Shown here in pieces: positions 1-64,000 of a DNA stretch of 64,000 bases. The translations under genes and the position numbers were made by a program. Location: assembly GCA_029339195.1 (NCBI GenBank), contig JAPTJF010000320.1:1-64000 (forward strand), in the 5' to 3' direction. Source of the stretch: Micractinium sp. NFX-FRZ. Taxonomy: Eukaryota; Chlorophyta; Trebouxiophyceae; Chlorellales; Chlorellaceae. Position 1 is the first letter of the stretch; the number at the start of each line of letters is the position of its first letter. A model generated the notes under the pieces. The model searched no databases and had not been told where the DNA came from. It saw only the letters and a program-made list of their open reading frames with translations.

Positions 1-725
1 AAAAGTGGGGAAATGCATTCTGCGCCTGCAGGAAACGTCGGGAACAATGTCGGGAATTTGGGTCGGATCCACTAGTGGGGCAAAGGCACGGGTCTCGGCA
101 GGGCAGCGCGCGCTGCCTTGATGTCTAGAAACATCTCGTTTTGCGTAGTCGCGAATCGAAACTGTCTGGCGGGCAAAATGTAGAGATTTCAGGTGTGTCG
201 GAATGTGGGGCGCTCAGCACAGGCAGGCCGCACAGGGGCGTGGCTTGCCACCTGAAGACAGCGGCAAGCGGCAAGCATGTCGGCATGCAATATTCGTGGC
301 GCACGGCCCACCAGGGATTGCTGGCAGGAAGCCTCACAATGTCAACAATCATGTGGCTGGGCAGAGGTTGGGCAAAGAGAGGAGCAGCTGTGGTGTGCTT
401 TGGGGGACTCCGACTCCGTGGACAGCTGGCAGCAGCCGCCAGGGAAGGTGACCCACTGGGACTGGCAGTCACTGCCACGTGGTGGTCGTAGTCACCTCGC
501 AAATGCAGGAAAGCCGCCGCCCCGCCTTGCAGATTGCTAGGCAAGGTCGGCATCTATTGCTTTGCGTGCCGCTGCTTCACCTCTTGAAGGGCCACCTAAA
601 GGCCGGGAAGTGGGCTTCTTTCAGCTGCGGCCTTCGCCAGTTATCATTTTGGCCTCCAAGCATCCCCTGGTGTTCATTTCAGGCCCAACTCCAGCGACAG
701 TGACACCCTGCCGGTCACCCACACA
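1..725. other. left flank, no supported gene
   Basis: Open frames exist on both strands, the longest on the minus strand at 553-125, but none shows a recognisable domain or splice structure that closes. The stretch probably includes the promoter and 5' leader of the gene starting at 726. Confidence 0.4.
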
Positions 726-1789
726 ATGGCCGGACGCCTGCTCTGGGCCAACAGGGAGTTACTGCAAGCGCGTGGTGAGTCTGGTCAGACAGCTGGCTCT
801 CTATGGAGGGGAGCGCAGCCGCCGGATGACTAGCAACGCGTTAGGCGTTGACCAATAGAAGCAGTGGACCTCCGTGTGCCGGCGGCGGCGGCAGCGGCAG
901 TTTCCGCTCACTCACTGCCACACCAGCTGCCACTGGAGCCACAGTTACCGCTGCCCCTGTTCTCTGCAGCCCACCACGTCATTGATTGGCTGACGCGCCT
1001 GGCCAAAATGCCAACCCTGCTGCAGAAACCGCTGCCGCACCCACCGCCGCCAGCTCCGCCGCGCCTCCGTCTGACGAGCACAGCCCGCCGGGGCCCGCTA
1101 TTTTCGGCGCGCTGGGCTCCCTACTCGGCGTGCTGTTCCTGCTCATACTGTGCGAGCGGCTGCGTCGGTGTGGGTGCAAAGTATGGCGGCCGTCAACATG
1201 GCGCCGCAGCGGTCGTACAGGTACGGCGGAAGCCGCCGCGCCAGCTCCGCTCGGCAGGCCAGCTCCCGGGGTAACCAGCAGCCAGCCAGCCACAGCACCC
1301 TGCTTGCATGAAATTGTCCCCCGCATCTGTTCTGCAGGCCCCCTGTCTCCTCCTCACCCTGCCCGCCTTCTCCACTTGCTCTCCACAGTCCGCCCCGCAG
1401 ATGGCTCTGACGGCGGCGGCCCCGCTGGGGGCAAGCAGGCGCCTTCTGCGCTGCCAGAAGTCAAGGTGGTGCCCCTGCTAGTGATCATGCCGGATCAGCA
1501 GGTGCAGTGCGCCCTGCAGGCCGACCCCGCTGCACGGGTGGTGGGGACGTCACCGCCGCTGAAGAGGCTGCGGAGGACGGAGCGATCAGCGCCGGCAGCA
1601 GCACGGCTGGCAGCACCGCCGGCAGCACAGCCGGCAGCAGCACAGGCGGCGGCGACATTGCCGGGCGGGGTGCAGAGCTTGGCGGGCACGGCCTGCCCAC
1701 CACAGCCTGAGCTGGGCCCCTGGGGAGCCAGCAGGCACGCCACACCCACTGCCAGCTCCTCTTCCCGTGCCCTCCATGCCCCCGCATGA
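726..1789 (+). CDS. Hypothetical single-pass membrane protein
   Basis: I do not recognise this protein. A three-exon model closes in phase: 726-774, 1026-1220 and 1389-1789, giving 214 residues. The second donor is CAG|GTACGG, and the acceptors are CTGCAG and CTCCACAG. A Leu-rich membrane span (GALGSLLGVLFLLILCE) lies near residues 37-53 and is followed by a basic stretch, so the larger C-terminal part is probably cytosolic. A short hydrophobic strand (VVPLLVIM) sits mid-protein, and the tail is rich in Ala, Pro and Ser. The frame upstream of the second exon is blocked by a TGA at 983-985, which supports the intron. Reading straight through the second intron also stays open, so intron retention is possible. 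No function is inferred. Confidence 0.45.
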
Positions 1790-3060
1790 CATCTGAGCAC
1801 TTCATATAGCCCACGCCTCAGGAGCGTGCTCCATGCCCCGCGCTGTTGCTACGGTGTCACCCTGGCGCCGCCACCCTGGCGGGCTGTGAGTGGCAGACCG
1901 CACGGCTCGCATCCTCTACATCCCCACGCAGCTTGCTTGTACGGGCGTGACAACCCTCTGTTTGTTGTCCTCCTCCGCAACGAGGCAGCTTGCAGTGCAT
2001 GCCCATCATTCGCACCCCCTTTCATCACTTCACTGCTTTCGTTCCCAGCACTGCTCTTCCTCCCGGCGCCTCAAAAGGGCGCCCTCTGGCTACTTGCCTC
2101 GCCTACCACCCCTTTCCTCCTGTGTACGTAGCCTCCCTTCTGCCACCCCCACACTATGGAGCCTCCCTTCTGCCACCCCACACCTTCCATCGTGCCATTT
2201 TACCGTCGAAGACACCTACCACCCTCCTCCAGCTTTTTCTCTGTGAAAGCTGTTCCTACCCTCTCACCATGCCCACTGTTTGCGTATCACTGCCTCGTAC
2301 CTGCCTCATACCGGTGCCTGCCCACGCTGGCTGCGCCTGCGTCCCACGTCTCCCCCTTTCATGTGCAATGCAACAGAAGCTAAACGGTAGCTGCGCCCGC
2401 CCCCTCCTCTTTCGTGTCCCCTCCCCCTTAGCCTCTTTCCTGCCACCCTGTGCGGGCTCATTGTCCCCCCTCCCAGTACGCCTGGCCAGTACCACCCTTG
2501 TGTTACTGATGCCCTGAAGATCACTTTGCAGATTCAGCTTCTAAGCTTTTACATGCCCTCTGGTGGTGCCTCTGCCTCCTGCCCGCCTGCTACCGCTTCC
2601 TCACCCTCTGCCCTGTCTGCTATGCCTCCCCTTGTCACATGCTGAGCACGGCATGCTTGATCCTGAACGTTTACACCGTTTCGAATTCATTGCAAGAATG
2701 TGAGAAACCGATTTGAGCAGGAACACCAAAAGAGACTCGAAGTGGAGAGGGCAAACAAAGAGGTGCAGGGAGGCTGGGTTGGGGTTAAATGGGTTTGAAT
2801 GGGGCCAGACTGGGGGTCAAATGAAAGGCAAAGGATGCATGGATTGTGTATCAGGGTGAGGGGCTTGACTGGGGATGGGGGGATATGTGGGGGCCCACAG
2901 GAGCACCTTATGGGGGACGGTGACCTGTCCACACGGCGAGCAGGCATGCCAGCCTCTCGAGACTTCTACCGCTGGTGCCGGCAACTGTGGCCAGCCTGCC
3001 TGGCAGCGGTGGAGCCTGGCAGCAGGCGCCTGCTGTGCCTGCTGTGCCTGCTGCGCCTGC
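1790..3060. other. convergent 3' region between two genes
   Basis: This 1.27-kb stretch lies between the stop at 1789 and the stop of the minus-strand SDR gene at 3061. It is pyrimidine-rich on the plus strand up to about 2640, includes the near repeat 'ggagcctcccttctgccacccc' region at about 2129-2184, and has no convincing coding exon. It probably holds both 3' untranslated regions. Confidence 0.5.
2671..2675 (-). terminator. TGTAA-type polyadenylation signal
   Basis: TGTAA on the minus strand, about 390 bases beyond the SDR stop codon. TGTAA is the usual green-algal poly(A) signal. The assignment rests only on motif and position. Confidence 0.35.
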
Positions 3061-6000
3061 TCAAGCCAGGCCCGCCTTGGCCAGAGCCGCCGCCAGCAGC
3101 TCCTCGGTTTTAGCCCACAGCGCCTTGGCCATCTCGCCGTCCTGGCCCGCCTTGCTGGCGACCGCCACCTGGCAGTCCGCCAGGTAGGCGCCGCTGTGGC
3201 CCTCCAGCTCCGCTGCAGGAGTCGGGGTTGGGGGGCATGTGGGGTGAGGCAGGGTGGGGCACCTGATAGGGTGGGGTCACTTGAGGCGGGGCGGGGCCAG
3301 ACTGGTGAGGACTTGACTGAGAGGGGAGGGAGGAGGGGTGGCGGAAGGGCAGGCAAGGCAAGGCAAGGCGTGCACGAGGGAACTGGCGCCCCGGCAGCTG
3401 TCCCCCCCTGGCGTGTGCGGCCTGCCAAACACCAGCCAGGCAGCCCGCCTGGTGATGTGCAGGCGGAACGGCAGCGAACCCCAATCGCAACCCAGTCGCA
3501 GCCCCGGCGCCTGTTTGAAGGCAGCACACAGCCCCCTGCTCACCGGCGGTGGCTGCGTAGACCGAGGTAGCGGCGCCCTGTGGGACGGTCTTCATGAATG
3601 GGCCTGTGCCACAGGTGACAGGCACACGCAAACAAAAGCAATCCATCAGTGTCGTGGGGTGCATGGGCACGGCAGGGCAATAGAGGGCAGACCGGGCGCC
3701 GCAGGCGCTTGCACCCCAGCAGGCAAGCAAGCGAGCGGAAGGGCGCAGCAGGGCAGGCGGCACCCATGGCAGTACAGGTAGGCTACACAACACTTATGTA
3801 TCTGTACCGCTCACCCCCAAAAAGGTTGAGCAGGGCGGCAGAGAAGCCCATGTGCCGCTGCAGGTTGGTCTTGATCACGCCTGGGTGAAGTGGGGGGAGG
3901 GGGGGGCATGGGGTGCGGGCAAGAGGGGGGTGAGGTTGCGGGTAGGGTGGGAGGTGGGAGGTGTGCGGCTTTTTCGCATGCCGGGGTGCAGGGCGTGGTG
4001 GGACAGACGTCGCCGGTTTATGGCTCCTAAAACCTGACTCCAATGCAACAACAGGAACTCAAGGTAGCTGACGGGCCACCCAAGGGCTGCCCCAAGAGAA
4101 GGCTCACCCGGGTGCAGGGAGAACGCCTTGACGGGGCTGCCCTCCTCCGCCAGCTGGCGTGCCAGCTCAGCAGCAAACAGCACGTTGGCCAGCTTGGATT
4201 GGCCGTAGCTGCAGCCGGGGCACATGCAAAACACATACAGCTTCGGAAAGTGAGCAGCGGGCCAGGGTGCGGGTGGAGGCGGCTGCCAGCTTGGATCGGC
4301 AAACAGGTGTGCGGGGAGGCAGCGCACCGCTCCCACCCTCAAAGACCGCAGCGCCCGCTTGGGGCTGCGGGGCACTGCCATCCTTTCACAGCTGACTGCC
4401 CCAGGCGCTGTACTGCGCTCCTCAGAGTGCAGGACCCCCTGCATCAATCTTCCCACACTCTGCCTCTCACCCCCTTCTATTGCTGCCCTCTCACCCAACC
4501 GACACGCTGAACCTCTGCTCAAGACTCACCCCTCACCTGCCCCAGGCGCGGCACTGCTTGCCTGCCCCAGGCGCTGCACTGCTTGCCTGCCCCACACGCT
4601 GTACTGCTCACCTGCCCCACGCGCTGTACTTGCGCTTCTCGTAGTTCAGGTCCTCCAGGCCGATCACCCCAAACTTGTGGGCGGTGGAGGCGAGGGCCAC
4701 CACGCGGGCGGGGGTGCCCTGCGGGCGGGGCGGGGGTGGGAGGCCGAGTGCACAGATGGACGGTTGCGCTGGCTTGCCGCAAGTCAGATATACTAAGCAA
4801 GATGCTGCGCAACACTCAGCATTCAGCATCTCCAGGCCTGTGGGCGGTGGAGGAGAGGGACAGTACACGCCCCCCTGACTAGGATCAGCAGACACACCTA
4901 GGCCCCGCCCACACCCCTGACCCCGCCCATACCCCTGACTTTGGATCAGCAGACACACCTAGGTTGCCCTCCTCCCTCACGGCGCCCCGTATCCATACCC
5001 CCCACCCCCCACCCCAGCCCACCCCCTGTTGATTGCCACCCACCCACCTGCGCCTTCATCTTGGGCAGCAGCAGCTTGGTGAGATAGAAGTGGCCAAAGT
5101 GGTTGGTGCCGATCTGCAGGCCAGGTGACAAGGCTTTGCTCAAGAAACGTTGAGCTGTTGGAAACAGGAGAAGCTCAAGCTTGATGAGTAGAAGTGGCCA
5201 AAGTGGTTGGTGCCGATCTGCGGAGGGAGGGGAGGCGTAACAAGCATGTCAAAGCTGCTCTCGGCCTGCAGCGTTGGGCAGCCGCCGACACTTGCCTCAG
5301 CCGCCCGTCCCTATCACCACCGCACCCACCCACCACTTGCCTGCATCTCAAATCCGTTCTTGGTCGCCAGCTTGGGGCAGGCCATCACCCCGGCATTGAG
5401 TATCAGCAGGTCGAGGCGTGCCAGCTCAGCATCCAGCTCAGCACCCAGCGCCTTGACGCTCGCCAGGTCAGCAAGGTCCAGCTGCTTCACGCTGATCCTG
5501 CCCTGTGGGGAGCGGGCAGAGGTGGGGGGCAGGGGTGCGGGGCGAGGGTGGGGGCAGAGGTGGGGCCAGAGGTGGTGTGGAATGGTGTGTGTGAGTGTGT
5601 GCAGTGGGTGTCGTGGTGAGGCTAGTGTGCAGCCTGGGATGCAGACAAGAGCCCGCCTTGACCTCCTGCTGCGGCTGGTCCGCCACCGCCTGCCCCGCCT
5701 CCCATGCTGCGCCCTCTCTGAAAATTGCCCAACGCTCGAACCACCTTTTCAAATGCAGGCTCAAGCCCACCTTGACCTCAGGCTGCAGCTGGTCAGCCAC
5801 CGCCTGCCCCGCCTGCACGCTGCGTGAGCACAGCACGACGTCGGCACCCGCATGGGCCAGCGCCCGCACAGTCTCCACCCCGATGCCGCTGTTGCCGCCT
5901 GCAGCAGGCAGGGACAACCGCTTGTGGCTTTGCTCTACCGTTTTGGGCCAGCATGTGTGGCGGAGGCTGTTGGCAGCAAAGGCTGAGTGAGCAGACCGGC

Positions 6001-6237
6001 GGGCGCCTGCACGCCAATGCCGCCATTGCTGTGTGTCACAAATATGTGGGGTGGGTACAGAACGAGGGAGATGTGCTGGACAGGGAAGTCGTCGGCGGCG
6101 GCGGCGGCGGCGGCAACGGTTTGGTGCCCAGCTACCCACCCGAGCGGCAACTCACCAGTGACTACCGCAACTTTGCCGGTCAGATCAGCTCCCTGCAAGG
6201 CCTCCAATGCAGTGGTGCGGTAGCCCAGCTTGACCAT
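3061..6237 (-). CDS. Short-chain dehydrogenase/reductase, WWOX/retinol dehydrogenase-like
   Basis: A classical NAD(P)-dependent SDR that likely oxidises or reduces a lipid-soluble alcohol or ketone. Nine exons (6237-6156, 5898-5771, 5502-5341, 5113-5048, 4718-4612, 4208-4108, 3880-3815, 3603-3544, 3212-3061) close to 307 residues, the usual family length. The cofactor motif TGGNSGIG is at residues 27-34, LILNAGVM follows in mid-domain, Ser in ALASTAH is near 157, and the catalytic YGQSK is at 183-187. Residues HPGVIKTN follow in the expected place. No WW domains are present, so the match is to the reductase half of WWOX and to plant TIC32-like and retinol dehydrogenases. The third intron uses a GC donor (CAG|GCAAGT). 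Introns contain echoes of exons 4 and 5. The gene shares a 261-bp upstream region with the divergent b5 reductase. Confidence 0.9.
4536..4635 (-). repeat. 25-bp tandem echo of SDR exon 5 tail and donor
   Basis: Four 25-bp units start at 4536, 4561, 4586 and 4611. The unit at 4611 is the real end of exon 5 with its GTGAGC donor. The other three copy the last exon bases (ending GGGGCAG) followed by GTGAGG, GCAAGC or GCAAGC. A further degenerate copy lies near 4397-4424. Confidence 0.8.
5086..5221 (-). repeat. Echo of SDR exon 4 head
   Basis: Bases 5086-5117 (start of exon 4 plus part of its acceptor) recur identically over 32 bases at 5190-5221 in the preceding intron, 104 bp away. The echo keeps a usable CGCAG acceptor. 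Confidence 0.85.
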
Positions 6238-6498
6238 CTTTTGGGGGCCCTGGCGTGGTGCTTGTGCACTTTGCTTGTCCAAAGGGTGCCTCACTGAGAT
6301 CTCGAGTTTCCCGAGCGAGCCGATCAACGCGAACTGGCAAATTGCAGACCGTGCTGGAACCGTGCTGGGACACGTCGACCGCAATTGACGTGCTTCGCCT
6401 CCCGATCCCCAGGAGGCGCTGCATTCAAACCCTGACACCGCCGGACGTGGCGCCCTTCCCTCAGCTGCTCTAAGGCCTCCCAGCCGGCCATCGCCGCC
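6238..6498. promoter_or_regulatory. Bidirectional promoter region
   Basis: These 261 bases separate the start codons of the divergent SDR and cytochrome b5 reductase genes, so both promoters and 5' leaders must lie here unless non-coding first exons exist. No defined motif is claimed. Confidence 0.5.
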
Positions 6499-9400
6499 AT
6501 GGACTCGGCAGCAGCGAACTGGGCGGACCAAGCGGCGCTGATGGTCGTGCGCAACCTGCCGCAGGTGACATGGCGCGGCATTGATCAACTGGGGAAGCTG
6601 GGTAGCCGCGCCCCAGAGTTGTTGGCAGCCGCGGACCGCACACTGAAGAGGGGCCTGTCTGCAGCCCTTCTCCATTTCCTGGACGCCGCTCAAGAGCATG
6701 GGCAGTGCAAATTTTCATCCCGCTCTGGGTTCACCTGCCACACCCCTGCCGCCCGCCCACCCGCCCGCCCGTCGACTGGCCGCTGCGTGCTGGCCGCTGC
6801 CCGCGCCTGGCAGGAGAAGCGGTCTACTCCCGAAGCTCATGCAGGAAGCGCCCTGGTCAAAGTTGTGACTTTCAACTCCACGCACTAGCGCAACACGTTC
6901 CGAGGCCCCCCCGCTGCACTGCAGGCGCCACCACTGCCTCGGAGCGCTCTCCCTTCCCCTCAGCTTTCGCCCGCTCTGGAGGCTCCTCTTCACCTCCTCC
7001 CCTGACGCAGACCTCTTGCCCTTTCCCCTCTGCAGGCCCTTTTTGTGGTGCTGGTCGCGATTGTTGTGGGCCTCATTTTGAAGGACGCCATTAACGGCAT
7101 GGCCCGCCGCACCTTCCTGAACCCCGACGCCTGGCAGCCCCTCACACTGGTGAGTCTTTGTTGCTGGTCGATGCAGCAAGGGGGGAAATGGGGGGTGTGG
7201 GTATCAGTAGCATGCGCGTGGACAGACGCCAAGGCGCTGCAGCCGCAACGGCTGGCGGTACCGCCTGGCCCCATGACAGCCAACTGGACCCTGAGTCATA
7301 CAAACTTCAACTTGTGTGAAATCATTTTGTGTGATTCCAACTCGTGCTTTATTCAACTTGCGTGTGAATCCATCTCCCCCCACCCTCCCCCACCCGCCAG
7401 GTGGACATCAAGGAGCTGTCCCACAACAGCCGGCGGTACCGCTTTGCGCTGCCGCACCAGGAGCAGGCGCTGGGGCTGCCGCTGGGGCAGCACATCTCAA
7501 TCAAGGGGGTGGACGCAGAGGGGCGGGAAGTGATGAGGTGAGCCTCCCCGCTGCCCGGATGACCTGTTACAGAAGCCACCCCGGGTGGGGGAGAGCTGCA
7601 CGTGTGGGTGGGGACCGGCCCGGTTGCCTGTTCATAGCCACCCCAGGGGGGGTGGCAGCACAAGCCGTTCAGTGAGACGAGAGGGTCGGCGCGCAAGGCA
7701 GGCAGGCGCCCCGTCTGCCGGTTCTGCTGCTGCCAGCAGGCGGAAGGGAGGAGCCCTGCACGGAGTGGCTGCTGTGCCCACCGCACGCCATGTTCACCTC
7801 CACGTCCCCCTTGCCTCCCGCAGGCCCTACACCCCCACCTCCGAGATCGGCCAGCGGGGGCACGTGGATTTCGTGATCAAGCTGTACCCCGACGGCCAGA
7901 TGAGCCAGATCCTGGTGGGTGCTGCTGCAGCTGTGTTCTTTCCCTCTTCTTCTGCCTCTTCTTCCTCTTATCTTTCCACCGCTGATGATTGCTTCCGCTG
8001 TTTTGATTGATTCCTGGCATGGCTGTTGCTCCCCCCCTCCTCCTCCCCTGGCGCAGGCCAACATGGATGTGGGCGGCGTGCTGATGTTCAAGGGGCCCAA
8101 GGGGCGCTTCAAATACGAGCGCGCCTCCAAGAAGGCCATTGGTGCGCGCCTGCCTGCCTGGCTTTCTTTTCTTTTTCGGTGTGGGGTGGGTGGGGGAGCG
8201 AGAGCTTCGAGTGCAGCCCCCAAAAGGCCAGCCACGTGTGGCGCATATGTGTCTGTGTGTCTGCCCCCGTTTGTATCCTCTGTTCACACGCACATGTGCG
8301 AGGGCACTGCCAGTGTGCTGCTGGGACGCCCGCAGGTGCCGGCGTGGCACCCCCCGCCCGCCCGCCGGCCTAGCGCTGCTGGGTGTGTTCTGCACCTCTC
8401 ACCCCCTTGCTGCAGGCATGGGGGCGGGGTGCAGCGGCGTCACCCCCATGTCGCGGCTCAGTGCTGATGTGGGTGTGTCCCCTCAACTTCTTGCAGGCAT
8501 GGGGGCGGGCGGCAGCGGCATCACCCCCATCTTACGGCTTATCTGTTGTGTGTCCCCTCCCCCCCCCCCTTCTTGCAGGCATGGTGGCGGGCGGCAGCGG
8601 CATCACCCCCATGTTCCAGGTGGCGCAGCAAATCCTGCGGGACCCCAACGACACAACCGCACTCTCCCTGATCTATGCCAACGTCAACGGTGAGCGCAGC
8701 CTAGATGCTTCAGCCTTTCTGCGCGCTAGGGGCTGCCCTAGCCATTCTGCCCTAGCCATTCTGCGCGCCTCTTTCGGATTCATTCTCTTCAGCATCCGGC
8801 TGTGCCACGAGCCGCGCTGGCTGGTCGCGGCTCGCACAAAAGCGTGCTGTGCCGCCCCCCTCCCCCCTGCAGAGGACGACATCCTGACGAAAGCAATGCA
8901 AGCATGAATGCGTCTTGTGCTGCCCCCCTTGGTATGCAGAGGACGACATCCTGCTGCGCAAGGAGCTGGATGAGCTGGCGGCCTCACACCCCAACTTCCA
9001 GTGAGCCAGGCCCTTTATCATTCTTTCCATTGAGGATGCGGGGACCCGGGGGGCTTGTGGAGCGGGTGGGGAGGTGGTGGCAGAGGGTTGGCGGCGCTGG
9101 GATGTGTGGGACAGCCAAGGGGGTGGGCAGGTTGCCAGGCGCCGTCGAGGTCTTTCCTGCCTGCCCCTCTTTTTGCACACCTAACATCATGTTGGTCTCC
9201 ACCCCGCCCCCGCAGTGTGTACTACGTGCTGAACAACCCGCCCAAGGGGTGGCAGGGCGGCAAGGGCTTTGTGACCGCTGACATGATCAAGTGAGGCGGG
9301 CACACAGGCTGCCGCTGCTGCTGCTGCTGCTCTGCAGTGGGTGTGTGGTTGAGAGGAGTGGGGGGCGGCACGATGTGCATGGCTTTGTGGCCGCAGACGT

Positions 9401-9951
9401 GGTGAGTGAGCCGGCCGGGGCGGGCGGGCGTGGCAGCTGCTGCTTTGACCGATACAACGTGTTGCCTGCCTGAGTGTTGGGTGAGCTGGAGAGCAAACCC
9501 TGGCCGCACCCTGTTAGGTTCCCCTCCTTGCCCCGCCTGGAACCCTCTCCCCCCACCCCGCCTCTTGCTCCCCACCCCTCGCCCCGCCCCCGCCTCGCTG
9601 TCAACACGTGTCCCTCCGTGCTGGGTGCTGCGCTGCCTCTCCCCCGCCTCCCCACTCCCCCGCGTGTACAGCTCATCCCCCCTCCCCCTGTCTGCCTTCC
9701 TGCCCCGCAGGAAGCACCTGCCCGCGCCCGGCACCAAGGTCCTGGTGCTGCGCTGCCTCTCCCCCGCTTTACAAAACCCCGCATGTAAAGCACACCCCGC
9801 TCCCCCTGCCTGCCTGCCCCGCAGGAAGCACCTGCCCGCGCCCGGCACCGATGTCCTGGTGCTGCGCTGCGGGCCGGGCCCCATGAACAAAGCGGTTGAG
9901 GCGCACCTGGATGCCCTGGGCTACACCAACGGCCAGCAGTTCCAGTTCTGA
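6499..9951 (+). CDS. CBR1: NADH-cytochrome b5 reductase
   Basis: A membrane-anchored FAD flavoprotein that passes electrons from NADH to cytochrome b5 for lipid desaturation and related reactions at the ER or outer mitochondrial membrane. Exons: 6499-6704, 7011-7149, 7401-7537, 7824-7914, 8057-8141, 8579-8689, 8940-9000, 9216-9290, 9825-9951, giving 343 residues. A membrane span ([15 protein letters not shown]) is coded by exon 2. The FAD motif RPYTPT is near 161-166, the NADH-site motif [12 protein letters not shown] near 220-231, and CGPGPM near 317-322. The exon 2 start is the weak point: 7011 fits the phase, while 7036 has the better-looking acceptor but does not fit. Introns carry echoes of exons 6, 7, 8 and 9. 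Confidence 0.92.
8416..8618 (+). repeat. Triplicated head of b5 reductase exon 6
   Basis: Three copies of TTGCAG or CTGCAG plus about 38 exon bases begin at 8416, 8497 and 8579, 81 and 82 bp apart. Only the last is joined to the full exon. The first two decode as [12 protein letters not shown] and [11 protein letters not shown] and then diverge. The linkers differ much more than the exon-derived parts. Confidence 0.9.
8873..8955 (+). repeat. Duplicated head of b5 reductase exon 7
   Basis: The 14-base start of exon 7 (true copy at 8940) is repeated at 8873 directly after another TGCAG acceptor. The pyrimidine-rich tract before each is also similar. Confidence 0.8.
9378..9415 (+). repeat. Tail echo of b5 reductase exon 8
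   Basis: The stretch reading GFVAADV followed by GTGAGTGAG resembles the end of exon 8 (GFVTADMIK, donor GTGAGG at 9291) about 100 bp upstream. The copy is diverged but keeps a strong donor. Confidence 0.55.
9711..9875 (+). repeat. Duplicated head of b5 reductase exon 9
   Basis: CCCCGCAG plus about 46 bases of exon 9 occurs at 9711 and again at 9825, where it is joined to the full exon. The first copy differs at two codons (TKV for TDV) before diverging. A weaker third fragment lies near 9620-9650. Confidence 0.88.
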
Positions 9952-10873
9952 GGTGCCTGGGCTTCACTGTCAACTGCTCGAGGATAAAGCAGGGCTGGGG
10001 GTGCCTGAAGGGCCTCTAGGCTACCGGCGGGGCGGCAGGCGCAGGCATGCCCGACGAGGCAGAGGTTGCCTGCGCCTGCTGCCACGGCAGAGGTAGGGGC
10101 TGCTGCTGTCGAGCCCAGCCGGCAGGGCAGCGCTGCCCCTCGACCTACGGCGGCCAAGGCAACTGGCTCCCAAAGCCCTGCCTCTGTCGGCCGCGTTGCG
10201 CTTCTCCGGGGGCCGCGGCGCGGCGGGCAGCTCTTGAGCAGCGCATGGCTTGCGAAGGTTCCCTGGCCCTGCTGCCCCTCTCGTCCGGCGCACCCTCCCT
10301 CCTGGCCGGCCCCTCCTTGATTGCCTATTGCATCCCATCCTGCCCCCCCATACATCCTAGCACACTGTCATTTGACCAACCCATGCAATTCGCCGCCCGC
10401 TACACTCGCTTTTCCCGCCTTTTGCTCTCATATGCTGCAGCTCCCGCTCCATTCCCGTCCTTGCCTATGCGCTCCCTAAACTCTTGCCCCGGGTGCTGCC
10501 GGGTGACGAGCAGCTCATGCCAACTGCCTTTCTTGTACTGTGGCAGCCTCTGCTCTTAAATTGAAGCACCCGAAGGCCAAGCGAGCAGTGCTGTGAAAGG
10601 GGTCGGCATTCAAAGGGGCTGGAGCAGACAGCGGGCAGCAGAGAAGAGGGACGGTGATCAGGAAAGGCTGAGCTGTGTGGTGCATGCAAGTGCATGGATG
10701 AAACGTGTGCGGGGCGTATGTCACGCCGACAGGGAAACAACGAGCAACGGGCCAATCCAGCTAGGCGGCTGCAGTGCCTGAGGCAGGCACGTGCAGGGGA
10801 GCAGTACATAGCACACAAGCGAGCGAAACGCTATGATCCCCCATGCTGCTGCCGCCTTGCAGCGCCTGCCGGC
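9952..10873. other. convergent 3' region
   Basis: Lies between the b5 reductase stop and the stop of the minus-strand zinc-finger gene. No coding exon is supported. It probably holds both 3' untranslated regions. Confidence 0.5.
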
Positions 10874-13047
10874 TCACGCGTCGGCGCCCGCAGGCGGCAC
10901 TGCCGCCGCCGCTGCCGCGTGCCCGCCGCGCCCGCGCCCGCGCCCCCGCCCAAACGGCACGCCCGCCAGCCCCCTGCCGCGCCCCCGCCCAAAGTGGATG
11001 ACGTCGGGCACTGAGCTGGTCTCTGCCGCCATGCTGAGGCGCGACATGCCGTGCAGCACCTCCTCGTGCGGTCCTGACGCTCCCTCTGCCCCCGTGGCTG
11101 CCGCCTGTCCCGCCTCAACACCCCCGGAAGCCGCGCCGGCGGCGCCGGCCTGGGCTGCCGCGGCTGCACTGGTCCCTGCTTCCGCCCCCCCCTCCGCCTC
11201 TGCCTCCATCGCCTGCCGCCCGTGGCCTCCCTTGCGGTACTGGGGCAGCGGCCGGATCTGGGCCTTGCGGCGCCTGCAGGGCAGGCAGGGGCACACGGGG
11301 GGAGGGCGCTTCTAATGTCAACACCCCATGATTGCGTGCCAGCACCCAAGCAACGGGTGCACGGGCCGGAGAGGGAGCTGCTGCCGCCCAGCAGAAACAG
11401 AAAGCATGCGGCAGCCACCTGAGGTGCCTGCGGTCGCAGTGGGAGCCCACGACAACTGCCCACCAACCCTTCCACAGCCAACTCAAAAGGCAATCTACTG
11501 CCCCAGCCGCACGTGGGGTCACCCGAATTGTATGCGGCGAAAGCGGAAAGCGCTGAGCAGAAGCCCTCAGCTCGGCATCCACCCAACTCCTGCGCACCAC
11601 GCACCACTCTCAACACGCGATCTATGTATGCCGGCGCGCACCTGAGGTGTATGCGGTCAAAGTGGAAGTTGCGGGGGAACTTGTGGTGGTCTGCTTGGGA
11701 GAGAGGGGAGGGGGTAACAACAGGTAGAGGGTGGGGGGTGGGGGTGGGGGGGTATAGTAGGAACTAGGGTGGGGGGAGCAGGCGCGGGGAGCACGCGCGA
11801 CAGGCAGGCACGCAGGCAGCGGACAGAGGGACGTGCGCGGCCATCGGTTGGTTGCCACAGAGCCGCTTGCCCCTCCCGCTACAGCTCTTCAACCAGCCCT
11901 TGCTCGACCTCAAAGGACTGCTCCGCCCGTCCCCAGCTGCCGCCCTGCCCCCTGCTCCCCGCTGCGTCTGCCATCGCCATCGCTGTCACAAATTCCTACA
12001 TTCAGGTGGCAGCCTGTGCTGCCACCTGTCCCCACCTGTCAGGTGCTGCTTCCGCTCCTCCACCGTGCAAAACTTGCGGGGGCATCCCTCCACCAGGCAG
12101 AGGTAGACCTGCAGGCATGCGGGGTGCCGGGGAGCACAGCAGCAAGAGAGTGGGAGAGTGGATTTGGGTGGGGGGTGTCACCTGGGTAGGGGAGGGCAGA
12201 GAGTGCGGGGTGGGGGCATGCTCCGCACCAGGCACAGGTGGCCCTGCCAAAGGAGGGAGCGCAGCACGGGCAGACAAGGGAGGGGTTGAGCGGGAGCGCT
12301 TGTGAGCTGTCAAAAGACAGCTCTCCAACAACACAAAACAAGATGGCACTCCCACCAATCATGAAGCCCCTCCCCTGCCCCAACAGGTGCAGGGTCTTAG
12401 GGTATACACGAGCAGCACCCACCGGCATGCGGCGCGCGGCCTGGGCCGCAAAGAAGCTGTCATGAAGCTCCGACACATGGAGCTCCAGCAGGCGCGCGGT
12501 GGGCAGCGCTGCATGGCACTGCTCGCACTCAAAGGCGCTGCCCAGCTTCCCTGCCACGTCAGCCACCCCTGCCAGCCCGGCTTCAGCTGCCAGCTGGCGC
12601 CGCTCGTCGCGCGCATGCGCCACCGCCGTCTGCAAAGGGCAGAAGGTGGAATGATGGTGCGAGCAGAATGTGGGACGGATGGGTTGCAACACGCTGCCAG
12701 GCATGGAGCACAAGCAGGCAGGCAGGTTGGCTGGCAACGCAGGGCCGCGCATGAGGGCTGATCTCAGCCAGCACCGGCAGCGACCCCACCCGCCCGCCTT
12801 GCCAGGTCCTCTCTTTTTTCCCTTTCCCGCCGCCCACCTGCCGTGCCAGCTGCTCCCTCTCTATGTTGCCCGCCTCGAAGAGAGCATTGTCTGGAGCCAG
12901 CCGCCGGCGGTGGCCGACGAAGACTGGGAACTCCCAGGAACCCTCGCCGCCGCCGACGGCCGCCTTGCCGCCAGCGCCGGCGGGCTCCGCCACCACGGCC
13001 GCTGCAGCTGCCAGGGCGTCGATGGGTGCTGTACCGTGCTGGCGCAT
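10874..13047 (-). CDS. ZNF511-like C2H2 zinc-finger protein
   Basis: Related to animal and plant ZNF511, a small conserved nuclear zinc-finger protein of unclear function. Five exons (13047-12838, 12629-12423, 12108-12036, 11690-11642, 11273-10874) close to 312 residues. The first finger has CEQC with the family signature HVSELHDSFF around residues 105-130. The second runs from YLCLVEGC to the HxxxH region (HHKF) and leads into the conserved FPRNFHFDR segment. The C-terminal third is Ala/Glu-rich and ends in an RGRGRG-type arginine-glycine tract, which suggests RNA or nucleic-acid contact. Intron 4 contains tail echoes of exon 4. It lies in the same orientation just downstream of the 82-residue gene, 94 bp from its stop. 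Confidence 0.85.
11415..11560 (-). repeat. Tail echoes of ZNF511-like exon 4
   Basis: The end of exon 4 (FDRIHL plus donor, about 11637-11672) is echoed at about 11418-11447 with an intact donor (CTCAG|GTGGCT on the minus strand), and more weakly at 11528-11552. The similarity is clear by eye but not exact. Confidence 0.65.
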
Positions 13048-13140
13048 TGCAGGCTGCTAGACGGGGGATGGCAGGTGCTGCTGTGTCAACCTAGCTGGCC
13101 GGCTACTCAGGGTGCAGCTTGGAGAAGAGAGCTTGCCCGC

Positions 13141-13729
13141 TCAAGCCGGCTGGGTTGCCTGCTGCTGCTGCTGCTGTTGCACGGCCTGTTGCTGCACGGC
13201 CTGCACCTCAAACTGCTGCCGGGCAGCCTCCTGCACGGATGCACGCAATGTGCAGGGCGGGGAGGCAGGGTGGAGCAACGCCGGCGGGTGAATCTTTATC
13301 GCAATATTCATTGCGGGTAAAAAGATGTAAAGCAAAAACAAGCAAGTGGTGGGCGGTGCAGCGACGGCGGCGCGCGCGGCAAGAGCTGTGCCGGCGGGTG
13401 GTCGCCGACGGTGCTGGGGTGGTCCCTTGGCCCCGCCCCCATCGCATACACGTTTGGCTGTCCATATGATCTTAATTGACGCTGCAGCAAACCCACCAGG
13501 CGGCTCTGCAGATCAGCTATGATAGTTTGCAGCTGCGCCTGGGCGGTGTAGGCACGGCGCAGCGCCACGGAGTTTGCCCTGCAACAGTGATGAGGGCGGG
13601 TCAGTGCCGAGACAGGCGGCAGCGCACCCCAGGCGGACAGGCGGGCAATCACTTTGTGAGAGCGACTTCTCCCAGTGCGCTGCACAGCTCGCTCCAGGCC
13701 TTGGACAGGGCCTCTGTGCGCTCGTTCAT
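13141..13729 (-). CDS. 82-residue coiled-coil protein, unrecognised
   Basis: I do not recognise the family. Three exons (13729-13653, 13578-13497, 13230-13141) join without breaking phase and give 82 residues starting MNERTEALSKAWSEL. Residues 1-55 are helical and amphipathic with few prolines, followed by a short Gln-rich tail (QQQAVQQQQQQQA). Such proteins are often small subunits of larger complexes (BLOC/BORC, Mediator or kinetochore type), but no specific signature decides between them. The start codon lies 153 bp from that of the divergent gene at 13883. The length is unusually short for this genome, and an upstream exon cannot be excluded. Confidence 0.6.
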
Positions 13730-13882
13730 GTTTGATTGGAGGGCGTGCGAGAGTTCCGGAAGGAAGACATGGGGTCGAAATTCGGCCGCCGATGGTTTCT
13801 TCCGAGAGGCTACAAAAGTGGCCCGCTTTGGGCTGTTGCTGCCGTTCTTCGTGTCCCATCTTCATCCACGCACCACCACACG
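13730..13882. promoter_or_regulatory. Compact bidirectional promoter
   Basis: Only 153 bases separate the divergent start codons at 13729 (-) and 13883 (+). Both transcripts must start within or very near it. Confidence 0.5.
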
Positions 13883-15441
13883 ATGCCCATCGGCCTGATA
13901 GCCTCGCCCGACCGGCTCAGCCCAGTCGCAAAGTTTGAGCGGCAGAAGAGCGGCAAGAGCCAGCCTGAGGACGCCACAGCGGGCGATGGGGCTCACCAGG
14001 CGGTCACCCTGAAGACCGCAGCCGCTCGGGAGGAGGCGGGCAAGGTGGGAGGCGGGAAGCGGCGCGGCCCTGCAAGGCGGCTGCAAGGCGGCCAGGTCGT
14101 GGCCTCGGGCTGCCCTTGCTGCGTCCTCTACATCCTCGACCCTGACTGGTGCCCCCTATTCGTGCAGGACCTCATTGCCGCCTTCATCGCCAGCGAGACA
14201 GTGCTGCCCTCCCCAACCAAGGGGCCGCGCCCGGCGGTGCCGGCCGCCGCAGGTGGCGACAGCTGCCCGCCCGCAGTGGCGGGCGAGGGCAACTCCGCAG
14301 CTGCACCAGCGCCGCTGAAGGCAGCAGAGTCGTCCTCTGGGGGCTCCACAGCGCAGGTGGAGGTGATGTGCGTGGACGCCTCGCTGGCGGCAGCACCCAC
14401 CACCATGCCGGCCATCATCACAACAGCCGCCGAGAGCCCCACAGCCACCCCGCAGGGCGCCCCCGGGGCCGCCTGCCACACACTGGCCTTCACGCTGGCG
14501 CCAGCACTCGCGGGCCTGGGCGGCACCGGCGGTCACCCCATGAGCTCACCGGCAGTGCCGCCGCCGCCAGCACCCGCGCCGCTGCCGCAGGTAGGCCGTC
14601 GGACGCGCCACCCTTCTCAGCAGGCGGCCCTGCAACCCGCAACCCAGCCAGGCCGTGGGTCTGCCTCCCGTCCTGTTGGGTGCTGTGATCCTTTCGTCTG
14701 GAGAGCTCAGCTGCCTTGCCGTCCCACAGCCTGCCTACCCTTCTCCACTTGCCGCCCCCTGCCTGGACTGGCAGGCCACCACCTCTGCCCCCAGCCCTGG
14801 CGGCCCCCCGCTGTCGCTCAGGAGCCTGAGCAAGCGCTTCTCGCGCAGGTGAGGGGTGAACTTGAAATGCCGTCAGGCCAGCCCAGCTGCTGGCCAAGGC
14901 TGGTCCAGTTCGGCAATGGCAGCGGGTTGCTGCATGCGCTGTGCTGCATGGCCATGCCTGCCGAGCGTGCCCGTCTGCCTGCCTACAAACGCGGCTCTTC
15001 ACACATTTCCACTTCCCCACCTCATCTTCTGCTCCCCATCTCGACCTCTTTCCCCCCGCCTGCAGCATGCGCAACCTGCGGGCCAGCCTGCGCCGCCGCC
15101 TGCGCCGCCAGGACTCCCCGCCCGTGCCCCGCTCCCTGTCGCGCGCACTGGGCAGCGGCAGCGCCTCCCGCCGCTCCCCCGCGTCCGCCGCCTCGCACAT
15201 GCCGACCATCGCTGAGGCAGGGCCAGTGGTGGCGTCTGCGGCGGCACCCACAGAGCCGCTGCCAGCTGCGCCGGTGGCAGCAGAGGCCACAGTGGTGGCG
15301 GGTGACGTGGCAGGGGGCAGCATGGAGGAGGTGGAGCTGGGGCCGCCCGCCGCAGCCGCCAGCCCCGCGCGCGCCCCGCCCCGCCGCTTTGGCAGCCTGC
15401 GCTTTGCCTCCTGCGCCTGCTTCGCAGCGCCCATGCAGTAA
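13883..15441 (+). CDS. Hypothetical low-complexity protein
   Basis: Not recognised. Four exons (13883-14044, 14168-14590, 14730-14848, 15066-15441) keep phase and give 359 residues. The N terminus (MPIGLIASPDRLSPVAKFER) is followed by a long Ala/Pro/Thr/Ser-rich region with no predicted fold. A basic stretch runs from LRSLSKRFSRR into SMRNLRASLRRRLRR, and an SxSR-rich segment follows. The end is Cys-containing (FASCACFAAPMQ) and could be a site for lipid attachment or metal contact, but this is a guess. It is likely intrinsically disordered and possibly RNA- or membrane-associated through the Arg-rich part. Confidence 0.65.
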
Positions 15442-16536
15442 GCATGGGGCAAGTGGCAGCTGGAATGGGCCGTCAGAGGGGCCAGGCTGTACCCACCCCA
15501 CAGATCATCAAGCAGCACACTCAGCGGCACCAGCTAGCCTCGCTATGTAGAGCGGCACCCTGCCCTATAAGTCCCAGTGTAGCGCACCCTAACCCTGATT
15601 CAAGTAGCACCCACAATGCTGTTCTTCCCTGCCATGCACTGGCTTGCTTTATTTACACGTATGGTCAGTTAGCTGTGATGTCGCGTACGCTGGTGGAGCC
15701 AGCGCAATACAGCAGCACCATGCCTAAGGGGTACGGGAGGGAACTGGGGGGTGCAGGGGGACGGATCGCGAATGCATTTAGGGCAGGGGCAGATTCTTGA
15801 CACTCCAACATGCATGCGAAACGACAAAGGGATTAGGCAAAATGAGTCGGCTTGCCGGCGGAGACGCCCGCAGGGTTTGCAGAGAATCGAAGGGAATGGA
15901 GGGTACGTGCGCGCAGTCAGACAGCAGAGGGGTGGGGGGTCAGCGGCAGGAGATGGGCAGCAGTCACAAAGGCGGCAGGGGAGACAGGAGGGGAGCACGG
16001 GGCAGCAGGGGAGAGAGAGAACGCAAGAGCGGGGGAGAAAGATGTGATGATGAGGGGGCAAGAGGAGGCATAGTGGGGCAAGGCACTGGGGGGCCGTGAT
16101 GGCGGCAGGCGGGACACAGCTGTGCGGCAATCAGACGCCTATGCTGATCGGCAGGCATGGGGGCAGGGCAAGTCCCCACCCCACGTGCCCACCTCAGCCT
16201 GTGCAAGGTCGTGCCGGAGGGGGCCGCGTCTGGATTCTGGCGGCTGCTGCCTGTTGGCTGCTGGCTGGCGGATGCAAGGACCGGTCGGCGCAGGCAACGG
16301 GCAGGGGCCAGAGGGCAGGCGCCCCAGCTACCGGAGAGTTCTATGCAGCCCATGCCAGCTCAGCTCAAACGGGCGCACTTGCGAAATGCGCCCAGAGAGC
16401 GGAAGGCTGGCTCTGGGAGGGAAGCGGCAGGGGAGCGGCTGCTGTGCTGTGATGGTGCGGGGAAGAGAGGTGGAAAGAGAGAGAGGGAGGGAGGGCTGCA
16501 GTGGCGGGGGCTGAGGGCAGTACATTGGTACCCAGG
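15442..16536. other. convergent 3' region
   Basis: About 1.1 kb between two converging stops. Purine-rich on the plus strand from about 15860 to 16510. No exon supported. Confidence 0.5.
15653..15657 (-). terminator. TGTAA-type polyadenylation signal
   Basis: TGTAA on the minus strand about 880 bases beyond the subtilase stop. Long 3' untranslated regions are common in green algae, so it is a plausible signal but unproven. Confidence 0.25.
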
Positions 16537-19500
16537 TTACCGTCCTACCGGACGCCCTGCTAGGTCCGGCACCTGCCCCAGCGTCGTCGCCGCCGTCGCC
16601 GCAGCTGCAGGCTTAGCTGTCGTTGCTGCCGTGCTGTTTGTCGTCCTTGCCGCCCTGGCTGCCCTGGCCGCCGCGATATGCTTGCCACGCGTGGCGGCCC
16701 ACGCCACAAGCTTCTGCAGGTCGATCACGCCATTTGACACCACCTTTCCCCTGAGCTGGGGCACATAGGCGGAGGTCTTGACGAGGCCGTCGGCGATCTG
16801 CACGAGAAGCAAACGAAGAGGCTTCAGTTGGCCAACATTGATAGCAAGTGCATGAGGCGGGATGGGCTGGAGGTGTGGGCGAGGGCGTCGGCGATCGGCG
16901 GGGGCGGGGAGGGGGCAGGTGGCGAAGGGCGTGCGGTTCGGTGAGCCTTTGGCCAGAGAGCCTGTGCTCGCGTGGTGGGGCGTCCGTGCATTGGTGTGCT
17001 GTCCCGCCCTGCCGTGCCGCCTCGCCTCACCTCGCCCCGCCTCACAGCGTTCAACGCCCCGCTCCCTCCCTGCCTCCCTGCCTCCCTCCTCCGCCTCACC
17101 TCTGCGTTGCTCAGCCGCCCCTGCGACGCCGCCAGGGCCATGGCTGCCGCCGCGCTGACAAAGGGGGCAGACATGGAAGTGCCGGTCTCAAAAGCATAGT
17201 ACTGGTTGCCGTACTCCGGGTAGATCCAGGTGGAAAGGATGTTTGACCCAGGCGCCGCCAGCTGGACCGTGGTGGCGCCATAGTTGCTGCACAAAGGGAG
17301 GCGGGGAGGGAGGGGAGGGCGGCGGTTGAGGAGGCGACAGGCACGGCGACAGACGCAGCGGCTGAGGCAGCGGGAAGCGGCGCGCAGAGGCGGGGAAGCG
17401 GATGGCTGGGGAGGTGGTGGGCGGGTGGGCGGGCGGATGAGCCAGCCGCAGGCGGGCGGTGCGCCCTGCCTGTCCCAAGCAGGCAGGCAGGCAGGCAGGC
17501 AGCGCGCAGGCAGGCGGAAGCAGGCAGGGTGGCAAGGGTTGCAGGTGGTGTCCCACTGGCCTGGGATGTGCCCTACTCTAGCGTGGGCCTAGCCTAGCCC
17601 TAGTCAAGCCAAGCCTGTCCCCAGGCACTGCGGATGAGCCTAGGCTAGAGGCAAGGCGAGAAGGGGCCGTGGCAGGGCCGGTGGCTGCTGACGCTCGCGC
17701 TGCCAGCCCCCGCTGGTGTGCGCCAGGGAGCACCCAGCAAGCACTCGGCACCCGTGCTGACGTGGCGCTCGCTCCCGCCGACGTGGCGCCCGCCTGGCCA
17801 TGCTGACGTGGCGCCTGCCCACCTGGAGGAGTGCAGGGTGTCGTCTGTGTTCATGTTGGCCACCGCCACGTTCCCCGGGAACTTGAAGCCGCCAGGATAA
17901 TAATTTTTGAGGTCGTTGTTGTTCCCTGCATTGCCCGCAGCCCTGCAGGACGTGGGCGAGGGAGAGAGTGGGTGGGGAATGTTGACACACGCACGCAGCG
18001 GCGGGGCGCAAGGTGGCTGCTCTCGCGCAGAAGAAGAATATGAGAAGATGATGCCTGGTGCAACACCCCCTGCGTGGGCCGCCCCACCATGCCTTGCCTT
18101 GCCTGACCTTGCCTGGCAATCACCCCTCGCCTTGGCAGCTCACACAATGCCACAGGCTTGACAAAGAGAAACGCAAGCGGCTGTTGCATTCCCATCGAGC
18201 GGGACCCTGAGCGACTGAACAGAAACCCTCCCTGGCAGAGGTGAGGCCTCGAGCCCCTCCTCCACCCCCAGGCCACCCGCCCTGCTGACACCCACCCACC
18301 AACACACCCACATCATTTGCATTTTGCATCATAGACAGCACGGCACCCCGCCTCCGCCACCAGCCCCCTTGCTCACCCCGCAAAGAAGACGCCCGCCGCC
18401 GTGCCGTTGCCGATTGCATCCTTCAGCGCCAGGTTCATCTCTTCCAGCACAAACGAGGTGTTAATAATGCGCGACCCCTTGGACCGGCAGAACTCGATGC
18501 ATTCAACAACCTTGGAGATGAGGCCCCAGCCGCCGGCGTCCAGCGCCTTGCAGGCCAGCAGCTTGGTGCGCCACGACGTGCCCGCTATGCCCCGCGCGTT
18601 GTTGGCCACCTGGCAGGAGGGCACGGAGCCAGGGGGTCCGCGGCGGGTTAGGGGGTGCAGTAACACAGCTGTTGTTGTAGTTGTAACACAGCTCAATTCA
18701 TGGGACTGCACAGGAGCATGTGGAAGTGCTTGCCACGCCCACAAGAGTCCACCAGAACCTCAACTGCCTGCCGCTCCGTTTATAGCAAGTTTCGTGGACA
18801 AGTTGCGCAAGGAACTTGCCGCGCCCGGCCACCCCTGCCACAGGCATCCCCTGCCCGCCCCACCCCCAACAGCACGCCTCAATCCGCTTGCTCTTGGTTT
18901 TGGTGCCGCAACTCGCAGCTCACCACGCCCTGTGTCCCTCCGCCGCACAGCATCCCCTGCCCGCCCCACCCTCAGCAGCAGCATGTTCCGTGCTGCGTGC
19001 TGCCTGGCTCTCCGCGCCCATGATCCCCGCCACATGCCTCCCGTGCCCGCCCCGCCCTCGGCAGCATCACGCCTTGCTTGGCATGCCTTGTGAGCTGTGG
19101 AGCTCAGCTCACCGCGCCCATGATCCCCGCCACATGCGTCCCGTGCCCGTTGTCGTCGTAATTGTCGTCCTGGAAGGCGGCGGGCATGGCCATCAGATTG
19201 CCCCGGAGGTCGGGGTGGTCCCACTGCGGGGGCGGGGTGGTCCCAATGCGGCGGGGCGGGAGCGCGGAGTCAGGAGTGCGGGCGGGGGATGCAGGGTGAG
19301 GGTGCGGGTGGGGATGCAGGGCGGGGCGGGGCGGGAGGAGACGAGGGGGAGGCGAGTGCGTACAAAGTGGTGGGCTGGGCAGCGCAGCAGAGGAGAGGTC
19401 CCACGGCGACCCCTGGAGGGTTATCCCCACTTAGTATTTGCAAGTGCTCCGGCCCTCACCGCACGCCAGCTCAGCTGCATGCCAGCACCATGAGGGGAGG

Positions 19501-21442
19501 CACAGCTACACACGCCCGCTGCGCCCCGTCCCGCCCGCCCGCCCGCCCACCTTCACTCCAGTGTCCACAATGCACTGCAGCACCGAGGCTGTGTTGGTGA
19601 GCTGGGCCCATGCCTGGGGGGCCTTGATGCGGGGCTGCACAGGCACACGCACGGTTCATGGGAAGAAGGCAAAGGCAGAGGAGCCTGGGTCAGCAAGGCG
19701 GGTGGCATTTGCGGCTCAAGCACTGCGTGTTCACATGAAGATGGGGTCCACACGCGGCAGCATAACTGGGCTGTGCAGGTAGCTGACAATAGGGGGTGCC
19801 AAGGGGAGGTGCGGCCCGCCGTGCCAGCCCCGCCCAGCAGCGAGCGCGCCCCCGGTCGCGCGCCGCCCAGCACGGCGCAGCGGAGCAAAGCGTGGCCGAG
19901 CAGGCAACGCGGGCGCGGCCCGGCTCGGTGACTGCCCTCCTGCCTCAGTCTTACTCCCTTGCACTGCGGCTTCCCAAGAGCCCGGACCTACACAGGCTCC
20001 TGCTGTACTGCAGTGAGACCTCCCTGCCCAGCGCGTACTGCTGCGGTGCAGCCTCCCTTACCGGGCGTACCGCTGCCAGGCTTCACCTGCTCAGCCGCCG
20101 AAGTCACATGCAGCCTGTCCCCCGGGCTGTTCAAGGCAAAGGAAACTACCTCCCCCGTCTGCCACGCTGCGCTGCTAAGAGAGCCGTCCCATCTGCCCAG
20201 TCACGCTGCTGCTGCTGCTGATGCTGCTGCTGCTGCTGTGTAATTCGACTCACCAGGGCCCACTGTAGGGAGTAGAGGGGGTCGTTTGGCTTGAGCACAA
20301 CTGGCCTGGGCGGCGGCGGCGGCGGGAAGGCGCGCTTGCGGTACATGGGGGGCATGGGCACGGGGCGCTTGGGTGGCGGCGGCCGGCTGGCGGCCAGCCG
20401 TCGCCGAACGCGCACCGCCGGCTGCTCCCCAGGCATGCGCTGCTGCGTGCCGCCTGCCAGGTGCACATACGCATCTGGGACAGCGTACAGCACGCCTGCG
20501 GGGCGGGCAAGGGTTGGGATTCGTGGGGTGGGGTTGGGGAGTGGAGGGCGAGCGGGTGGGCAGCGGCGGGGCCCGCCCCATGTTGGGCACAGAACTGGGG
20601 CGGCAAGCGTTTGAGCGGCGGAAGACGGGGCCTGGGCCTCCCCCGGTGGGAGGCAGGCAGCGGGGTAGGTGTGGGCTGGGCCCAGCCGGCATTGGGGAGC
20701 CAGCAGGGCAGGTGCAGGGCGGGCCGGCTGTACCGCGGGAATGTACCGACAGAAACAGCGCCGGCCGATTGACACAAAAACATGCCGACAGCGCTCGAAC
20801 CAAAATGGGCGCAACGCGGGAAGCGTCCTCAGCCTGGCAGCAGCACTTAGGGGTGCACCAGTGGGCTGCCAGCTGTGCGGCATTCCTCGCCTGGCTCCTT
20901 CCCTCCCAGCTGCCAGCTGTCCGGGACGCGTAGCTCTGCAGGCGGCGGCAGCCGGCGGCGGCAGCGGCAGCAGCAGCCACTCACTCCCTAGCTTGCTCAT
21001 CTCCGCTGCCTTGACCTCAGGCGGCGTGCCGTCCTCAATAGTGACGCGGTACATGTCGAGGGAGGGGGCAATGGAGCGGGGGTTTGACGTGCCCTCCACT
21101 GCCGCCGCCGCCGCGATGCCCACGCCGCCGCGGCGATACCGCACTATGAGGCCCAGCCGCTTGGTTGGCTTCTTGCCCAGCTGCGGGGCATCCAATTGGG
21201 GCATGCAAGGGTGAGCAGCCACGCCCGGCCCGCGGGGGGGCCGCGCCAAGGGCCAATGGATCTGGCCCGACTGCTTGACCAGCTCCGCTGGGTGCCCCGC
21301 CACCTACAGAGGCCCGGTGCCGCATGAGGGGACTCACCTTGAAGGCCCCAGCCGTTCCGGCAGCGCAGAGGAGCGCCAGCAACACTGCGAGCGAGAGCCC
21401 GCGGCATGTGGGCGCGCCCCCACGCATGCCGCCCACGCTCAT
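16537..21442 (-). CDS. Subtilisin-like serine protease (S8), secreted
   Basis: A subtilase with a signal peptide (Leu-rich core SLAVLLALLCAAGTAGA within residues 16-33), so it enters the secretory path. Nine exons (21442-21338, 21180-20985, 20495-20254, 19634-19551, 19223-19113, 18609-18377, 17942-17823, 17286-17100, 16797-16537) close to 512 residues. The catalytic triad is complete: Asp205 in CIVDTGV, His236 in NGHGTHVAGI, Ser401 in GTSMSAPFVS. The oxyanion Asn328 is in GAAGNAGN. The region before the catalytic domain (about residues 36-175) fits a propeptide with a proline-rich hinge (PPPPPPRPVVL). The first 28 bases of exon 5 and its end are echoed in the flanking introns. It diverges from MsrA. 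Confidence 0.93.
16875..16905 (-). repeat. Head echo of subtilase exon 9
   Basis: On the minus strand the intron reads IADALAHTSS in the frame where the true exon 9 start (16797) reads IADGLVKTSA. The copy lies about 90 bp upstream of the true acceptor and is preceded by CCG rather than CAG, so it is a decayed site. Confidence 0.6.
19011..19250 (-). repeat. Echoes at both ends of subtilase exon 5
   Basis: Exon 5 is 19223-19113. Its start is echoed at 19236-19250, immediately before the true acceptor. Its end, coding GTHVAGIMGA, is echoed at 19013-19046 in the following intron with about 28 of 32 bases matching. One exon therefore has copies in both neighbouring introns. Confidence 0.75.
20206..20239. 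repeat. CTG microsatellite in intron
   Basis: Ten near-continuous CTG triplets interrupted by one ATG triplet, within the subtilase intron between exons 3 and 4. Confidence 0.9.
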
Positions 21443-22075
21443 CGGTCCAGCAGCGATGCGGGAAAGAATTGCACCCGGCAGATAGCAAAAGGGAAGCTGA
21501 CCGCTCTACTGGCTGGCCATCTTGTGTTTTGAGACGCGGTGCAGCCCACTTGCGGCCGCCTGTGCAGGGTGTGGGATGCTCGGAGGCCTCAAAGTGAAGG
21601 ATGCATGGCACCCCATGCCCCGAGGGTCTCTCAATTCGAGAGACGCTGGCGGTCCTGCGGCGCGCTCGTGACGGGGCACTTCTTTGACACAAAATCAAAC
21701 GTCGATCGGCCTCCACATAACAGTGATCGCAATCAGATGGCCAGCCCTACAGTCTGCTTCCAGCCTGTGGGCCGGTGCGGTCATCCGTTTGCGCCTTCAC
21801 CGGCGGTGCGCCAAAAAGCTGTTTCGCGGCCCCGTGTCCTCCTGACACGCTGCGGCGCCTGGGAGGCGAAGGCGGAGGCTTCCGAGTGAGCCGATTGTGG
21901 TGCAGCTGTGGTGGCGGCGGCGGCGGCGGCGGCAGGTTGCTGGCTGGCAGGCGCAGTGCGCCGCAGGCAGGCCGCAATCAAGCGCTTCGTTACACGCAGA
22001 ATTGTGGCAGCTGTCTGATGGTGTTGCGCTCACCCTGCTCCTCGTTGCTGCAGCCCGAGCAGCAGCCCTGCAGAC
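21443..22075. promoter_or_regulatory. Divergent promoter region, subtilase and MsrA
   Basis: 633 bases between divergent start codons. It contains a short GGC-repeat tract near 21912-21932, probably 5' leader of MsrA. No other element was recognised. Confidence 0.45.
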
Positions 22076-25008
22076 ATGGCGCCTGCCGCAGGCCCGCGGG
22101 CTGCGCTGGCGGCAGCAGCCTGTGCGCTCGCAGCGCTGGCGGCGGCACCCATCGCCCTAGCTGAGGAGGTGCGTGTGCATGGCATCGTTCACAGCGCGCC
22201 ATGTTCACGTGTGTCACAATCACAACACCGAAACTGTAGTGGCACTACTTGGGCATGCTGGTTTGTGGTATCGGTTGTGTGCTGTCGGGTGGATGGTGGT
22301 GTGAAACGCGCTTGGGGTCCCGAGGGCACAAGAGGGCAAGACCAGCGCATTGCAACTACATTGCAACACAGCATTGTTGGATCAGTTATTATCTGTGCTC
22401 TGGGCTTGCGCTCTATTGTGCCCTTGTCTCGCGCCGCTGGCAGCCCCCCACGCCCCCGCGCGCTCTCTCACCTTGCTGACACAACAGCCCGGCCCCCGCC
22501 CCCGCACCCCGCCTGCCCGCGCAGATCACGCCCGTGTACTTTGGCAACGGCTGCTTCTGGGGGCGCCAGGTCAGCGCCGATGCAGTGCTAGGCCAAACGC
22601 ATGGGCAGAGCGTGTAACTTGCATTGGCAGCTGTCTCGGTGACGGGCCACGGGCAGGGCGCTGTGCTGGCGGCGCTCACCCGCCAGCACAGCCTGCCCAC
22701 CCTGCACCCTGCTCCCACCGCCTGCTCTCCCCACTCACGCCGTCCCTCCCTCCCCGCCTCCCTGCCCTTTCTTCTGGAATGCTTAGTTCGATTATGTGAA
22801 CACCGAAAAGGCGCTGGGCCGGACCAAGCCAGACGACATGAGCGCTGTGGTTGGGTACGCCGGCGGCCGCGCCCCCGTGCCCGCCGCTGCTGGCGGCAAG
22901 GTCTGCTACTACCGCGGGCCCGACGGCACAGGTCGGCTTGAGTCATCCATGCCGGTTGCTGATGAATTGGTCGCTGCGGTGTGTTGTTGTTGGAACGCAA
23001 CAAAACATGCATGTTGTGTTGTGCGGCTAGGGACATGCCGGGCTGGTGCACTGGTGGGTGTGGAACTCGTTTCCCTCCTTGAGCTATCTGGGGCATGCAG
23101 AGACGGCGCAGCCACGCTGCATCCGGCAGCAGCATGCTCCCCCACAACACATGAACATCCCACATTCACCCCCCTGCAGTGTATGAGGACCTGGGCATGC
23201 GGAGACGGTGCAGGCCAGGCTGCAACCCGTAGCAGCATGCTTCCAATCAACCCTCCAACACAACTATTCCCCTGCCCTCACCCCCCTGCAGTGTATGAGG
23301 ACCTGGGGCATGCGGAGACGGTGCACGCCAAGCTGCAACCCGTAGCAGCATGCTTCCACTCAACCCTACACTCAACCCTACCAACACAGCAGTGTCCTGC
23401 ATTTCACCCCCCTGCAGTGTATGAGGACCTGGGGCATGCGGAGACGGTACAGGTGGAGCTGCGGGGAGACCCCGACGCCGCCTCCCGCCAGTTCCGAGCC
23501 TTTGCAGACACCTACTTCAAGCAGGTGGGTGGTAGTCCATGATCGCTTTCAGTGGGTTAATTCAACCCTCCCCCATGGCCGGCACAGTCATGGCTTCTTG
23601 TGCAGACACACACTACAAGCAGGTGGGTGGGTGGCTCCTTCTCATTGCCATGTTCCCTCCAGGGTCACTTCAACCTTCCGCCATGGTCGGCATACAGTAA
23701 CCATGGCTTCGTGTGCAGGCACACACTTCAAGCAAGCGGGCCGCTCTTCATCCTCCTTTCCGTGCCGGCTTCCGCCCTCTTCACACCGACGCAGTATCGT
23801 GTGCAAGAGCGCATGCTGACGCAGCATTGTACCACGCTGCTGCCCGTGCTGTGCAGTTCCGCAAGACTCCCTTTGGCATGATGCGACTGGACCCTCAGGA
23901 TGCCGGGGCAGGTGGGGATGGGTGGGTGGAAAGTTTGGGGGGCAGTATCGGCAGGATGCCGGGGCAGGTGGAGTTGGGTGGAGAGTTGGGGGCTGGCTTG
24001 TATCATGCGGCACCCGCTGCCGGTCACCCATCTTTAAAAAACGTCGGTGGGTATGGAGGAACCCTTAAGGAGGAAGTGTGCCTCAAGAGATGTGCCGCTC
24101 CTCCTGCTGTGCGTGCTGTGCTGTGCTTTGCTGTGCTGCGAATTCCATGCTGCGACTTAGCACCGCGATGCCCCCCGCAAAATGCCGCAGGCTATCGCAA
24201 CGTCATCGGCCTGCCCGGCGGCGTCGACTCCCCCCTCTTCACTATCCTGCAAGAAGCCAACGTGAACAGCATGCGCCTGCTGCCGGGCAGCGGCAACGAG
24301 TACGATGCCAGGTGGGCGGCCAGCTGGCAGGGCAGCAAAGACTGGTGCCCGGCTGGCATGCCAGGCTGGCTGTTGTCTGCTTGCTGTCGCTGAGGGTGGT
24401 CTGCTCAACAACGGAAACCGGAGCAGCTTCTCCTCCTGGCGCACGGTTCAATCACGCCTGCCCACTTCCTTCCCTTCACCTCGGCCCCTCCCGCTTGCCA
24501 GCGCGGCCGCCCGATTCAGGGCGGCAGGTTTGGGTGGCACATGGCGCGTGCTTGCGTGTTTGCCTGCCCACCTCTTGCCCCCTCTCCCCTTTTCCCCCCT
24601 GCCAGCAGCGGCCGCCCGACCGAGGGTGATGAGTTCAACACGGTGTGGATCCTGGACAGCAACGCACTAGGGTTCAACCGCGCGGAGCGGTACCACCAGT
24701 TCCACAACGGCATTGGTGAGGGGGAGGGGTGAGGGGGGTCTGACAGTGGGTGTGCAGAGATTGGGGTTTTGAGGTCGGGAAACAGAGGCTGCCCCCCCGC
24801 GTTCTCGGCATATTCGGCAGAGCATGGCATTCTCGCCCCCGTGCGCCACCTCACCCTTGCACTACCCAGAGCACTCCACCACTACCGCCTCCTACATCTC
24901 CTTGCAGGCGAGGCCTTCCCCAAGAGCTACACCCGCGACCTGCGGCAGGCCATGGAGGCCACTGGCAAGATCGACCCCACCGGCTGCCCCGAGTACGTCT
25001 TCTTCTGA
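22076..25008 (+). CDS. MSRA: Peptide-methionine (S)-S-oxide reductase MsrA
   Basis: Repairs oxidised methionine in proteins by reducing the S-epimer of methionine sulfoxide. Eight exons (22076-22168, 22525-22569, 22787-22931, 23418-23524, 23857-23911, 24191-24311, 24606-24715, 24908-25008) close to 258 residues. The catalytic GCFWG lies near residues 39-43. Conserved blocks VGYAGG, FRKTPFG and YHQFHNGIGE follow. The first 30 residues form a hydrophobic Ala/Leu-rich signal ending ALAEE, so the enzyme is secreted, lumenal or plastid-targeted rather than cytosolic. Further cysteines sit in KVCYY and near the end in GCPEYVFF and could act as resolving residues. Introns are crowded with echoes of exons 4, 5 and 7. 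Confidence 0.92.
23080..23460 (+). repeat. Four head copies of MsrA exon 4
   Basis: CCCCCTGCAG plus about 40 bases of exon 4 (reading VYEDLGHAETV) starts at 23180, 23292 and, for the true exon, 23418, spaced 112 and 126 bp. A more diverged copy without its first bases lies at about 23084-23125. The linkers between copies are also alike, so the array is young. Confidence 0.92.
23497..23745 (+). repeat. Tail copies of MsrA exon 4
   Basis: The end of exon 4, coding ADTYFKQ plus GTGGGTGG, is copied at about 23603-23632 with an intact donor, and again at about 23717-23742 where the donor is lost. Spacing is about 107-112 bp. Confidence 0.85.
23895..23972 (+). repeat. Tail copy of MsrA exon 5
   Basis: The last 16 or so bases of exon 5 with the GTGG donor (about 23897-23916) recur at about 23953-23972, 56 bp downstream in the intron. 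Confidence 0.85.
24490..24530 (+). repeat. Head copy of MsrA exon 7
   Basis: TTGCCAG followed by GCGGCCGCCCGA at 24496-24514 matches the true exon 7 start (24606) about 106 bp downstream, then diverges. Confidence 0.7.
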
Positions 25009-26128
25009 GTGAGAGGGGGCCAGCTGGCGCTGGTTGGCGCCTGACGTGGCACCACGTCACCCCACCCGCCCTCTCGGCACTGCTGGCTGGCAGAGCGTCC
25101 CAGGACGATTTCCTGCCAGAAGGCTGCTTCCTGGCAGCCCCTGTTTTGTTCATATTTCATCCATCCGTCCCTGCGCCAGCCTCTGCTTGCACGCTGCGGC
25201 CACTGCCCACTGGCCTGTGTGCCCTGCACCACCACCCCCAAACACACGACACCTTCCGCCCTCCTTCTGTGCGCGTTGCGACAAGCAGCGCTGCGGTTTT
25301 GAAAATGACCCCCTCGCCTGGCCCGATCTGATACTGATTCTGTACCCCCAGCAGCGCTGCAATCCGTTACTGTCAGAGAGCAAACAGAGCGGCAGTCTTC
25401 ACAGGGCAGGCCGGAAAGGAGTGAAAGCGGCTGCGGCTCAGCTTGCGACAGGCAAACGAGTGGAAGCGGCTGCCTACAAGCAGCAGGCAGCTCCGGGCCT
25501 CTGGGCAGCGGCGGGCGCCGCCTGGCACAAGAGGGGCATGAAAGGGGGGAGAGGTGCAACGCCCTTGGAGCAGGGAAAAGGCACAGGCAAGGGGAAAGGC
25601 ACAGCAGGCGGGGCAAAAGGGTTTCTAAAAGATAGGGGGTACGTACAAGGGCAGGCAAAGGAGGGGGAGCGGGGGGCAGCGGCAGCAACAGCAGCCGCGG
25701 CTGCACAAGGGGATGCCATGTGTTTGCTGTTTGGGCAGGGTGGCAGCTGCCAGGCGACCAGGGCCTGCCTGCCTACGTACATTAGACTAGCGGGTGGAAT
25801 ATGATGAGCACAAGCAACGAGGAGGAGCAGGAAGGAAGGGGTGTGTCGTGTGTGAAGGGTAGAAAGGTGCTGGATCGCGGGGAGGGCAACCGCGCGAGCT
25901 GGCTGGCTGGCTGGCGTTCTAGTATGGACAGGGTGCGTCGGGGTGAGACAAGGCGTCCTGGAGCAGAATGCCCTGCCTGCCGCATGGGCAGGGCCAACTT
26001 GAGATCAGAGGGGCGAGGAGGTTCAAGGAGGTTCAAGAGCTGGGGCAGCGGGCACGGCGCAGGGCGTTGACGCCGCGCCTCAACGCTGCACGTTTGCTCT
26101 GCAAGCCGCCCGCCCGCGGCTGGCCCGC
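25009..26128. other. convergent 3' region
   Basis: 1.1 kb between the MsrA stop and the DUF1664 stop. No exon is supported. An open minus-strand frame (26095-25782) could serve as a last exon of the DUF1664 gene if the GTGAGC at its stop were used as a donor, but it has no domain signal. Confidence 0.45.
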
Positions 26129-28630
26129 TCACCAGCCGCTGTCGCCGTAGACGCCGGAGCTGCTGCCGGCGCCGCCCACCTCCACAGAGGACGGGTGGGT
26201 CACAGCGTAGGACACACCCGCGGGGGGCAGCCCGTATGTGACGACAGACGGCGGCGCATCGGACACCGAGACCGTCTTGCGAGGCATGGCGGCCACAGGC
26301 GGCCGCCCGCTGACGCCCGCGCTGCCCAGCAGGAAGGGCCCGGGCGCGGGGCGCTCCGGACTCGCGTTCTCGTCGCGCCCCCGTGCGCCTGCGGCGGCCG
26401 AGGAGGACTGCACGCGGCGGATGCCGGCGGGGCCGGTGCCGCTGGCTGGCAGCAGGCTCTCCAGGCCCTGCGGGGGGCAGGGCGGGGCAGGGCAGGGCGG
26501 GGCGGGAAACACCAGTGTCAGCAGGTTGTTTGAACAGACGGTCAGCAGCCAGAAGCAGCAGCGTCTCGGTTGCTGGTACGTTGCCCTCCGTAAGCCAGCA
26601 CATCACCTGCCAGCGACATTCCAGGGCGCACAACACAACAGAGGCAGTCCTCCGCCCCGCACCCCCCTCTCCGCCCTGCCCAACCCGCCTGCCAGCCCAC
26701 CCCGTCCAGCCGGGCCCCGCTACTGCCGCACCTGCAGGCGCTGCTCGCTGGCGGAGGCCCACACCGGGTGCTGCTGCGTGTACTCGATGAGCTCAACCTT
26801 GGAGGGGATGTTGGAGCCTGCCATCAGCTCGCTGCCAGGAAGGGAGAGGGGCGGGAAAGGAAGGAAGGTGAGGCCGGGTGGGTGGGTGGGCAGTGAACAC
26901 CACAACACAGCCTCTGTGCCTCAGTCTTGGAGCCAAGGTTCAGGTTTGTCGAGGCGCTCACCTCCCAGCCCCCTGCACCAGCCTCACACCATCCCCAGCA
27001 CCCCCTGCTGCCCCCACACCCTGCCACAGCCACACAACGGCCTGCCACCCTTGCAAAGCACAGCCTGCACACCTCCCCACGCCCTGCCAGTGCTGAGCAA
27101 GTCGTGACCCTTGATGCAGAGAATACATCATGTTTGTGAGAGGAACAGGCAGTGCGCCGCCTGTCCTCCCAGGCCCCAGCCAGTGCCTGCCGCCCAGCAT
27201 GAACGCCCCTCTCACCTGACGGCTTTGCACAGCACGTAGATGCCGTGGTTGGCGTGCCGCTGGTTGACCCCCACCTCCGCCATGCTCGCCTCCAGGTCCA
27301 TCACAACAGCGTGCACCTGCGCCAGGGGGACAACAGGGTGCAGCATTGGGTGAGGATGTGAATCACTCGCCAGCTCAGCAAAGGGCTGAAGGGTGCTTTG
27401 TGTCAAGGGGCTGGAGCAGGTCAGACTCGTGAGGGTCACGTGACGAAGAGAGAGCTCGAAAACAACAGCCCATCACTCCCAGCACACACGGCATGTGTGG
27501 CTTGTGGGCATGAGACACGGGGCTGGGCGCCGGCACAGCTGCATGCCCTGCACGCCACGGCGCGAGCTCCTGCCGGGCCGCCCACCAGCCTGCCCGCCCG
27601 TGCGCACCTGCCCCACTTGCCCCCGCGTGTGCTCCACGTCGCGCCCCACCCCCGCCAGCGCCGCCTGCATCTCCGCCTGCGCCCCCAGCATCTCCTCCTG
27701 CCGCCGCATCAGGGCGGCAATGCGCTCCTGCAGCTTGGCTTTGACGTCCGCCACCCGCATGCCCAGCTGCTCCAGGCCTGCAGACGGGCATGAGGGGTGG
27801 AGTGGGGCAGGGAACATGTGGGGAAGAGACGACGGGCACGGGCCCCAGTGGGGGTGGGGAGGGATGTGGCCGGTGCGTGCCGGCAGAGGTGCCGCCATTT
27901 GAAATTCTTGCTCCTCGGCATCTGTGCTCAAAACACCACAGCTGCGTATTCCCCAGTGGCGCCGCCGTTGCTGCTGCTGCCATTCCGATCCTGCCCAGCA
28001 CCCAGCAACGCATGCGCACACCTGCCTGCCGCAGCATGTGCCCACCTAGCGACCAGCACCCACCTGTCGACACCTGGGCTAGCCCCTCCTTGAGGCCGCG
28101 CCGCGTGGCGAAAAACATGTCCCCAAACGTCCACCCCTTGAGCACCCGGTAGTAGATTACTACCGCCAGCACAGCGCCTGCAGCGCCGTACAGCACGTAA
28201 CTGCCGCTGCCGCTCTGGTTGCCGCCCGTGTGCACCACCGTCACGGGCTGCTGCTTGGAGACGGCCAGCTGGCGCGACAGGTCCTCCACCTGTGGGTGGT
28301 TCGCAGTGCAGGCGGTGGGGGTCAGGTGGTGGGCATTGAGTCACTGCAAGGCAGAGTGCCTGGACCTGCCAAGCAAGGCAAGGGAAGAAGCAGATGCACC
28401 ATTGCCAAAGGGCGGCGTCTGCCGCCGCGGCCACCCGGCCCGCCCGCCACCCGCCCTCTCACCATTCGCTGCAGCTGCTCCAGCTCGCGCCCCATGGGCG
28501 CATTGCTGCTCGTGCCGCCGGGCCGCGGCCCCCACACCAGCTCCTTCATATAGTCCTGAACAATCTCCGGCTTCAGGTAAACGGTGGCGCCCGCCGCGCC
28601 CATCCCCGCGCCCAGCACGCTTCGCGACAT
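26129..28630 (-). CDS. DUF1664 family membrane protein
   Basis: Resembles the plant DUF1664 family, whose role is unknown. Six exons (28630-28463, 28289-28064, 27777-27608, 27316-27216, 26831-26732, 26467-26129) close to 367 residues. A membrane span (YVLYGAAGAVLAVVIYY, about residues 86-102) is followed by the conserved GWTFGDMFFATRRG block, then a long coiled coil (about 118-200) coded by exons 3 and 4. Exon 1 has a short glycine-rich hydrophobic start that could be a targeting signal. The Ser/Pro-rich C terminus is variable. The TGA overlaps a GTGAGC donor-like site, so an alternative longer C terminus is possible. I saw no echoes in its introns, in contrast to most neighbours. Confidence 0.85.
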
Positions 28631-29216
28631 GGCCAGTGGAGCTGTCAGCGCTCAGCGAGGGGGCGTAGGCCCGCCGGCGGTCCCTTCCTCTCTGCGCGCA
28701 AGAGCGGCAGCTGGGGCACCCTAACGCTGAGCAGGGCGGTTTGGAGGCGGTGTGCAGCAACTGTAAAGGTAAGCAAATGACAGCTGTGAATGCGGCAGCG
28801 CCTGTTGGAGGGAGGCCATGTGACGCGACGCGCAGCACGGCGGCCGCGCGGGCAGGCGCCACTTGCCAACCCCTGCACCTCGCAGGTGCTTCTGCCTGTG
28901 TGCATCCCACACAAACATTATCGCATCCCCCAATTGGATATTAAGGTTTGGGGGAGCTGCCAAGCGACCTGAGGCAGCCTACTATATCCCTCCAACCTGC
29001 CTCCGTGCCGCGCTGCACCGCGCCAGCTCCGATTGGCGTCTCAGGCCCTCCCTAGAGTACTGGCGGTCGTTTAAAGGAGAAGACCGAGTGAACATCATCG
29101 GCAGGTTTGTGGATTATGCAGAAAAACAGTAGGCACTCGAGCGTCCTGTGCAGTTCTGCCCAGCTCAGCACAATGACAGACGCCCCTCACGAGGGCCTTC
29201 CTACTCGGGCCCCGAC
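28631..29216. promoter_or_regulatory. Region upstream of DUF1664 gene
   Basis: Holds the promoter of the DUF1664 gene (start 28630) and the 3' region of the ankyrin-type gene (stop 29217), both on the minus strand. No coding exon seen. Confidence 0.45.
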
Positions 29217-32200
29217 TCACAGCCACTCGTGCAGTGCGTGCGCCGCCAGCTGCAGCACCCGGTGCAGCAAAGGCTCTGGCAGGCTGCCCAAAAGCTGCAC
29301 AGCAGGCGCCCCCTTCTTTGGCCTCTGCCTCTGCTGTGCCGCCGCCGTGAGCAGCACGGCCCGAGCGGCCTCCCGGAACCTGGGTGGGTACAGGGCATGG
29401 GTGGCGGGGCTCCAATCCAGCGCTGCTGCCTCCCAGGTGTAGAGCTGCCGCCGGCGGCTGCACAATGGTGTGAAGGGGGCGACCGCGTAACAGAAAGAGG
29501 ATCAGGTTGAAGCAGGTTTGGAATCAGTGCCCGGCAGCAGTCTTGCTGCCGTGGGGCTCATCCTGTGGAAGCACTGGACAAAGTGGACTGTAGAGACCTT
29601 GTCTGCAAGACCCGGCTTTGCAGGCATGACGCACATTGGCCCCACTCCCCATCTGCTACACCTCACCTGCTGTCGCCCGCAATGCCCAGGTCTTCAGCCA
29701 GGCCGGGAAAGCGCTCCACCACCCGCCGCATCTCATGTGCTGAATAGCCAGCACGTCGCAGCACCAGGACGCACTGCAGGGCATAAAGTGAAGGAGGGCT
29801 AAAGCTCACAATACTCAGACACGAGTGTTGTGCATGGAAAGGCAAGTACATACAGGCATAAAGGGAAAGTGGGCTTCCTCCAGAGGGGAGGGAAGTGGGA
29901 GGAGAGCAGTAGGCCATGCCGTGGTGACATCACGCATAGCACGGCACGCCAAAGGCTGATGAGGCTAGCGCTGGCTGGCAGGCATATTCTGCAGGCAACC
30001 CGGCCTGCAGGATCCTCCGGAGTGCTGCCCGGTGAGAGCGGCCAACAATGCACAACACGGCCTCACCTCCTCATGCTCACGGCAGCCGCGCTCAGACAAT
30101 CTTGCAGGCCTCACTAGCATGGAGCACAGGAGGCTCCAGTTTGCGAGCCACATCTTGGCCTGCCTAGCCCAGTCCCACTGCTGGTGATCAGGAGCATTAG
30201 GCGGGGGCGGGGCCTGCCACCACGGCTGCTCCTCCAGCGCCAGCTGCCCCAGATCAGGGGCCGGCGGATGGCCCGCATGCACCAGCCGCCGACGATCCTG
30301 CAGCTGCCGCCAACGCTCCTGCAGCTGCGGCAGCCGCTGCAGCATCTGCTCCTCAGGCGGCGTGCCACACCAGTGCAGCAGCTGCGCCAGCGCCCGCGGC
30401 GTTCGCCGCTCTGCCGCTTTGAGGACCGCCTCCACGTGTGCTGCGGGAGCCGCTGCTGCCAGCAGGCGGGCAGCCTCCCATTGCTCCGTCTCCACGGTCG
30501 TCAACCAGAGCGGGGCATAGACGCGGCAGCGGCCCTGATCTATTATTGCCAGGGCTGCGCCAAATGCCAGCAGCTGCTGCACTGCCCGCAAATTCTTGCG
30601 GGCTACTGCCGCGTCCAATGCAATGCGAAGCGCGTGTTCGGGCTCGCGACGCAGGGCGCCTTCGCCGCCACCCACTGCTGCTGCGAATGCCAGGCCCACT
30701 GCGTCTCCTGCTGCAGATGCCCGCCCCAGTTGAGGCCCTCTGACGGCGGCCTGCACAGCCTCCAGCCGCTGCAAGAAGTGGTCCAGCACCTGGGGCTGGC
30801 TCAAAACTAGGGCGGCGCGCACGGCATGCAGGAGCTGGCAGACGCTCATGCCCTGCACAGATGACAAATGCTGGTTGCCGCTGCTGCCGCTGCCGCCAAG
30901 TTGGGAGCCGCCCGCTACGCCAGCTGCCTGCTGCTGCTGCTGGTCGCGACGCAGCACGGCTGCCAGCATCAGCGCGCCTGCCCGGCGGCTGGACTTGGAA
31001 TGCTCATCATATTTGAAAAGAGCAAAAGTTGACGAGGGGCGCGTTTCCCGAGCCAGTTGAACACAGTGGATCCATCCCTGCGTAAGGGGTGAGTTGCGCA
31101 GGCGGCCATGATCCCGACTAGTTGACAAGAGGAAGATGTTTGACTGCAAAGTTTGACTGAAGACGTTTGACTGCAGCTGATGTCACTGATGGTGCGACCA
31201 CACACAATTGGAAACCGAGAAAATGGTGCTGACTTGAGCAATCATGACAGCAACCAGAAGAAGGGCATCAGGCACAGGCATGCAATAAGCCCTGTTGAGT
31301 ACGTGCACTCACCACAGTCCAGCAGCACGTGCACAACCCGCCAGCGATCTTGAGCTGCTGCCTCCAACAGCGCCTTATAAGCCACATCCATGGCACTCCC
31401 CTCTATCAGGCCACGCACTGCTGTGCTGCCCCCAGGCGCTGGCGTCGGGGCTGCACTGCCCCGTGCTTCTACAGTTGATGCTGCGGGGCTCACATCCGTT
31501 GCCTGGCCCGGCTGAGATGCGGCGGTAGCAGCCTGTGCAGCCTCCAGCCGCAGCAGGAAGTGGTCGAGTGCCTGCAGGTGGTTCAGCCGCAGCGCGGCAA
31601 GCACGGCGTGCAAAACCTGGTGGGTGTTCAGGCCCTGCACAGCTGCTGGCTGCTGACTGCCGCGGCCGCTCCCGCTGCCTCGGCTGATGCCGTCACTGCC
31701 TCGAGCGCTGCCGGCCTGCTGCGCCTGCTGCGCCTGCTGTGCCTGCTGCTGCTGGCAGTCATGCTGGAGCAGGGCATCGAGCATCAGCCGTCCAGCGCAG
31801 CGGCAGAACGCGCTGCCGTGCTCAGCCACGCTCAACAGTGGCGTCCGGCTGGGATTGACTGTGAGCTCTAGAGGATCCACCCCTGCATGCATGGGCATTA
31901 TTGCAACAAAAGAAACGCAGGTGGGGGGCTGCGCGGGAACAGCGGCTGCTTGCGCTGGCGGCCGTGGGGGTGCCTTGTGGGGAGCAGGCCAGGTGGGCAT
32001 CAGGCGCCAACCCACCGTGCTGCAGCAGCTGCTGCACCAGCTGCAGGCGCTGCTCCATGGAGGCTGAGCAGCGCTCCACCAGCAAGAAGGGCGTCGCGTG
32101 CAATGTGCAGGGCCTGCTGGGGGCAGTAAGAAGCGCCAGCAGTGCACGGAGGCTGCCGAGGCGCATCGCCAGGCTGCGCGGGGGCAACATGTGGGGTGGA

Positions 32201-32841
32201 GGAAGTGAGGGATAATTGCGGTGCGCCGAGTCGGACGGTTTGAAAAGGCTGGGCAAGTCTGATACTTTGGGAAAGGAGGCAAGCAGGCAGCAGGTGCGCT
32301 GAAAGACCGGAGTGTGGCCCACCTTAGCGCAGTGGGTGCCCACTTGCACTCTAAAAGAGCCCTCCAATCGAGGGAAGCCCCCGCAGCGATGTCCAGGCTC
32401 TGCTCCAGGGGATGCACGGGCACATGCCGAGAAGGGGCGCAAGGTGATGTGCGTGATGTGCAACACACACATGCGGGTGGGGAGGTCGATTTAGGGGGGC
32501 GCCAGCCACAGGCAGGCAGGGAGGTCAATCAAGCCGGGGGCCCGACAAACCATGCGTTGCCACACCAGGCCGAGAGCGCGCACCTCCCATGCAGTCCCGC
32601 CAGGTATCTCGCTGTCCACAACTCCTGCGCTGCACAGGGCCGCCACCACCTCTCCGTCGTCAGCCAGCACAGCCGCCAGCAGCGGCGTGACCCCACGGCA
32701 GCAGGTGGCGGCGGCTGCCGCTGCCGGGTCCTGCTGCACGAGATGCACCGCCCGCTGCGTGTCGCCGCTGAGGATTGAGGCGATGAGTGGGTGCCTCTCC
32801 GCGAAGCGCGCCCGCAGACGGGCGGAGGGGTCGGCCGCCAT
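29217..32841 (-). CDS. Ankyrin-type repeat protein with duplicated module
   Basis: Seven exons (32841-32584, 32399-32323, 32173-32016, 31882-31313, 30977-30067, 29773-29667, 29457-29217) keep phase and give about 773 residues. The N terminus has degenerate ankyrin-like repeats (RGVTPLLAAVLADDGEVVAAL; ATPFLLVERC). Exons 4 and 5 each code a related module: LxxxxLxxD, a Gln/Gly-rich linker, then QLLHAVRAALVLSQPQVLDHFL in one and HQVLHAVLAALRLNHLQALDHF in the other. The end has LDWSPATHALYPPRF and an F-box-like LGSLPEPLLHRVLQLAA, a layout seen in other algal ankyrin proteins that may recruit ubiquitin ligase. The start of exon 5 is uncertain: homologous but out-of-frame sequence lies just upstream. 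Confidence 0.7.
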
Positions 32842-33758
32842 CGGTACTTGTAAGCCTTCAAGGCTCTTCAAAAACTGCCAGTAGGTGTGAGGATTCTAGG
32901 GTCGGATCGAAGGCGCCCCCAGACTGTTGTGCCGTGGACTTGGTAATCCCGCCAGCGCAGCGTGCGCAGCAGGAGGGGGTGCGGGCGAGAGTGAGCATGC
33001 GGGGGCAGTAAGGAGGTAAAGATTGTTATTTTTTTGTCTGTCGTTTTCCTTGAGCATTACCCATTGAAGGTTGGCTTACAACTTCACAAACCACTAGCAC
33101 CGTGTATGAGACGCTGCAACAGCGTCGTCAAGCCGCCCCCAGCACCTGCATCCCCGCCTTCGCTGTCTCCTTCTCCTATGTAACGCTATAGGAAGTATGC
33201 TTCCTACGTAGCGCCTTGTCCAGTAAAACTTGACTCAGGGAGGAGGGCAAGTAAGGCGAAGCAAGCGCTGGTTTGTGTGTGTGCCATGCTTTCCTAGTCC
33301 CGCTGAGTCGGCGCGCTTAGCGCACACAGCATGCGTCCCCAGATCCTTGGTGCGAGCCAAGAAGGCACAGCTGCTTGCTTCTGCACTGTCTCGGCTATTT
33401 GGAACACCGCGCAGGGCTGTTTCCAGACGCTTCACACTGCGCAGTCCTCAGCCGGCGTCCCGACCCACCCTCACCCGGCCCCCTAGGTGCTACAGAGCCA
33501 AGGGCAGCACCAAGCGCCAAGGGTGCAGCCTTGGACGGCGTGCGGCCCTCTGCAACATCCAAGATTCCCTCGCTGCACTACCGCCGCTGCCAGTCAGGTA
33601 CCGCCGCTTAAAGCACAGTTGCTGCAAACGCCTTAAGCGGCACGCCGCACAAGCCAATGAAAGCCTTTGATTGAGCACTCACTCTGTCGCTCTGCAGGCC
33701 ACAGCTTGTGCTGTTGAGGTCGCGTTAGCCAACCTTGATTCTTGGACATGGGAAGGCC
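32842..33758. promoter_or_regulatory. Divergent intergenic region with hairpin
   Basis: About 0.9 kb between two divergent genes, less GC-rich around 33010-33240 than its surroundings. A short palindrome, GGAAG-TATG-CTTCC, extends outward with GCTA and TAGC near 33185-33212. No exon is supported. Confidence 0.4.
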
Positions 33759-35845
33759 ATGGTGCCAGCAACGTCAGAGGCCGGCTTGCACGGCGGTGCC
33801 ACCCCGGCAGGCGGCAGCGGCGGCAGCGCAGCAGGCCGCACGCTGGCTCACCCACCGCCCGTGATGAGTGCAGCATTACCTGCCCCCGCCGAGGCGCTTC
33901 CGCCCGTGGTCACCCTGCGCTTCCTCCAGGCCACCGCAGTGCTCGGAGCTCTGGGCCAGGCGGCAGTGACCCTCAGCCAGTGGCAGGCAGCGCGCTCTGA
34001 CGCCGGCCGCATGCAGACCGCCGCCCTCACGCTGGCAGCAGCAGCGCTGGCTGCATGCGTCATTCGGGCTCCTGCCTTCATTTGGCGCTGGCGCCTGCTG
34101 TTCCTGACGGCGGGTCGCATGGCGCTGTACTGCGTGCCATGCGTGCGCCAAGTGGGGGTGAGCAGGGCTGGCATTCCGACATTACTTGGCATTACTTGGC
34201 AATACTTGGCATTACTCACATTGGGAACTCACAGCCAGGACGCCATTCTTACAGATAGCGGCGGCTGGGGTGGGACGGAGCGTGCGGGGCTGGGGCTGGG
34301 AGGGCTGCAGATGTGAGGAGGCGGCTGCCAAGCAAGCCAACTGTGTTGCATGGGTGGCCTTCAACTTCATCAAGCACATCACCTTTTGGTTGCATGACAT
34401 GTGTCTCTCATGCTGTCGGGTGCCTGCCGCCCCGCGGCCACACGTCCTGCTTCTTTCCTCAGCTCACCGCCCTCAGGCAGTGAGCGGCTTCTTCTCCTAC
34501 CCAACCTCGCCGGGTTGGGAGTGCCCTCATGCTGGAGTGCCCGTCGCACCCCGGCTTGAGGGGCGCCGCCGTGGATTTGGCCCACATCCTGCTGGGCACC
34601 CGGCTTGGGGTGACCTCCGTGATTGGCATCGTGGTGCCGCTGCCGCCTGCCAGGACGCTTGTGACCCAGGTAGGCGGCAGAAACACATTAGTCTAGGTGA
34701 ATAACAGTAGCTAGGTACGCATGATTCAGAAACAAAGATGGCACAGCTTGTGCTGTGGTGCCCCTGCCACCGGCGGGGGGGCTGGGCAAAGAGGCACGGC
34801 CGCTCTCACAGCCACCCCATTCAGAGCAGCTGCCTCGGCCCCTGCAGTTGTTTGCGAAGCTTTCCTTGCTGCCCTGTATTGCCTGCCACCCTCTGCCTGT
34901 TGTTCACCGGAACTCTGCCCTCGTGCTGCCTGGACACTGCTGCCACCACCCTGACACTTACCACCCCCTGTCCTGCGCGTGTACTGCCCCATCCCTGGCA
35001 GGCGGTGCAAGTGGCCCTGAGCGCCAACAGCCCCGCCTACTGTGGCACACAGCTGATGCAGCAGCCGCTCACCCAGTGGAGGGCTCTCCAGCTGGCGGGC
35101 TGGCTGGAGATCGGGGCTCTGCCGGTGCTGGCACTGATGGCAGCAGCCAACCCTCCGGAAGCAGGCGTGTCGTCGGCACAAGGTGAAGCATGGCAGGGGC
35201 AGACACACGCTGAGCATGCCGCCTTGTCCGGCCCCTCATTGTCAGAGCATGCATCCACCACCCTTCAACCTGGAGTCAACCAGAGCTGCACTACCGTGAA
35301 TAAGCGACCAGCCTGCCGCCTGTGGGCCGCAGCTGCTGCCGCCGCTGCTACCCAAGGCGGCAGCCCAGCGTGCATGTCGTGCGTGCACTGCCGCACCGAG
35401 CTCCCCTGCTGTGGTGTCTTGCTGACCTGCCTGCCACTGCCGCTCGCCTCTGCTGCTCTTGCAGGCGGGGGGGCGCCTTCCAACGGGTGTGCCGCACCAC
35501 CCTGCTCTTCCTGCAGCTCTCCCTTGGTGTGCTGCTGCCGACCCTTGTGTCGGCGTACGGCTGGCGCCAGGTGGCGTCAGCAGATGCACGTGCACTTACC
35601 GGCGGCAGCCCCGCCGCGCCCAACCCGGCAGCGCAGCGCACCGCCGGCGCGGCAAAGGTCCGTGCAGTGTGGGTCTGGAGGAGGTAGGCAGGCGCGTGGC
35701 GGCAGCCGCTGACCGCCGGCTGGCGAACGCGCTGCAGGCCTGCCGGGGGGCGGCTTCGCGCGCTGCGTTGGTCTGGTTCTTGCTGGCGCTCTGCTGGGCG
35801 GTGTGCAAGCAGCAGGCGGGCCTGCCGCTGCTGCTGCTGCTCTAA
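33759..35845 (+). CDS. Multi-span membrane protein, possibly disabled
   Basis: Unrecognised algal membrane protein. Supported exons: 33759-34157, 34463-34669, 35002 to about 35182, 35465-35570, 35738-35845. Hydrophobic spans include ALTLAAAALAACVIRAPAF, LGTRLGVTSVIGIVVPL, LEIGALPVLALMAA, TTLLFLQLSLGVLLPTLV and ALVWFLLALCWAV. Two problems stand out. Exon 2 has an in-frame TGA at 34481-34483, which could be bypassed only by removing a 42-nt GTGAGC...GGGAG segment (34480-34521). The junction of exons 3 and 4 needs a one-base adjustment near a seven-G run at 35467-35473, a likely assembly error site. It may be a recent pseudogene, a gene with a very short intron, or contain sequence errors. Confidence 0.5.
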
Positions 35846-35930
35846 GCGTGTAGGAAGGTGGCGTGCTGCCCATGCAGGCGGGGCTTTCTTGCTGGCGATG
35901 TGTTGCTCCTCTGTGCCTTGCAAGCCGACC

Positions 35931-35987
35931 CAACGTTTCATTCACCTTGCAACGTTTTATTCACCTCCCAACGTTTCATTCACCTGC
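35931..35987. repeat. 19-bp tandem repeat, three units
   Basis: Units start at 35931, 35950 and 35969 with consensus CAACGTTTCATTCACCTNC. It lies within the 3' region just after the membrane-protein stop. Confidence 0.9.
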
Positions 35988-36050
35988 CGTGCTAACGCTG
36001 TGGCTGCCTGTGGTGCTTGCTCCGCCCGTCTGTGCCTGTGTGGTTGTTTT

Positions 36051-36055
36051 TTACA
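36051..36055 (-). terminator. TGTAA-type polyadenylation signal
   Basis: TGTAA on the minus strand about 1.17 kb past the acetolactate synthase stop. The distance is long and the call tentative. Confidence 0.2.
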
Positions 36056-36374
36056 CCTCAACAGCAATGCTGTGTTGCTCTGTTCGCACGTCTCGCACCC
36101 CATGCCTGACATGCCACGCCTGCTGGGCTGTGCAAATTCAGACCAACAACGTAATGGAACATAAAGCTGGAAAGAGGGGCGAGTAGCACCACTCCGGCCG
36201 CTGCCCAATTTTGAATCTCAAAGCGCCCTGATGATTGCCTGGCAATGCGAGATCCCTGGCACACGCCAGGAAGCAACAGCACACAAAGAAAATGTGCGTT
36301 TGCCGGGCACTTGGATGGCAGCAAGCCCAGAGAGCCACACGGCACGCCACCAACACTGGCCGCCTCGGGTGCAG

Positions 36375-36510
36375 CAGAGCGCCCACCTCCTGTTCTGACC
36401 TGCACCCTGCCAGCGGCGCCCACTTCCAGTCCTGACCTAATGCCAGCAGCGCCCACCTCCTGTCCCGACCTGCACCCATGCCAGCAGCGCCCACTGCCCA
36501 CTGTTCTGAC
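36375..36510. repeat. Imperfect 33-38-bp tandem repeat, four units
   Basis: Units start near 36375, 36411, 36444 and 36482. Each begins CAGCRGCGCCCAC and continues with CTCCTGTYCTGACC-like sequence. Confidence 0.8.
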
Positions 36511-37220
36511 GCACAGCCACTTCCTGCCTTGGCGCTCCCCCGTCCCCCGCATGTGCATCTGTCTATTACACACGCGGTGCGCACCACGCCTGCCCAGGCT
36601 CGTCCCAACTCGTCATGTGTCGGAGCCAGAGGTCGGTTGTGGTTGGTTGAGCAGGTTGAGCAGGTGGGGGAGTGGTGTGGGAGGATCGGGGGGCGCGACG
36701 AGCGCGAGCGGGGGAGCCTGGGCGCTAGCGGGGGGCGGGGGCAGGGCATGGCATGTGGGAGCCACGCCTGACCAGGCAGGCGGGCAGGCAGCAGTCTCTT
36801 TCGTGGGGAAGAGCAAGCAGGCAAGCAGGCAGGTGGGGGAACCACGAGAGCGAGCTAGCCGGGCCAAGCGTCTGGCCTGGGAAAACCGGGAGGGCGGGGG
36901 GGCTGGAGAGCGGGGGCGCTCTGGTGGCGGGGCGGCTGGGGAGGAGCGAAAGGCATGGGGTGAATGGCAGTACTACAAGAGAAGGAAACAAGCTGGCAGC
37001 GCAAATTGACGGGGCACGACACCCCCTCGAGAATTCAAGCGGGGGGTGCTACCACCCTGCGGCAGTTGCCCAGGCACCACGGAGCCGGCGATGCGGGCAG
37101 GTTCCGTGCCAATTGGCAGCGCTCTTGCTGGCGGCTGCCGTGCCGTGCCGGCGGCGCTACCGTGAGGTAGGCGGTACGGTGCCGCAGGGCGGTACCGTAC
37201 CGTGCCGTACTGCCCCCTCT

Positions 37221-40200
37221 TCACACGCTGTACTTGTCGTTGCCGTCCCCCTTGGTGATGATGTCCTTGAAGGAGCCGCCGCCCGGGATCATGGGCAGCA
37301 CGTGCTGGATGTGGGGCACCATGACGTCCAGCAGGTAGGGGCCAGGGGTCTCCAGCATCTCCCGGATGGCACCCCTGTAGAGCAGACGCAACATGGGAAA
37401 GTAGGCGGTGGGAAGGTTGAGGGGCGCAGTGTGGCGCGCGGCAGAAGAGGCGCGGTGTACGCGGTGGGGCACTGTAGACAACGCACCGGCCACGGCCCCC
37501 CGACAACCGCTTGCAGCACAGGAGCAGCGCCCGCCTGGCATCGCGCTGCCCTCGCCTGCCCCCGCCATCCCGGCACCTGCCACGCCAGCCCTCCCTCCCT
37601 TCCCCTGGCCCGCGTGGCCCTGGCCCACGTCAGCACCGCCCCTGCCCTGCCACGTCAGCAGAGCCCTCCCGCCTCCTCACCGCAGCTCCTGGGGCTTGAT
37701 GACGCGCTTGGCGGGGACGTTGAAGGCGTCTGCCATCTTGACAAAGTCTGGGAAGATGTCCTTGACGTCGCCCGTCACCTGGAACTCGCCCTCCTGCAAG
37801 GGCGTCACCAGTTGGGTAGGATTCAGCTTGGCAGTGCTGGTGCAGCTAAATAATAAAGTGTCCTTCATACCACCCTAAAACTCCTGAAACTCGCCCGTAC
37901 AGGGACAGAAACGAGAGCACAGGGCTGGAGTTGGACTTAAGTGGTGCTTGCTCCTTGCACCCCCTCTTTGCCTCCTGCTCCCTGCCCTCTCCCCGCCTCA
38001 GCCCCTGCCCTCGCTGGCTCTGCCTGCCTGCCTCGCTTACACCCAGTGCAGCAAAACAACAGAAAAATGAGCTGAAGTGTGCTGATTCCAATGTACATGC
38101 TGCTCTGGACTGCCCTGCTGTGTGCACCCGCACCCTCCAGGCCTGCCCGCCCCACCCACCTTGCTGCCCAGGTAGGTGTGCGCGCGGTTGGCCTTGTAGA
38201 AGCGGTCCTCCCACTGCAGGGGGGGCAGGCAGCAAGGTTTAGTTGGTTAGAGGAGGCAAGGCAGAGGGCAGTCCGTCAAGCAGGAGTGCAGAGAGTTGGG
38301 TTTGCCAGGAGGAAAGGGAGCCTGGCACGGCTGCCCAGCACAACCCAGGTGCTGGTTTGTTACGGATGGTCACCTTGGCGCCCCGCCCAGCACTACTCAA
38401 CAGCCTGACTGCCGTACTCGGTTCACTGCAACATGGTTGAGTGCACCCACCTGCACCACCATGCCCAGTACCCCAGGCACTGGTTGTTGGGGATGCACAC
38501 CTTGGCGCCCAAAACAACTCAAAACCTGACCCGTATTCCATCACTGCGGCCTCTCTTCATTGCCCCCACCGCCCCCCCACCTGCATGACCATGCCAAGGT
38601 ACTGGTTGTTGAGGATGAAAATCTTGGTGCCCAGCCCCTCCACGCTGGCAGTCGCCAGCTCCTGGCAGTTCATCACAAAGCTGCAGGGAAGGGGTGGGGA
38701 GGGGGTGCGGGGGTGACGGGATGCGTCAAATGCGAGAGTGTGTGTGTGGGGGAGCACAGGGGAGTGGGCGGGAGGCCGCTCCCTGGCGGTTCAACGCAAA
38801 CTGCAGTGGGGGGTAGGGTAGGCAGGGGCAGAGGGGCAAGTGGTTGGGTGCGTGGGGAAGGACTCCCACAAGCACATGGTATTGCGCCCACCTGCCGTCG
38901 CCGTCAATGTCGACCACAATCTTGTGCGGCCGCCCGTTCTTGCCGTCGAAGGCGGCCGCCGCGCCCAGCGCGCTGGGCAGGCCAAAGCCCATGCTGCCCA
39001 GGCCGCCAGAGGTGGCCCACCGCCGCGGCTCCTTGAACTTGTAGTACTGCAGGGGAGGGAGGGACATAGTGGTGTTGTTTGAATTGCGTCACAGTTGTCT
39101 CGACTTGCTTTCCAGGCAGGTGGCACACAGCTTTGGTGCTGCCCATGTGCCATTCACACCGTGCCAGGAGCTCACCAGGCCCCCGCCCTCGTAGTCACCA
39201 CCCCCCAGCGACAGCACCGGCCCCCTGCCTCCCGCACCTGCGCCGCCCACACCTGTTACTGCCCCGCTGCCAGTCGTGCCCCGCCTGCCAGCACACGCAG
39301 CGCCCACCCTGTTTGCCGCCGACAAGCAACAGCATTCCCCGTGCCCTCTCACTCCCCTCCCCTGGCACCCCCTGCCCCTGCCCCCCCTTCACCCTCCGCA
39401 CCTGCGCCGCCCACATCTGGTGCTGCCCCACGCCCGTGGTCACAATTGCCTCGCCCTTGGTCTCCTCATACAGCACCTGCAGCGGGGGGGCAGGGGGCAG
39501 CAGTGGATACCACTCGGTTCAGGTATACAACAGTTGATTGAATGGTTTGAAGCGAGCACTGTGCACAGAGACAGCACGGCCTTGTCCGCCCACCACCCCC
39601 TGCCCACCATGCCACTGGAACCTGAGCGGCTTCCCCCCTCCCCTCCTCACCTCGATGGCCCGCTGCCACTGGGGCGCCCTAGGCACAAAGCCCACCTTCC
39701 CGCTTTGATTCTCAAAAGCAACTGTTTACTCACCTCGATGGCCCACTGCGGCATGATGACGTCGTCGTGCTGCGGGTAGGACAGAGGGTTCTCCTCCTTC
39801 ACCGCCATCACCTCGGCCACCCAGTCCGCGTACTGCAGGCACGGGGGGCGGGGGAGGGGGGCGGAAGCATATGGGAGGTGATGAAAGAGGATTGGGTGGG
39901 TGGGAAAAGGGCGGTCCAGGGCCCCCCCACCCCATTTGTTCCCACAATCACACCCCTTTGGCTTTCAGCCGACTCAACCCGCTTGCGTGACTGGGGCTGT
40001 CCGCCAAAGAACTGCAGCCCTTACTGTTTCATACCGTATCCCAAGTTGCCCCCAGTAACCAGCTCACCCCGCTCTGGTCGACGGGGCTCTCCGCCAGGAT
40101 CTTGTTGAGCCCCTGCAGCGCCGGCTTGACGTCGGTGCAGATGGGGATGTGGGCGTCCTTGTTCTTGTGGATCTCTGCAGGCCAGCAAGGGGCGATTTTA

Positions 40201-43200
40201 AGAATAGGGTAAAACAGAATGTGAGCAGAGCTTGTGTGTTCAAGGGGATAGGCTATGAGCGCCCTTGTTCTTGTGGATCTCTGGAGGGCAGCAAGGGGCA
40301 ATTGAATATAAAGAGGGATGTGTGAGCAAGAGGTGTGTGTGGGTGTGGGTGATTGGGTGGGGATGTGGGCGCCCTTGTTCTTGTGGATCTCTGCAGGGCA
40401 GCAACAAAACGACGGTTGCAAATTGATAGGCAGCGTGAGTGAGGGGTCGCGTGTTGTTATGGGTGGGGATGTGGGCGTCCTTGTTCTTGTGGATCTCTGC
40501 AGGGCAAGGAACAAGAGGCGGTTGAAAGTTGAAGGGAGGGGGTGTGAGCGAGAGGGTGAGTGCTGTTACGGGTGGAGATGTGGGCGCCCTCTCCCCCCCC
40601 ACCCGCACCCCAACCCACACGCGCCTCGCTGCCCCCCGCTCACCCCCACCCCACCCCCGCCACCCACACGAGTGCATGCTGACCTCCTCTCCCTCTCCCT
40701 CTCCCTCTTTCTCCCTCTCCCTTCCTTCAGCCTCACCCGCGGGGTCGATGTCGATGTGCACGATGCGCGAGTTGACGGCAAAGGCCTCCAGCTTGCCGGT
40801 GACGCGGTCGTCAAAGCGCACGCCAAAGGCGAGCAGCAGGTCGGCCTCGTTGACGGCAAAGTTGGCGGCCACGGTGCCGTGCATGCCCAGCATCTGCAGG
40901 GGGGAGGTCGAGCAAAGCAAGGTGCAATTCACAAGAGGCGGGGAGGGGGCGAGTGGGAGGGAAGGTTGGCGGCCGCGGTGCCGTGCATGCCCAGCATCTG
41001 CAGGGGGGGAGATCAGGTCACAAGGGGCCGGAACCGAAGCTGAAGTAAGGGCAGGTTGGACGTGCAGCACAATGCCAGCTGGAGCTGGGAGTTGTTGCCT
41101 CGTCCACTCTCGCCCTCCCCACCCACGGGCGGGCCCCCCAGACCACCTGCAGCAAATTCCTGCTGCCAGCAGGAATGCCGCAAGGGCAAACAACAGAGCA
41201 GAGTTGCCTGCAACAGAACACGAAAGCACGAGTTGCTGTGCCCCGCCCCACCCGCTAACCTGCAGCGCCAGCGGCTCGGTCTCCGAGTAGGAGCCCAGGC
41301 CCATGAGGGTCTGGGCGACGGGGATGCCGGTGCGCTGCACAAACTCCGTCACCTCGGCGGCTGCGGGATCAAGGGAAGGAGTTCATGTTGAGTATGGTTG
41401 TGGGGGTTGGGCTCGGGTTACCTCGCGGCGGCTGCAGGGGCAGAAGCAGGGGCAAATGAAGGGGTGTATGGGCGTCAAATGCAACTTCTGAGCACAGAGT
41501 GACAGTTGGGCGTGCATGGTCGGTCACCTCGGCGGGTGCAGCTGAGCAGGGGGAGGGGAGGAGGCACAGGGCAGGTGTGAGCTGGGCGCTGAGGAGCAGA
41601 CACCAAGCACTGCCATGCACTGCTTTGCACGCTGAGGCGTGGGCAGGCTTTGAACGCTGTGGCGTGAGCTGGGAGGAATGCTCGGTCCTGCCAGCGCTGC
41701 TCAGCTGGCGCCAGGCTGGCAATGGGGCTCATGCTGAGCTGGCGTGCTGAGCTGGCGCACGCACCCGAGTCGACGCAGCCGCCGCCGATGTACAGTACCG
41801 GCCGCTTGGCGCCGCGGATCGCCTCCACCACGGCCTGCATGTCCAGAAGAGAAGGTAGGTGGTTGGGAGTCGGGTGACGGACATGGGCCTCCGCAATCCC
41901 CGTCCCCACAAGCTCTCCCTCTCTTCTTCATTTCTGCTTTCGCTCCCGCAGGCACACACTTCTTGCCAACCACTGCGCAACCCAGGCTACCACCCCACCT
42001 GAAGCTGCACCTCGTGGGGCGGCCCCGGCAGGCAGTGATGGACATTCCGGCCTGCCACTCCCCACCCCACAAAAGCTGCCCTTCTCTGCTGTCTCCCGTC
42101 CCCAGCACACCCACCCCACCACTGCCCACCAGTGAAGCCCAGGCTACCACCCCACCTGCAGCTGTGCCTCCTGGGGGGGCCCCGGCAGGCGCGACATGTA
42201 TGCTGTGATCGACATGGGGGCGTCCCAGTCGGGCACATCCAGCGTCTGCTGCACATCCTTGGGTATGTCGACCAGGACGGGGCCTGCACACGGGGGGGGG
42301 AGGGTGTGTAGTCGAGCGTTTTGATCAGAGCCGGGTGGATGCCAAAGACCAAGGATGCAAAACGAAGCTGCACAGGCTTGCGTCCACAGGACCGGCCGCA
42401 AAGGAGGGAGGTGAGTGTGTTGTAGGGTGCGGCAACGCGGGCGGGCGACCTCCCGCTAGGCTCTATATCTCTCAACCCCAGCATGAGGTGAGCAGCCCCC
42501 CGCCCGCCCCCCCGACCACCCACCTGGGCGGCCGGTGCGTGCGAGGTAGAAGGCCTCCTTGACGATGCGTGGGATGTCCTTGACGTCCATCACCAGGAAG
42601 TTGTGCTTGGTGATCTGGCGGGTGACCTGCAAAGAGGGAAGAAAGGGCGGTGTGTGTGCGGAGGGTGCGTGTGTGTGTGAGAGTACAGGGCAGGCAGTTG
42701 GTGCTTGGTGATCTGGCGGGTGACCTGCAGACAGGGGGAGCCAAGAGGACGCAGGTGAGTGGCGTGTGCTGCAGCAGGAGCAGGCACGAAAGACAGACGA
42801 GTAGGTAGCGCAGGTGATGTCCCTGGCATGCGTGCATCACCAACACAGTGTCTGCGTGATGCGGCGGGCGACGTGGAGGGGAGAAGGGACCAGGAACGGC
42901 ATGGATGGCGGGAAAGCAGCCTTGGTTGCACTTACTCCCACCTTCCAACTAACGAAAGCAGGAACGAACTACAGTGTGCCGCAAGCAAGCAGCCCAGCGC
43001 ACCTTCACGATGGGCGTCTCCCGAAGGGAACCGCTGTCACTGCCCACCCTGCCCCTGCCCCTGCCCCAGCCCAGCGCAGCACAGCACAGCGCAGCCCACC
43101 ACAGCGTGGCCCGGCGCACCTCCACAATGGGCGTCTCTTGGAAGGCGTCGCTGCCGATGAGCTTGCGGGGGACCTGGCCGGTGATGGCCACCAGGGGCAC

Positions 43201-45769
43201 CGAGTCGAGCAGGGCGTCTGCCAGGCCGGTGACCAGGTTGGTGGCGCCGGGGCCGGAGGTGGCGATGCACACGCCCACCTTGCCGGTGACCTTGGCGTAC
43301 CCCTCGGCAGCAAAGATCTCGCCCTGCGCAGGGGGGAAGAGGTGTGGGAAAAAAATGGACTAGGTTGGATTACGAAAGCACATCGGCGACCTGGGCTGTG
43401 CCTTGGCATGCCCCTCGGCAGCAAAGATCTCGCCCGGTGGAGGGCAGGGGGAGCGGTGTTAAGGTTGTATGACACGAGCAGCACCCTTCCAACCACATTC
43501 TTTCTCACTCCAAACACAGCTCACCACACCCACCTGCTCGTGGCGGCACAGGATGTTGCGGTCGCTGCCAGTGCAGGCTCCCACCACACTCCCGTCTCAG
43601 TTTCTGCTTTGGAAAACACCTCGCCACACCCGCCCACCTGCTCGTGGCGGCACAGGATGTTGCGCACAGTCTCGGCGCAGCCAGTGTTTTCACCACACCC
43701 TCTTTCATTACGACCACCCCACTCACGCCCACCTGCTCGTGACGGCACAGGATGTTGCGCACGGTGTCGGAGCGGGTGAGCGCCTGGTGGATCTCCATCG
43801 AGGCGCCGCCGGGGTAGGCAAACAGAGTGTCCACGCCCTCCCGCTCCAGGGCCTGCGGTGGGCAGGGAAGGACAAGAGGACAGTGTCGGAAAGGAGGCAC
43901 AGGCTGTGGGCACCGAGGAAGGGGTAGGCGAGCAGAGTGTCCACGCCCTCACGCTCCAGGGCAGGTGGTCCAAAGGAGGCTCGTGTTGGCAGGGGCGGCA
44001 GGCAGGCAGGGGGGGTAGGCTGCGGCGACTGCGGCCAACAGGGGCCTGTTTGGTGCGACATGTGAGAGAGGAAGGGCCGAGTGGGTGGGGCGGCACCCCT
44101 GCGCTTGCACCAAGGTGCGCAGTCCACCACTGATGCTGCTGTGGGCTGGCTGGCTAGCTTCCTGCCCAGCTGCTGCTGGGGTAGCGTGCCACGCTCAGGA
44201 GCGTCACAGCCTGCTGTCGAGGGTCGCTGGGTTTGCCAGCTGGCCAGGCCGCGGTGCCCAGGCGGGCGCAGCTCCAAGCAGCTCCGACGCGCTCTGCCGC
44301 TCGCACAGGCGGCGCCAGAGGCCGGGAGGGCGCTTGCTGGCAGGCAGGTGACTCGGCTGGCTGGCTGGCTGGCTGGTTGGTCAAAAGTGCCAGCAAGGGG
44401 CCGCGCAAGTAGTCATGCTCTGCCCACAGCACGGCACTCACTGCCGCTGCGGGCCCAGCGGCGCTGCCCCCCACCCCTGCACGCCCAGCCGCTGCGCCAC
44501 GCAGCTCGCCAGCACGCCAGGCATTGCTTGCCACAATGCGTGGCTACTGCCTGTTGGCCTGCCTGAAACGCGCCTGTGACTGGCCCGCCGCTCTGCCTGG
44601 CTCCAGGCTGGTGCTGCTCCCGCTGAAGCAAGCCGCTGCCCAGGGCTCAGCTGCCATTTCCACCGCTGCCTGAGGTGCCTTCTCGAGAATCACCTCCCCC
44701 CCAGGCTTGGTGCTCCGCCTGTGCCGTGGCCGCATGGGGCGGCCACAGCATCTGCCGGCCACAGCAGCTGCGGGTTCCTGCCTTGCAAAGTCCCTCTCCC
44801 CGCAGCGCCCAGCGCTTGTGTGTTCACTCTATGCCCTCAATTGTGCTCACCCTATGCCCTCAATTGCGCTCACCCTATGCCCTCAATCGTGCTCACCCTA
44901 TGCCCTCAGTGGGCTCATAGTGTGTCCACCCCAGGCACCCCACGCAGCCTCCCACCTGCACCAGGATGTCGCTGCCCTTGCGGGGCTGGCCGTTGAAGCG
45001 GTCCACCCACTCCACCGGGGGCTCGGACGCCAGGGAGGCTGTGGCCGCCTGCCGCGCCGCCTCCAGCTGCAGGGGGTGAGCGAGGGGGAAGCCAGCAGGA
45101 AGTGGGCAGCCCGTGGGTGGACGCCAGCTGCAGTATTTGCCGCCCATACTTTAGGCCACTCTTGCTGGATTAGCAGCCACGACGCCCGGCCGCTGTCATC
45201 TTCACGCCAGTGGGCGGCTGTGGGTCGACATGCAGGGGCGATCACGCAGAGGCGTGGCCCCGCCGCCCCCGCTCCCGTCGCCGCCAAGTTGCCTGCATCA
45301 AAGCCCGCCCTTAACGCCTTTTCCTGCCGGTCCTCAGCAACCCACCTCATTGGCGCTGGCCTTGTTGACAGAGTCCTTGGCCATGGTGGCGCAGGTCTGC
45401 AGGGCGCCACGCTCCGGCCTGCAGGACAGTTCGAGCGCGCGCGGGAGAGGTGTGGTCGGCATGGCAGCGGCAGCGGCGGCGGCGGCGGCCAGGCAGCCAC
45501 CGCGGTGCCTGCGTCACCCAACCCCAGCGCTGGGCGCACCTGGAGCTCTGTCGGCGTTGTGGGATGCGGCTCGCTGCCAGCTGCGTCGGCAGGGGAGCCT
45601 GCAAACAGCGGAACAGGGCGCGTTCGGGTCGGAGGGACTGCAGCCAGCGGCGGCCAGCGGCATGCGCCCCCTCTACGGACTCGCGGCTCACCTTGGCTGA
45701 CCGGACCCCACGGGGAGCGGGTGCCGCGCTGCTGGTCGAGCAGGCGCTGGCCTGCATGGTGCTCGCCAT
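37221..45769 (-). CDS. ALS: Acetolactate synthase catalytic subunit, plastid
   Basis: Condenses pyruvate with pyruvate or 2-ketobutyrate, the first common step of Val, Leu and Ile synthesis. Nineteen exons (45769-45692, 45598-45540, 45418-45346, 45066-44956, 43852-43733, 43323-43120, 42626-42524, 42283-42156, 41834-41765, 41360-41260, 40893-40737, 40174-40068, 39832-39734, 39476-39402, 39046-38892, 38680-38581, 38213-38160, 37793-37681, 37374-37221) close to 686 residues. About 70 Ser/Ala/Arg-rich residues form a plastid transit peptide. [11 protein letters not shown] carries the catalytic Glu. The ThDP motif runs from DIDGDG to ILNNQYLGM. Herbicide-site residues are wild type at Pro199 (GQVPRK) and Trp581. 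The position of plant Ser653 is Gly (MIPGGGSF). At least a dozen echoes lie in its introns. Confidence 0.97.
38328..38512 (-). repeat. Two tail echoes of ALS exon 16
   Basis: The end of exon 16 ([11 protein letters not shown] to donor, ending at 38581) is echoed near 38450-38512 ([12 protein letters not shown], with a GTGGGT donor) and again near 38328-38384 ([12 protein letters not shown], decayed). The copies diverge progressively with distance. Confidence 0.8.
39236..39262 (-). repeat. Tail echo of ALS exon 14
   Basis: GTGGGCGGCGCAG|GTGCGG occurs here and at the true end of exon 14 (39402), about 164 bp apart. Confidence 0.75.
39646..39680 (-). repeat. Tail echo of ALS exon 13
   Basis: The minus strand reads CAGCGGGCCATCGAG then GTGAGG, against CAGTGGGCCATCGAG then GTGAGT at the true exon end (39734), about 83 bp away. 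Confidence 0.75.
40150..40502 (-). repeat. Four copies of the ALS exon 12 head
   Basis: The acceptor plus the exon start coding [10 protein letters not shown] is present four times. An internal landmark starts at 40159 (true exon), 40265, 40375 and 40481, at spacings of 106, 110 and 106 bp. Two of the three echoes keep CTGCAG and one has CTCCAG. The 20-35 exon-derived bases are almost identical in all copies, while the linkers are clearly related but much more diverged. A fragment near 40566-40590 may be a fifth copy. Confidence 0.93.
40976..41009 (-). repeat. Head echo of ALS exon 11
   Basis: CTGCAG plus the start of exon 11 (MLGMHGT) recurs about 106 bp upstream of the true exon start at 40893. 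At least 30 bases match with one or two differences. Confidence 0.85.
41990..42075 (-). repeat. Tail echoes of ALS exon 8
   Basis: The exon 8 end, [10 protein letters not shown] plus GTGGGGTGG (true end 42156), is echoed near 41990-42035 with one or more frame changes and an intact donor, and in a shorter fragment near 42036-42075. Confidence 0.7.
42601..42731 (-). repeat. Head echo of ALS exon 7
   Basis: The acceptor and first 30 bases of exon 7 (true copy 42601-42630) recur almost exactly at about 42699-42729, offset about 99 bp. Confidence 0.88.
42996..43141 (-). repeat. Tail echo of ALS exon 6
   Basis: The minus strand codes ETPIVK then GTGCGC at about 42998-43022, matching ETPIVE then GTGCGC at the true exon end (43120). 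Confidence 0.75.
43290..43435 (-). repeat. Head echo of ALS exon 6
   Basis: The start of exon 6 ([11 protein letters not shown], true copy 43290-43324) recurs at 43401-43435 as [11 protein letters not shown], offset 111 bp. The acceptor in the copy is lost (CCGG in place of CAGG). Confidence 0.88.
43529..43760 (-). repeat. Three tails of ALS exon 5
   Basis: The end of exon 5 coding NILCRHEQ plus GTGGG occurs at 43728-43760 (true), about 43631-43666 and about 43529-43560, all with intact donors, spaced about 100 bp. Confidence 0.92.
43811..43963 (-). repeat. Head echo of ALS exon 5
   Basis: The start of exon 5 ([14 protein letters not shown], 43811-43853) recurs at 43921-43963 with few changes, offset 110 bp. 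Exon 5 therefore has echoes on both sides. Confidence 0.9.
44831..44909. repeat. 23-bp tandem repeat in ALS intron 4
   Basis: Four units begin at 44831, 44854, 44877 and 44900 with consensus ATGCCCTCAATTGTGCTCACCCT. They lie close to the donor side of exon 4. Confidence 0.92.
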
Positions 45770-47030
45770 GAGTTGCTGAGGCGGGCTGCGCCGCTGTTGG
45801 TAGGTCGAGAAAGGCCCCCGGAGGCGCTGGGGAGAGGTTTGGCCGCCGGGGTTCCAGGTCTGCTGTGCTGTGCTCGAGCAAGAGTCGCCATTCTGCCACC
45901 TTGTCATGGGGCGGAATCGGTTCAATGTAGGGTTAACGCCAGCAAGTTGGCGCGCTCGTGGCCTTGGGTAGCTGAGCGCGCATGCGCAAGGAGGGTGCGC
46001 CCCGCAGGGCAGCACAGCTCCCACCAGCCCGCTGCCGCCTTCTGCGGCGCCGCCACCCGGGCTGGGGCCCTCTACCAATGCAGTCTCCAGACTCTTTCTT
46101 TCTCCAAGTTTTCCCAGTCAATAAAGAAGACGGAGGAATCGCTTGGCCTGGGGCGTGGTCCACGCCGTAGTCTGCAGTGGGCTCGGCACATGCGGCGGCG
46201 CCAAGGCCGCCTGTCTCTCTGCCCACTGCCTGCCGTGAGCCCGCACGCCCGCTCGCCCGCCGTCAACGCACATTACTTCAAAAACGCATTCTTGCAGCCA
46301 CATGTATTGTGCATGATTGATGCATACTGCTTGACTCAGAGATCACTGAACATGCTGTGCGGCAGGCGGTGGAAGGCCAGCGGGGAGAGGGCATTGTCCG
46401 CTCACACCGACGTGGCTGTAGCTCAGACACAAGGGCACCGGCATTCCCCCAGGGTCCCAACTATCAAAGGTTCGTTCCAGGTCGCCTCATTTGGGCAAAG
46501 TCCTATGTGCAGGGCTGCTGCTCGGCCTCCCGCCGCCCAGCTGCCGCCCTACCCGCCTTTCAGGCAGGCGCGTACCAAGGGCGGCTTGACCAGCTTTCAA
46601 GCCCTTGATTTTTACGGTGTCTCCACCACGCCAGCAAAGAAGTTACACATTCTAAAATGCATCACTTGCACATAGTCATTAAATACTGCTAGGCTGCTGC
46701 TCTGCCGCCCCGCCGGGCTGCCGCCATCGCCTTTTGTTTGCAGACGGGTGCTCCCTATGCCGGCTTGCATAGCCTTTCGAGCCCTGGATTTGTAAACACC
46801 AATCATCCTGCCAACCGACGAGTATCTCGGCCTGCGAGAGGGCGGAGGTGTTGGTGCGAGGTGTTTTTGCCACGCGGGCAGACCTGGCGAGGATCCTCAC
46901 CCCATCAGGTAGGAGACTCACAATAGCCCCTCCCCACCCCTTCTTCCTACTCCAGTGCCGTCCAGGACATATTTGCAGGATATCAGCAGCTGCGCAGTGC
47001 CCGCTGACCGCGGGTTTCATCCCCAAACCC
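45770..47030. promoter_or_regulatory. Divergent promoter region, ALS and sigma factor
   Basis: 1.26 kb between two divergent genes for plastid proteins. Two diverged direct copies, about 46515-46635 and 46690-46805, share GCTGCTGCTC...CTGCCGCC and CTTTC(A/G)AGCCCT(T/G)GATTT blocks. No coding exon is supported, though untranslated first exons may lie here. Confidence 0.45.
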
Positions 47031-50000
47031 ATGTCGCTGTGGCTGGGCGCCCCGCTGGGTGCCCACAGCCTGTCCACAGGCGTCCGCGTGTCTCAGCCGG
47101 CGCAGGGACGGCCGAGCAGCAGCGGGCGGGGACGGCTGCACGTCAGCAACCAAAGCTGGGGTTCCTCTCAAAGCCCTGGCGCCCAGCTTGTGCGTGAGCA
47201 GTCTCCCACCAGCAGGGTGCGCCCCGTGCGGGCAGTGGCCGCGCCAGAGCGGCAGGCGCTGCGGGAGGGAGCGGCGCCGCCGCCGCACTCTCCGCCAGCT
47301 GGTGCCGCCAACGCCATTCTGCCGGGCCCGCTGACGGTGCCAGATTGGCGTCGTGAGGACCAGGAGCGGCGGGAGGCGCTGGAGCGGCTGATGCAGCAGC
47401 AGGCAGCGGTGGAGGAGGCGGCAGCAGCAGAGGCGGCAGCAGCAGAGGCGGAAGCAGCTGAGGAGGAGGCGCGGCGGCGGGAGCGGCTGGTGCTTTCGGC
47501 AGCCGCGTCCACTTCTGGACGCTTTCAGCAGCTGGCAGCGCAGCCGCCGCGTGGCCAGCAGCAGCAGCAGCAGCAGCAGGGAGTGGTAGCGAGCACGCGG
47601 CGGGGCCGTGGTGTGGGGCGGGTTCGCGCCGCGGCTCCGGCCCCTGCCGCTCCCACCATGCGCCGCCCCTCGCCCCCGGCCGCCGTAGCGGCAGCTGAAC
47701 TCGCGTCGGCAGCCCAGCTGCGCACCTGGCTGCTGGACTGCGCCAGCCGGCGCGTGCGCAGCTCGCAGCAGCCCCGAGCAGCGGCGGCACCGCGCGGCGC
47801 CGCCGCCGCGCCGCCTGCCGCCTTGCCTCGCCTCGGCTGCAGCACCCGCAGCGGCACCACCCGCGCGCAGCGCCGCGCGCTGCGCAGCCGCTCGGCGGCG
47901 CAGCCGATGCAGCTGGATGCGGCAGCGGCAGAGGCGCTGTCTGAAGAGATCCAGGCAGACATGCTGGCGCTCATCAACGCCCGCCTGCAGCTCACCAAGG
48001 GTCGCCGAGTGCGCAGCAGGAAGGCCGGCGCTGCCCTCCCGTGAGTAGTTCATGTTCTGGGTGTGCCAGGCCACAGGGCTGTGCTTTGCATTCTGCCTCA
48101 GCCCCTGCCGAGCGTGCGCCTGTGCCCTCTGTGGGCAGCTGGGCAGCAACCGGCTAGGGTCCTGCGCCAGTGCTCTGCCTCCGCCCCCTGCCCGGGCCCC
48201 GCTTCCTACCACCGCCCCGCCGGATTTGCCTGCTCGGCCCCCCCGCCCCTCCACCCCTCCCCCACCCCTTGCTTGGGCCACTTCTTGCTCCCCGCCCCTC
48301 CAACCCTCCCTTCCCTCGCCACCCCGCCCCTCCCCTCTCCTGCCCCCTCCTGCAGCATTGGCGACACCATGAGCGCCTACCTGCGCTCCCTTGGCAACAC
48401 CCTGGTGCTGGGGCGGCAGCAGGAGGCGGCGCTGGCGGGCATCCTGCAAAAGGGGCGCCAGCTGGAGGTGGTGGCCGCCAGGCTGGCGGGGGTGGAGGAA
48501 AGCGCGGCGTCAGATGGCGAGACGCTGGCGGCCGCCGTGGGGGGCGCGGACCTGGAGCGCCTGGCGGCGGCCGCCGGGCTGCGCAACGCGGCAGAGGCGA
48601 CACAGGTGCTGCTGAACCAGCGGGAGGCCAAGGACCTGCTGATGCAGTACAACGTCAGGTGGGGGGGCGGTACGGTGGGGCGGGGCGGTGGGCCGGGGGG
48701 CGGGGCGGGGGCAGCAGGGGTGAGGGGAGCGGAGGGCAGGGCGGGGCGGGGCAGGGTACTGGCGGCGGGGGGCAGCGCGCGTCGGAGCACCGCCGCCAAT
48801 CGTGGGTTTAGCGGGGGGGCGTGCACAGAGCGAGGACTCTGGAGAACAGTTTTGTGCGGGAAGATGCTTGCGCAGCTTTGGTGTACTGCAGTGCGGTCTC
48901 CCTGAAAGCCGCTCCCTCCCAGCTTCCCATGGAGTCACACGAGGTTCCCTCCCTCCACACTCTGCCAGCTTACCCTCGACCTCGCTCACCCCGCACCTCG
49001 TCCCCCCCCCCCGCAGGCTGGTCATCTCCATTGCCAAGCGGTACTGCAACAACGGCATCGAGCTGGAGGACCTCATCCCTGGTGGGTTGGGGTGGGCAGC
49101 ACTGGACTGTAGGGTGTGCGGGTTGGGCGGAGAGCATCAATGGTTGAGTGACCGGCCCTCCCAAACTGCGCCCTCCACCCGCTTACCGGCGGAGCCAAAT
49201 GTGCCCCATTGTCTTGCACCCATGCCCCAGTTCCCTGGCTTCCCTGCATGTCTGCACTGCCCTCACCCTGCTCCCATGCTGAGGGCGTGGCGCGGCTGCC
49301 CATGTCTCTGGATCGCCCTCATAAGCCAGCCTGCCTCGTTTGTGTACCAACTGCTGCTGTGCCTCGACGTGCTGCAGAGGGCATGGTGGGGCTGTCCAAG
49401 TCGCTGGACCGCTTTGAGCCGTCCAAGGGCTTCCGCTTCTCCACCTATGCGCACTGGTGGATCCGGCAGGCCATCAGCCGCGCCGTCAGCGGTGCGTGCA
49501 CAGCACAGCGCAGCACGCGTGGGGGTGGGCCGCGTGGGGTTGGGAGATGGAGGAAGTGGGCATGCGAGCCTTGTCCTGACAGCCAGGGAGAGGCCAGCCG
49601 TGCCAAGGAGGGATGAGCATGGAGAGGGGCATGTTGTGACCAGGCAGCCTGGCAGCTGCGCCGGCTCGGCGGGGCCCAGTCTTGCGGCTGCCTGCCCATG
49701 CTCCGACCTCACCTGTCCGCCTGCCCGCCTGGCACCCGCGCCTGCCTGCAGACCAGTCGCGCGTCGTGCGCCTGCCCTCCCACGTGTGCGAGATCCTGTA
49801 CCGCATCAATCGCACCGTCACCGCCCTCATGGAGCAGGTGGGTACCGCTGTACTGTACTGCCTCGGCCTGCCCCTTTGACCATGTGTGGTTGGCAAGTCT
49901 GGCTGGCCTCTGTGGTTGGCCGCGAGCCTGGAAGTCTGGTGAGCTGCCAGCTCGGCACCGCCGTGCCGCCTCTCACTGCCTTTTCCTGGCTTACTCCCCA

Positions 50001-51962
50001 GCAGCAGCACGACCGTGACGGGCTGCCCGTCACAAAGCGGTGGCAGCAGGGTGGCACAGCGAACTCGTATTGCTGAGCCGTGAGCATCACCCCTAACTCG
50101 CGATTCTGCCCCTCCCTTTGTGTACCGCAGCCCGACCGCGACGAGCCCCCCAGCTACGAGGAGGTGGCGGCCGAGGTGGGGCTGCCCGTGCAGCGCGTGA
50201 TCCAGTACCTGCGCCTGGCCAAGGTTGGGGGAGCCGGCGCCGAGCGAGGCGCCTCGTACCTCAGCGGCACCAGCCTCAAGGTGAGGAGGGGCGGCGCGGC
50301 TGGAGTGGGGGGCCCGGTGGAGGGGGGAGGGAGGGGTGATTGGGGTGCCCAGGAAGGTGGCATCTGTAAGTCCCCACGTTGCGTGCGCCTCAGGCGGCGT
50401 GAGCAGCAGAGACGCGCGGCCTCGTGCCGGCCTCTGCCTGCTGCGGTTGCAGGCGGCATCATGTGCAGGCCTGTGCAGGAGCGGGAGGGGCATTGCCCTC
50501 TCAAGGCCCCCCACGCCTGAAACTCTGTCACTGCCGCTGCGCTCCTCTCGGTAGGTAGGTTCCCAAGTCATCGAGACCCTGGCCCTGACCCCAAACCCGC
50601 TACTCCAACCCTGCAGGAGGTGTCGTTTGCGGACTTGCAGGAGCAGGAGGGCGACGACCTGGGGGCCGAGGAGGAGGAGCTGGAGGCAGAGGAGCGGGCG
50701 GCGTGCATGCGGGCGGTCACAGACCTCATGCTGGGCACGCTGGACAAGCGGTGAGCTGAGCTGGCGGCACGCTGTGGTGTGCTGTGGTCTGGGGGGTGGG
50801 GGGCGGCGCACGTGAGCCGGGCGGGGCCGGCGGCGCAGCATGCTGCGTTGCACAATGCGGGCTCTCCCAGGCAGGCAGGGGCAGCGTGGCCAGGTACCAT
50901 GCAGCGTGGCCATCGAAACCTGGCCTAGTACCAAGTACCACCCACCCCCAGCAGCAAGCGCTGCGTCCTGCGCATGGGCACCCGATTGCCTGCGACCCTG
51001 TGCCCTCCCTGCCCTCCTGCCCCTCTCCTGCCCCCTGCCCCTCCCCTCACCTGCCACTCCCCCGCTGTTATGTCCTGCCCCCCGCCCGCCTCTGCTGCAG
51101 GGAGCGCAACATCCTGCGCATGCGCTACGGCCTGCTCAACCTGCGGGGCGCTGGGGAGCACGGCTACGGCACGGGGGAGCCTGGGTCGGGGCTGGTGCTG
51201 GATGCGGGGGAGAGCAGCGGGGCCACCATGAGCCTGGGGGTGAGTAGGGCAGCACATACCACACTGTGTTTGCACACTTCTTTTGGAGGATCGGGAGCCT
51301 GGCAAGCGCTTGGGCATCGGGAGTGGGGTGCGCTGGGGTGTGGTGGTGCTTGCTTCTGGGAGAGGCCGGGGCGGGGGGCCGCTGCCTTGCTGTCGTGCCC
51401 GGAGCCGTACGAGCCGCAGCCTCATGCCGCAGCGTGCGTGCCGTCCCTCCACACACACACACGCCTCCCCCATTCCTCACCCCTGCGTCTCCCCTGCCCT
51501 CCCCTGCCCCGTGCTCAGGAGGTGGCCGTGGCGTACGGCCTCTCCAAGGAGCGCATCCGGCAGATTGAGGACAAGGCGATGCGGGTGAGCTGGCGCTGCT
51601 GCTGAGCTGGCGCTGGCAGTGCTGCCGAGCTGGCAGTTGAAGGGCGAGCACTGGCGCTTGGGTGCCGCTGCCCTTTGTTGCGCGGCCCCCTGGCAGGAGG
51701 GCGCAGCGCTGCAGCGTCCCGGCTGCGGCTGGCACCGCCTCCTGCCTCCCTCAGCAGCCTCGGCTCACCCTGCGCCTGCCCCTGTTCACCTACCCCTCCC
51801 TTGCCCCACTCCCTTGTGTCTGCGCAGGCGCTGCGCAAGCCCTGGCGCATGCAGCTGGTGCGCGAGCTCAGCTTTGGCGGGCAGCCCGTGACTGCCGCCA
51901 ACCTGAGCCACTACGCGGCCGCGCGGCGGCTGGCGGGGGAGGAGGGCCTGCAGCTCAGCTGA
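47031..51962 (+). CDS. SIG: Plastid RNA polymerase sigma-70 factor
   Basis: Directs the bacterial-type plastid RNA polymerase to promoters. Ten exons (47031-48040, 48356-48658, 49017-49081, 49378-49491, 49752-49837, 50131-50280, 50617-50750, 51101-51239, 51519-51584, 51828-51962) close to 733 residues. The first 330 residues, all in exon 1, are low-complexity: a likely transit peptide, an Ala/Glu coiled coil and a Gln tract. Region 1.2 starts at [13 protein letters not shown], region 2 holds [23 protein letters not shown] in two exons and [17 protein letters not shown], region 3 has [15 protein letters not shown], and region 4 has [11 protein letters not shown] and the helix-turn-helix [15 protein letters not shown]. 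Region 4 carries a Gly-rich insert between these two. The start is the first in-frame ATG. Confidence 0.95.
49275..49420 (+). repeat. Head echo of sigma-factor exon 4
   Basis: CTGAGGGCGTGG onward at 49279-49318 reads [12 protein letters not shown], against [12 protein letters not shown] at the true exon 4 start (49378), about 100 bp away. The copy's acceptor has decayed from GCAG to GCTG. Confidence 0.8.
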
Positions 51963-54016
51963 GCTGACTGACGGGGGGCGCCTGCCCCTCGCCCCCGCCT
52001 GGGGCCTCTGAACCCCCTGCCAGCAGCACTTGGAGTCCCTGCGGCAATCCAGCTGGCAGGCCGGCTGCAGGCTGCAACTCTCCACTGGGACTTGCAGCGG
52101 CGGCACCCCGCTGCTGAGGCCCGCACACTGCCCAGCGCAAGCAAGCCCGGCCGCCCCCACACGGCGGGCGCCAGTTTTTCAACACCAACGAACGAAGATC
52201 CGCCAACCAGGCCCTCCCAACACCTCCTCCTTTTCCCCTCCCCCCGGCCCTGCCCGGCCCACAGAGATGCGACCGGCCCTCGCAACCGAGGGCCCTCAAA
52301 TTGCCCTTTTGCACCTCCCCTGACCCGACCCTCAAGCCTGCTACACCCCCCGCTGTGCGTGTCCCCCCTCTCCCTTCGCTCGCTTGCTCCCCTCCCAAAC
52401 CACCCCCCACCCTCGCCTCTCCAGTATACAGTTAGTCTCCCATGAGATCTATGCAGCCTATACCAGCACCTATGGCAGCCAGGGGCACGGCACTCGAGGG
52501 CCCCCCGCCCACTGCCCCTCTCGCCCTTTGATTCCAGGAGGCGTCGCGGCCTCCCTGGCCGCCGCCGCCCTCCCCCCTGCTCCCGGCATTGGCATTGGCA
52601 TTTGCCTGCTTGGTGCCCCACCGTCCCCTCTGTTGTGTCTCTCCTTCCCCTCCCTCCCCCCGCTCCAGTGTGCACTCCACCCCGCTTGCTCGCTCCTCGC
52701 GCGCTCAGCTGTTTGCCGGGGCAGTGCCCCCTGGGCTCCTTCCGGGCACTTGTATGAACCTCTACTAGAACGCGACCTCCCGCCCCGCCAGCGTGGCGGC
52801 AGCTGTCGCAGCTGTATACTACACCCCCCCCCCCTTCCCAGCAGGCTAGTGTAAAGAAACCAACAGTCACATTGGCAGAAAGCAACTAGACCGGGGCCGC
52901 GCGGTCACACAGCTGTGAACAAGCGCACGGCTGAAAGCACAAGCACGGCTGGTGAGCCTGGAAGGGCGCTCCTGGTGAGGCGGGGGCAGCAATGGCCAAG
53001 GCCAGGGATGCGGAATTTGGAGAGGCCAGAGGTGACGTACGACCGTGCTCTTCAGTACCTGGTTGGGTCTCTGGGCCTGCATGCTCTCTGCGCGTTTTGC
53101 TCAAAACCTTGGCGACCAACTCAGGATGCCCGCCCGGGCATGCCCTGCCCTGCCCTCGTATTGCCCTGACTGGCACCCCAAGTGCTGAGCCAACCCACAC
53201 CATTGGGTGTACGCACCCTTCACTCCCTTCCCCTCTATGTTTTTTCGTGATGCCGGGGAAGGCCGCCGTTGAGCGTCAGGCACCCTTGCCTACCAACCTC
53301 TTTCCCTGTCACATGACGGAACGGGAAGCCTGCGCTGGCGTGACGCGCACTGCGTGTCAGTCAGAATGCGTGTCTGAGATGCGCACTGCACTGTGCCTCA
53401 GAGAGGCCGCCTCGAAACCACCGCGCTTGCGTCAGGCTTGCTGCTGTGGCATGACAGCAGGCGGATGTTGGCACAGGGAACAGGACAGAAGAATCAAAGG
53501 CAGTGTGCCACGGACAGAAGAGGCAGGGGAGGATGGTACATAAGGGGGCTGGAACAGAGCAGGGGGGATGGACAGATGCAGCAGGACATGCGAGTGGTGC
53601 TGACATGGCGGTGTGGCTGGCAGGGCAGCCTGCCTTGCCTGCTGCTGCCGCTGGCAAATTGCTGGGCTGAAGCCAGGTTGAAAAGTGCCACCAGGATTGT
53701 GGGGCTGGCCCAGGATGGTGCGGTCCACTTGTGTGTGGGTTGGCGGTGCATGCAGGGACGGTGGCAGGCACGGCGGCTTCACACGCCGGCCACCCAAGCT
53801 CGCACCTGCGCACATGAAGTTTGCAGTGGCGTACAACCAAGAGAGTGAGGTGTGCCGAGGAGGTAACAAGGCACAGTGCAAGGCACGGGGCAGGGCAGCC
53901 GGCAGCCGGCAGCGGGGCAGCAGCGCGGCAATGAGAGGAGGAGCGCCTCCCGGTCCCTGAGGGGCCCTGACAGGAGCAGAAGAGAGGAGAAGGAGGAGAA
54001 ACCCTTGAGAGCGCAC
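51963..54016. other. convergent region, no supported gene
   Basis: About 2.05 kb between the sigma-factor stop and the E2 stop. Open frames are present on both strands but none has domain signal or splice logic. The left part fits a long pyrimidine-rich 3' untranslated region ending near the TGTAA at 52850. Confidence 0.45.
52850..52854 (+). terminator. TGTAA-type polyadenylation signal
   Basis: TGTAA about 890 bases after the sigma-factor stop, followed by A-rich sequence. Motif and position only. Confidence 0.35.
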
Positions 54017-57000
54017 CTATACAGAACCATCGTCGAATTCCCAGCTGCGGGGGCAAAGGGAAGCGTGGGAGCAGTCGGGAGCATAGGCTGAGGCTCGAGG
54101 GAGGGCAGGGGGCACGGGGGGGCGGCACGCACATGTGGGCGTGGCGCCTCGCTGGCGCACTTGCCCACCGCAAACCTTCCAGCTGCAGCCCCGCATTTTC
54201 AAAGCACACAGTCAACCGACACCCCAGATCCCCACGCAATGTGGCTGAGAATCAATGTTGTTGTGACTCACCGCGTCTCCTTTGGTGACCTCCCCCGCAT
54301 GCGCGCGCAGTAGTCTGCGTCGCCGGGCGGCCGCCGCCGGTCCGTGTTGCTGGCCAGCATGCTGTGGTGCGGGCAGGGGAGGACAGAGGTGGGGGGATGG
54401 GAAGGCGTGAACGGTCCGCCAGCGCATGTTGCCCTCGGCATGCACAGCCGGGCATTGAGCAGTAGTAGCAATGGATGCAAAGACGCAAGAGTGCAGTGGT
54501 GGAGTGCCGGCCCACACCGAGCACTGCAGACCCCTGCGCCTTCCTCCAGGCGCCCACCTGCGCAGGCTTGGCGCCGCAGGACACCTGCCCCCGCCAGCTG
54601 AGGGGGGCTGCCCAGGGGGGCACGTGCATCCCCCACCCTGCCTCCCAGCCCACCTGCTCAGGCTGGGCGCAGCCCTGTTCACCACCACTGCCCCAATGTG
54701 CTGCCCACGCCCTATCCAACCCTGCCCAGAAGACGGGAGAATAATAGGGTCAGCCAGGGCCCAGCCCACCTGCGTAGGCTGAGCGCCACTTTGTTGATCG
54801 TCAGCGCGGGGCTCCACCCGCCGTTGTGCCCGTCATACCTGCAGGCGGGGCGGATGCGTGCGTGGTTGGGTGGGGGAGGGAAGAGCGCCGAGGGTGAGCA
54901 GGGGCCGGTGAAGAGCAGGGGGGTGCTAGCGTGAAGCAAGATGCAAGGGGCCAAGGGGAGTGGCTGAGCGGGTGGGGAGGGAGGGAGATTTGAGGGAGGA
55001 CTGGAGCAATGGAATCTGTGCCCAAGCAGCCTCATGGTACACTCTGTGAAAGCCCCCGCCCCAAGCTCACAGTATGTCCAGGCAGCTGTATGTGCTCACT
55101 GGATTAAAAGTGCGGGTGCAAAACTGAAGCAAAGCACTCAGCAACAGAATCACTCTCTGACCAGCTCACAGGATGTCCAGGCAGATGTGGCCGTTGGAGT
55201 AGATGTGGGGGTGCACTGGCGCGGGCGGCACAAACGTGACCTCCGGAGGCTCCAGCGGGTAGCGCTCGCTGAACAGGATGCGCAGGCGGAAGGTCTCGCC
55301 TGCGGGAGGGCAGGGGAAGGGGCAGCAGCGGAGGGAAGTGAGGTCTCGCCTGCGGGAGGGCGGTGCGCGATGGGGGCGGGAGGGACGGTGGGTGGCGCTC
55401 GACACAGCATGTACGCAGGTCAGGCGGACGGTCTTGCCTGCGGCAGGAACGGCGTGGAAGGGTGGGGGGCTGAAGAGGATATCAAGGGGATGGGAGAGAA
55501 GTGCCCTGGGCAGGGGAACCAAACCCGCCAATGAGCAGCAGCAAAACATGCGGCCCACGGGTCACAAGGCAGCGCTGCAGCCGCCAGAACAGGCAGCGCT
55601 GCAGCCGCCAGAGCAGCCACTCCAGTGACTCCGGTGCAGGCAAGGGAGACACCGCCTCCTTGCAGGCGCCTTGCTTGCGACCAGATCCACTGCTGCCTCC
55701 ACAATCTGGGCCACAACGGTGCAGCAGCGTCCTGCTCCAAAGTAGAGTGCGCTACAAGACCCATGCCCGTCCCACACCAAAGCGCCCCCCTCCTGCTGCA
55801 ACACCGCCTCTCACCTCCCTGCTTGCAGCACGCACATTGTCCCGCCGCCCCTGTGTACAACGACGGCAAGCAACCGTAACCAGCGGCAGCACCTGGCTCC
55901 CTAGCGTTACTACACAATGTCCCACCTCGCTGGATGCCCTGAACCCCCCGCACCTATGTACAGCTGCGGCGGGCAGGGGCTCTCCGGCCCTTGCAGCTCA
56001 ATCACCCACGTGTGCAGGTCATCGTACTGCACCAGGCGGCAGCCATCTGGTGGGTGCTGCAGCCAGTCGCGCAGCTCGCTCTGAACAGAGGTGGGGCGGC
56101 AGCGGGGAGGAGGGGGCAGCAGCGGGGGTGACGTGCCGCACGCGCTTGCATGCAGAGCGCAGCATGCATGCCTGTCTGTGGTAGATGGGAGCTCTACAGA
56201 ATTCAACAGTGCAGCAGCAGAAGCAGGGCAGAGCAGCTGGCTGCAGAGAAGGGAGCGGCGGGCAACGCAGGGGCACGTGGGCGGCGCGGGCGGCGGCGCG
56301 GCTTGGAGCCTCAATGTGGCCGTGGCGCCGGATCCAAGCAGCTTCTGCGACCCAAGACTACTGCACCGCTCGCCTGTATCCGCCGCTGCGCCACTGCCGT
56401 GGGTGTTCGGGACATACCCCCCGCGTTGTTCTGCTGAGCCCTGGCGCCTCGGACTAACGGAGGCTTGAAACGGGTCCAGGCCGGCGGAGACCTAAGCACC
56501 GCGATCAGCTCCTGGAGGGTCTCTTGCTCAGGCCAGAGCGGGCTTGAACCTTCGCAGACTACTTTGATGCGGGCTGCGAACAGAACAGTCAAAGGGAGCT
56601 CCGCGAAGGCAGCGCCCACCGCTCACCATTGGGCTCCCCGCCCGGGCGCGCCCTGGGCGGGGCAGCCAGCCTGGCCGGCCGGCAAAACCGGTGGCAGGCA
56701 GGCAAAGGCCAATTGTATTCAATTGTGCACCCCAGATCTTCAGACCCCTGCCAATGTCATTTTCTGACGAACAGCAGGCCCGCCACTTGACCAGCCATGT
56801 CGCAGCTCTTGCACGATCGGTGATTTTGGGTTGTGCCGACGGCTCTGGAGCATGGGGTGGCTGAGTTTGGAAGGATGGAATGGCACCAGATCTGTGCCGC
56901 CCCCTTCCTCGAGATACTGAATTCTGACGGCGCTCATCACCCTTGCTGCCCACTGGGGCGCAATGCCCGTCTCACCGGCACATCTGCATCTGACCTGCAG

Positions 57001-57275
57001 TACCGACCTGCCTTGGTCTGCTCCCACTGTACTGTACCGGCGTCCGCCACCTGAAGGCCGTGCATGCTTTCCTCAGCGGGTTTGCCCGTTTCTGATGAGC
57101 CGGCTTGGATGGTTTTAACATTACAGGGCCGACTGCGGGATGGGCCACTCACGCCGCAACAGGTGCTGCTGCCGCACGAGTGTCGGGGTTGCATGTTGCA
57201 ATGGAAATGACAAGAGTTATCATTGGCTACTGGTGCAGCTGCTGGTGCCTGCGAACGGCTATGCAGTGGATGCAC
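54017..57275 (-). CDS. Ubiquitin-conjugating enzyme E2, UBC15-18/UBE2W type
   Basis: Carries ubiquitin as a Cys thioester. The UBE2W group modifies protein N termini. Exons 56080-55954, 55299-55170, 54838-54770, 54361-54272 and 54044-54017 are firm. The catalytic Cys lies in HPHIYSNGHICLDIL, followed by WSPALTINKVALSLRSML and the plant-type end GRSPKETRWEFDDGSV. Exon 1 is less sure: a frame ending ESMHGLQ|GTGGCG at 57051 joins in phase and restores the LQxELxxW helix. In-frame ATGs there are 57275, 57194 and one just before the donor. The plant family has WW near the end where this protein has WE. Introns hold echoes of exons 3 and 4. Confidence 0.85.
54550..54790 (-). repeat. Three tails of E2 exon 4
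   Basis: The end of exon 4 plus GTGGGC (true end 54770) is echoed near 54646-54673 and 54551-54574. On the minus strand all three end in a CTGC/TACGC-CAG or GAGCAG block followed by GTGGGC. Confidence 0.75.
55283..55447 (-). repeat. Three heads of E2 exon 3
   Basis: The acceptor plus GETFRL start (true copy 55283-55311) is repeated exactly over 21 bases at 55341-55361 and, more diverged, at 55421-55447 (GKTVRL, CCGCAG kept). Offsets are 50 and 138 bp. Confidence 0.88.
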
Positions 57276-58494
57276 AGAACAACGCCTGGCTCCATTGAAT
57301 CGACATTTCTGCCCCGCCGCCTCTGCCAGCCTGGCGGGCGCCCGTGGGCCGCTGGGCTGGGAGAAGAAGAAGAAGAAGAATACGCCCTTGGGCGTGGGTT
57401 GAGGAAACCAGCAGAGGCCGCTGGGCTGGGCATCCCCCCAAGACCATGGCCATGCCAGGTGGAAACAGGTCCGTGCCTACATCAGGGCTCCGTGGAGGTG
57501 GCCACACGTTACACTGCACCGGTTTCAACTCCGCTGTCAGCCTGGCTGCCCGTTGCAAGCTGCACTTAGGCATTGGCGGGACATGGCGGTGTGGGGCGAG
57601 CCTCAGCTGAGTGCTCCCCCCACACCCGCCCCGGCCCGATGAAAGTGTCGAGAAGAAGGTAGCCGCATGTGAGGGATTTAATCAGTGCATCTTGCGTCGG
57701 GCGCATGGCTTGCGTGCCAGGTGGCAGGGCGCCGGCATGACCCATGCACCTCGGTCCCGCCCCCCGGGACCCGAGGTAGCGTCTTGCGTGTGACGTGGCA
57801 ATAGGGACAAACGTCTAGGAAGCCAGGGAGGGGGAAAGGGCGCCAAAACAGCCGATTGCAGGCCCCATCTGTCGCCCAAATTTCAGAAATTCTAGCCGTT
57901 TGTTGACTGGGAAGGAGGGACGCAAGTCGGCGAGGTAATAATTAAATACCTCAATGGTCTGCACTGCCGCCCTTGGCACCCTGCACGCTGATGCTCACAG
58001 AATTTCGCAGTGATGGCGTTATTCCGAGCACAGTGTAAAAAAGCATTAATCTGGAGTATGGCACCGGCCGGGCCTTGACGGTTGCACCCAACCCCAAGGT
58101 GCTGTGTAACACTCACACACTCACGTCTAGCTGAAACGATTGATTTTGTGTCTTCACTGTGCTCTCAAGAGGAGAGAGCAGCTTGAGTCTCATGTATGCC
58201 GGTGCACTATTAAGTTGAGACATGGTGGCGGTGGGACACGTGGCGCCGCCGTCAGCCAGCTTTGCCTCCACAGTGGCAGGCGGGAAGCGCGCGTGCCTGG
58301 CCGGCTGACACTCTACCTGGTCTTCAGTTGTGACTTCAGATGCAATCAGGGAGCGAAACCCATGTGCGCAAGTGCTACAGACATGTGGCACTGCCACATA
58401 TGGCCGCTGCACAGTCAGCTGCAGTGCAGTACCGGTGCTTCCGCGACTTATCGCGTAAAACGTCACTTTCCCCGCGGAGCATGTAGCTGCATTC
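57276..58494. other. divergent intergenic region
   Basis: About 1.2 kb between the E2 gene and the first membrane paralogue. It contains an AAG repeat near 57361-57380 and an AT-richer patch at 57890-58060. No exon supported. Confidence 0.45.
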
Positions 58495-60759
58495 ATGTCA
58501 AGGCCAGGGCACGGCCGGGACCTCCGCAGCGGTGTAGCCCTATCTGCCTCCCGGGGGAGCACTGGCAGACTGGAGCGACTGGGGCGGGCAGTGCAGCGAT
58601 GGGTCGATGATCCGCACAGACAGTGAGGCCGCCAATGCGCCGCCCTTTGGCGCCGCTGCTTGCTGCCGCCGCCGCCACTGCCGCCGCCGGTCATGCCTGA
58701 TGCAACGGGCGCTGCTGTCAGCCCCCCATCCTGCCGCCCTCTCGTCCATGGCTGCCTGAGTTGCGGGGCAACCTCAGAATGTGCGCGGTTTCGCCTGCAG
58801 GGAGATGAATTTGAGGCTGGTGGAGCATGACCGCAAGGGCTGGCAGGTGGCGGCCGTCCTGACGGCTGCCGTGCTCACATTCAAAGTGTGGTTTCGAGAG
58901 GGGTTGCCAGGTAGGTGTGCCCCTACGAACGTGGCAAGGCATGCATGTGCGGCCAGCTTCCCAGCGAGGCATGATGAGGGCATGGGGTCAGCCGTGCGAG
59001 CGCTGGCGGCGCCTACCGCCGTGCCTGGCACGCCGCTGCCTGGGCGCAGCGAACGGGATGCTCCCACTCGCCAGCGCCGGCCCCTTGCCTGCGCTAGAAT
59101 GAAAGAAATGCGTCAAGTTTACGAACTGCTATGCTGTGCTTTAATGATGGTTGCCACAAGGAATAATGTGCCTGCAGGCCTGGCGCTGGCCTGCTCCGGA
59201 TCCGCCCTCTACATGGCCGGCATAGCGCTGCTGGCAGCACGCCACCCACGGCTGTATGCACGCAACCGCGAGGCCCTCAGCATCTCAGCCATGCTAGGCA
59301 ACTGCCTGGTAACACACGCCCTGGGTGAGCTCTGGGGTGGGGTGGGGTGGGGGACCGGCAGGGACCCTGGGGCCCCCAGTGGGTGTTTGGTTGGGGGGCA
59401 GGGGGCACCTGCCTGCCGTGTGGTCTCACAAGATGTCGCTCGCCAAGCCGTGCATTTCTGTGCCGCACCCGTCGCCACCAAGTGCCGCCTCCCACCTGAA
59501 ACCAGCCAATAGACTTGACGAGCCCATGCATGCGCAACCGCCGAGTTGCTGCACTCATGGCAGGCGGACGCTGCCTGCCCGCCTGCCGCCTGCCCGCCTG
59601 CCTGCCATTCCTCCCTGGGCCCTCCCCCAAACTGTGCATGACCCCCGCAGCTGCCCACGCCACAGAAGAGCAGGCATACCGTGTGCACGCGTGCAACACC
59701 GCTCCACCTCCGTGCCCCCTGTCTTATGCTTCGTTCTTGTGCTTGCCTCTTGTGCTTGCGTCTTGTGCTTTCCTTATTGTGCTGCTTTCTTGTGCCTCCC
59801 TCTTGTGCCTCCGCAGCCGCCCACGGCGGCACCAACCACTTCCTGTACCACCGCGACTCCGCCCTGCTGCTCCTGCTCATCTTTGCCTCCACCCATTACG
59901 CCTCGTGGATTTGCCTCTACATCTTGTACGGACGCGTCGGCTCGCTCTTGGCTGCGCTGGTGCTGCCGCTGGTGGCGCTGCTGCCGGTGAGGGCGGGCCG
60001 GCTGGACACACACCGGCAGCCCAGTGCGCCGTGCTGCCTGCTCCTGTCTGTAGGTGTGCGCCTGGCAGCTGAGCGCAGCTGGCGGTTTACAGCTTTTTAA
60101 AGTCCACCTGGGCTGCCTGCCTGCCCACCCACCCGCCCGCCTGCCCGACTGCCCCGCCCGCCTCTGCGGCATCTCCTCTGCCCGCCCACCCTGCTTCCCC
60201 ACCCGCCGCCCCTGCCCTCCTGCAGCAACTGGTGATGCCGGACGGCGGCTCCTGCGCCAAAGTGGTGGCGGCACCAGGCGTGGCTGCCACCCTGGACGAT
60301 CTGCACACAGTGCTGGCCCTGGTGCACTCGCCGCTGCTGGGCCCCACGGGCGCTGTGCTGGGCACGCTGCATGGGGTGCAGCAGGACGGCGGCAGGGATG
60401 CAGCGATGGGCATGCAGCAGTGCCGCATCATCGATTTGTGGCTGCTGGGCATGGCGGGCTATGTGGTGCCAGTCCTGGCGCTGCGTGTGATGGAACGCTC
60501 GGCACGGCGGGCGGCAGCAGCAGCAGCGGCGGCAGCGGCAGCAGCAGCCCAGCTCCAGCAGCAGCCGGGGGAGGCAGCGGAGCAGGCGGAGCAAGCGGAG
60601 CAGGCGGGTGGGCGGCGGGCGGCGCACAGCCAAATGGATGCGCTCCGGATTCGGCTGCAGCAGGGGCAATGGCAGTCGGAGACGGACGCCTTTTGGCTGC
60701 GGGTTGCCTACTTTGCCAGCTGTGCCGTGTGGGCCGCTGCCAGCTTACTGTCCTCGTGA
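58495..60759 (+). CDS. Multi-span membrane protein, paralogue A
   Basis: Unrecognised algal protein. Five exons (58495-58622, 58801-58910, 59178-59324, 59817-59986, 60226-60759) close to 362 residues. Exon 1 ends in a basic helix (LERLGRAVQRWVDDPHR). Spans include VAAVLTAAVLTFKVWF, LALACSGSALYMAGIALLA, LLLLLIFASTHYASWICLYIL and LLAALVLPLVALL, with a final hydrophobic end VAYFASCAVWAAASLL. Shared motifs with paralogue B are KGWQVAAVL, LALACSGS and HGGTNHFLYHRDSALLLLL. A long Ala-then-Glu/Gln linker precedes the C-terminal span. A possible poly(A) signal lies at 60877. A weak echo of exon 4 (AAHATEEQ after CCGCAG) lies near 59651. Confidence 0.72.
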
Positions 60760-60801
60760 TGCCAGTGCTTCGCCTGGGTGCCGCCTGGTGTTGCGTGCCG
60801 A

Positions 60802-60824
60802 TAGGGTTTGGGTTTAGGGTTTTT
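60802..60824 (+). repeat. G-rich telomere-like tract
   Basis: TAGGGTTTGGGTTTAGGG followed by TTTTT, three degenerate TTTAGGG units in the G-strand orientation, 43 bases after the stop of paralogue A. Confidence 0.7.
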
Positions 60825-60876
60825 GAGCCAATGCCCGGGTGCCACCTGTGTTGCGCGAGGCGCCGCCCTGGTATAA

Positions 60877-60881
60877 TGTAA
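60877..60881 (+). terminator. TGTAA polyadenylation signal
   Basis: TGTAA 118 bases after the stop of paralogue A, at a typical green-algal distance. Confidence 0.5.
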
Positions 60882-61273
60882 AGGCACGCTGACTGTCCCA
60901 GGGTCAGCGTGCAACTTGCAGCCAGGCCGCGCAGCATGTACTGCATGGGCACCTCAAAGCCTGTTCTCGGCCTCGCCGCAAGGGAAGCGCCCCCCGCCCC
61001 ACCCGCCACGTCAGCCTGGGGTCCACTTGCTCCCCAGTTGTTTGCAGCAGGTTGCCATGGGAGTTGCGGCCTGGCCCTATCAGGCAGCCGGCCGGGTGTG
61101 TGTAGCGCCGCAATTGCGAGTGTCGCAAGGGGGGCGCCCGCCTGCCTGGAGACATAGGCAAGAGGGGCCAGTCCTTCCTAGCTAGGACAGGGTAGGACCG
61201 AGTATGCCAGTGGGCATGGGCCATGGCGCCACCTTGGGGGCCGCTTCCTGGCTGTCCCATCCTTCCTACCCTG

Positions 61274-61715
61274 CCTGGCTGCCGGCGCCGCTGCCGCCTG
61301 GGGGACCCATCCTACCTGTCCCATCCTTCCTACCTATCCTGGCTGCCGGCGCCGCTGCCGCCTTGGGGCCCCATCCTACCTGTCCCTTCCTTCCTACCCT
61401 GCCTGGCTGCCGGCGCCGCTGCCGCCTGGGGGCCCCATCCTACCTGTCCCTTCCTTCCTACCTGTCCTGGCTGCCGGCGCCGCTGCCNNNNNNNNNNNNN
61501 NNNNNNNNNNNNNNNNNNNNNNNNNNNNNNNNNNNNNNNNNNNNNNNNNNNNNNNNNNNNNNNNNCCTGGCTGCCGGCGCCGCTGCCGCCTGGGGGCCCC
61601 ATCCTACCTGTCCCTTCCTTCCTACCTGTCCTGGCTGCCGGCGCCGCTGCCTCCTGGGGGGCCCATCCTACCTGTCCCTTCCTTCCTACCTGTCCTGCCC
61701 GCTGTCGGCGCCGCC
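61274..61715. repeat. 64-bp minisatellite
   Basis: Units beginning CCTGGCTGCCGGCGCCGCTG start at 61274, 61338, 61402, 61466, 61566 and 61630, with a degenerate one near 61694. The period is exactly 64 except across the assembly gap. Each unit ends in CCTACCTGTCCCTTCCTTCC. Confidence 0.97.
61488..61565. other. Assembly gap, 78 N
   Basis: A run of 78 N inside the minisatellite. The unit spacing across it (100) is not a multiple of 64, so the gap length is arbitrary or the hidden units are irregular. Confidence 0.99.
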
Positions 61716-61769
61716 CTCGGGACCCTTTAAGGAAGCTTCCTGCCTGTACTGGGCAGACCCTTGCTAGGA

Positions 61770-62340
61770 AAATCAGGAAGGATAGGAAAGCTAGGATGGA
61801 GGTCCTGGGGCGTCTGTCCATGGTCGACACCTCGGGGCCTCATGTCCTAGCTGTCCTATCCTTCCTACCTTTCCTAGCCGCCCGTGGCCCCACCCCGGGC
61901 GCCCCATCCCAACTGTCCTATCCTTCCTACCTTTCATAACATACCTAAAAATAACCTAAACCCCCAAACCCTAAAACCCTAAAACCCTAAAACCCTAACA
62001 CCACAGCGGGCAGCTAGGACAGGTAGGAAGGATAGGACAGCTAGGATTGCGCGGCGGTGGCCGCGGGGCGGGCGGCGGGGCGGGCGGGGCCGGGAAAGCT
62101 AGGAAGGATGGGAAAGCTAGACCGTCTCGAAGCGGGCCCAAGACAATGCTAGGAAAGCTGGGAAGGTTAGGACAGCGGGTGGAGATGGCTGAGGTAGGAC
62201 GTGGCGGACCCCCTCCAGCGGCCAAGCCGAGCTGAGCTAGGCAGCCAGGAACGAAATTCCATGGTTAGCTAGGACTGTCCTAGCTGTCCTAGCTAGGATT
62301 TTACAGCACAAAATGGTGTCCTAGCTTGCTTCCTTAGGAA
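61770..62340. repeat. Satellite-like TCCTAGC/GCTAGGA region
   Basis: Many scattered copies of TCCTAGC, GTCCTATCCTTCCTACC and their reverse complements (GGTAGGAAGGATAGGAC, GCTAGGA). Left of about 61940 the C-rich orientation dominates; right of it the G-rich one is common. Together with the minisatellite this forms a 1.1-kb non-coding block between the paralogues. Confidence 0.7.
61944..61999 (-). repeat. C-rich telomere-like tract
   Basis: CCTAAA variants lead into at least three perfect CCCTAAAA units ending at about 61999. CCCTAAAA is the complement of the Chlamydomonas-type telomere unit TTTTAGGG. Confidence 0.85.
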
Positions 62341-62580
62341 ATCCGACCTACCCTTGCCCATTTCTGCCCAGGCTTCAAGATGCTGCAATGCTTTGCTCCC
62401 TGACTGACGTTTTGGAGGCAAATGCTTGCAAGCCTGCACCATGCATGGCACCATGGCTGCCCAGTTCCTTCATGTTGCCAAGTACCGCCGGCGATCCTGC
62501 ATTATGCGCTCCCCCAACCTCTTTACGGCCCCTAGCTTCACTAAATGGTGACAGACGCTGAGCTGGGGACCCGCACTGGA

Positions 62581-64000
62581 ATGCGCCCTCGGGGGGCACT
62601 GTTCCGCTGGTGCTACCACGGACTGGAGCGGCTGAGGCGGGGAGTGAAGCGGTGGGTCGACGACACCCACAGAAAGTGAGACAGCGCCGCGCCGCGTGTT
62701 CGCGGTGCAGCCTGGTGGCCCCCACACCCCTACACCACAGTCCCGCCGTCGCTCCCGCCTGCCGCCGCCGCCCCTGCCATGCACGCATGCCTGGCTCGCC
62801 TGCCTCTTCTGAGCCGCCCCTTCTCCCAAAACTTTCACACGACCTTGCAAGCTCCACACCCGTGCAGGGATATGAACGTGAGGCTTACGGAGCAGGACTG
62901 CAAAGGCTGGCAGGTGGCTGCCGTCCTGGCCATAGTCCTGGTGGCCAAACTGCATTTGGATGAGGGGCTGCCAGGTAGGCGGGCCCGTCTGGCTGGCTGG
63001 CTTGCGCTGCACTGTCCTGCTGCTGAGGAAGGGGGCGGAGAGAGCATTGGCAGCGGTGGGTGCTGCCGGCGGGCGGTCCAGTGCACCCTGTCATGCATAT
63101 GGCTGGTGGATCGCGGAGTACATTTATCACGCCAGGCCTGCCAGCCCTAGCCCTGGGCGCACATGCCCGCCGCTCGGCGCTCAGCCGACGCTCCCACGCA
63201 CACTGCCTCCCGAAATCTGCTCCTGGTGTGCTCACAAGGTGGCCCCTCCACTGGCCCCCTTCCCCTCTCCCCCCCTGGGCTAACCTGGGCTGCCCGCAGG
63301 CCTGGCGCTGGCCTGCTCCGGCTCCGTCTTCGCCCATGCTGGCATGGCTCTCATGGCGAAGCGGTGGCCGCAGCTGTATGCACGCCACAGGGAGGCATGG
63401 GTCACGCTGGCGGTGCTGGGCAACAGCGTGGTGTCTCATGCCCTGGGTGAGTGCTCGCTTGCGGCAGGCGGGGGCTTCCCATGTTGCCTTGCCTGGGCCG
63501 GCCGCACAGCTGTGCGCTCCTTTGCGGGGGGGTCATATCATGATCAGAGAAGACTTTGGGGACGGGGGGCGGGGGTGGGGGTGGGGGGCCTGGCATCAGG
63601 CGGGCATGGGTGCTCAGGTGTGCACGTTGGTATTGGCCCCCCCGCCCCCCCGGGATCTCTGCGGTGCCCCACCCCGGTTTCACGATGACGCATTGCACGG
63701 GCCCGCTGACGCGCTTCCCATCCCACAGAGGAGCGAGCAGCCCAGGCATGCCGTGCAGCCTGCCGGCAGGGCGGCGGTGCCCCCGCTGACGGCAGGCGCT
63801 GGCCCACCCCCCCATGCGCCTTGCTGCTGCCCGTGCAGCGGCGTACGGCGGCACCAACCACTTCCTGCACCACCGCGGCTCCGCCCTGCTCCTCCTGCTC
63901 ATGCTGGTGGCGATCCACCGTGCATCCTGGACCTGCATATTTGTGGTGCACGGGCGGCTGGACTCGCGCTGGGCGGCGCTGGCGCTGCCGCTGGTGGCGC
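62581..64000 (+). CDS. Multi-span membrane protein, paralogue B (cut by window end)
   Basis: A tandem relative of paralogue A. Visible exons 62581-62675, 62868-62974, 63300-63446 and 63839 to the window end have the same phases and intron positions as in A. Exon 1 (MRPRGALFRWCYHGLERLRR) aligns with A after a shorter start. Exon 2 has KDMNVRLTEQDCKGWQVAAVL, split here after AA|G. Exon 3 starts LALACSGSVFAHAGMALMA, and exon 4 reads YGGTNHFLHHRGSALLLLLM. Remaining exons lie beyond 64000. Divergence is moderate, so the duplication is not recent. Confidence 0.72.

What the first reader, a model, noticed from the sequence alone, without database searches (positions are those of the whole stretch)
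3061..60759. Pervasive exon-edge echoes: introns filled with copies of neighbouring exon ends and their splice sites
Seen in sequence: in at least nine of fourteen genes (SDR, b5 reductase, ZNF511-like, subtilase, MsrA, ALS, sigma factor, E2, and weakly paralogue A) an intron holds one to three partial copies of the adjacent exon edge, almost always with the AG or GT of that junction. Heads sit upstream of the real acceptor, tails downstream of the real donor, at 25-130-bp spacing. The genes are unrelated, so this is a genome property. A neutral explanation is frequent short tandem duplication: only copies spanning a junction remain recognisable, because exon bases act as tracers. I know of the AGGT tandem-duplication model of intron gain, but this pattern lengthens existing introns and multiplies decoy splice sites. 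I am not aware of it being described as a systematic genome feature.
Basis: partly seen in the sequence, partly recalled or inferred. Interest (0 to 1): 0.9.

Follow-up and report, generated by a model that had tools for sequence, protein, structure and literature searches.

The report
Copied exon edges inside algal introns
In this green alga many introns carry decaying extra copies of the end of the neighbouring exon together with its splice site, most likely left by short local duplications that splicing tolerates, so introns grow and pick up strong-looking decoy splice sites.

Summary
I built gene models for the window plus 20 stretches of 10 kb, chosen by coordinate, of the same genome: 59 genes, 453 introns. 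Exon edges match their own intron at score >=28 in 40 of 450 (heads) and 42 of 451 (tails). Introns of other genes give 4 of 4500 and 4 of 4510, reverse complements 2 of 450 and 1 of 451. Echoes hold about 40 nt of exon plus a splice site, lie most often 80-140 nt from the real edge, and decay without visible constraint. Echo-free introns are also self-similar, most at short offsets. Best reading: pervasive short local duplication; copies crossing a junction survive where splicing keeps the exon-proximal site. Against it, intron-side homology is visible in only 25 of 56 pairs, and often missing where the exon part is at least 92% identical, so exon-echo gene conversion or a junction-specific copying process is not excluded. 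No RNA data and no relative's genome were available.

The parts
5178..5217 (-). Echo of the head of SDR exon 5048-5113 (copied exon bases 5073-5113), preceded by CGCAG, 104 nt from the real acceptor
   Evidence: 39 of 40 columns, score 70; no intron-side homology; intron matches only itself in the genome search
4839..4862 (-). Echo of part of SDR exon 4612-4718 (4676-4699), not reaching the junction
   Evidence: 22 of 24, D 163
4396..4439 (-). Tail echo of SDR exon 4612-4718
   Evidence: 37 of 44, D 217
4562..4605 (-). Two short-period (25 nt) tail copies at the same donor, part of TRF array 4536-4630
   Evidence: 17 of 19 and 18 of 19; TRF
8416..8533 (+). Two head echoes (8416-8472 and 8497-8533) of b5 reductase exon 8579-8689; the first was taken for a 57-nt exon by my gene finder
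   Evidence: TRF array 8402-8612 period 82; echo 8497-8533 is 35 of 37; the extra 19 residues are absent from PDB 2eix and from 5 algal homologues
9711..9756 (+). Head echo of b5 reductase exon 9825-9951, D 114, with intron-side homology
   Evidence: 44 of 46; intron-side score 49
12212..12239 (-). Head echo of ZNF511-like exon 12036-12108
   Evidence: 24 of 26 columns with 3 gap positions, D 135
16862..16895 (-). Head echo of subtilase exon 16537-16797
   Evidence: 28 of 33, D 98
23088..23336 (+). MsrA array: head echoes 23292-23336, 23180-23214 and a remnant 23088-23106 of exon 23418-23524
   Evidence: 40 of 45, 34 of 35, 18 of 19 at D 126, 238, 341; aligned
23597..23622 (+). Tail echo of MsrA exon 23418-23524 with GTGGG
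   Evidence: 22 of 25, D 97
40256..40496 (-). ALS array: three head echoes (40256-40280, 40358-40390, 40464-40496) of exon 40068-40174
   Evidence: 23 of 25, 32 of 33, 33 of 33 at D 106, 216, 322; fillers diverged
40959..40997 (-). Head echo of ALS exon 40737-40893 with TGCAG
   Evidence: 36 of 39, D 104
42691..42724 (-). Head echo of ALS exon 42524-42626 with TGCAG
   Evidence: 32 of 33, D 98; intron matches only itself in the genome search
43378..43434 (-). Head echo at the ALS acceptor near 43323, without AG
   Evidence: 49 of 56, D 111
43921..43962 (-). Head echo of ALS exon 43733-43852, without AG
   Evidence: 39 of 42, D 110
43534..43678 (-). Two tail echoes (43638-43678, 43534-43560) of ALS exon 43733-43852, both with GTGGG
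   Evidence: 37 of 41 and 26 of 27 at D 95, 199
42992..43020 (-). Repeat of the ALS sequence at 43109-43137; gene model exon 43003-43323 probably runs past the true donor into this tail echo
   Evidence: 29 nt at 90%, D 117; the plant ALS chain lacks the extra residues
49282..49316 (+). Head echo of sigma factor exon 49378-49491
   Evidence: 28 of 35, D 96
55071..55120 (-). Tail echo of E2 exon 55170-55299 with GTGAG
   Evidence: 37 of 46 columns with 4 gap positions, D 95

Best explanation
Short stretches of DNA are frequently duplicated next to themselves in the introns of this genome. When the duplicated block happens to cross a splice junction it carries a splice site and an exon edge into the intron. 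The message stays unchanged if splicing keeps using the exon-proximal site, so such copies are tolerated when they are far enough from the real site and carry too little exon to pass as an exon. They then decay without constraint; further duplication makes arrays. Each event lengthens the intron by roughly the spacing and adds a decoy splice site. Shown here: the copies, their register, the pyrimidine tract and AG before head echoes, the neutral-looking decay, the association with intron length. Inferred: the tandem origin of pairs without intron-side homology, the splicing filter on spacing and exon depth, and whatever keeps the exon-derived part more alike than the intron part.
For: Own-intron excess about 100-fold over other introns. 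Pyrimidine content before echo acceptors 0.76 (n=30), as before real ones (0.73), against 0.49 before random YAG in introns (n=2982), p 3e-16. Intron-side homology above the 95th percentile of controls in 25 of 56 pairs, with similar spacing (median 113 against 107) and exon depth (40 against 39) to the other 31 and more similar exon parts (0.90 against 0.84). Introns with more copies are longer, though long introns also offer more room. Mismatches 121 of 928, 109 of 936, 122 of 919 at codon positions 1-3; AG 25 of 33 against 26.3 expected, GT 20 of 30 against 22.3. Echo-free introns are self-similar beyond local shuffles: 33, 23, 13, 15, 9 of 97 at offsets 40-75, 75-110, 110-145, 145-180, 180-215, 4.9 expected each, the last not significant (p 0.054). 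A roughly 50-bp duplication is present in one and absent from the other of two recent paralogues. No repeat family seen: three echo introns match only themselves in the genome search.
Against: Of pairs whose exon part is at least 92% identical, 9 of 18 show no intron-side homology by each of two scorings, and by ungapped matching the intron parts alone are recognised in only 1 of 17 (5 of 57 overall); decay of a full tandem copy would leave them recognisable. By ungapped search at offsets 60-160 there are 55 exon-edge pairs but only 4 interior pairs in echo-free introns and 6 intergenic, although simulated interior copies are found about as well as edge copies at low divergence. Echo rates differ among genes more than chance (permutation p 0.0045, 43 genes). 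No RNA data show which site is used.
Confidence: 0.6

Rival explanations
1. Tandem duplication made the copies, but the exon-derived part is kept alike by gene conversion with the exon (or with its message), while the low-complexity intron part escapes conversion and erodes. Echoes are then older than they look.
For: Exon part conserved while filler is eroded: in the ALS array exon parts (25 nt compared) are at 0.92-0.96 and fillers at 0.67-0.77 (unrelated 3' intron ends 0.63 on average, 0.73 at the 99th percentile). Light-harvesting tandem paralogues in the same genome have mostly near-identical exons beside introns ranging from near-identical to unalignable with sharp borders, and one paralogue precisely lacks a 162-nt intron; in another pair one 103-bp exon is 100% identical while the five other matching pieces are 86-93%.
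Against: Conversion should also keep intron parts alike at first. In the MsrA array a complex intron stretch next to the exon part is conserved too and only the simple AC-rich stretch is eroded, which fits fast indel turnover of simple sequence. No outgroup to date any copy.
Confidence: 0.2
2. A junction-specific process copies only the exon edge with its splice site to a spot about 100 nt away; the filler was never duplicated. It might be tied to transcription or splicing, for instance strand breaks at the G-rich 5' and C-rich 3' intron ends, or copying from RNA.
For: Sharp edges with unrelated filler; exon depth centred on about 40 nt, only 9 of 109 echoes deeper than 61 nt although 90 nt were offered; 55 edge pairs against 4 interior pairs in echo-free introns and 6 intergenic pairs at 60-160 nt; introns G-rich at the 5' end (0.45) and C-rich at the 3' end (0.46).
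Against: 25 of 56 pairs do show intron-side homology. Pyrimidine tracts precede head echoes. Gap-tolerant comparison finds excess self-similarity in echo-free introns too.
Confidence: 0.15
3. The echoes are functional: kept by selection as decoys or splicing enhancers.
For: Echo acceptors that keep AG score like real ones (7.9 against 8.3, n=28).
Against: AG and GT are lost at the rate of the exon part; mismatches are even over codon positions; all echo sites taken together are weaker than the real ones (real better in 30 of 41 acceptors and 26 of 41 donors); they occur in 29 of 57 multi-exon genes.
Confidence: 0.04
4. Artefact of gene models or assembly.
For: My gene finder took echoes for coding sequence at least twice.
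Against: Those cases are repeats in the DNA itself and the homologues show which copy is the exon; echoes occur in conserved genes confirmed by protein homology; shuffles, other introns and wrong-side introns do not give them.
Confidence: 0.01

Closest known systems
Duplication crossing an intron-exon boundary in a potato RdRp gene (PMC4974935; passages seen, including most of the abstract)
   Same: A tandem duplication crosses the intron-exon boundary; branch site, pyrimidine tract and 3' splice site are inherited from the parental junction.
   Different: There it created a new intron and an inserted exon in one gene; here the copied exon piece is apparently left in the intron and the pattern recurs in about a fifth of introns.
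[quoted passage not shown] as described in PMC4974935 passages, originals not read)
   Same: Short tandem duplication generating extra splice sites without changing the protein.
   Different: Acts on an exonic AGGT and makes a new intron whose start copies the next exon; here head echoes sit inside longer introns behind a pyrimidine tract and AG, and existing introns grow.
Intron gain by tandem duplication in Drosophila (PMC2891723; passages seen, including part of the abstract)
   Same: Regional tandem duplication invoked for changes of intron structure.
   Different: Novel intron positions, a handful of cases; no systematic exon-edge copies in the passages seen.
Introner elements (PMC3488318; passages seen)
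   Same: Recurrent sequence within introns in a green alga.
   Different: Introners are a repeat family; here each copy is local and, where searched, unique.

Membership tests
Tandem (head-to-tail) duplication | Both the exon-side and the intron-side part of the block are repeated | tested here: inconclusive
   Exon side by selection; intron side above the 95th control percentile in 25 of 56 pairs, by ungapped match in 5 of 57
Duplication crossing an intron-exon boundary (potato RdRp type) | Copy carries the parental pyrimidine tract and 3' splice site | tested here: met
   Pyrimidine fraction 0.76 against 0.73 real and 0.49 random; AG in 25 of 33
Duplication crossing an intron-exon boundary (potato RdRp type) | New intron and inserted exon appear in the message | not testable with these tools
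   No RNA data; use of a retained echo site would shift frame or hit a stop in 48 of 55
AGGT intron-gain model | Head echo starts at the beginning of the intron, so that spacing equals intron length | tested here: not met
   Spacing medians 107-113, while introns with one or more echoes have medians of 317-557 nt; compared as medians, not intron by intron
Introner elements | Similar sequence in many introns of the genome | tested here: not met
   3 of 3 echo introns searched matched only themselves; the search skips simple and very common words

The most novel reading that the evidence does not exclude
Splice junctions in this lineage are specific targets of a copying process: a piece of about 40 nt of exon edge plus its splice site is repeatedly re-copied or re-converted from the exon into the adjoining intron about 100 nt away, independently of the surrounding intron sequence, perhaps from RNA or through breaks at the G-rich and C-rich intron ends. 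Introns would then grow by a junction-centred mechanism not among the recognised ones.
Probability: 0.2. Interest if true: 0.8.

Novelty: new variant of a known kind. Interest (0 to 1): 0.5.

Why it matters
It gives a concrete, countable route by which existing introns lengthen and acquire decoy splice sites, at a frequency high enough to study within one genome. Copies that keep their AG score nearly as well as the real acceptors, so the genome poses many natural tests of how the spliceosome picks the right one of two near-identical sites, and the decoys mislead gene annotation. If the exon-derived part is actively kept alike, it would also show very short-range gene conversion.

Tried and rejected
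A repeat family (introner) in the fillers: rejected for the three introns searched, only self matches; of 18 young fillers compared with 2 kb either side, 10 had no same-strand match above score 29 and the best reverse-strand scores were 16-30, without a control. A coding or selected role of echoes: mismatches even over codon positions, AG/GT decay as expected. A gradient of conservation away from the junction: proximal 100 against distal 143 mismatches, p 0.007, not used because requiring alignments to begin at the junction biases it. A junction-specific excess over interior copies looked decisive and after correction, but one search showed that intron parts are hardly recognisable even beside an echo, so the excess cannot be taken at face value. 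Codon bias as a proxy of expression: rho 0.30, p 0.054 over 43 genes, inconclusive. More light-harvesting paralogues to catch an echo being gained: most of their introns do not align; 4 of 50 introns there have an echo at score >=26, all four tail echoes, none in L042, the pair with alignable introns.

Error corrected: the complexity filter penalised long matches; one search exposed it (identical copies mostly missed), one search uses a repaired filter, and and the AG/GT counts apply it to the echo lists (109 hits pass at score 28 against 99 before; 15 of them had been dropped). Counts quoted and the coordinates are with the old filter, which drops some long echoes and keeps a few that the new one drops.

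Literature: ten searches listed no genome-wide description by title or abstract; passages or abstract were seen of seven papers. I have a vague, unverified recollection that a Chlorella genome paper mentions repeats of adjacent coding sequence in introns; the Chlorella variabilis paper is not held.
Full report
WHAT WAS DONE. The window is contig 320 of a 66-Mb genome of 838 contigs with no relatives held. Its b5 reductase is closest to an unnamed 288-aa sequence (82%) and to Micractinium conductrix (81%); Chlorella vulgaris is at 69%. The source is inferred to be a Chlorellaceae alga near Micractinium. I fetched 20 stretches of 10 kb from contigs C1-C10 at fixed coordinates and wrote a gene finder trained on these and the window. 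Six window proteins were scanned against Pfam: SDR, b5 reductase, ALS, E2 and sigma factor pass curated cut-offs, MsrA falls just below (20.8 against 23.7 bits).

IS IT MORE THAN CHANCE. Yes. Exon heads hit their own intron at score 28 or more in 40 of 450 cases, tails in 42 of 451; length-matched introns of other genes give 4 of 4500 and 4 of 4510, reverse complements 2 of 450 and 1 of 451, dinucleotide shuffles 2 of 2250 and 3 of 2255, and the intron on the wrong side of the same exon 3 of 395 and 0 of 395. In the window alone 30 of 208 edges against 5 of 4160. With a repaired complexity filter 81 of 453 introns carry an echo, 28 of 104 in the window and 53 of 349 elsewhere, in 29 of 57 multi-exon genes. 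Genes differ: SDR 4 of 8 introns, ALS 9 of 20, b5 reductase 4 of 9, several genes none; permutation p 0.0045; echo fraction correlates with median intron length (rho 0.44, p 0.003).

ANATOMY. Echoes reach into the exon to a median depth of 41 nt (53 heads) and 39 nt (56 tails); 9 of 109 are deeper than 61 nt although up to 90 nt were offered. Spacing is 80-140 nt in 32 of 53 heads and 28 of 56 tails; spread evenly over the introns, about 13 of 45 would fall there. Before echo acceptors the pyrimidine fraction is 0.76 against 0.73 at real acceptors and 0.49 at random YAG, so the tract was copied with the AG. Of 25 junction-anchored tail echoes 13 continue GTGGG or GTGAG. Copies per intron: 62 introns with one, 12 with two, 7 with three or more; examples of arrays are ALS 40175-40736, MsrA 22932-23417 and the two b5 reductase introns before 8579 and 9825. 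Median intron length is 249, 317, 414.5 and 557 nt with 0, 1, 2 and 3 or more copies, n 372, 62, 12, 7; longer introns also offer more room for hits.

DECAY AND DECOYS. Mismatches between exon and echo are even over codon positions: 0.130, 0.116, 0.133. AG is kept in 25 of 33 and GT in 20 of 30, as expected from each echo's identity (26.3 and 22.3) and far above the background of about 5.5%. Over all echoes the real site scores better in 30 of 41 acceptors and 26 of 41 donors. Among those that keep AG or GT the difference is small: acceptors 7.9 against 8.3, real better in 17 of 28; donors 5.4 against 6.5, real better in 9 of 24. Of 55 usable echo sites 48 would shift the frame or hit a stop, 7 would not. 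The gene finder was misled: a 57-nt echo at 8416-8472 was called an exon, but its 19 residues are absent from PDB 2eix and from five algal homologues; in ALS the exon 43003-43323 appears to run past its true donor into a tail echo.

WHICH DUPLICATION. Intron-side stretches next to echo and real edge are alike beyond the 95th control percentile in 25 of 56 pairs; the two classes share spacing and exon depth, and the homologous class has the more similar exon parts (0.90 against 0.84), which suggests one process of different ages. But among pairs with exon part at least 92% identical 9 of 18 show no intron-side homology by each of two scorings, edges are sharp, and three introns searched match nothing else in the genome. 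Some intron parts are plainly homologous but broken by indels in pyrimidine-rich sequence (L024 9017-9439), and in MsrA a complex intron stretch is conserved while a simple one is eroded, so fast indel turnover of simple intron sequence is part of the answer. Ungapped search at offsets 60-160 gave 55 exon-edge pairs (23 at 92% or more), 18 interior pairs in echo introns (10), 4 in echo-free introns (0), 6 intergenic (2), 5 exon-exon (0); a far-offset control gave 3 pairs against 151 over all classes and offsets. Simulated interior copies were found about as well as edge copies at low divergence and less well at high divergence. Since the intron parts of the edge pairs themselves are recognised in only 5 of 57, interior copies may be largely invisible, and the excess does not prove a junction-specific process. 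Gap-tolerant comparison does find excess self-similarity in echo-free introns: 33 of 201 against 10.1 expected with other introns as control, 36 of 212 against 10.6 with local shuffles, falling with offset and no longer significant at 180-215. Shared local composition may contribute. Junction echoes lack the short spacings that are commonest inside introns; I infer that close copies are removed because they capture splicing.

PARALOGUES. Two tandem light-harvesting genes in L042 have near-identical sequence in most of their exons (the first ones are diverged) while introns range from near-identical to unalignable, with sharp borders; one gene precisely lacks a 162-nt intron of the other, and one intron holds a roughly 50-bp tandem copy absent from the other (read by eye). 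In L041 one 103-bp exon is 100% identical and the five other matching pieces 86-93%. So strong contrast between exon and intron similarity occurs elsewhere in this genome too, and patchy gene conversion is likely (inference).

VERDICT. A single case of duplication across an intron-exon boundary is in print (PMC4974935, passages); the systematic form was not seen in the listings of ten searches of an open-licence library. Novelty: a new variant of a known kind.

Noticed in passing
introns of at least 240 nt in the window and L009-L028: Introns are compositionally mirrored: G-rich at the 5' end (G 0.45, GGG 77 per kb) and C-rich at the 3' end (C 0.46, CCC 107 per kb), fading over about 100 nt; the ends could pair with each other in RNA.
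   Followed up: partly
L042 1408-1569 against 4500-4650: Recent tandem light-harvesting paralogues differ by the precise presence or absence of a 162-nt intron between near-identical exons, which looks like intron loss through a message copy or a recent gain.
   Followed up: partly
L043 against L041: Light-harvesting paralogues appear to differ in intron number: one exon of an L041 gene (L041 756-1016) matches pieces of L043 separated by three gaps of intron size.
   Followed up: no
L041 1233-1335 and 5374-5476: One 103-bp exon is 100% identical between two paralogues whose five other matching pieces are 86-93% identical and whose introns mostly do not align.
   Followed up: no
predicted introns of the window and L009-L028: About 7% of donors in the trained model are GC rather than GT.
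   Followed up: no
window 61235-61714: Intergenic 64-bp minisatellite in two blocks, followed by an AAACCCTA array at 61958-62002 that resembles telomere repeat.
   Followed up: no
window 4536-4630: 25-bp tandem array at a donor of the SDR gene in which units repeat the exon end and a GC-type donor, so the true donor is ambiguous.
   Followed up: no
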